From a virus: a stretch of 21,130 nt of DNA. The translations under genes and the position numbers were made by a program. The notes under the pieces were generated by a model, which ran no database searches, was not told the DNA's origin, and worked only from the letters and a program-made list of their open reading frames with translations. The stretch lies in the IMG/VR virus record IMGVR_UViG_3300027668_000129, positions 1 to 21,130 of that record. One strand, written 5' to 3'. Of the stretch, positions 1 to 21,130 are shown one piece after another. Every line of letters begins with the position of its first letter. Within the stretch, counting starts at the first letter, position 1.

Positions 1-1573
1 AGAACATATTATACGCCGATAAATGATTCCACCCTGTCAAAGCCAACCCGTCAGTAAATCCTGTCAGACCTGATCGTATAGTTTCAGAATAGGAAGAAGA
101 GTCTGTGGTTCCATAATTAAACTCTACTCCTTCGCCATATAATGTATCATAAAATTGGTAGCCATTAAAAATAAGATTTTTAATAGTCAGTGAAGGCAGT
201 GTAACAAGATTATTTCTATAATAATTATTATCTTTTACTAATCCAAATATATTACCTAATAGGTCTTGTTTCCCTTGATGTATATATCCCTCATCATACA
301 AATAAGATAAATCTGTATTTAAATTAGTCCCCTGCCCAATTTCAGAATTATAACCTAAGAAGGAAGTGCTATGTTTGTCTGTATTAGGTTGGTTGACGGC
401 GATTCCCTTACTGCTATTGTTAATTGATCTTGACGTATCGATAATGAAAGTAAAAATTTCTTGGTCGTTTGTAAAGATCTCCGGATCGGGGAAAATATAT
501 AATTTATCAGGCTCAAGTTGACCGGTTTGGAAAAATCGCAGTCTTTTACTTTCAATTGAAATTATTCCAGTGTTAGATGGCTTAAAGAATCCTTGATTTC
601 TTTCACTAATTAAATCATTTGAAAATACTGAAGCGACTGTAGGAAAGTCTTGATTTAAAAAATTCGAACCAGGTGACTGTGCTTGTATTAATTTACCTGA
701 TAGACTTTGTAGCCGTGAGTTTGAAGATAGGTAATAAAAATCAGTACCTATAAATTTTTCGGTTTGCTTTCTTTTCGCATTAAAAAGAGGTGAAGCACTT
801 AAAATAGGATTAAAATTTACTTCTTTGAGATCCTTTAATTCGTTACTTAATCCACTAAAGACCTTTTCAACTATGTCTTTATCATTATTTAAAAATATAT
901 TATCTTCAGGTTTGTCTAAGTCAAGATCTAGGTACCCCTTAAAGTTTTTACCATAATAATTTTCATCTGGTGGTTGATTAAAATATTGAGAAAAATTGTC
1001 AAAGTACTCTGTTATTGTTATTGCCAGATCGTCTTTAATAACATCTATATTGTAATCAGTATTTGCTGTGCTTCTGTTTTCTAAGTAATTTAAAACTAAC
1101 TCATAAGTTGTTTGTTCGACCCCGTAATTACTGCCCCGTACCTTGTGACGGGTAGTAGTAAGATATAAGTCATCTCTTTTATTACTGTAATACGTTACAA
1201 TTTCTCTAATTTTTTTACTAAAAAACGACATAGCGATTTCTAAATCGTACTTGTCATTAAAATCAATTTGTGTTAGAAATGTTTTTTCAGCGTGTGTTGA
1301 AAAATTAAGAGTAATATCTCTTAAAAAATCCTTATATCTATCAATAATAGTTTCTTTATTATTTAAAGTTTTATTAACCGCTTTAGTGTTCCACTTATTG
1401 ATATAACTAGTGTAATATTCTTGCAGCCCTTCAGGTTCGTAGGTCTCTCTTACATTTTTGACAAAATCTAAAAATGAAAAAGGTGTATTTCTATCTAAAG
1501 CATCCTTTTTCTTAATATTTGGATTTGTTATAGATAAATTTACACTAGGAAAGCCTTTAATGACATCACTCAT
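1..1573 (-). CDS. Large virion/baseplate structural protein, 3' end outside window
   Basis: The minus-strand frame opens with ATG at 1573 and stays open for 524 codons to the window edge, so the gene is incomplete at its C-terminus; I translated it line by line and found no stop. I do not recognise the family with confidence. The N-terminal part (residues 1-170) is charged and probably helical, with a PFSFLDFV segment near residue 32; the rest is rich in Asn, Ser, Tyr and Phe, as in phage adhesion or wedge proteins. No signal peptide or membrane segment is visible. It follows the PKD-domain gene by 15 bases and carries its own TAAATA box. Its place after gp25- and gp6-like genes suggests a peripheral baseplate wedge component comparable in position to T4 gp7, but that is inference from order only. 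Confidence 0.8.
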   Translation of the reverse strand, partial: MSDVIKGFPSVNLSITNPNIKKKDALDRNTPFSFLDFVKNVRETYEPEGLQEYYTSYINKWNTKAVNKTLNNKETIIDRYKDFLRDITLNFSTHAEKTFLTQIDFNDKYDLEIAMSFFSKKIREIVTYYSNKRDDLYLTTTRHKVRGSNYGVEQTTYELVLNYLENRSTANTDYNIDVIKDDLAITITEYFDNFSQYFNQPPDENYYGKNFKGYLDLDLDKPEDNIFLNNDKDIVEKVFSGLSNELKDLKEVNFNPILSASPLFNAKRKQTEKFIGTDFYYLSSNSRLQSLSGKLIQAQSPGSNFLNQDFPTVASVFSNDLISERNQGFFKPSNTGIISIESKRLRFFQTGQLEPDKLYIFPDPEIFTNDQEIFTFIIDTSRSINNSSKGIAVNQPNTDKHSTSFLGYNSEIGQGTNLNTDLSYLYDEGYIHQGKQDLLGNIFGLVKDNNYYRNNLVTLPSLTIKNLIFNGYQFYDTLYGEGVEFNYGTTDSSSYSETIRSGLTGFTDGLALTGWNHLSAYNMF

Positions 1574-1579
1574 TGTATA

Positions 1580-1587
1580 TATTTATG
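1580..1587 (-). promoter_or_regulatory. Late-promoter-like box CATAAATA
   Basis: On the minus strand the octamer CATAAATA (7 of 8 with the T4 late consensus TATAAATA) lies six bases before the ATG at 1573, in the 15-base gap after the stop of the PKD-domain gene. No Shine-Dalgarno sequence is present. Confidence 0.5.
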
Positions 1588-1588
1588 A

Positions 1589-3871
1589 CTAGAATAAAGA
1601 TAGACTACTAAATAAGGTATTCCTTATTAGTATGTCATATATTTTGTCATCTCCCTCGAGACTGCTTAAAGGAGTATCAAAACTTAATGTGTTAAGAGGA
1701 TTTGTAAAGTCAATTAGACTACCCATAATAGTATTATCGTACGCAGCAGACAAACTGTAGAAATTATAAAATTTATTTACAGTTGTGATATCATAAGTAG
1801 TAGGGAGAACTAAAGGCCATCCCCAAGCTGCACCACCACTTATGCCTGGATTAGTCACGTCTGTACTATAATTACTAAGTTTGTACGTCCCAGTGGGACC
1901 GGCACTTAGAGCAGATAGAGGCTGAAACGTATTTAACCGTGTAAAAGTGCCACTAAATTTTTCATATGCTACTATATCGGTACCAGCTGTTACTACATAT
2001 GTTATTGTATCTAACTCACTTCCTAAGTTTTTACCATATGTAATTTTTGTAGTGTGACCTTTAGGATTATAATTTTCGTCAAATTTATTTTTGGCACCTC
2101 TAAATTTATTGTACTTGGTACTAAGAATCCCGACAATCCGCTTTATTAAATTAGGTTGTAATAATCGTGTTCTATCATATACAAGGCCTTCTTCATTTAC
2201 CATATCAGCCAAATTAAGAAGAGTGTTAGTGTCGCAATAATCTAAATCATTGTTGTTTGCTACAAAATTAAAAATATTTTCATAAAGCTTTTTACCTAGA
2301 ACTTCATAATTACTACTAAGATTGCCAAATACAGAACCTATAAAATCTGAAAAGAATATATTTTTGTCTAATAATATTTCCTGAAAACGCAAATCTTTTA
2401 TAGTGCTTTCAAAATCAAAATCCTCGTTTTGTTTATATAGGGAATAATAATCCTTTGGATAGCATGTAAAAGCAGCACTTCCTGTAAGGGTTGATAGAGT
2501 TGTTTGTAAAGATGATGGGTTGCCGCAGTATTGGCACTTAGTGCTTAATGCTATAAAGGTTGAACTGCTTGAAAGATTATCGTTAAAAGTTAAGACGCCT
2601 CTGTACCAAAAGTTAGTATCAGTAACAGTTGAAAGCGTATCATTTAGGCTTGATATTGTGTAGTACTGTGCATTAACGGATGTGCCACTTAGGCCTCCTG
2701 ACAGTACCTCAAAAATAGGATTACCAGCAGAGAGAGACTTAGCAACAGCACCATTCCACGCTTTAGGTGATAATATAAATGGGATGCCCAGTCCCTTATA
2801 TTGGATAGGGTTTATTTTAAAGGAACTTACATCATCGGTAGATTGAGTACCCATACCATTAGAGGTAATTTCTATAGCACTTAGGGAATTTCCATTTAAT
2901 GGTGCGCCGGCAAATGTACATTTACCATGTCCAGTATATAAATTACCTATAAAGGGGACAGCTAAATCCGCAGAAAAAGTAACAGTTAAATTATTTAAAA
3001 AATTCTGATTTTTGTATTTATTTTGGCCTCTAGAAAATATGTTACTTCTATCTTTAAAAAGAGAAACATTAAAGGAGGAGACATGTGAACCTGTAGAATC
3101 TTGATCTTCTGTTTTAAACCAAATTAATTTAGTTCCGGAGCTACCTGCTAAAACAGAAGATCCATGACTACTTGCGCATTTTACTATGGTGTTTGCTGAA
3201 AGTGTAGAATCAAAGCTACTAAGCCTTACGTATATATTCTCAGCCGATAAAGATATTCTCTTTAATTCTACATATTCATATGCTGACAAGTTAGGTAGCC
3301 AATTTTTTTCAGCAAACGTGTAGTATTTTTTTAGGTAATTAAATTTATTCTCATTAAGATTAAAATAATTAAGTACATCTATTCCTGATAAGCTAAAAAA
3401 TATGTCTTGAAATTGTTGGTAAAAAGGAGTCTGAGAATTTATAATAATGCATTGAAAGGCGCCTGGGCATAATTCAAAATTGTCGCTATTAGTGTCACAC
3501 CCTCCTCTCTCTTTAAATGGAGATGCAGTTCCTATGGTAAAGGTATTATCAATATAATCTTCAATCGTAACATCTGTGCTGTAAGAGGCTAGTACTGCAT
3601 TATTATTACAATCACGGAGTATTAGCTTAACATTATATTGCCCTGGGTATTCATACGCATGCGTACTGGTAAGATGGTGACCAAAAGTACCGTCGCCAAA
3701 ATCAAATGTAGCCTCTGTTGTATTTATATTTAGAGATTGTTCAGAATTTCTATTCGGAATTCTAGCTTTAAAGGTTAGCGGAGTTATAGAAAGATTATAA
3801 GAAGACAGAACCGCCTCGTTTTTATAATCTACAACATCAAAAAGAGCAAAATCTATTTGTATATTACTCAT
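1589..3871 (-). CDS. PKD-domain baseplate/virion structural protein
   Basis: A 760-residue protein. Residues about 30-105 look like a PKD (immunoglobulin-like) domain: FDFGDGT at 56-62, then HAYEYPGQY at 71-79 and a strand ending LILRD. This fold usually mediates protein or carbohydrate contact at the surface. A Cys-containing stretch follows (CDTNSDNFELC near residue 125), and a CQYC pair lies in the middle. The body is Ser/Leu/Thr-rich with many short LSA/LSS motifs, suggesting beta structure. The last third, with a segment LADMVNEEGLVYDR, is probably a conserved wedge-type domain. The ATG overlaps the end of the gp6-like gene by eight bases (GATGAGTAA), so translation is likely coupled, and no TAAATA box is present. 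Probably a large baseplate wedge or fibre-attachment protein; exact role unknown. Confidence 0.8.
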   Translation of the reverse strand: MSNIQIDFALFDVVDYKNEAVLSSYNLSITPLTFKARIPNRNSEQSLNINTTEATFDFGDGTFGHHLTSTHAYEYPGQYNVKLILRDCNNNAVLASYSTDVTIEDYIDNTFTIGTASPFKERGGCDTNSDNFELCPGAFQCIIINSQTPFYQQFQDIFFSLSGIDVLNYFNLNENKFNYLKKYYTFAEKNWLPNLSAYEYVELKRISLSAENIYVRLSSFDSTLSANTIVKCASSHGSSVLAGSSGTKLIWFKTEDQDSTGSHVSSFNVSLFKDRSNIFSRGQNKYKNQNFLNNLTVTFSADLAVPFIGNLYTGHGKCTFAGAPLNGNSLSAIEITSNGMGTQSTDDVSSFKINPIQYKGLGIPFILSPKAWNGAVAKSLSAGNPIFEVLSGGLSGTSVNAQYYTISSLNDTLSTVTDTNFWYRGVLTFNDNLSSSSTFIALSTKCQYCGNPSSLQTTLSTLTGSAAFTCYPKDYYSLYKQNEDFDFESTIKDLRFQEILLDKNIFFSDFIGSVFGNLSSNYEVLGKKLYENIFNFVANNNDLDYCDTNTLLNLADMVNEEGLVYDRTRLLQPNLIKRIVGILSTKYNKFRGAKNKFDENYNPKGHTTKITYGKNLGSELDTITYVVTAGTDIVAYEKFSGTFTRLNTFQPLSALSAGPTGTYKLSNYSTDVTNPGISGGAAWGWPLVLPTTYDITTVNKFYNFYSLSAAYDNTIMGSLIDFTNPLNTLSFDTPLSSLEGDDKIYDILIRNTLFSSLSLF

Positions 3872-5699
3872 CTATTACTTCAATGCGGTTGCTAACAGAT
3901 AGTGGAGAGTATAGGTATGGGAATTTAAAATAAGGTAATCGAGAATCTTGATTCATTAGCTGTATATCGCTATCCGGGTATAGGGGGTTAAATGTTAAAA
4001 ATGATATACCTTCAAATATTAATCCCTCGTCACTATTTTGTGTGTAAATTCTTTTTACACCCTCTAAAGACAATATGTTACTCGTCAGGTCTGTTAATTT
4101 TATATTTTGCCCTAGGGTATTATTTTTAGGTAGAAAAAAGTCAGTAATAGTCGATACCGTTCTACTTTTAAGTGTCGATTTGTTAATTTTATTTTTAGTT
4201 TCTCTTACAATAACTAGCTTTGTTTGGTCGAGAACAGCCATAGACAATTCGCTTGTATTACCAAACCCTAGCCCAAATCCCATATATATGGGATCTCTTG
4301 GCACAACGTTATTTGATACCATTTTCTTATCCTTAGCCATATCAACGATAAGATTTTTAAAGGAATTAGACAGATAAGGAGGATACGACTCGTCTTCTGT
4401 TATAACAAACTTTGGAACTACAAAAAGATTAATATTGTTAAAATCACAAGCGTCAGCAAAGTTTACTTGATTAATAATTGCACGATTAACTTTATTTGGA
4501 TCTACGCATATGTCATAAAAATATTGAATATATCCATTTATATACTCTTCATTGCCTACAGCCACCACCCCGTCAATAATATTAGACAGATTCTTAGTTA
4601 TAAAGCCTTCATAATCTTGTTCAGTAACTAACCTTAATTGCGAAGCGTAAATTTTAGGGGCATTTGTTTTTATCTGATCAACTGTTTCTTCATCTGTTAA
4701 AGTAGAAGAGTTGGTTGGATTATTAAAAGTAAGCAGAGAACTATTTCCGCCAGTAATAAAGGTAGTTTCTTCTTTATTTAAAAATGTATCATTGAAGATT
4801 AATCTTTGTCTGGAAGAATCATATGTGAATAATTTATTTCCATTAATTGCATTTTTACTTATTATACCTTTGTCGCTATCAGACAAAATATAATTTACTG
4901 CAACGATATCACCCTGAGTTAATTTGTTACCAAATATTCCATTACCAAATTTTATGTCAAAATGACCGTTTTCATTTAACCGTTTTTCAAATACTCGTTC
5001 AGTAGCTTTAGTTAAAAATATACTATCTACTTCTGAATATTCATAGTATAGCCCATTGTCTACTTCTTTTACATAAACACTTATTGTGTTATCTGCAATA
5101 AACCTATCATCATTTTTATCTACAATGTTGTCGACAATGATTGGAAGCACTTCAAATTTTTCTCCCTGAGCTGTATAATCAGGATATTCACCTACAGTCC
5201 CTTGATACAAAATAACTTGGTCATTAAGGGAGTCAACTATTTCCTTAGTTGTTGTAGTCTTATCAAAAGAAAAATGATTTATAAAATTATACTGTATGTT
5301 ATCAACTAAAAAATAACTATATTTTTGAATAGTATAGTTAGCTGCAGCCATATCACCTGATGCAACTGCATTAATAGGTACAATAGACGTCTGTTTACCT
5401 GTAGGCTTATACCCTATAAGCTTAACAATTCTATTCATATTTTCATATAAAGTAGCTTGATTAAAATTAACTTCCGCGGCTGTATTGTTTAGATAGAATA
5501 GAAGTACGTGGTAGGAGTAAGCAATTATATCAATTATTGCTGCTAGGTTACTTCCATCAAAATTTTGATCTGTAAATTTTTCATTTTCGTTTAATCTATC
5601 GACGATGTAATCCTTTAAGCTAACAGCATCAAAAGCTACATATGCATTTTGAGGTAGATTAAAATCTAAGAAATCATTCGTTGTATTGTTTTTAAGCAT
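3864..5699 (-). CDS. 6: Baseplate wedge protein, T4 gp6-like (baseplate J family)
   Basis: A 611-residue protein close in length to T4 gp6 (660). Residues 28-100 carry the family signature: a short helix, FTDQNFDGSNLAAIIDIIAY at 42-61, FYLNN at 68-72, then a segment ending KLIGYKPTG. In T4-like phages this N-terminal region precedes the beta-rich body. T4 gp6 dimers form the ring that joins neighbouring baseplate wedges and rearranges during sheath contraction. A region rich in FGNGIFGN-type turns lies near residue 250, as in baseplate J proteins. The start is two bases after the gp25-like stop (TAATTATG), so the genes are probably translationally coupled, consistent with their joint role in the wedge. 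The 3' end overlaps the PKD-domain gene by eight bases. Confidence 0.88.
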   Translation of the reverse strand: MLKNNTTNDFLDFNLPQNAYVAFDAVSLKDYIVDRLNENEKFTDQNFDGSNLAAIIDIIAYSYHVLLFYLNNTAAEVNFNQATLYENMNRIVKLIGYKPTGKQTSIVPINAVASGDMAAANYTIQKYSYFLVDNIQYNFINHFSFDKTTTTKEIVDSLNDQVILYQGTVGEYPDYTAQGEKFEVLPIIVDNIVDKNDDRFIADNTISVYVKEVDNGLYYEYSEVDSIFLTKATERVFEKRLNENGHFDIKFGNGIFGNKLTQGDIVAVNYILSDSDKGIISKNAINGNKLFTYDSSRQRLIFNDTFLNKEETTFITGGNSSLLTFNNPTNSSTLTDEETVDQIKTNAPKIYASQLRLVTEQDYEGFITKNLSNIIDGVVAVGNEEYINGYIQYFYDICVDPNKVNRAIINQVNFADACDFNNINLFVVPKFVITEDESYPPYLSNSFKNLIVDMAKDKKMVSNNVVPRDPIYMGFGLGFGNTSELSMAVLDQTKLVIVRETKNKINKSTLKSRTVSTITDFFLPKNNTLGQNIKLTDLTSNILSLEGVKRIYTQNSDEGLIFEGISFLTFNPLYPDSDIQLMNQDSRLPYFKFPYLYSPLSVSNRIEVIDE

Positions 5700-5701
5700 A
5701 A

Positions 5702-6190
5702 TTAAACTATGGTATATCCGCTACTATTTAATATTGATTTAAGTGATAGCCCTGTTATATCTAGCGAAGGGACGTTAATTTGAAGAGAAATTCTGTATTC
5801 TTGATTATCCACATCAGCCTTAACTCCTATCTTTTCTAACGATATTCTAGGTTCTAATGCAGGTAACTTATCCTTTATGTCAGATCTAATTTCAAACGAA
5901 GTAAATTCACTTACAGGCTCAAAAAGATATCTCCTTAAATCTATTCCGAAACGAGGACTTAGTATTTTTTGACCCGGGGAAGTCAGCATAATATTAACAA
6001 TACTATTTTTAACGGCCTCTAAGTCATACAGCCCTTGAACGTCTCTTATTTCTACTGTTCTATTGAGCTGCTTGTTATATGATACTCGGTTTACTATATC
6101 TAAAAATAAATCCTTATATAGATAACCTTGACCTAGAGCTGCATCATCCGCTTTATCTACGGAGATATCTGATATTTTTATAAGAGCCAT
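5702..6190 (-). CDS. 25: Baseplate wedge protein, T4 gp25-like
   Basis: A 162-residue protein; T4 gp25 is 132 residues. It shows the core family pattern: an N-terminal segment with VKNSIVNIML, SPGQKILSPRFG at 71-82, RRYLFEP at 86-92, and the EPRI motif at 113-116 followed by alternating strands. Gp25 sits in the inner baseplate, contacts gp6 and gp53, and helps start sheath polymerisation; related proteins occur in type VI secretion baseplates. The gene is first in a left-going baseplate run (gp25, gp6, PKD protein, next structural gene) and diverges from a plus-strand gene over a 59-base gap. An ATTAAATA box lies six bases before the ATG, with no Shine-Dalgarno sequence. Confidence 0.92.
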   Translation of the reverse strand: MALIKISDISVDKADDAALGQGYLYKDLFLDIVNRVSYNKQLNRTVEIRDVQGLYDLEAVKNSIVNIMLTSPGQKILSPRFGIDLRRYLFEPVSEFTSFEIRSDIKDKLPALEPRISLEKIGVKADVDNQEYRISLQINVPSLDITGLSLKSILNSSGYTIV

Positions 6191-6196
6191 TTATAA

Positions 6197-6204
6197 TATT
6201 TAAT
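6197..6204 (-). promoter_or_regulatory. Late-promoter-like box ATTAAATA before gp25-like gene
   Basis: The minus-strand octamer ATTAAATA keeps the TAAATA core and lies six bases before the ATG at 6190. It heads the left-going wedge gene run inside a 59-base divergent intergenic region. Confidence 0.45.
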
Positions 6205-6233
6205 ACTGCAGTGGTAAATAGAGTTTAAGGAAC

Positions 6234-6239
6234 TATAAT
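6234..6239 (+). promoter_or_regulatory. Possible -10 element TATAAT
   Basis: A perfect TATAAT hexamer lies ten bases before the ATG at 6250 in the divergent gap. I see no good -35 hexamer at 16-18 bases, so this may be a weak or activator-dependent promoter, or chance in AT-rich sequence. Confidence 0.3.
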
Positions 6240-6249
6240 ATAATTAAGT

Positions 6250-6516
6250 ATGCAAATTAAAGGCCGGGCTGATGTTAATGTTGAAGTAAGTACTAAAGAT
6301 CTAGTATCGGCTCTAAAAAGCGAAGTTTATAAAGGGTTAGATATTCCAAATCCAAAACAAGGCCGAGTATTTGTTAAAGATAATAAATGGGTGCAGCAGT
6401 TTATCGCGCACACAACACATTCTTTTGAACTCGAAGAGGATCTAGGGCCTGCTATGGAAGAGGATGTTGAAGTGTTTGAAGCATTTCATACATTAGCAGA
6501 ATTTCTTAGAGATTAA
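6250..6516 (+). CDS. Hypothetical protein, 88 aa
   Basis: I do not recognise this small acidic protein. It starts MQIKGRADVNVEV, has a middle basic segment with a PNPKQGRVFVKDNKWVQQF motif, and ends with an acidic helical stretch (EEDLGPAMEEDVEVFEAF). No signal peptide, membrane segment or cysteine is present. It opens a plus-strand run of three genes that points away from the gp25-like gene. An AAGGA lies about 18 bases before the ATG, too far for normal ribosome binding; a TATAAT hexamer is closer. Its position within a tail module suggests a small phage structural or regulatory protein, but no function can be assigned. Confidence 0.7.
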   Translation: MQIKGRADVNVEVSTKDLVSALKSEVYKGLDIPNPKQGRVFVKDNKWVQQFIAHTTHSFELEEDLGPAMEEDVEVFEAFHTLAEFLRD

Positions 6517-6548
6517 GTTACATATCCGTGTGATTATCTGCAGGGTTG

Positions 6549-6556
6549 TATAAATA
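6549..6556 (+). promoter_or_regulatory. Exact T4-late consensus box TATAAATA
   Basis: A perfect TATAAATA octamer on the plus strand ends five bases before the ATG at 6562. It is the best copy of the box shared by many genes here and shows that the element follows gene orientation. T4 late transcription uses this sequence at -10 with gp55 sigma and gp33 co-activator. Confidence 0.6.
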
Positions 6557-6561
6557 ATATT

Positions 6562-7194
6562 ATGGCAGGTAAAAAGTTTGTTAAGTTATACGAATCTTAT
6601 ATGCGGAGATACGAGCGAGGTGGATTCCTCGTAGGTGACGTTTTTAAGTTTAACGATAATTTTAAAAGCTCAGACGGATATAAAGGACTTGGTTCGAGTA
6701 CAAAAGATCTACTCGATCAAATGATTGATTCTGGCCTTCATATTAGAATTGTAGGAATTAAAGATACATCACCCTCAAGATACCCAGCAAACCCGGATAC
6801 CTCTTCTTTAAATGTTGTACTAAATATTGCTTTAGATACAGGCGGAGGCAGATTTTCCCATTATTGTTCCATTCCCGGTGATTTAGGCGAGGCTGTAGAA
6901 TATTACCCTAATCTTCTTCCAATCCCGGATGTTATGAAACGTCCGGATAATGTAGTTATTAAGCCAGAGGAATTTGTAGAAGATGAAGAAATGCTTGCTA
7001 ATAGGGCTGATCGTGGCGGTACAGAGCCTCATAAACTAACCCCAACAGAGAGAACGCTACCTAAAAAGAATACAGTAATTCCGTCTGATCCTGTAACTCC
7101 TTCACAGGCTGTAACTTCTTATACTAATCAATATCTTAGTGATCTTACACCCGCTAGTTACACCGGCGTAGCTAAAAAGTTACAACATAAATAA
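6562..7194 (+). CDS. Hypothetical protein, 210 aa
   Basis: Not assigned to a family. The N-terminus is basic and aromatic (KFVKLYESYMRRYERGG, residues 5-21) and leads into GDVFKFNDNFKS. The middle (about 45-125) looks like a compact mixed fold with an IRIVGIKD strand and a GGGRFSHYCSIPGDLGE loop. The C-terminal 70 residues are Pro/Thr-rich and probably flexible. A LYE at 9-11 fits the loose [LI]-x-E pattern of T4 prohead-protease sites, which is weak evidence for a virion role. The start has an exact TATAAATA box five bases upstream. The next gene begins one base after this stop, so the two are likely made together. Confidence 0.72.
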   Translation: MAGKKFVKLYESYMRRYERGGFLVGDVFKFNDNFKSSDGYKGLGSSTKDLLDQMIDSGLHIRIVGIKDTSPSRYPANPDTSSLNVVLNIALDTGGGRFSHYCSIPGDLGEAVEYYPNLLPIPDVMKRPDNVVIKPEEFVEDEEMLANRADRGGTEPHKLTPTERTLPKKNTVIPSDPVTPSQAVTSYTNQYLSDLTPASYTGVAKKLQHK

Positions 7195-7195
7195 A

Positions 7196-7762
7196 ATGAG
7201 TGCAAAAAAAGACCAACAACTATTAGCGGAAGCCTATCAAGAGATTCAAGAGGGGCTATGGGACCGGTTAAAGGCAAGAGGTAGCCAAGCAGTAGGTGCT
7301 GCTAAGGGATTAGGCGGCCGGGTCAAAGGTGCCGCGAAAGATATAGCCGGTCAAGCTGTAGGAGCAGCCGGGAAAGGCATCCAAAGCGCCGGCGAAGCAA
7401 TTTGGGCAGATGCCCCTAAAGAAAATAAACTACTTAAAAAGGCGGAGAAGCTGAAACAAGCTGGAGCAGCAGATACCGCTGCCGGAAAAGCATCGGGCCA
7501 AGAAGCTAAATATACATCTTATATTAACAATTCAGCTAAAACTATTGTTAATGACCTTAAGAAGCTAGGAATGGCTCTCTCGGTCCCCGAAGAAGAACTT
7601 ACACAACAATTAGTTGATATTATTTCCAATTCTCTCGAGAACGTGCAAAGTGAGAGATTAACCGGCCCCAGGGAATTCGCGAAGGATGCCCCATCTGAGG
7701 CCCGTTACAAAGATAGCGAAGGAAAAGTAGGCGGGCAAGTCGCGCGGACTGGCGGCCAATAG
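7196..7762 (+). CDS. Ala/Gly/Lys-rich protein, candidate internal (capsid-packaged) protein
   Basis: A 188-residue protein that I cannot assign by homology. Residues 8-27 form a likely amphipathic helix (LLAEAYQEIQEGLWDRLK). IQE at 17-19 followed by Gly matches the [LI]-x-E cleavage rule of the T4 prohead protease, and the segment resembles the short capsid-targeting leaders of T4 internal proteins. Residues 28-70 are Gly/Ala/Lys-rich with QAVGAA at 31-36 and again at 53-58, a 22-residue period suggesting glycine-zipper or membrane-active helices. The C-terminal part has a helical domain (about 105-155) and a basic, disordered tail. Its DNA is clearly richer in GC than its neighbours. It follows the 210-residue gene by one base and converges on the clamp-loader gene, leaving three bases between stops. 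Internal-protein identity is inference. Confidence 0.7.
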   Translation: MSAKKDQQLLAEAYQEIQEGLWDRLKARGSQAVGAAKGLGGRVKGAAKDIAGQAVGAAGKGIQSAGEAIWADAPKENKLLKKAEKLKQAGAADTAAGKASGQEAKYTSYINNSAKTIVNDLKKLGMALSVPEEELTQQLVDIISNSLENVQSERLTGPREFAKDAPSEARYKDSEGKVGGQVARTGGQ

Positions 7763-7765
7763 GTG

Positions 7766-8692
7766 TTAATCTAAGGCATTTTCTAAATTTACTAAGCATG
7801 CAAATGCGTTGATTTCCTTATCAACAACAAACGCGCTCTTATAGAGATGATCTGCGATAATAGCAATCATCTCTTTCTTTTTGATATCCTCTACATTCGC
7901 ATTGTAGATAAAATCTAGATAGTTGCAAAGCAATGTATCGTAATCACCTTGAAACCTATCTTCGTTCTCAATTAGATATCTTCTAGCATCTAAGCATTTT
8001 TTACCAGCTATTTTTTTGTAAATTGTTTCTAATAGTTCGTTATCAGTATTAATACTTGTAATACAAAGCTCTGAATCAATAACGTTCTTTTGAAGCTCAT
8101 TGATTGTTTTCCTAAGATCAGGAAAAGTCTTCTTAACTAACTGTACAAACTTCTTCTTTTGCTCTTCCGGGACTTTTACATTCTCCTGTTGTAAAATACT
8201 ATAACATCTCTTAACTGCTAAGTCTAAAACAGGCTTGATAGTTAGCGACTGACATCTAGACTGGACAGCTGGAATAATTTTATGCTTGTAGTTTGCAGTA
8301 ATAATAAACCTGCAATACTTAGCATACGACTCCATTGTATTGCGAAGCGCAGCTTGAGCTTGAGTTGTTAGCCCGTCACCTTCATCCAGTATTATGACTT
8401 TTACCTTCCCATCAAAAGACTTAGTTTGAGCAAAATTAGTGATATTGTGTCGAATAGTATCAATACCAGACTCATCAGAAGCATTAATATAAAGGTAATT
8501 ACACTTAAGAATGTCGTTAACAATAACTCTAGCAAGGGTGGTTTTACCAGTACCAGGATTACCAACAAAAAGAAGATTAGGTATTTCATTTTCAAATTCT
8601 TTAACTACACGTAATGTCCCTTCATCTAAGATAATATCATCTAGCGTCTGCGGTCGATATTTCTCTACCCAAATTTTATCAAAATCTACCAT
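7766..8692 (-). CDS. 44: Sliding-clamp loader large subunit, T4 gp44 / RFC-small type AAA+ ATPase
   Basis: A 308-residue AAA+ ATPase close to T4 gp44 (319). It opens with the RFC-type WVEKYRP motif (8-14), then Walker A GNPGTGKT (44-51), Walker B VIILDE (99-104) followed by GDGL, sensor 1 TAN (132-134), and the SRC arginine-finger motif (145-147). The C-terminal third is the helical collar region. In T4, gp44 and gp62 form the 4:1 complex that loads the gp45 clamp on DNA using ATP; no gp62 or gp45 gene is in this window. Walker B is followed by Gly-Asp rather than the Ala-Asp of DEAD-type RFC subunits. The start is two bases after the dUTPase stop (TAATTATG), so the pair is probably co-translated from a promoter at 9125-9152. 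Confidence 0.93.
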   Translation of the reverse strand: MVDFDKIWVEKYRPQTLDDIILDEGTLRVVKEFENEIPNLLFVGNPGTGKTTLARVIVNDILKCNYLYINASDESGIDTIRHNITNFAQTKSFDGKVKVIILDEGDGLTTQAQAALRNTMESYAKYCRFIITANYKHKIIPAVQSRCQSLTIKPVLDLAVKRCYSILQQENVKVPEEQKKKFVQLVKKTFPDLRKTINELQKNVIDSELCITSINTDNELLETIYKKIAGKKCLDARRYLIENEDRFQGDYDTLLCNYLDFIYNANVEDIKKKEMIAIIADHLYKSAFVVDKEINAFACLVNLENALD

Positions 8693-8694
8693 AA

Positions 8695-9117
8695 TTACTT
8701 ACCTGAAGAACCAAAGCCCTTAGCACCTCTCTCTGTTTCTTGAATGTCACCCTCTTGTACTTCCACTACATGATTAGTATATACTACAAATTGCGCAATT
8801 CTATCACCAGCTTTTACTTTATAATCTTTATCAGTAAGATTGTATAGCTTCACACCGGCATCGCCTCTATAGCCACTATCGATAATACCAGGATGAGGTA
8901 AAATTCCATGCTTAAAGCCTAAGCCTGATCTTCCCTCTATTTTGACCCAAAATTGTGAATCAATGTGCGCAAATTCTAATCCCACATCCACCACAGCAGA
9001 TCCACGTGCTGGGATGACTTTATCCACAACTGAGGTCACATCTAGTCCAGTGTCGTCCTTATGGGTTTTCCCTGGGAGCACTGCGCTCTCCCTAGTTTTC
9101 TTAAACTTTAATAACAT
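8695..9117 (-). CDS. dut: dUTP diphosphatase (trimeric dUTPase)
   Basis: A 140-residue protein of normal length for the trimeric dUTPase family, with all five motifs in order: DTGLDVTS (22-29), GRSGLGFKHGI (62-72), GIIDSGYRGD (77-86), AGDRIAQFVV (103-112) and RGAKGFGSSG (130-139). It hydrolyses dUTP to dUMP and pyrophosphate, keeping uracil out of phage DNA and supplying dTMP synthesis. The catalytic Asp and the aromatic Tyr of motif 3 and the C-terminal Phe-Gly arm are present, so the enzyme looks active. It heads a two-gene unit with the clamp loader and has a sigma70-like promoter directly upstream instead of a TAAATA box, suggesting earlier expression than the surrounding tail genes. Confidence 0.96.
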   Translation of the reverse strand: MLLKFKKTRESAVLPGKTHKDDTGLDVTSVVDKVIPARGSAVVDVGLEFAHIDSQFWVKIEGRSGLGFKHGILPHPGIIDSGYRGDAGVKLYNLTDKDYKVKAGDRIAQFVVYTNHVVEVQEGDIQETERGAKGFGSSGK

Positions 9118-9124
9118 ATACCAT

Positions 9125-9152
9125 ATAATAGCAGGCTATATAAAAATATCAA
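9125..9152 (-). promoter_or_regulatory. Sigma70-like promoter TTGATA-N16-TATTAT
   Basis: On the minus strand TTGATA (9147-9152, 5 of 6 with -35 consensus) and TATTAT (9125-9130, 5 of 6 with -10 consensus) are separated by 16 bases. The -10 ends seven bases before the dUTPase ATG, so the transcript would start at or beside the start codon. It would drive dUTPase and clamp loader. Confidence 0.45.
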
Positions 9153-9158
9153 CTAGAG

Positions 9159-9166
9159 ATTAAATA
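9159..9166 (+). promoter_or_regulatory. TAAATA box before plus-strand 148-aa gene
   Basis: The plus-strand octamer ATTAAATA lies eight bases before the ATG at 9175, a looser spacing than the five or six bases seen at other genes, so it is a weaker candidate. Confidence 0.35.
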
Positions 9167-9174
9167 TATGTGTA

Positions 9175-9621
9175 ATGGCTAACGATGAGCTAGATGAAGC
9201 AGTAAATGATATTATTACTCAAATAAAGAGTAGTAAAGAAACTGTACAGGAGAAGCAAGATGATATAAAAATAGATAGAGAAGGCTTAGAGGAGTTTATT
9301 ATGCAAAATTCTGGAAAGCTTGTTACTAAATCTTTGGACATTGTAGATAATGTTAATGACTATATTGCCTCTGCTCCAGAAAATAGAGATGTAGCAGCAT
9401 TAGCAGAATTAATTAAGGCAGCGTCCACCGCTATTGATACATTACAAAAGCTTCATACCGGGAATAAGAGGAATGAAACTCAAAAAGAGGTTAAGAAAAT
9501 GGATATTGAGTCAAAAGAGCGGATAAGTTTCGTAGACAATCAAACCAGAGTTCTTCTTTCTCGAGAAGATATAATGCATGCTCTTGTGGACAAAAATGAT
9601 GATGATATTATTGATGTTTAG
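9175..9621 (+). CDS. Possible terminase small subunit (T4 gp16-like)
   Basis: A 148-residue, acidic, almost fully helical protein. The pattern resembles T4 gp16 and its relatives: a charged variable N-terminus, a central helical pair (about residues 50-95: SLDIVDNVNDYIASAPENRD, then a long Ala/Leu helix ending LQKLH), a Lys-rich linker, and a C-terminal acidic segment. T4 gp16 (164 residues) has a matching helix, an R/D turn, and a helix ending in LHK. Small terminase forms a ring that regulates DNA packaging by the gp17 motor. Neither the large terminase nor a portal is in this window, so context does not confirm the call. The frame is set by the ATG at 9175; an earlier ATG at 9168 is out of frame. 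Its stop overlaps the opposing 406-residue gene's stop. Confidence 0.45.
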   Translation: MANDELDEAVNDIITQIKSSKETVQEKQDDIKIDREGLEEFIMQNSGKLVTKSLDIVDNVNDYIASAPENRDVAALAELIKAASTAIDTLQKLHTGNKRNETQKEVKKMDIESKERISFVDNQTRVLLSREDIMHALVDKNDDDIIDV

Positions 9622-10838
9622 TACTGAAGGTTATCTTTATCACAATCTTCTTCACATAGCGCCTTCTCCAACGTTAACGTTGAATCCAACGTTACAGGAG
9701 GTTTAGGCGTTGTTAGTTCACTTGGTACAATATCAGTATCAGCAGTTAAGTCTGTATCAGGTATAACCTCTTCAGTCTCGACGCCGGGTGCAAATGTAGG
9801 TATAAACTCTCCCTGCTCACTAATCGGGTTTGGCACCGGATCACCTCCACTACCAAGTTGACCCTCTACTGTAAACAGTTTAAATTTTCCTTGATCTGTT
9901 TTGAGTTCGAATTGCTTATTTTTTATACTTTCAATTGCATTTCCGAACATATCTGTTTCAATAGGAGTACATTTAGTTGTATTTTTTTCATGTCCCTCCT
10001 TATCAAATTCTTGAACCATAAAGCTTAATAATCTTATAACTGGATCATTATTTGATACGGCTGTATTATTCTTAGGATTAAAATAGTTCATGAATTTTTT
10101 AAATAGATATAATCTATAATCAGCCTTGCCTAAGAAACTCCTTACCCTAAGAAGTATATCTAGAGTAATGTCTTTAGCAGTATGGAAAAATTCTACATCC
10201 TTTACCATATAATTACCTTGCGCAGCATTATCGTAGCCGCGTCCATATTCATCCCTAACCCGTGTTTTAGGGTTTTTATTCATGTAGGGGTATGTATTAT
10301 CATTATATACGCTACTTTCGAAATTAAAATTAAATACTGCAGAAGTAGACCTGGTATTGGCTTGTAGTGACGCTTGAATAAATGCTGGGCATTTATTAAA
10401 TGTTTCAAAATTAGCGTTTACAGCTACTTCTATAAAAACAGGGGTTGAAGAATTAGATTTGTATGTGTTACTGTTAACTCCTAATATATCAGGATTAAGC
10501 TTAAAGTTGGGCAAGGTTCTATTTTTTGTTATCTCTTTAGCATGCTTAGCTAATGGTCCATTAAACAGCTGATACGTATAGTAAATTACTGAAAATTCAT
10601 CTATAGCATCTCCGTCAGAAGATAGTTTATTAATAAAAAAGTTTAATTGTCTCAGGCCAGAAGAGGTAATTTTTTTAAATGCTTCAAGAAGTTCCTTGTC
10701 TTTTTCAGAAAAAATCTGACCTAAGATTGGGCCGCGTTTTGCGCCTCTACAGTTAGATTGGATTAGAGTGTCGAACTGGCTTTTAGTTCGTTCTAAAGCT
10801 CTTAAAATTTCTACTTTATTTGTAAGTTGGATTGCCAT
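9618..10838 (-). CDS. Unrecognised baseplate-region protein, 406 aa
   Basis: I do not recognise the family. Residues 1-110 look helical and basic. The middle (about 130-290) is mixed, with YDNAAQGNYMVKDVEFFHTA and a helical DILLRVRSFLG segment. The last 90 residues are acidic and rich in Pro, Thr and Val (for example ETEEVIPDTDLTADTD), and so probably unstructured. Two Cys (CEEDC) lie near the end. No enzyme motif or membrane segment is visible. The ATG overlaps the gp27-like stop (TAATG), giving tight translational coupling, so a hub or tail-associated role is likely, for example a spike adaptor. The stop shares bases with the stop of the opposing plus-strand gene. T4 places gp5 with gp27 functionally, but I see no lysozyme or spike repeat here. 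Confidence 0.72.
   Translation of the reverse strand: MAIQLTNKVEILRALERTKSQFDTLIQSNCRGAKRGPILGQIFSEKDKELLEAFKKITSSGLRQLNFFINKLSSDGDAIDEFSVIYYTYQLFNGPLAKHAKEITKNRTLPNFKLNPDILGVNSNTYKSNSSTPVFIEVAVNANFETFNKCPAFIQASLQANTRSTSAVFNFNFESSVYNDNTYPYMNKNPKTRVRDEYGRGYDNAAQGNYMVKDVEFFHTAKDITLDILLRVRSFLGKADYRLYLFKKFMNYFNPKNNTAVSNNDPVIRLLSFMVQEFDKEGHEKNTTKCTPIETDMFGNAIESIKNKQFELKTDQGKFKLFTVEGQLGSGGDPVPNPISEQGEFIPTFAPGVETEEVIPDTDLTADTDIVPSELTTPKPPVTLDSTLTLEKALCEEDCDKDNLQY
9669..9682. repeat. 14-base perfect palindrome with a third AACGTT copy nearby
   Basis: CAACGTTAACGTTG is its own reverse complement and is followed four bases later by CCAACGTTA. It lies in the 3' end of the 406-residue gene and encodes a Leu/Thr/Glu repeat. 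It could form a small hairpin near the convergent gene ends but has no T-run, so it is not a standard terminator. Confidence 0.5.
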
Positions 10839-12193
10839 TATAGTATATTATCACTAATTTTTGTATCCGGTCCGACATACGGCTTTATACATTGCAGAGT
10901 GTTCTGATAGCTATCGTATGTAAAAGTATGTCGGCACTTAGTCACCAGCCATCTACCCAACAGTTTTTTATCTACTTTTCTTTCGTCTCCTGTTTCAGGG
11001 TCAACGTCAAAATCCTGTCTGTATATATCTATAAATTTACCAGCTGTTCGTCTTGTGTCACCTAAATTGTTAATAGAAAGCTGTAAGTTGTAAAATGTTA
11101 AATCATATACCATCTCTGCTTCTGCTAATGCACGGGTGTGTTCTAATGTAAAGGGAAAACTAAACGTTTTAAATAACCTTTCTGTTTTTTCCTGATTTAA
11201 TGGTAAAAAAGGTTTTGGTCGGCCACCTACACTTTTAAACACATCTACAAATTTCTTTGCCCATTTTTCTTTAACATCAGCAATTCTTACCTCTCTTATT
11301 CCATGCATCCCCATTATTGGATCGTATCCCGATGCCATAAAATTTAAAAAGTACTCATTACTATAAGTTAACATCGGGGTCGTAAAGTTTGTGTTAAACA
11401 GCTGTGTTTGATACACATTAACAGGGGCTTCTGGTGGGGGATTATTTTTGTTATCCGACGGGTTACCTATTAGATCACCTGCTGTAAATCCCTCTTGTAA
11501 AAGCTTTGTATTATCTGCAAACATTTTAGTAATAGGAATTAAGGAATATTTCTTTTCAAATCTGTCATACCTTAATAACGACTTGACCATTAAATCCCCC
11601 TCTTTTTTATAGTAAATTCTAAGTAGGTATTTAATAAGGTCGGAATATCTAAAAGAGATTGGGGGAATGATATATTCTGGAATACTATCCGGCCTTATTT
11701 CGTGGTCACCTGGCTCGAAGTCCCCGATTACATCTTCACCAATTTTTTCTTCTATAATTTCCCTTATTATGTCACCTACATACCCCTTAAAACGTGTACC
11801 GTAAGGTATAGGTTCATTTAATTTAAAATACTTATCGTCTAATAATCGAAATTCCTTAAAGTTATTAGATCTATCTGTTTTAGAAGTATTATTATTCTCT
11901 CCATCAACAACAAAAGTATATTCTAGAGTATCTTCATCAGGAGCATTTTTATTTTTAAGAGAAAACTTAAATTTATCTCTGCCGTCACCTCGTGTCAATA
12001 CAGTATTATCAATAAAATCAAATGGGTTATTAATAGTAACTGTTGCGTTTTGAAATGGCTCAAAAAGATTTTCTTGTAAATCTAATGATTTTATACTAGA
12101 TTTAGTAAATGATATTTCTTCATTATTATCAGAATTATACAGTGTAAATTCACATTCAAAATCAGCCCCGTTTATTGGAAAAATTTCTTTCAT
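10838..12193 (-). CDS. 27: Baseplate hub protein, T4 gp27-like
   Basis: A 451-residue protein; T4 gp27 is 391. The domain order agrees by eye with gp27: an N-terminal strand region (IKSLDLQENLFEPFQNATV), a strand-rich domain ending in a 'FVVDGENN' strand, a 'PYGTRFKGYVGDIIREIIEE' helix comparable to the gp27 helix after its aromatic loop, a PPISFRYSDLIKYLLRIYY segment comparable to gp27 FENYLSYVREV, and a C-terminal strand domain ending in the VTKCRHTFTYD region. Gp27 trimers form the torus that joins the tail tube to the spike. The ATG is one base after the gp53-like stop, with no Shine-Dalgarno sequence, so it is probably coupled. The gp27 assignment rests on pattern matching, not a search. 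Confidence 0.68.
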   Translation of the reverse strand: MKEIFPINGADFECEFTLYNSDNNEEISFTKSSIKSLDLQENLFEPFQNATVTINNPFDFIDNTVLTRGDGRDKFKFSLKNKNAPDEDTLEYTFVVDGENNNTSKTDRSNNFKEFRLLDDKYFKLNEPIPYGTRFKGYVGDIIREIIEEKIGEDVIGDFEPGDHEIRPDSIPEYIIPPISFRYSDLIKYLLRIYYKKEGDLMVKSLLRYDRFEKKYSLIPITKMFADNTKLLQEGFTAGDLIGNPSDNKNNPPPEAPVNVYQTQLFNTNFTTPMLTYSNEYFLNFMASGYDPIMGMHGIREVRIADVKEKWAKKFVDVFKSVGGRPKPFLPLNQEKTERLFKTFSFPFTLEHTRALAEAEMVYDLTFYNLQLSINNLGDTRRTAGKFIDIYRQDFDVDPETGDERKVDKKLLGRWLVTKCRHTFTYDSYQNTLQCIKPYVGPDTKISDNIL

Positions 12194-12194
12194 G

Positions 12195-12605
12195 TTAAAA
12201 GTGTCTATCTTTAAATACAGTCGACTGGGTTATTTGTTGATATATAAGCCCTCTTTGGTCAGGCAAGATGTATTTTAATTGTTGACCGCCCTTAGCGTAA
12301 AAATTATTACCAATCACAGTTTTATTTAAGAGGTAAATAATCCACCAACTATCAATGTCTTCATATATATTAAATGAGGTCGTGGTTAATGGCTCTCGGT
12401 TAGACTTAACTTGATACATGTCTAACATATGTGGTTGTATATTATCCGGGAATTCAATCTTGTTTAAAATATTATAAAAGTAGAATTGTTTACCGCCTGT
12501 GCCTTGGGTAAATAATTTAAATATCCGTTCATACCGCGTAAGTGGCAAATTTCTTAATGCCTCTACATCGTCTTGATATTTTCCTGTCTTTCCTGTTAAG
12601 CTCAT
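12195..12605 (-). CDS. 53: Baseplate wedge protein, T4 gp53-like
   Basis: A 136-residue protein, shorter than T4 gp53 (196). The diagnostic part is an aromatic stretch, KQFYFYNILNKIEFPDNI at about 39-56, followed by TSFNIYEDIDSWWIIYLLNKT (about 75-95). This resembles the W-rich segment of gp53, where a D-x-PWW-type motif precedes a hydrophobic helix. Gp53 joins gp25 and gp6 in the inner wedge and links wedges to one another. It sits between the gp48-like and gp27-like genes, with an 11-base gap after the former. The gap holds a degenerate AAAAATAAA element rather than a clean TAAATA box. The short length means the C-terminal part of T4 gp53 may be missing. Confidence 0.7.
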   Translation of the reverse strand: MSLTGKTGKYQDDVEALRNLPLTRYERIFKLFTQGTGGKQFYFYNILNKIEFPDNIQPHMLDMYQVKSNREPLTTTSFNIYEDIDSWWIIYLLNKTVIGNNFYAKGGQQLKYILPDQRGLIYQQITQSTVFKDRHF

Positions 12606-12616
12606 GATCTTTATTT

Positions 12617-13825
12617 TTAAAAGTCCGCCACCCCGGTGAAGGTCGAATTGGGAAGATCATCCGGATTAAAACTCGCTTCGGGAAACGGTTTCATTGGAGT
12701 AGGTCGCTCATCAGGGTAGAGCTCGTAATACCTTTCTGTACCGAAAGCCGGCACGGCGTTAGGATTTCCCTCTAATTTTTCCGCTAGCCCACGTGTATCT
12801 TCACCCGCCGCAAAGGCATCAAAATCTCCACCTCCAGCATTATCTAATTCATCCATAAAGTTAGCAGCCTCAATAGTTAAAGAAGTAAATTCAAAATTGC
12901 AATCGTAGGCCTCAGGGTATATTGTATTGTTTATTTTTCTCCGTGTACCCAACAACCCTATACTAAAATTGCTTAAAAACGCCCACTCAATATATCTTAA
13001 TCCTGGCACTTCTACATGATATATTGCTGGGAAAGTTATTGCAACAGGGCCCGTGCGCCGCGGCCTATTTATAGCAGTAAAATCTCTAATAAATTTTGTA
13101 TTTCTATCCATATCTCCCTCTTCGATAGTATTTGCCAAGACAAAATTAACTGCTAATGGGGCGTCAGTCATGTCATACTGATACATCTTAGGCGTCTCTA
13201 TGTAGGAGCCAGGAGCCCGGGCTCCTGGTTCTTTTGGTTGGAACGTACCCATGGCCCCCAGTGCTGACCGCGCCTTCTGCGCCATAGTTGCATTATCCTC
13301 TGCCTTGTCCCAACCCGATTTTGCATTGTTAAAAACATCTTTCACTTCGTTAAAGCCTGCTGCACTACCAAATCCGATTTCTTCAACGATAGGTGTTGCC
13401 ATATCCATCAACTTAGCGCCCATAAACTTAGCACCACGCTGACTAATGCTTGAAAAGGTATCATCATACGCATTATTAAACCCTCTTATATTATCACCAA
13501 AGAAGGGAAAGTTATAACTTTCGATAAGTTTATTTGACTGGTATAAATTTTTATAAAAATCCATCGCATTAAATGGAGTCTTAGGGGGAGGTTTCTTAAC
13601 ACCAATTGCCTTGCCGGCAGCAGTACCGGCAAGAGCTGTCTGCCCGGAATGCACAGCACCCGTACCAACTGCTGTCCCGAGATTAATATACCCAGCAATA
13701 AATTGTTGTAGCTGTGAATGTTCCAGTTCAAATGCTCTAACGAACGCACATGGCGCCTCATCTCTATAACCAGAATTTGTTGGTATAGAAGTCCAAGCGT
13801 AGTCTTTAACAATATTAACCGCCAT
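12617..13825 (-). CDS. 48: Baseplate tube-cap protein, T4 gp48-like (or gp54-like)
   Basis: A 402-residue protein; T4 gp48 is 364. The strongest evidence is the C-terminal half: PAIYHVEVPGLRYIEWAF, then LLGTRRKINN, then PEAYDCNFEFTSLTIEAANF, the order of conserved elements in gp48/gp54 tube initiators. Upstream, DFYKNLYQSNKLIESYNFPFF at about 89-109 matches the aromatic FPYF region of those proteins. Between them lies a Gly/Ala-rich stretch with no clear counterpart, and the C-terminus ends in a Pro-rich tail. Gp48 and gp54 cap the hub and start tube polymerisation. A CATAAATA box lies five bases before the ATG. The 49-base gap to the tape-measure gene contains a duplicated sequence. Confidence 0.75.
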   Translation of the reverse strand: MAVNIVKDYAWTSIPTNSGYRDEAPCAFVRAFELEHSQLQQFIAGYINLGTAVGTGAVHSGQTALAGTAAGKAIGVKKPPPKTPFNAMDFYKNLYQSNKLIESYNFPFFGDNIRGFNNAYDDTFSSISQRGAKFMGAKLMDMATPIVEEIGFGSAAGFNEVKDVFNNAKSGWDKAEDNATMAQKARSALGAMGTFQPKEPGARAPGSYIETPKMYQYDMTDAPLAVNFVLANTIEEGDMDRNTKFIRDFTAINRPRRTGPVAITFPAIYHVEVPGLRYIEWAFLSNFSIGLLGTRRKINNTIYPEAYDCNFEFTSLTIEAANFMDELDNAGGGDFDAFAAGEDTRGLAEKLEGNPNAVPAFGTERYYELYPDERPTPMKPFPEASFNPDDLPNSTFTGVADF

Positions 13826-13830
13826 ATTAA

Positions 13831-13838
13831 TATTTATG
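13831..13838 (-). promoter_or_regulatory. Late-promoter-like box CATAAATA
   Basis: The minus-strand octamer CATAAATA (7 of 8 with TATAAATA) ends exactly five bases before the ATG at 13825, with TTAAT between. No Shine-Dalgarno sequence is visible. Confidence 0.55.
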
Positions 13839-13850
13839 ACACTACACTGT

Positions 13851-13864
13851 GAACGTTAAGACTA
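13851..13864. repeat. Copy 1 of a 14-base direct repeat (intergenic)
   Basis: GAACGTTAAGACTA is identical to 13895-13908 and lies 44 bases from it. This copy is in the gap between the tape-measure stop and the gp48-like start. Read in the matching frame it gives ISLNVHSVVS then stop, similar to the tape-measure C-terminus YSLNVPPVLAS. Confidence 0.75.
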
Positions 13865-13874
13865 ATATTCTTCA

Positions 13875-15773
13875 TTACGACGCGAGTACCGGTGGAACGT
13901 TAAGACTATAAGGTGCATCATGTGCGTCTCCTCTGCTATCTCGACCCACTCCTGGATTTGATATTGCCACATCTCCACCCCTACTTGAGCTACCGGGCAT
14001 TGGAACAGGTACTATATTAGTACTTCCACCCCCACCGCTTTTTGCTAATAGGCCTCTAGTTAGATCTACTAGTGTTTTTAAATACTCGTTCGAGCGATTT
14101 ATTGCACCAAGTTGATATCCAGCAAACGCGGAGCCGGCTCTTAGAAAATCACTTATAGGGCCTCCTGCCTTAAACCCGAATAGGGTATCCTGAGAATTAA
14201 AAGAAACAGGTGGCATTCCAGGACGCAGAACAAAATCATTATTTTCCCGGCCAATACCGGCATTCCAGGCACTGGCAGGTCCCCAACCACCAACGCCGCC
14301 ACTCCCCGTTGGACGGTTGAACCTCCTGTCGCTCTTCTTGTCGAACTCTTTTATAATCCCCTTATATTCTAGCATTGCCTTTGCTCTGTCTGCGGCTCTA
14401 TCTTTAATAAACTTATTATATGCCTCCTCTGCCTTCATCTCCACCCTTATATCCCCCCCAAATGCGTTCCTATCGCTACCGGTAATTGCTTTCCTACGGG
14501 TCACTCTGGTTTTCGATCCCTTCGCGAAAGCCAAATTTCGCGCTTCCTCAGCCGCTATAGAATCTCCATAAATAAAGGGCTGGTCTACGTATCTAGAACC
14601 AAATCCTTTCATGAATTTCTTCTTAATATGCTCCTCCCACAGGTTGCGAAAGGCTTCTATACCGCCCGGGGTACCTTCGCCTCCTCCAAACTTACCCCCA
14701 GGACCATATAGCTCCATCAACTCTTCATCAGTCCTCGTATCTACTCGATTGATCCTCGCCATGACCTCCCTCAGGGGATCCCCAGCATCTCGGCCAATCC
14801 GCCTCTCCGTTAGCATGCGACTATTCCGGATGGCATTCCCCATCTCCGTAACCTCATCTATTGATTCCATCGGAGACTTGGTCTTGATATTCTTGAAGAT
14901 GTTTACCGTCGCTCCCAGAGTCTCAAGAATACCGGCCCCGTGACCGGGAATCAGTTTTTCCAGCGCTCGATCTTCCGATTTCCGCTTGTTTTCCGTCAGC
15001 TTCTGCTGTATTTCTTCAGCTGCCAATTTTCTCTCGGCGCGTGCCTTCTCTTCACCCTCCAGTTTTTCAGCCTCCTTCCGCTTCTTCGCGAGTTCATCCC
15101 GGTCTTTCTTATTGAGTCTTTCCGTCGCGGCTCTATTATCCTTCGCGAGTTCATTGGCGTCGGTGATATTTTGATGTGCGTCTTTGGCTATAGGAATAAG
15201 CGCGCGAATTCTATCTATAGCTACCCCAATGGCCAATGCTATAGCGGCAATTTTCAGTATAAAAGGACCAAACGCCGTTATCAAACTGGTAATAAACGGT
15301 CTAAGCATTGCTATTAATTGCATAAACCAGCCCTTTTTCTTGGGCACTTTTTTGGTATCTGTTGCTCCTGCAATAGCTTTTTTAGCAGGGGTAATTTTTG
15401 TCTTAGGCTTTTTATCTATTTTAGGCTCTTTCTTTTTCTTGATCTCGTAATATACTTCCCAAAATACTTTAGCTTCTGTTTTTGCTTTATCTTTATCAAG
15501 CTTGTGCAGAGCTTTACTTTGAACATCTAAAAATATTTTAGCTTCTTGTGCAGCCTTCTTCTTAGGGTCCTGTTTTTTAGGCCCGGATGCAGCTTTCTCC
15601 TTATAATAAACATCCCAAAAAATCTTGGATTCGTTTTTTAATCGGAGTATTTCCCAGGGATATAATCTCGCTCTCCCTTGTTTAATTATATCTCTTCCGC
15701 GCTTTTCTTTACCAAAGCTCTTATCTAGCTTTTCTTCAACTTTTGCTGCATCTTTATTCGGTTTAGGTGGCAC
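13875..15773 (-). CDS. Tail tape-measure protein candidate
   Basis: A 632-residue basic protein starting with GTG; no in-frame ATG lies upstream before the previous gene. The order is: Lys-rich head with three similar E-x-K-[IV]-F segments (48-57, 77-86, 100-109); a Trp-led hydrophobic stretch with two helical membrane-type parts (149-186); a long charged coiled-coil-like region (about 200-275); a Gly- and Arg-rich middle; a DTLFGFKAGGPI motif at 529-540, common in phage tail proteins; and a Gly/Ser/Pro-rich tail. The architecture and position, after two chaperone-position genes and before gp48, fit a tape measure such as T4 gp29 (590 residues). At about 1.5 angstroms per residue it would set a tail near 95 nm. 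The central DNA (about 14.3-15.2 kb) is much richer in GC than the flanks. An AATAAATA box lies five bases before the start. Confidence 0.7.
   Translation of the reverse strand: MPPKPNKDAAKVEEKLDKSFGKEKRGRDIIKQGRARLYPWEILRLKNESKIFWDVYYKEKAASGPKKQDPKKKAAQEAKIFLDVQSKALHKLDKDKAKTEAKVFWEVYYEIKKKKEPKIDKKPKTKITPAKKAIAGATDTKKVPKKKGWFMQLIAMLRPFITSLITAFGPFILKIAAIALAIGVAIDRIRALIPIAKDAHQNITDANELAKDNRAATERLNKKDRDELAKKRKEAEKLEGEEKARAERKLAAEEIQQKLTENKRKSEDRALEKLIPGHGAGILETLGATVNIFKNIKTKSPMESIDEVTEMGNAIRNSRMLTERRIGRDAGDPLREVMARINRVDTRTDEELMELYGPGGKFGGGEGTPGGIEAFRNLWEEHIKKKFMKGFGSRYVDQPFIYGDSIAAEEARNLAFAKGSKTRVTRRKAITGSDRNAFGGDIRVEMKAEEAYNKFIKDRAADRAKAMLEYKGIIKEFDKKSDRRFNRPTGSGGVGGWGPASAWNAGIGRENNDFVLRPGMPPVSFNSQDTLFGFKAGGPISDFLRAGSAFAGYQLGAINRSNEYLKTLVDLTRGLLAKSGGGGSTNIVPVPMPGSSSRGGDVAISNPGVGRDSRGDAHDAPYSLNVPPVLAS
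13895..13908. repeat. Copy 2 of a 14-base direct repeat (tape-measure 3' end)
   Basis: This copy of GAACGTTAAGACTA is inside the tape-measure reading frame and encodes its last SLNV segment. The match with the intergenic copy suggests a partial tandem duplication. Confidence 0.75.
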
Positions 15774-15778
15774 ACTTA

Positions 15779-15786
15779 TATTTATT
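15779..15786 (-). promoter_or_regulatory. Late-promoter-like box AATAAATA overlapping upstream stop
   Basis: The minus-strand octamer AATAAATA ends five bases before the GTG at 15773. Its TAA is also the stop codon of the gp26-like gene (GAA-TAA-ATA). Confidence 0.5.
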
Positions 15787-16522
15787 CTGTGCTAGTTGAA
15801 TCAAAAAATAAAGCATCAATTGTAACTGTATCATCCCCTACTGTAAGTAAGCTTGTATTGTATCGGTTAACAGCTTCGATATAGTCGGAAATATCTGTAT
15901 ATACAGCAAGAGGCAGTTTTTCTACAAGGTTTATTCTTTCCGGTATTTTAATCTCAGACATGTTAACAGATTCACCGTCTATTTCTAACCCCTGAATATA
16001 CTTTACAATCTCAATCAAGTATAACATCGCAACTTCCTCTTTAAAGTTACCATCTTCCCCTTTTAAATCTGATTCCATTTTTGCTAACAAAGCATTTTCC
16101 TCTTGCAATGTAGGAGCCGCTACTGTTATTGTTAGCTGTTTATAGTTAATAGTTTTTTTGTCCTTTAATTGTAATTTGGTCTTCTCTATATTGTCCAATA
16201 CGGCTTGTAGGTCAGTCGTTACACCCTCAGTAGTATACTTATTACCAAGTGCTTCAATTCTCATAGCAATCGTGAAAGGTATCCTATCAAATATTTTTAG
16301 ATCTGTTAACTCTGAATTATCTGTAATTATGTTGTTTAAGGTTTGACTAAAATTTAGAGATCCTTTTACTCCGTCTAGGACAGATGAAATTAAATCTTTT
16401 TGTTGCTTTAGTGTAAGCGGCTTTACTTTGACTTTTTTATTTTTGGATGGTACAAATACTTCTAAACTTTTACTATTAAGCTTATCTAGTTTAGAAATAA
16501 AACTTGACACTTGGTTACTCAT
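15782..16522 (-). CDS. 26: T4 gp26-like baseplate hub / tail-assembly protein
   Basis: A 246-residue protein. The N-terminal half matches the T4 gp26 baseplate family pattern: VFVPSKNKKVKVKPLTLKQQ at 22-41, then an acidic helix, a TLNNIITDN helix, a short turn with a Leu-x-Ile-Phe-Asp motif, and a FTIAMRIEALGN helix. The C-terminal half (about 110-246) is extra and holds an ERINLVEKLPLAVY segment. The Cys pair often seen in related proteins is absent. T4 gp26 is a hub assembly component; in many phages genes in this position, before the tape measure, act as its chaperones. It begins eight bases after the preceding gene's stop, with an AGTAAATA box five bases before the ATG. The frame is also open back into the end of the previous gene, so a frameshifted fusion is possible. 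Confidence 0.68.
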   Translation of the reverse strand: MSNQVSSFISKLDKLNSKSLEVFVPSKNKKVKVKPLTLKQQKDLISSVLDGVKGSLNFSQTLNNIITDNSELTDLKIFDRIPFTIAMRIEALGNKYTTEGVTTDLQAVLDNIEKTKLQLKDKKTINYKQLTITVAAPTLQEENALLAKMESDLKGEDGNFKEEVAMLYLIEIVKYIQGLEIDGESVNMSEIKIPERINLVEKLPLAVYTDISDYIEAVNRYNTSLLTVGDDTVTIDALFFDSTSTE

Positions 16523-16527
16523 AATGA

Positions 16528-16535
16528 TATTTACT
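16528..16535 (-). promoter_or_regulatory. TAAATA box overlapping upstream stop
   Basis: The minus-strand octamer AGTAAATA ends five bases before the ATG at 16522, with TCATT between. Its TAA is the stop codon of the preceding gene (CAG-TAA-ATA). Confidence 0.5.
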
Positions 16536-17325
16536 GAATAGTTTGCTTTTTCAAGGATTCGTTTTCTTTATCTACCTCGTCTTTGTATAAATTATAATAA
16601 TCTTCAATTTCTACAAAAGTACAATTTATTAGATAATTTATATCAGGCATCCTGCTACATAAAATAAAGAGCATTTGCCTATAATCGTTTGCGGATATAC
16701 TACTAAACAAATTAACTATAAAATTAGAAATATCTGCTGATAGCACATCTAAATTAATTTCTGGTATATCTAAATCTTTTCTTCCTTCAAATACCTTTAA
16801 AGAAAAGTAATTTTTATTTTGCTGAACAAACTGAACTAGATGACGATATAAGTTTTTCGGGAGCGTGTTAATAATCTGCGTATACTCCTGGGCTGTAACT
16901 TCACTTAGTATGATTTTTTCATCTTCTATTTCTATACTTTGGATAAGAGAAAAAATAAAGTCCGAATCACCACAATTGAATTGCGTTGGGTAATTTAATT
17001 GGTATTTAGCATTATCAACTTCAATTATTTTTGACCTATCCTCTATGTCTCCTATATTTTGTATAATAAGGTCTAAATTTACGTGTATGGGACCTTTGTT
17101 AGAAGTAAGAGATATCTCATCTCCCATGCACTGCTGCCGTAGCATAACAAGCGATATAAATTTCTCAACGATGTTTAGATTCTTAGTACAAATGAATGTT
17201 TCTAAAAACCCAAGAGCATCACCAACGGCAGAGTCACTATATAGAGAAAATTTTCTTAAATCTTTAAATAGTATTTCCTCTGCGACAACTTCCTTTTTAT
17301 TAGGAAGTACAAAAGACAGTTGCAT
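16531..17325 (-). CDS. Tail-assembly/hub protein in chaperone position, 264 aa
   Basis: An acidic 264-residue protein without a firm family match. The N-terminus, MQLSFVLPNKKEVVAEEI, then FKDLRKFSLY, a helix, and MLRQQCMGDEISL at about 62-74, has the layout of T4 gp26/gp51-type hub assembly proteins and of tail chaperones: a strand pair, then helices and an R-x-x-C-x-G turn. The rest is helical, with a QFVQQNKNYFSLKVFEG segment near residue 170. It stands between the second tube-like gene and the gp26-like gene, just ahead of the tape measure. The last residues include an AAAAAG run from which a -1 shift would lead into the next gene. Its start has a TATAATTA element five bases upstream. It could alternatively be a gp51-type hub catalyst. 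Confidence 0.62.
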   Translation of the reverse strand: MQLSFVLPNKKEVVAEEILFKDLRKFSLYSDSAVGDALGFLETFICTKNLNIVEKFISLVMLRQQCMGDEISLTSNKGPIHVNLDLIIQNIGDIEDRSKIIEVDNAKYQLNYPTQFNCGDSDFIFSLIQSIEIEDEKIILSEVTAQEYTQIINTLPKNLYRHLVQFVQQNKNYFSLKVFEGRKDLDIPEINLDVLSADISNFIVNLFSSISANDYRQMLFILCSRMPDINYLINCTFVEIEDYYNLYKDEVDKENESLKKQTIQ

Positions 17326-17330
17326 ATGAT

Positions 17331-17338
17331 TAATTATA
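17331..17338 (-). promoter_or_regulatory. Variant late-promoter-like box TATAATTA
   Basis: The minus-strand octamer TATAATTA matches 7 of 8 positions of TATAAATA and ends five bases before the ATG at 17325, with ATCAT between. Its internal TAA is the stop codon of the second tube-like gene. Confidence 0.4.
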
Positions 17339-17936
17339 GCTGCCTATAATTTTTACAACCAAAAGTAACTGTTTTAACTATAAATTCACTGTCAGCATAA
17401 CTTAGAGTGCCTCCGCCTTCGACGTTAGTAGGAAACGCCTTGTCAAATATGAAGCCTTTACGTAACTTTCCTTGATTATTGTACTGCTTTAAAGTAATGT
17501 TACATTTTAATTGTTGGTTAATTAGTCCGTCTATGCCAATCGCTATTAACCACGGTGTAAAAAAGTCATGGCATATATCTTGATCAGTCTCAATAAAGTT
17601 AATAGTTAACTGTCTAGTTAAAAAGCTTTCTCTTTGTGTAACCCCATAACCAGGTAAAAATCCTCCTCTATTTGCTTGCCCAACTTCCTGAAAGGAAGTT
17701 TGTTCGCCAGGGATTGTAATGGTTTGAGCTACTAGTACACTGCCATTCTTAGTATAGTCGTCTGGAAACGTCCTTGCTCTCCAATCTTCACCTGCCTTGT
17801 TTAATGCTGCATTAATCTGCCCTTTAATTGCATTACTAGTCTCGAAACGTACCTTCCATAAGAACGGATGTGGAATAAAGTACTTTTCATCAGTACTAAA
17901 TGATTGTAAAAAATCTCTTACCGGGGTGCCAGGCAT
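17334..17936 (-). CDS. Second tail-tube-like protein (gp19/gp54-type fold)
   Basis: A 200-residue protein. The central pattern, ITIPGEQTSFQEVGQANRGG, FLPGYGV, then LTINFIETDQDICHDFF, follows the tube-protein layout seen in the next gene (LPG loop, tube strand, [FY]-x-[ED]-x-[ED] strand, helix after the second acidic cluster). The C-terminal part holds two further strands. The N-terminus has an aromatic KYFIPHPFLWKVRF segment. Overall similarity to the upstream tube protein is low by eye. It may be a distal tube or terminator protein, a baseplate-proximal tube initiator such as a gp54-like protein, or a diverged duplicate of gp19. A CCTAAATA box lies five bases before the ATG, and a hairpin lies between the two tube genes. 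Confidence 0.68.
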   Translation of the reverse strand: MPGTPVRDFLQSFSTDEKYFIPHPFLWKVRFETSNAIKGQINAALNKAGEDWRARTFPDDYTKNGSVLVAQTITIPGEQTSFQEVGQANRGGFLPGYGVTQRESFLTRQLTINFIETDQDICHDFFTPWLIAIGIDGLINQQLKCNITLKQYNNQGKLRKGFIFDKAFPTNVEGGGTLSYADSEFIVKTVTFGCKNYRQL

Positions 17937-17941
17937 ACTAT

Positions 17942-17949
17942 TATTTAGG
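17942..17949 (-). promoter_or_regulatory. Late-promoter-like box CCTAAATA
   Basis: The minus-strand octamer CCTAAATA ends five bases before the ATG at 17936, with ATAGT between, in a 48-base intergenic region just downstream of a hairpin. Confidence 0.5.
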
Positions 17950-17970
17950 GGTTAACCTAGGGGGCTAACC
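17950..17970. other. Intergenic hairpin between tube genes
   Basis: GGTTAACC (17950-17957) and GGCTAACC (17963-17970) pair with one A-C mismatch over a five-base loop. On the plus strand it is followed by TTTTT (17971-17975), like an intrinsic terminator, but no plus-strand gene precedes it. On the transcribed minus strand the A-run precedes the stem, so it is more likely an mRNA-stability or processing element or a read-through limiter after the tube gene. Confidence 0.45.
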
Positions 17971-17984
17971 TTTTTCCCAGCAAA

Positions 17985-18536
17985 TTAACTGAAGTCTCTA
18001 TAATAGTGATAAGCGAATGTAACAGGAAAGTTAACAACCTCACCAGTACCTTCAGCTATGGTATAAGAAACATCACCGATTTCTCTAAGTGAAGCGCCCA
18101 CTAGCTCAATATTTCTGACATCGTTTAATTGCTTGTCGATCTGTACCAAGTTAATTATTGACTCGTTACCTGGCATACCGTATTGGCCTAACGAATTATC
18201 ATTATTCCAAACAGCTCTAGAAGCTGCTTCCATTTTAGATCTAAGATCGCAATCTTCATCATGGTAGAATTCTATAGAATATGCAGCAGCATTATTATAT
18301 GTTGCTCTTCCTGGGAGCTGAAACTCTTGACCAAAGTAGCTAACATTTTTATTTTCTATAGTCCTGCCCGGTAAAGCTGCTGTTCTTGCATAAACTAAAT
18401 CACTTTCCCCGTCAAATCGAATTATAGATCCAGGTGTAGGCCCTGTTATATCGATTTGTCTAACTCGGAATAAGAAATCTCGTGAAAATTGCTTTTCTGC
18501 CGCTCTTGTAAAGAAGTCTTGAATTGTTGTTGCCAT
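17985..18536 (-). CDS. 19: Tail tube protein, T4 gp19-like
   Basis: A 183-residue protein; T4 gp19 is 163. Features: a helical N-terminus (TTIQDFFTRAAEKQFSRDF), the strand DFLFRVRQID, a YARTAALPGRTIENKNVSYF loop region (about 49-68), GQEFQLPGRATYN, then AYSIEFYHDEDCDLRSKME (about 86-104), the strand plus acidic helix seen in gp19-type tubes, and a final strand set ending FAYHYYRDFS. Gp19 hexamers stack to form the inner tube through which DNA passes. It follows the sheath gene by 24 bases, the usual sheath-tube order, with an AATAAATA box five bases before the ATG and no Shine-Dalgarno sequence. Confidence 0.9.
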   Translation of the reverse strand: MATTIQDFFTRAAEKQFSRDFLFRVRQIDITGPTPGSIIRFDGESDLVYARTAALPGRTIENKNVSYFGQEFQLPGRATYNNAAAYSIEFYHDEDCDLRSKMEAASRAVWNNDNSLGQYGMPGNESIINLVQIDKQLNDVRNIELVGASLREIGDVSYTIAEGTGEVVNFPVTFAYHYYRDFS

Positions 18537-18541
18537 ATGAT

Positions 18542-18549
18542 TATTTATT
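18542..18549 (-). promoter_or_regulatory. Late-promoter-like box AATAAATA before tube gene
   Basis: The minus-strand octamer AATAAATA (7 of 8 with TATAAATA) ends five bases before the ATG at 18536, with ATCAT between. It lies in the 24-base gap after the sheath gene. Confidence 0.55.
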
Positions 18550-18560
18550 AAATGTTTTTA

Positions 18561-21130
18561 TTAACCGCCAATTAACTCTTCGAAATTAGCATCTGTCCTT
18601 GTAGCGTAGAAGTTAACTAAGATAAACTCTGCTGTTCTAGTAGGCTTGATGTATATATCAACCACTAGCTCATTAGCATCGATAACTGATGGTGTGTTGT
18701 TTCTTTCATCACATACTATCAAGTAGTCATATAAACCTTCGTTGTTCTTAGCCCTTTCAAATATCGGGGTAAGTGTATTAATAATCCTGGTTCTAGTAAA
18801 CTCTGTATTTTGCTCAAATACGAAGAATCTTGAAACTTTCTTAGTAGGCCTTTCAAGCGCTAAGAATAACCTTCTAACGTTAATTCTATCAAATGCACTT
18901 GGCTTCTTGCTAAGTGTCTTTTGACCGAATACTACTTGTCCCTGTGATGGGAAGAACGCTACCGGGTTGAGATTAGCCTTATATAACTCATCTCTTTGCT
19001 TTTGATTAGGATTAACTGCAATATCATTAGCAAAGAGAACCAACCCTCTGGTAAAGCCTGCTGGCGCAAACCATGGGAAGGTTGCAGCGTCTGTTCTAGC
19101 CATTATAGCTCCAGCAAATCCAGAGAATGGGACCCAAACCTGCTGACCGGAATAGTCATCATAAACTAATGCCCAGTTAGCATAAGTAGCAGCATAAGAA
19201 GTATTTTCATTCTCAAACTGGTGCCTAATTGGCCAATACAAATCCTTTTGGAAATTTCTGCTAGTGTTGTCTAACACTTTAGACTCATCACCTAGTACAA
19301 ATATTTGTCTCAATGGATCAGCAATTAATATACAATCACCTCTACCTCCTCCAAGATAAGGAGGAGAGCAGAATTGCTCTAATTTGTTAAAGATAGTTGA
19401 GTAGTTATTTCTTAAACTTCGTGCTGTGCCACTTATATCACCAGATGTTCTAAGTCCGTTAAATGCTTCTAGAACAGACTCACTGGTATCAAATTCATCA
19501 TAATAGTCACCAGATGCAGCAGCGCAAGCTACCGAGTAAATTGTTCCTAGACCACCCTCACATACAACGTCAATATCATAGATGTCATCATTCTTAACTG
19601 CATCAAGAGCTCTTTCAAGTTTTGTAGGAATGTTACCAAGCAATTTGGTAGTTACTTTACTATTAGTATAAGCACCTAGTGGGTATAAATTATCCGCTTT
19701 ACCAAGCACATCCACAAGACCGGTCATGAGATTTTCATCAATACCAGTTTGTGTACTATCTGAGTTTGCTGTTAACTGTTGCGTCAAAACTCTGATCTTC
19801 TTAATGGGATTACCGTCAGTATCTAACGCATCGCTACCTCTTAATCTGTTAGTAATATAATCGTTAATCTTAATTGAAACGTTTCTTGAGTTTGTATCTT
19901 TTCGCTCAATAAAGAATGGTACATCTAATCCTCCACGTGGATTAAGCTGCGTTCTAAATTGGTTAATTGATCCAACTATACCATCTTCTAATACATAATC
20001 TAACTTAAACGCCTCAGTTGCATAAATTGACTTACGTAATTTAAATACACCTAAGTTTAATACATCATCATCTTCTCTACCATTAATATCGTAATCAGTA
20101 AGATTTTCCATTATTTCAGATACTGAGTTAGAAGCTCCAGTTTGGAAATTAGCAGATACAGAGAACTGAAGAATACCACTAGGGATTGTAACATACGAAC
20201 TAATTGCTGAAGATTCTGAATCTATCGTCTTAACTCTTAGTATACTGTCAAAGTTGCTAGCAGGGTTAAGGTTGGTGTTATCAGCTATTCCAACGTAGTA
20301 TCCCTCAAATTGATCATTAATTGTTGAAGTTGACTTGTTTAATAAAACTGCTCCTGCACCGCCTGAAGATCCAATGGCACTAAATGAATTCTGTAAGCTA
20401 GCTTCTGTAGACCAATCCCATGCCGTGCCTTCAACCGCGCTAAGATATTCTCCTTCGGTAAGCTCTAAGTGAGTAGGATGACCTAACACATAAGTTCCGG
20501 ATAGGACATCTAGAGTAGTACGAATTAACTGGTTAGTGGAAAGAGCTAAAGTCCATGTATCGCCAGGATCTTCATATCCTGGTGTAATTGATTGGATAAT
20601 TTTTTGATCACCACCGTTATCCTCTGCAGCAGTTAAAGTAAATGTAACTGTATGGTTTAAGACGTTGGTATAGTCTCTGATGGTTGTTTCCGATTCCGAT
20701 GATCCACCTCCATGTACATGGTATCCAAGTTCACCTCCTGCATATTGTCCTGAAGACAATCTAATAGTTTCAGCAAAAGCACTTATAACGCTACCTATCG
20801 TATTTACCCCGACTGGTGACACGTCTCCTTCACCACCACCATTCCAAATAGCACTTCCGTGCGGATCTGCGCTCAATCCAGCCTGAGCATTAAAGTCCAC
20901 CCACCAATCAGGCATAGTCCGGTCACCAGGTGGTCTTGCAGTAACACCTCCCAGTAATGTTTGTGACCCTAGTGGGCCTACATACCCACTAAAACCAACA
21001 GTCTTGGTTAACCCGGCACCTGACGAATCGTAACCTCTACCTATTTGCAATGAAATATACGTACCAGATAAGGCCGCCGCGGCGGCAGTCATCGACCCCA
21101 AAAGAATATCTTTATTAAAGTTTACTACAG
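18561..21130 (-). CDS. 18: Contractile tail sheath protein, T4 gp18-like, 5' end outside window
   Basis: The frame is open to the right edge, giving at least 856 codons. A TTG at 21101 could be read as a start, but the frame continues upstream (VNFNKDILL) and the usual sheath N-terminus is absent, so the gene is cut by the window. The last about 330 residues hold the conserved sheath core: WALVYDDYSGQQVWVPFSGF, FPWFAPAGFTRG, NPVAFFPSQGQVVFGQKTLS, INVRRLFLALER, and FVFEQN followed by a helix and strand ending NFYATRTD. The upstream 500 residues are Gly/Ser/Thr-rich and beta-like, with a YHVHGGGSSES segment, and look like a large variable outer domain. T4 gp18 is 659 residues, so this is long. 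The sheath contracts to drive the tube through the host envelope. Confidence 0.93.
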   Translation of the reverse strand, partial: VVNFNKDILLGSMTAAAAALSGTYISLQIGRGYDSSGAGLTKTVGFSGYVGPLGSQTLLGGVTARPPGDRTMPDWWVDFNAQAGLSADPHGSAIWNGGGEGDVSPVGVNTIGSVISAFAETIRLSSGQYAGGELGYHVHGGGSSESETTIRDYTNVLNHTVTFTLTAAEDNGGDQKIIQSITPGYEDPGDTWTLALSTNQLIRTTLDVLSGTYVLGHPTHLELTEGEYLSAVEGTAWDWSTEASLQNSFSAIGSSGGAGAVLLNKSTSTINDQFEGYYVGIADNTNLNPASNFDSILRVKTIDSESSAISSYVTIPSGILQFSVSANFQTGASNSVSEIMENLTDYDINGREDDDVLNLGVFKLRKSIYATEAFKLDYVLEDGIVGSINQFRTQLNPRGGLDVPFFIERKDTNSRNVSIKINDYITNRLRGSDALDTDGNPIKKIRVLTQQLTANSDSTQTGIDENLMTGLVDVLGKADNLYPLGAYTNSKVTTKLLGNIPTKLERALDAVKNDDIYDIDVVCEGGLGTIYSVACAAASGDYYDEFDTSESVLEAFNGLRTSGDISGTARSLRNNYSTIFNKLEQFCSPPYLGGGRGDCILIADPLRQIFVLGDESKVLDNTSRNFQKDLYWPIRHQFENENTSYAATYANWALVYDDYSGQQVWVPFSGFAGAIMARTDAATFPWFAPAGFTRGLVLFANDIAVNPNQKQRDELYKANLNPVAFFPSQGQVVFGQKTLSKKPSAFDRINVRRLFLALERPTKKVSRFFVFEQNTEFTRTRIINTLTPIFERAKNNEGLYDYLIVCDERNNTPSVIDANELVVDIYIKPTRTAEFILVNFYATRTDANFEELIGG

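Follow-up and report, generated by a model that had tools for sequence, protein, structure and literature searches.

Structural genes in a clade of marine T4-like phages carry a T4-type late promoter box at a nearly constant distance from their start codons. We consider it likely (probability of about 0.85) that these boxes are gp55-dependent late promoters, from which transcripts would start on the start codon or 1-3 nt before it. Given this placement, most structural genes of the clade would be expected to be expressed as leaderless mRNAs free of Shine-Dalgarno (SD) motifs. The original prediction, made from a single fragment, had proposed T4-type late promoters that produce leaderless or near-leaderless late mRNAs. 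As a prediction it survived every test at the sequence level: the late-promoter reading is borne out by the positional enrichment of the boxes, their bias towards structural genes, the presence of gp55 and gp45, and the purine found at the T4 start position (box+6).

The phage and the boxes of the window

The window, i.e., the whole stretch of 21,130 nt analysed here, belongs to a myovirus of the T4 superfamily, of which it is a fragment (36% G+C). It includes the T4-like core genes gp6, gp25, gp18, gp19 and gp44, and its relatives encode gp13, gp15, gp17, gp20, gp21, gp23, gp32, gp41, gp43, gp46, gp47, gp55 and uvsW/X/Y. When compared with 50,697 phage records, the sheath and terminase proteins had best matches of about 33-43% identity in alignments that cover part or most of the sequence, and the tube gene matched a single isolate (28% identity). 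Judging from these matches, the phage has no close isolate. The clade has at least 600 gp23 matches in IMG/VR.

Seven start codons of the window have a box exactly 5 nt upstream. On the plus strand, TATAAATA (6549..6556) precedes the ATG at 6562, the A of which is the predicted +1. On the minus strand, CATAAATA (13831..13838) precedes the ATG at 13825, AATAAATA (15779..15786) the GTG at 15773, AGTAAATA (16528..16535) the ATG at 16522 of the baseplate hub gene (gp26-like, 15782..16522), the variant TATAATTA (17331..17338) the ATG at 17325, CCTAAATA (17942..17949) the ATG at 17936, and a second AATAAATA (18542..18549) the ATG at 18536 of the tail tube gene (gp19-like, 17985..18536). Two further boxes of the minus strand lie at 6 nt: CATAAATA (1580..1587) before the ATG at 1573, and ATTAAATA (6197..6204) before the ATG at 6190 of the baseplate wedge gene gp25 (5702..6190). 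The original prediction had reported these starts and distances, as well as a T just before the start codon in all seven 5-nt cases, and we found them all to be correct. The box of gp25 is also at 6 nt in two long contigs of the clade (G021 and G023). The tail sheath gene gp18 (18561..21130, minus strand) starts beyond the window, and its orthologues in the same two contigs have a box at 5 nt.

Some weaker cases were missing from the original list. They include an uncertain weak variant, TAAAAATA (12612..12619, minus strand), 6 nt before the ATG at 12605; an uncertain ATTAAATA on the plus strand (9159..9166, TTAAATA), 8 nt before the ATG at 9175; and a TATAAT 5 nt before the start at 6250.

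Within 60 nt upstream of the 19 starts of the window there are 12 TAAATA, six of them 5 nt and two 6 nt away. Dinucleotide shuffling, repeated 20,000 times, gave at most two TAAATA at distance 5 and at most three at any one position. The pattern TAAATANNNNNRTG occurs seven times in the window (1.38 expected); the seventh copy (12315-12328) lies within an ORF and looks accidental.

The box-free starts at 3871, 5699, 7196, 8692, 10838 and 12193 are those of genes that overlap or adjoin the preceding gene (gaps of -8 to +2). For example, the baseplate wedge gene gp6 (3864..5699, minus strand) has no box and follows gp25 after 2 nt, to which it is coupled. The clamp loader gene gp44 (7766..8692, minus strand), a replication gene, lacks the late box and follows the dUTPase gene after 2 nt. 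The latter, an early gene (8695..9117, minus strand), also lacks the late box. This gene pair has a putative sigma70-type promoter on the same strand (9125..9152), made of TTGATA (9152-9147) and TATTAT (9130-9125), the latter ending 7 nt before the ATG at 9117.

The box is enriched at 5-6 nt throughout the clade

We called the starts of the relatives mechanically, as the first ATG or GTG of each ORF, and the enrichment is therefore independent of any choice of starts to suit the box. Among 215 non-redundant starts from 41 loci with a related tube gene, TAAATA was found at distance 5 in 72 and at distance 6 in 27, whereas other positions hold one or two each. In 80 loci found via the terminase gene, TAAATA lies at 5 nt in 115 of 313 non-redundant starts and at 6 nt in 49, against a background of about 0.37 per other position. 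The positional motif test that the original prediction had proposed is decisive when run on relatives. The three largest contigs of the window clade (G021, G022 and G023, with 196.9, 170.9 and 154.6 kb) have 36, 36 and 29 boxes at 5 nt and 11, 17 and 13 at 6 nt, respectively, and a more distant contig (G019, 148.8 kb) shows a similar peak. The box of the tube gene is kept at 5 nt in 24 orthologues, including those where the start codon has shifted relative to the conserved coding sequence, in which case the box has shifted along with it. Hence, the spacing is real and much more marked than could be seen from the window alone.

The boxes of the clade are relaxed relative to T4 at their first two positions, -13 and -12 (A in 51% and 60%, i.e., N and A/T), a point against the late-promoter reading. 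In whole contigs of the clade, SD motifs precede only 4-9% of the starts, against 56% in T4 and 60% in Mosig.

We found no peak of boxes at 5 or 6 nt in T4 and eight other T4-like phages. In T4 the boxes are mostly 21-28 nt upstream of the start codon. None of S-CAM9, Syn9, Mosig, AG-345-F15 and DLP6 has more than one box at 5 nt (Mosig has a single one) or any at 6 nt, and neither distance stands out in B23, XG4 and phiM9. RHph_I1_18 has one looser match at 5 nt. Exact NATAAATA boxes occur 18-45 nt from the start in Syn9, S-CAM9, B23 and AG-345-F15, with none at 5 or 6 nt.

These results bear on the idea that the constant distance simply results from genes being packed very tightly in A+T-rich DNA, where a TAA stop codon followed by a short spacer would happen to form TAAATA. 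In the window, the upstream stop codon does fall within the box in three cases: the TAA is that of gene 15782-16522 in the box at 15779..15786, of gene 16531-17325 in the box at 16528..16535, and of gene 17334-17936 in the variant box at 17331..17338. A gap of 8 nt is also common among boxed genes. Yet the majority of boxes are found between divergent genes or where the gap is longer (10-200 nt), which refutes this explanation. Moreover, controls as A+T-rich as the clade have nothing at 5 or 6 nt, with the exception of the Pelagibacter phage HTVC008M, and shuffling of the upstream DNA fails to reproduce the spacing. We regard the chance that packing accounts for the pattern as negligible.

Structural and replication genes have different putative promoters with the same predicted start site

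We split the genes of the four long contigs by function, leaving out those that overlap or abut their upstream gene. A box at 5-8 nt precedes 35 of the 44 uncoupled structural genes and one of the 31 replication genes (Fisher test, p = 1.2e-11; the four contigs are related and their genes are not fully independent). Boxed structural genes occur on both strands. Of 158 spaced starts without a box, 48 have an upstream TATAAT that ends at a distance of 5-8 nt, and 41 have a TTGA that ends at 29-31 nt. We first noticed this early TTGA...TATAAT class in G019; it is absent at the start codons of T4 and HTVC008M. It is predicted from its motifs to be a sigma70-type promoter that again places +1 at the start codon. 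Most of the genes that have neither promoter overlap a neighbour or adjoin it, with gaps of -4, -1, +1 and +2, as expected for coupled translation.

As an alternative, the original prediction had named a translation signal, the host being one that initiates without SD pairing. TAAATA would then be an A/U-rich signal for the ribosome or S1, and transcription would start farther upstream. The near absence of SD motifs and the constant distance to the start codon fit this view, but both gene classes should share a ribosome signal, and the replication genes lack the box and have a sigma70-spaced TTGA...TATAAT in its place. Coupled genes carry neither element, and the element itself is the box of the T4 late promoter, in phages that encode gp55. 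Since the early motif differs and the geometry is nevertheless repeated, the translation signal is unsupported, and we think it very unlikely. Two unrelated promoter classes that have only their predicted start site in common argue for leaderless mRNAs, not for a ribosome-binding motif.

We also considered other known elements. There is no positional signal for Bacteroidetes-type promoters (TAnnTTTG). An archaeal TATA box would be about 26 nt from +1 (PMC5397173), and the 5-nt position excludes it for a leaderless transcript.

Predicted transcription start and machinery

The first two bases of the T4 late box are at -13 and -12 (PMC2988020). The box thus spans -13 to -6, and with a gap of 5 nt the predicted +1 coincides with the start codon's first base. 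A purine occupies box+6 in 82% of the boxes of the control phages, whose genes are leadered. In the clade, box+6 falls outside the start codon at distances 6, 7 and 8, and yet a purine is usual there (75%, 14 of 14 and eight of ten, respectively). From this preference we predict that transcription begins at box+6, the +1 base of T4. The base before the start codon is T in 78% and C in 16% of the starts. Bacterial RNA polymerase has an established preference for a pyrimidine at -1, and we infer that the T before the start codon is the -1 pyrimidine of the initiation site.

The search for gp55- and gp33-like sigma genes proposed in the original prediction was successful for the first and not for the second. 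The window, itself a fragment, lacks gp55, and this late sigma factor (phrog_234) is encoded by G019 and G021-G023, with E-values of about 1e-25 in G021 and G023. The same four contigs encode the gp45 sliding clamp. For gp33, whole contigs of the clade gave only weak matches (E of 0.3 or worse), without PHROG support, i.e., no convincing one. This result and the lack of gp55 in the window count against the late-promoter reading. In addition, G021 has a sigma70 gene that covers regions 1.2, 2, 3 and 4. We searched for IF3 and bS21 as phage-encoded helpers and found neither in the window clade; bS21 is present only in G024, a contig resembling HTVC008M.

One could also propose that the boxes are -10 elements of host sigma70 promoters, both early and late genes being leaderless and served by the host. 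The T4 late box, with its 8 bp and a TAAATA core at the -10 position, does resemble the bacterial -10 element and occupies the same place; this core is dominant in the boxes of the clade, and leaderless transcripts are implied for both classes. However, the late class has no -35 element (no TTGA peak at -33 to -35 in 161 boxed genes), whereas the early class has one. The division between classes follows structural versus replication function, and gp55 and gp45 are present. We regard a purely host-driven origin of the late boxes as highly improbable.

With late promoters of the T4 type, the host RNA polymerase with gp55 would recognise NNTAAATA at -13 to -6, by analogy with T4. The RNA would begin with the purine at box+6, which at 5-nt spacing would be the A or G of the ATG or GTG. 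Ribosomes would then initiate on this 5'-terminal start codon, and translational coupling would give access to the downstream genes that overlap or abut at the gaps given above. Early genes would follow a like design, with TTGA-W...TATAAT promoters of the sigma70 type placing +1 at the start codon.

Hosts and the leader of gp23

The tRNA-Arg of G021 is 97% identical over 76 nt to that of one Kiritimatiellaceae genome, and 94-96% identical to those of other Kiritimatiellales (at most 83% to those of the other non-Lentisphaerales Verrucomicrobiota tried). G021 and G022 encode a DUF1501/PSCyt2 gene pair, which is typical of PVC bacteria, and DUF1501 is absent from all the isolate phages searched. 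The tmRNA is one-piece. Together, the tRNA, the gene pair and the tmRNA point to PVC bacteria as hosts, with moderate evidence that comes mainly from one contig. The terminase gene gave no relative in sequenced genome contigs.

In the stretches that we read of candidate host genomes, about 40% of the starts have an SD motif and there is no -10 peak at 5-8 nt. Hence, the phage does not simply copy such a host. These observations also count against the leaderless reading, given that Kiritimatiellales, the order to which one member's host probably belongs, uses SD motifs and has no leaderless signature in these stretches. We scanned 241 Verrucomicrobiota genomes with TATAATN{6,7}ATG and found large excesses in some. 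A leaderless host lineage was rejected after analysis of five of these, in which the gene starts have SD sites and lack a -10 peak.

The major capsid gene gp23 of the same phages is an exception, as it is leadered. Two hairpins lie in the approximately 80 nt upstream of gp23, followed by the SD-like AAAGGAAA. The hairpins covary strongly: eight of the 11 pairs have changed on both sides, with 56 such cells against 20.3 in shuffles, and 89% of the cells are paired (at most 52% when slid). The leader is present in one copy per genome in G021-G023. It has no match in Rfam, and a simple-pattern search of the control phages found none.

It is conceivable, although we think it rather unlikely, that the whole clade expresses nearly all of its early and late transcription units as leaderless mRNAs despite probable PVC hosts that rely mainly on SD leaders (e.g., Kiritimatiellales), gp23 alone keeping a structured leader with an SD motif. 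If so, the phage would have to make host ribosomes favour start codons at the 5' end.

Comparison with known systems

T4 late transcription is a textbook regulatory system, the mRNAs of which are taken to carry SD leaders. The clade shares with the late promoters of T4 (TATAAATA; gp55/gp33/gp45) an octamer with a TAAATA core at -11 to -6, the lack of a -35 element, an A/T-rich spacer, the purine at box+6, structural genes on both strands, and gp55 with gp45. It differs in the relaxed -13/-12 positions and in having the box 5-6 nt from the start with SD motifs nearly absent, whereas in T4 the box is typically 21-28 nt away and followed by an SD leader. The late promoters of marine T4-like cyanophages such as S-PM2 and Syn9 (NATAAATA; PMC2984593) have the same motif and gene class as here, but in Syn9, S-CAM9, B23 and AG-345-F15 they lie 18-45 nt from the start, unlike the 5 or 6 nt of the clade. 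In the sources consulted, late promoters of T4 and cyanophages are described only upstream of leadered genes (PMC2988020, PMC2984593). An earlier search for the late promoter of pelagimyophages gave no satisfactory result (PMC7029224).

Promoters placed a few bp before the ORF at a defined spacing, giving leaderless mRNAs, are also known from Deinococcus-Thermus, where -10 elements adjoining ORFs are common (PMC12340547). Those are cellular sigma-A promoters, whereas the clade has two classes, one of which would be a phage late promoter. Leaderless mRNAs like those predicted for the clade are made by the Thermus phage phiYS40, for which we know of no gp55-type promoter. Most of its middle and late mRNAs are leaderless (PMC3594737), and leaderless genes are also widespread in the phylum of its host (PMC12340547). 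In the part of the literature that we covered, no T4-type phage is reported to have leaderless late transcripts. A T4-type late promoter doubling as the promoter of leaderless genes, as suggested by the motifs and their placement, would thus be new. A large, widespread and uncultured marine clade appears to merge promoter and start codon, which changes the prediction of its genes, start codons and expression. In such phages, the competition of leaderless mRNAs for the ribosomes of an infected cell could be studied in a natural setting.

A parallel among cultured phages is HTVC008M, which grows on Pelagibacter HTCC1062 and has a box at exactly 5 nt in 11 genes and at 6 nt in none. These genes include gp25, gp2, gp4, gp48, gp29, gp3 and one gp7-like gene, and the genome has gp55 and gp33 annotated. 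In the HTVC008M record, the 11 genes start at positions 6280, 7562, 11972, 16007 (minus strand), 18916 (minus strand), 18943, 19456, 31132, 49760, 75830 and 142360. Unlike the clade, HTVC008M has a mixed strategy: an SD motif precedes 46% of its genes, the early genes are not leaderless, and leaders are present on the genes for sheath, tube, portal and capsid. A similar mixed pattern is found in its 146-kb relative, G024. With 11 such genes in a phage that has a cultured host, the prediction is already accessible to experiment.

Probable late promoter boxes and the leader of the capsid gene

At three sites in the window (15779-15786, 16528-16535 and 17331-17338), the TAA within the TAAATA or TAATTA box also serves the preceding gene as its stop codon. 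By sharing this triplet, the box allows a standard gap of 8 nt, which leaves room for a full late promoter between two genes.

The major capsid gene, gp23, is preceded by a conserved RNA leader of about 80 nt, in which two hairpins show covariation and an SD-like AAAGGAAA is present. It lies upstream of gp23 at L312:12380-12464 (G021), at L328:14895-14979 (G023) and in L393-L463, and occurs once in each of the three long contigs of the window clade (G021-G023). It had no match in Rfam and was not found in control phages by pattern search. The leader looks like a new structured RNA.

Alongside gp55, G021 carries a gene for a sigma70-family factor that comprises regions 1.2, 2, 3 and 4 (L305:10743-11906), for which we found no counterpart in G022, G023 or the more distant relative G019. 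In the Verrucomicrobiota genomes G238, G206, G118, G060 and G078, TATAATN6-7ATG is far commoner than its backwards control (e.g., 41/40 vs 0/0), an excess that reading gene starts on a few contigs left unexplained.

Accessory genes and host clues

G021 and G022 encode a PSCyt2/PSD1 and DUF1501 gene pair (L304:10761-13806 and L322:1305-2507), which is typical of PVC bacteria; DUF1501 was absent from the isolate phages searched. A phage tRNA-Arg(TCT) (L305:19007-19082) is 97% identical to a Kiritimatiellaceae tRNA, a sequence match that offers a clue to the host and would suggest a T4-like phage of Kiritimatiellales. Phage tmRNA genes (L304:15777-16193 and L322:4252-4661) encode unusually long tag peptides, of 21 and 32 residues, that end in ALAA/LLAA.

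The window clade shares a CHASE2-guanylate/adenylate cyclase (L313:6048-8087 and L064:11972-13807) with the group of the cultured pelagiphage HTVC008M; in HTVC008M itself, the box of this gene ends five nucleotides before the start codon.
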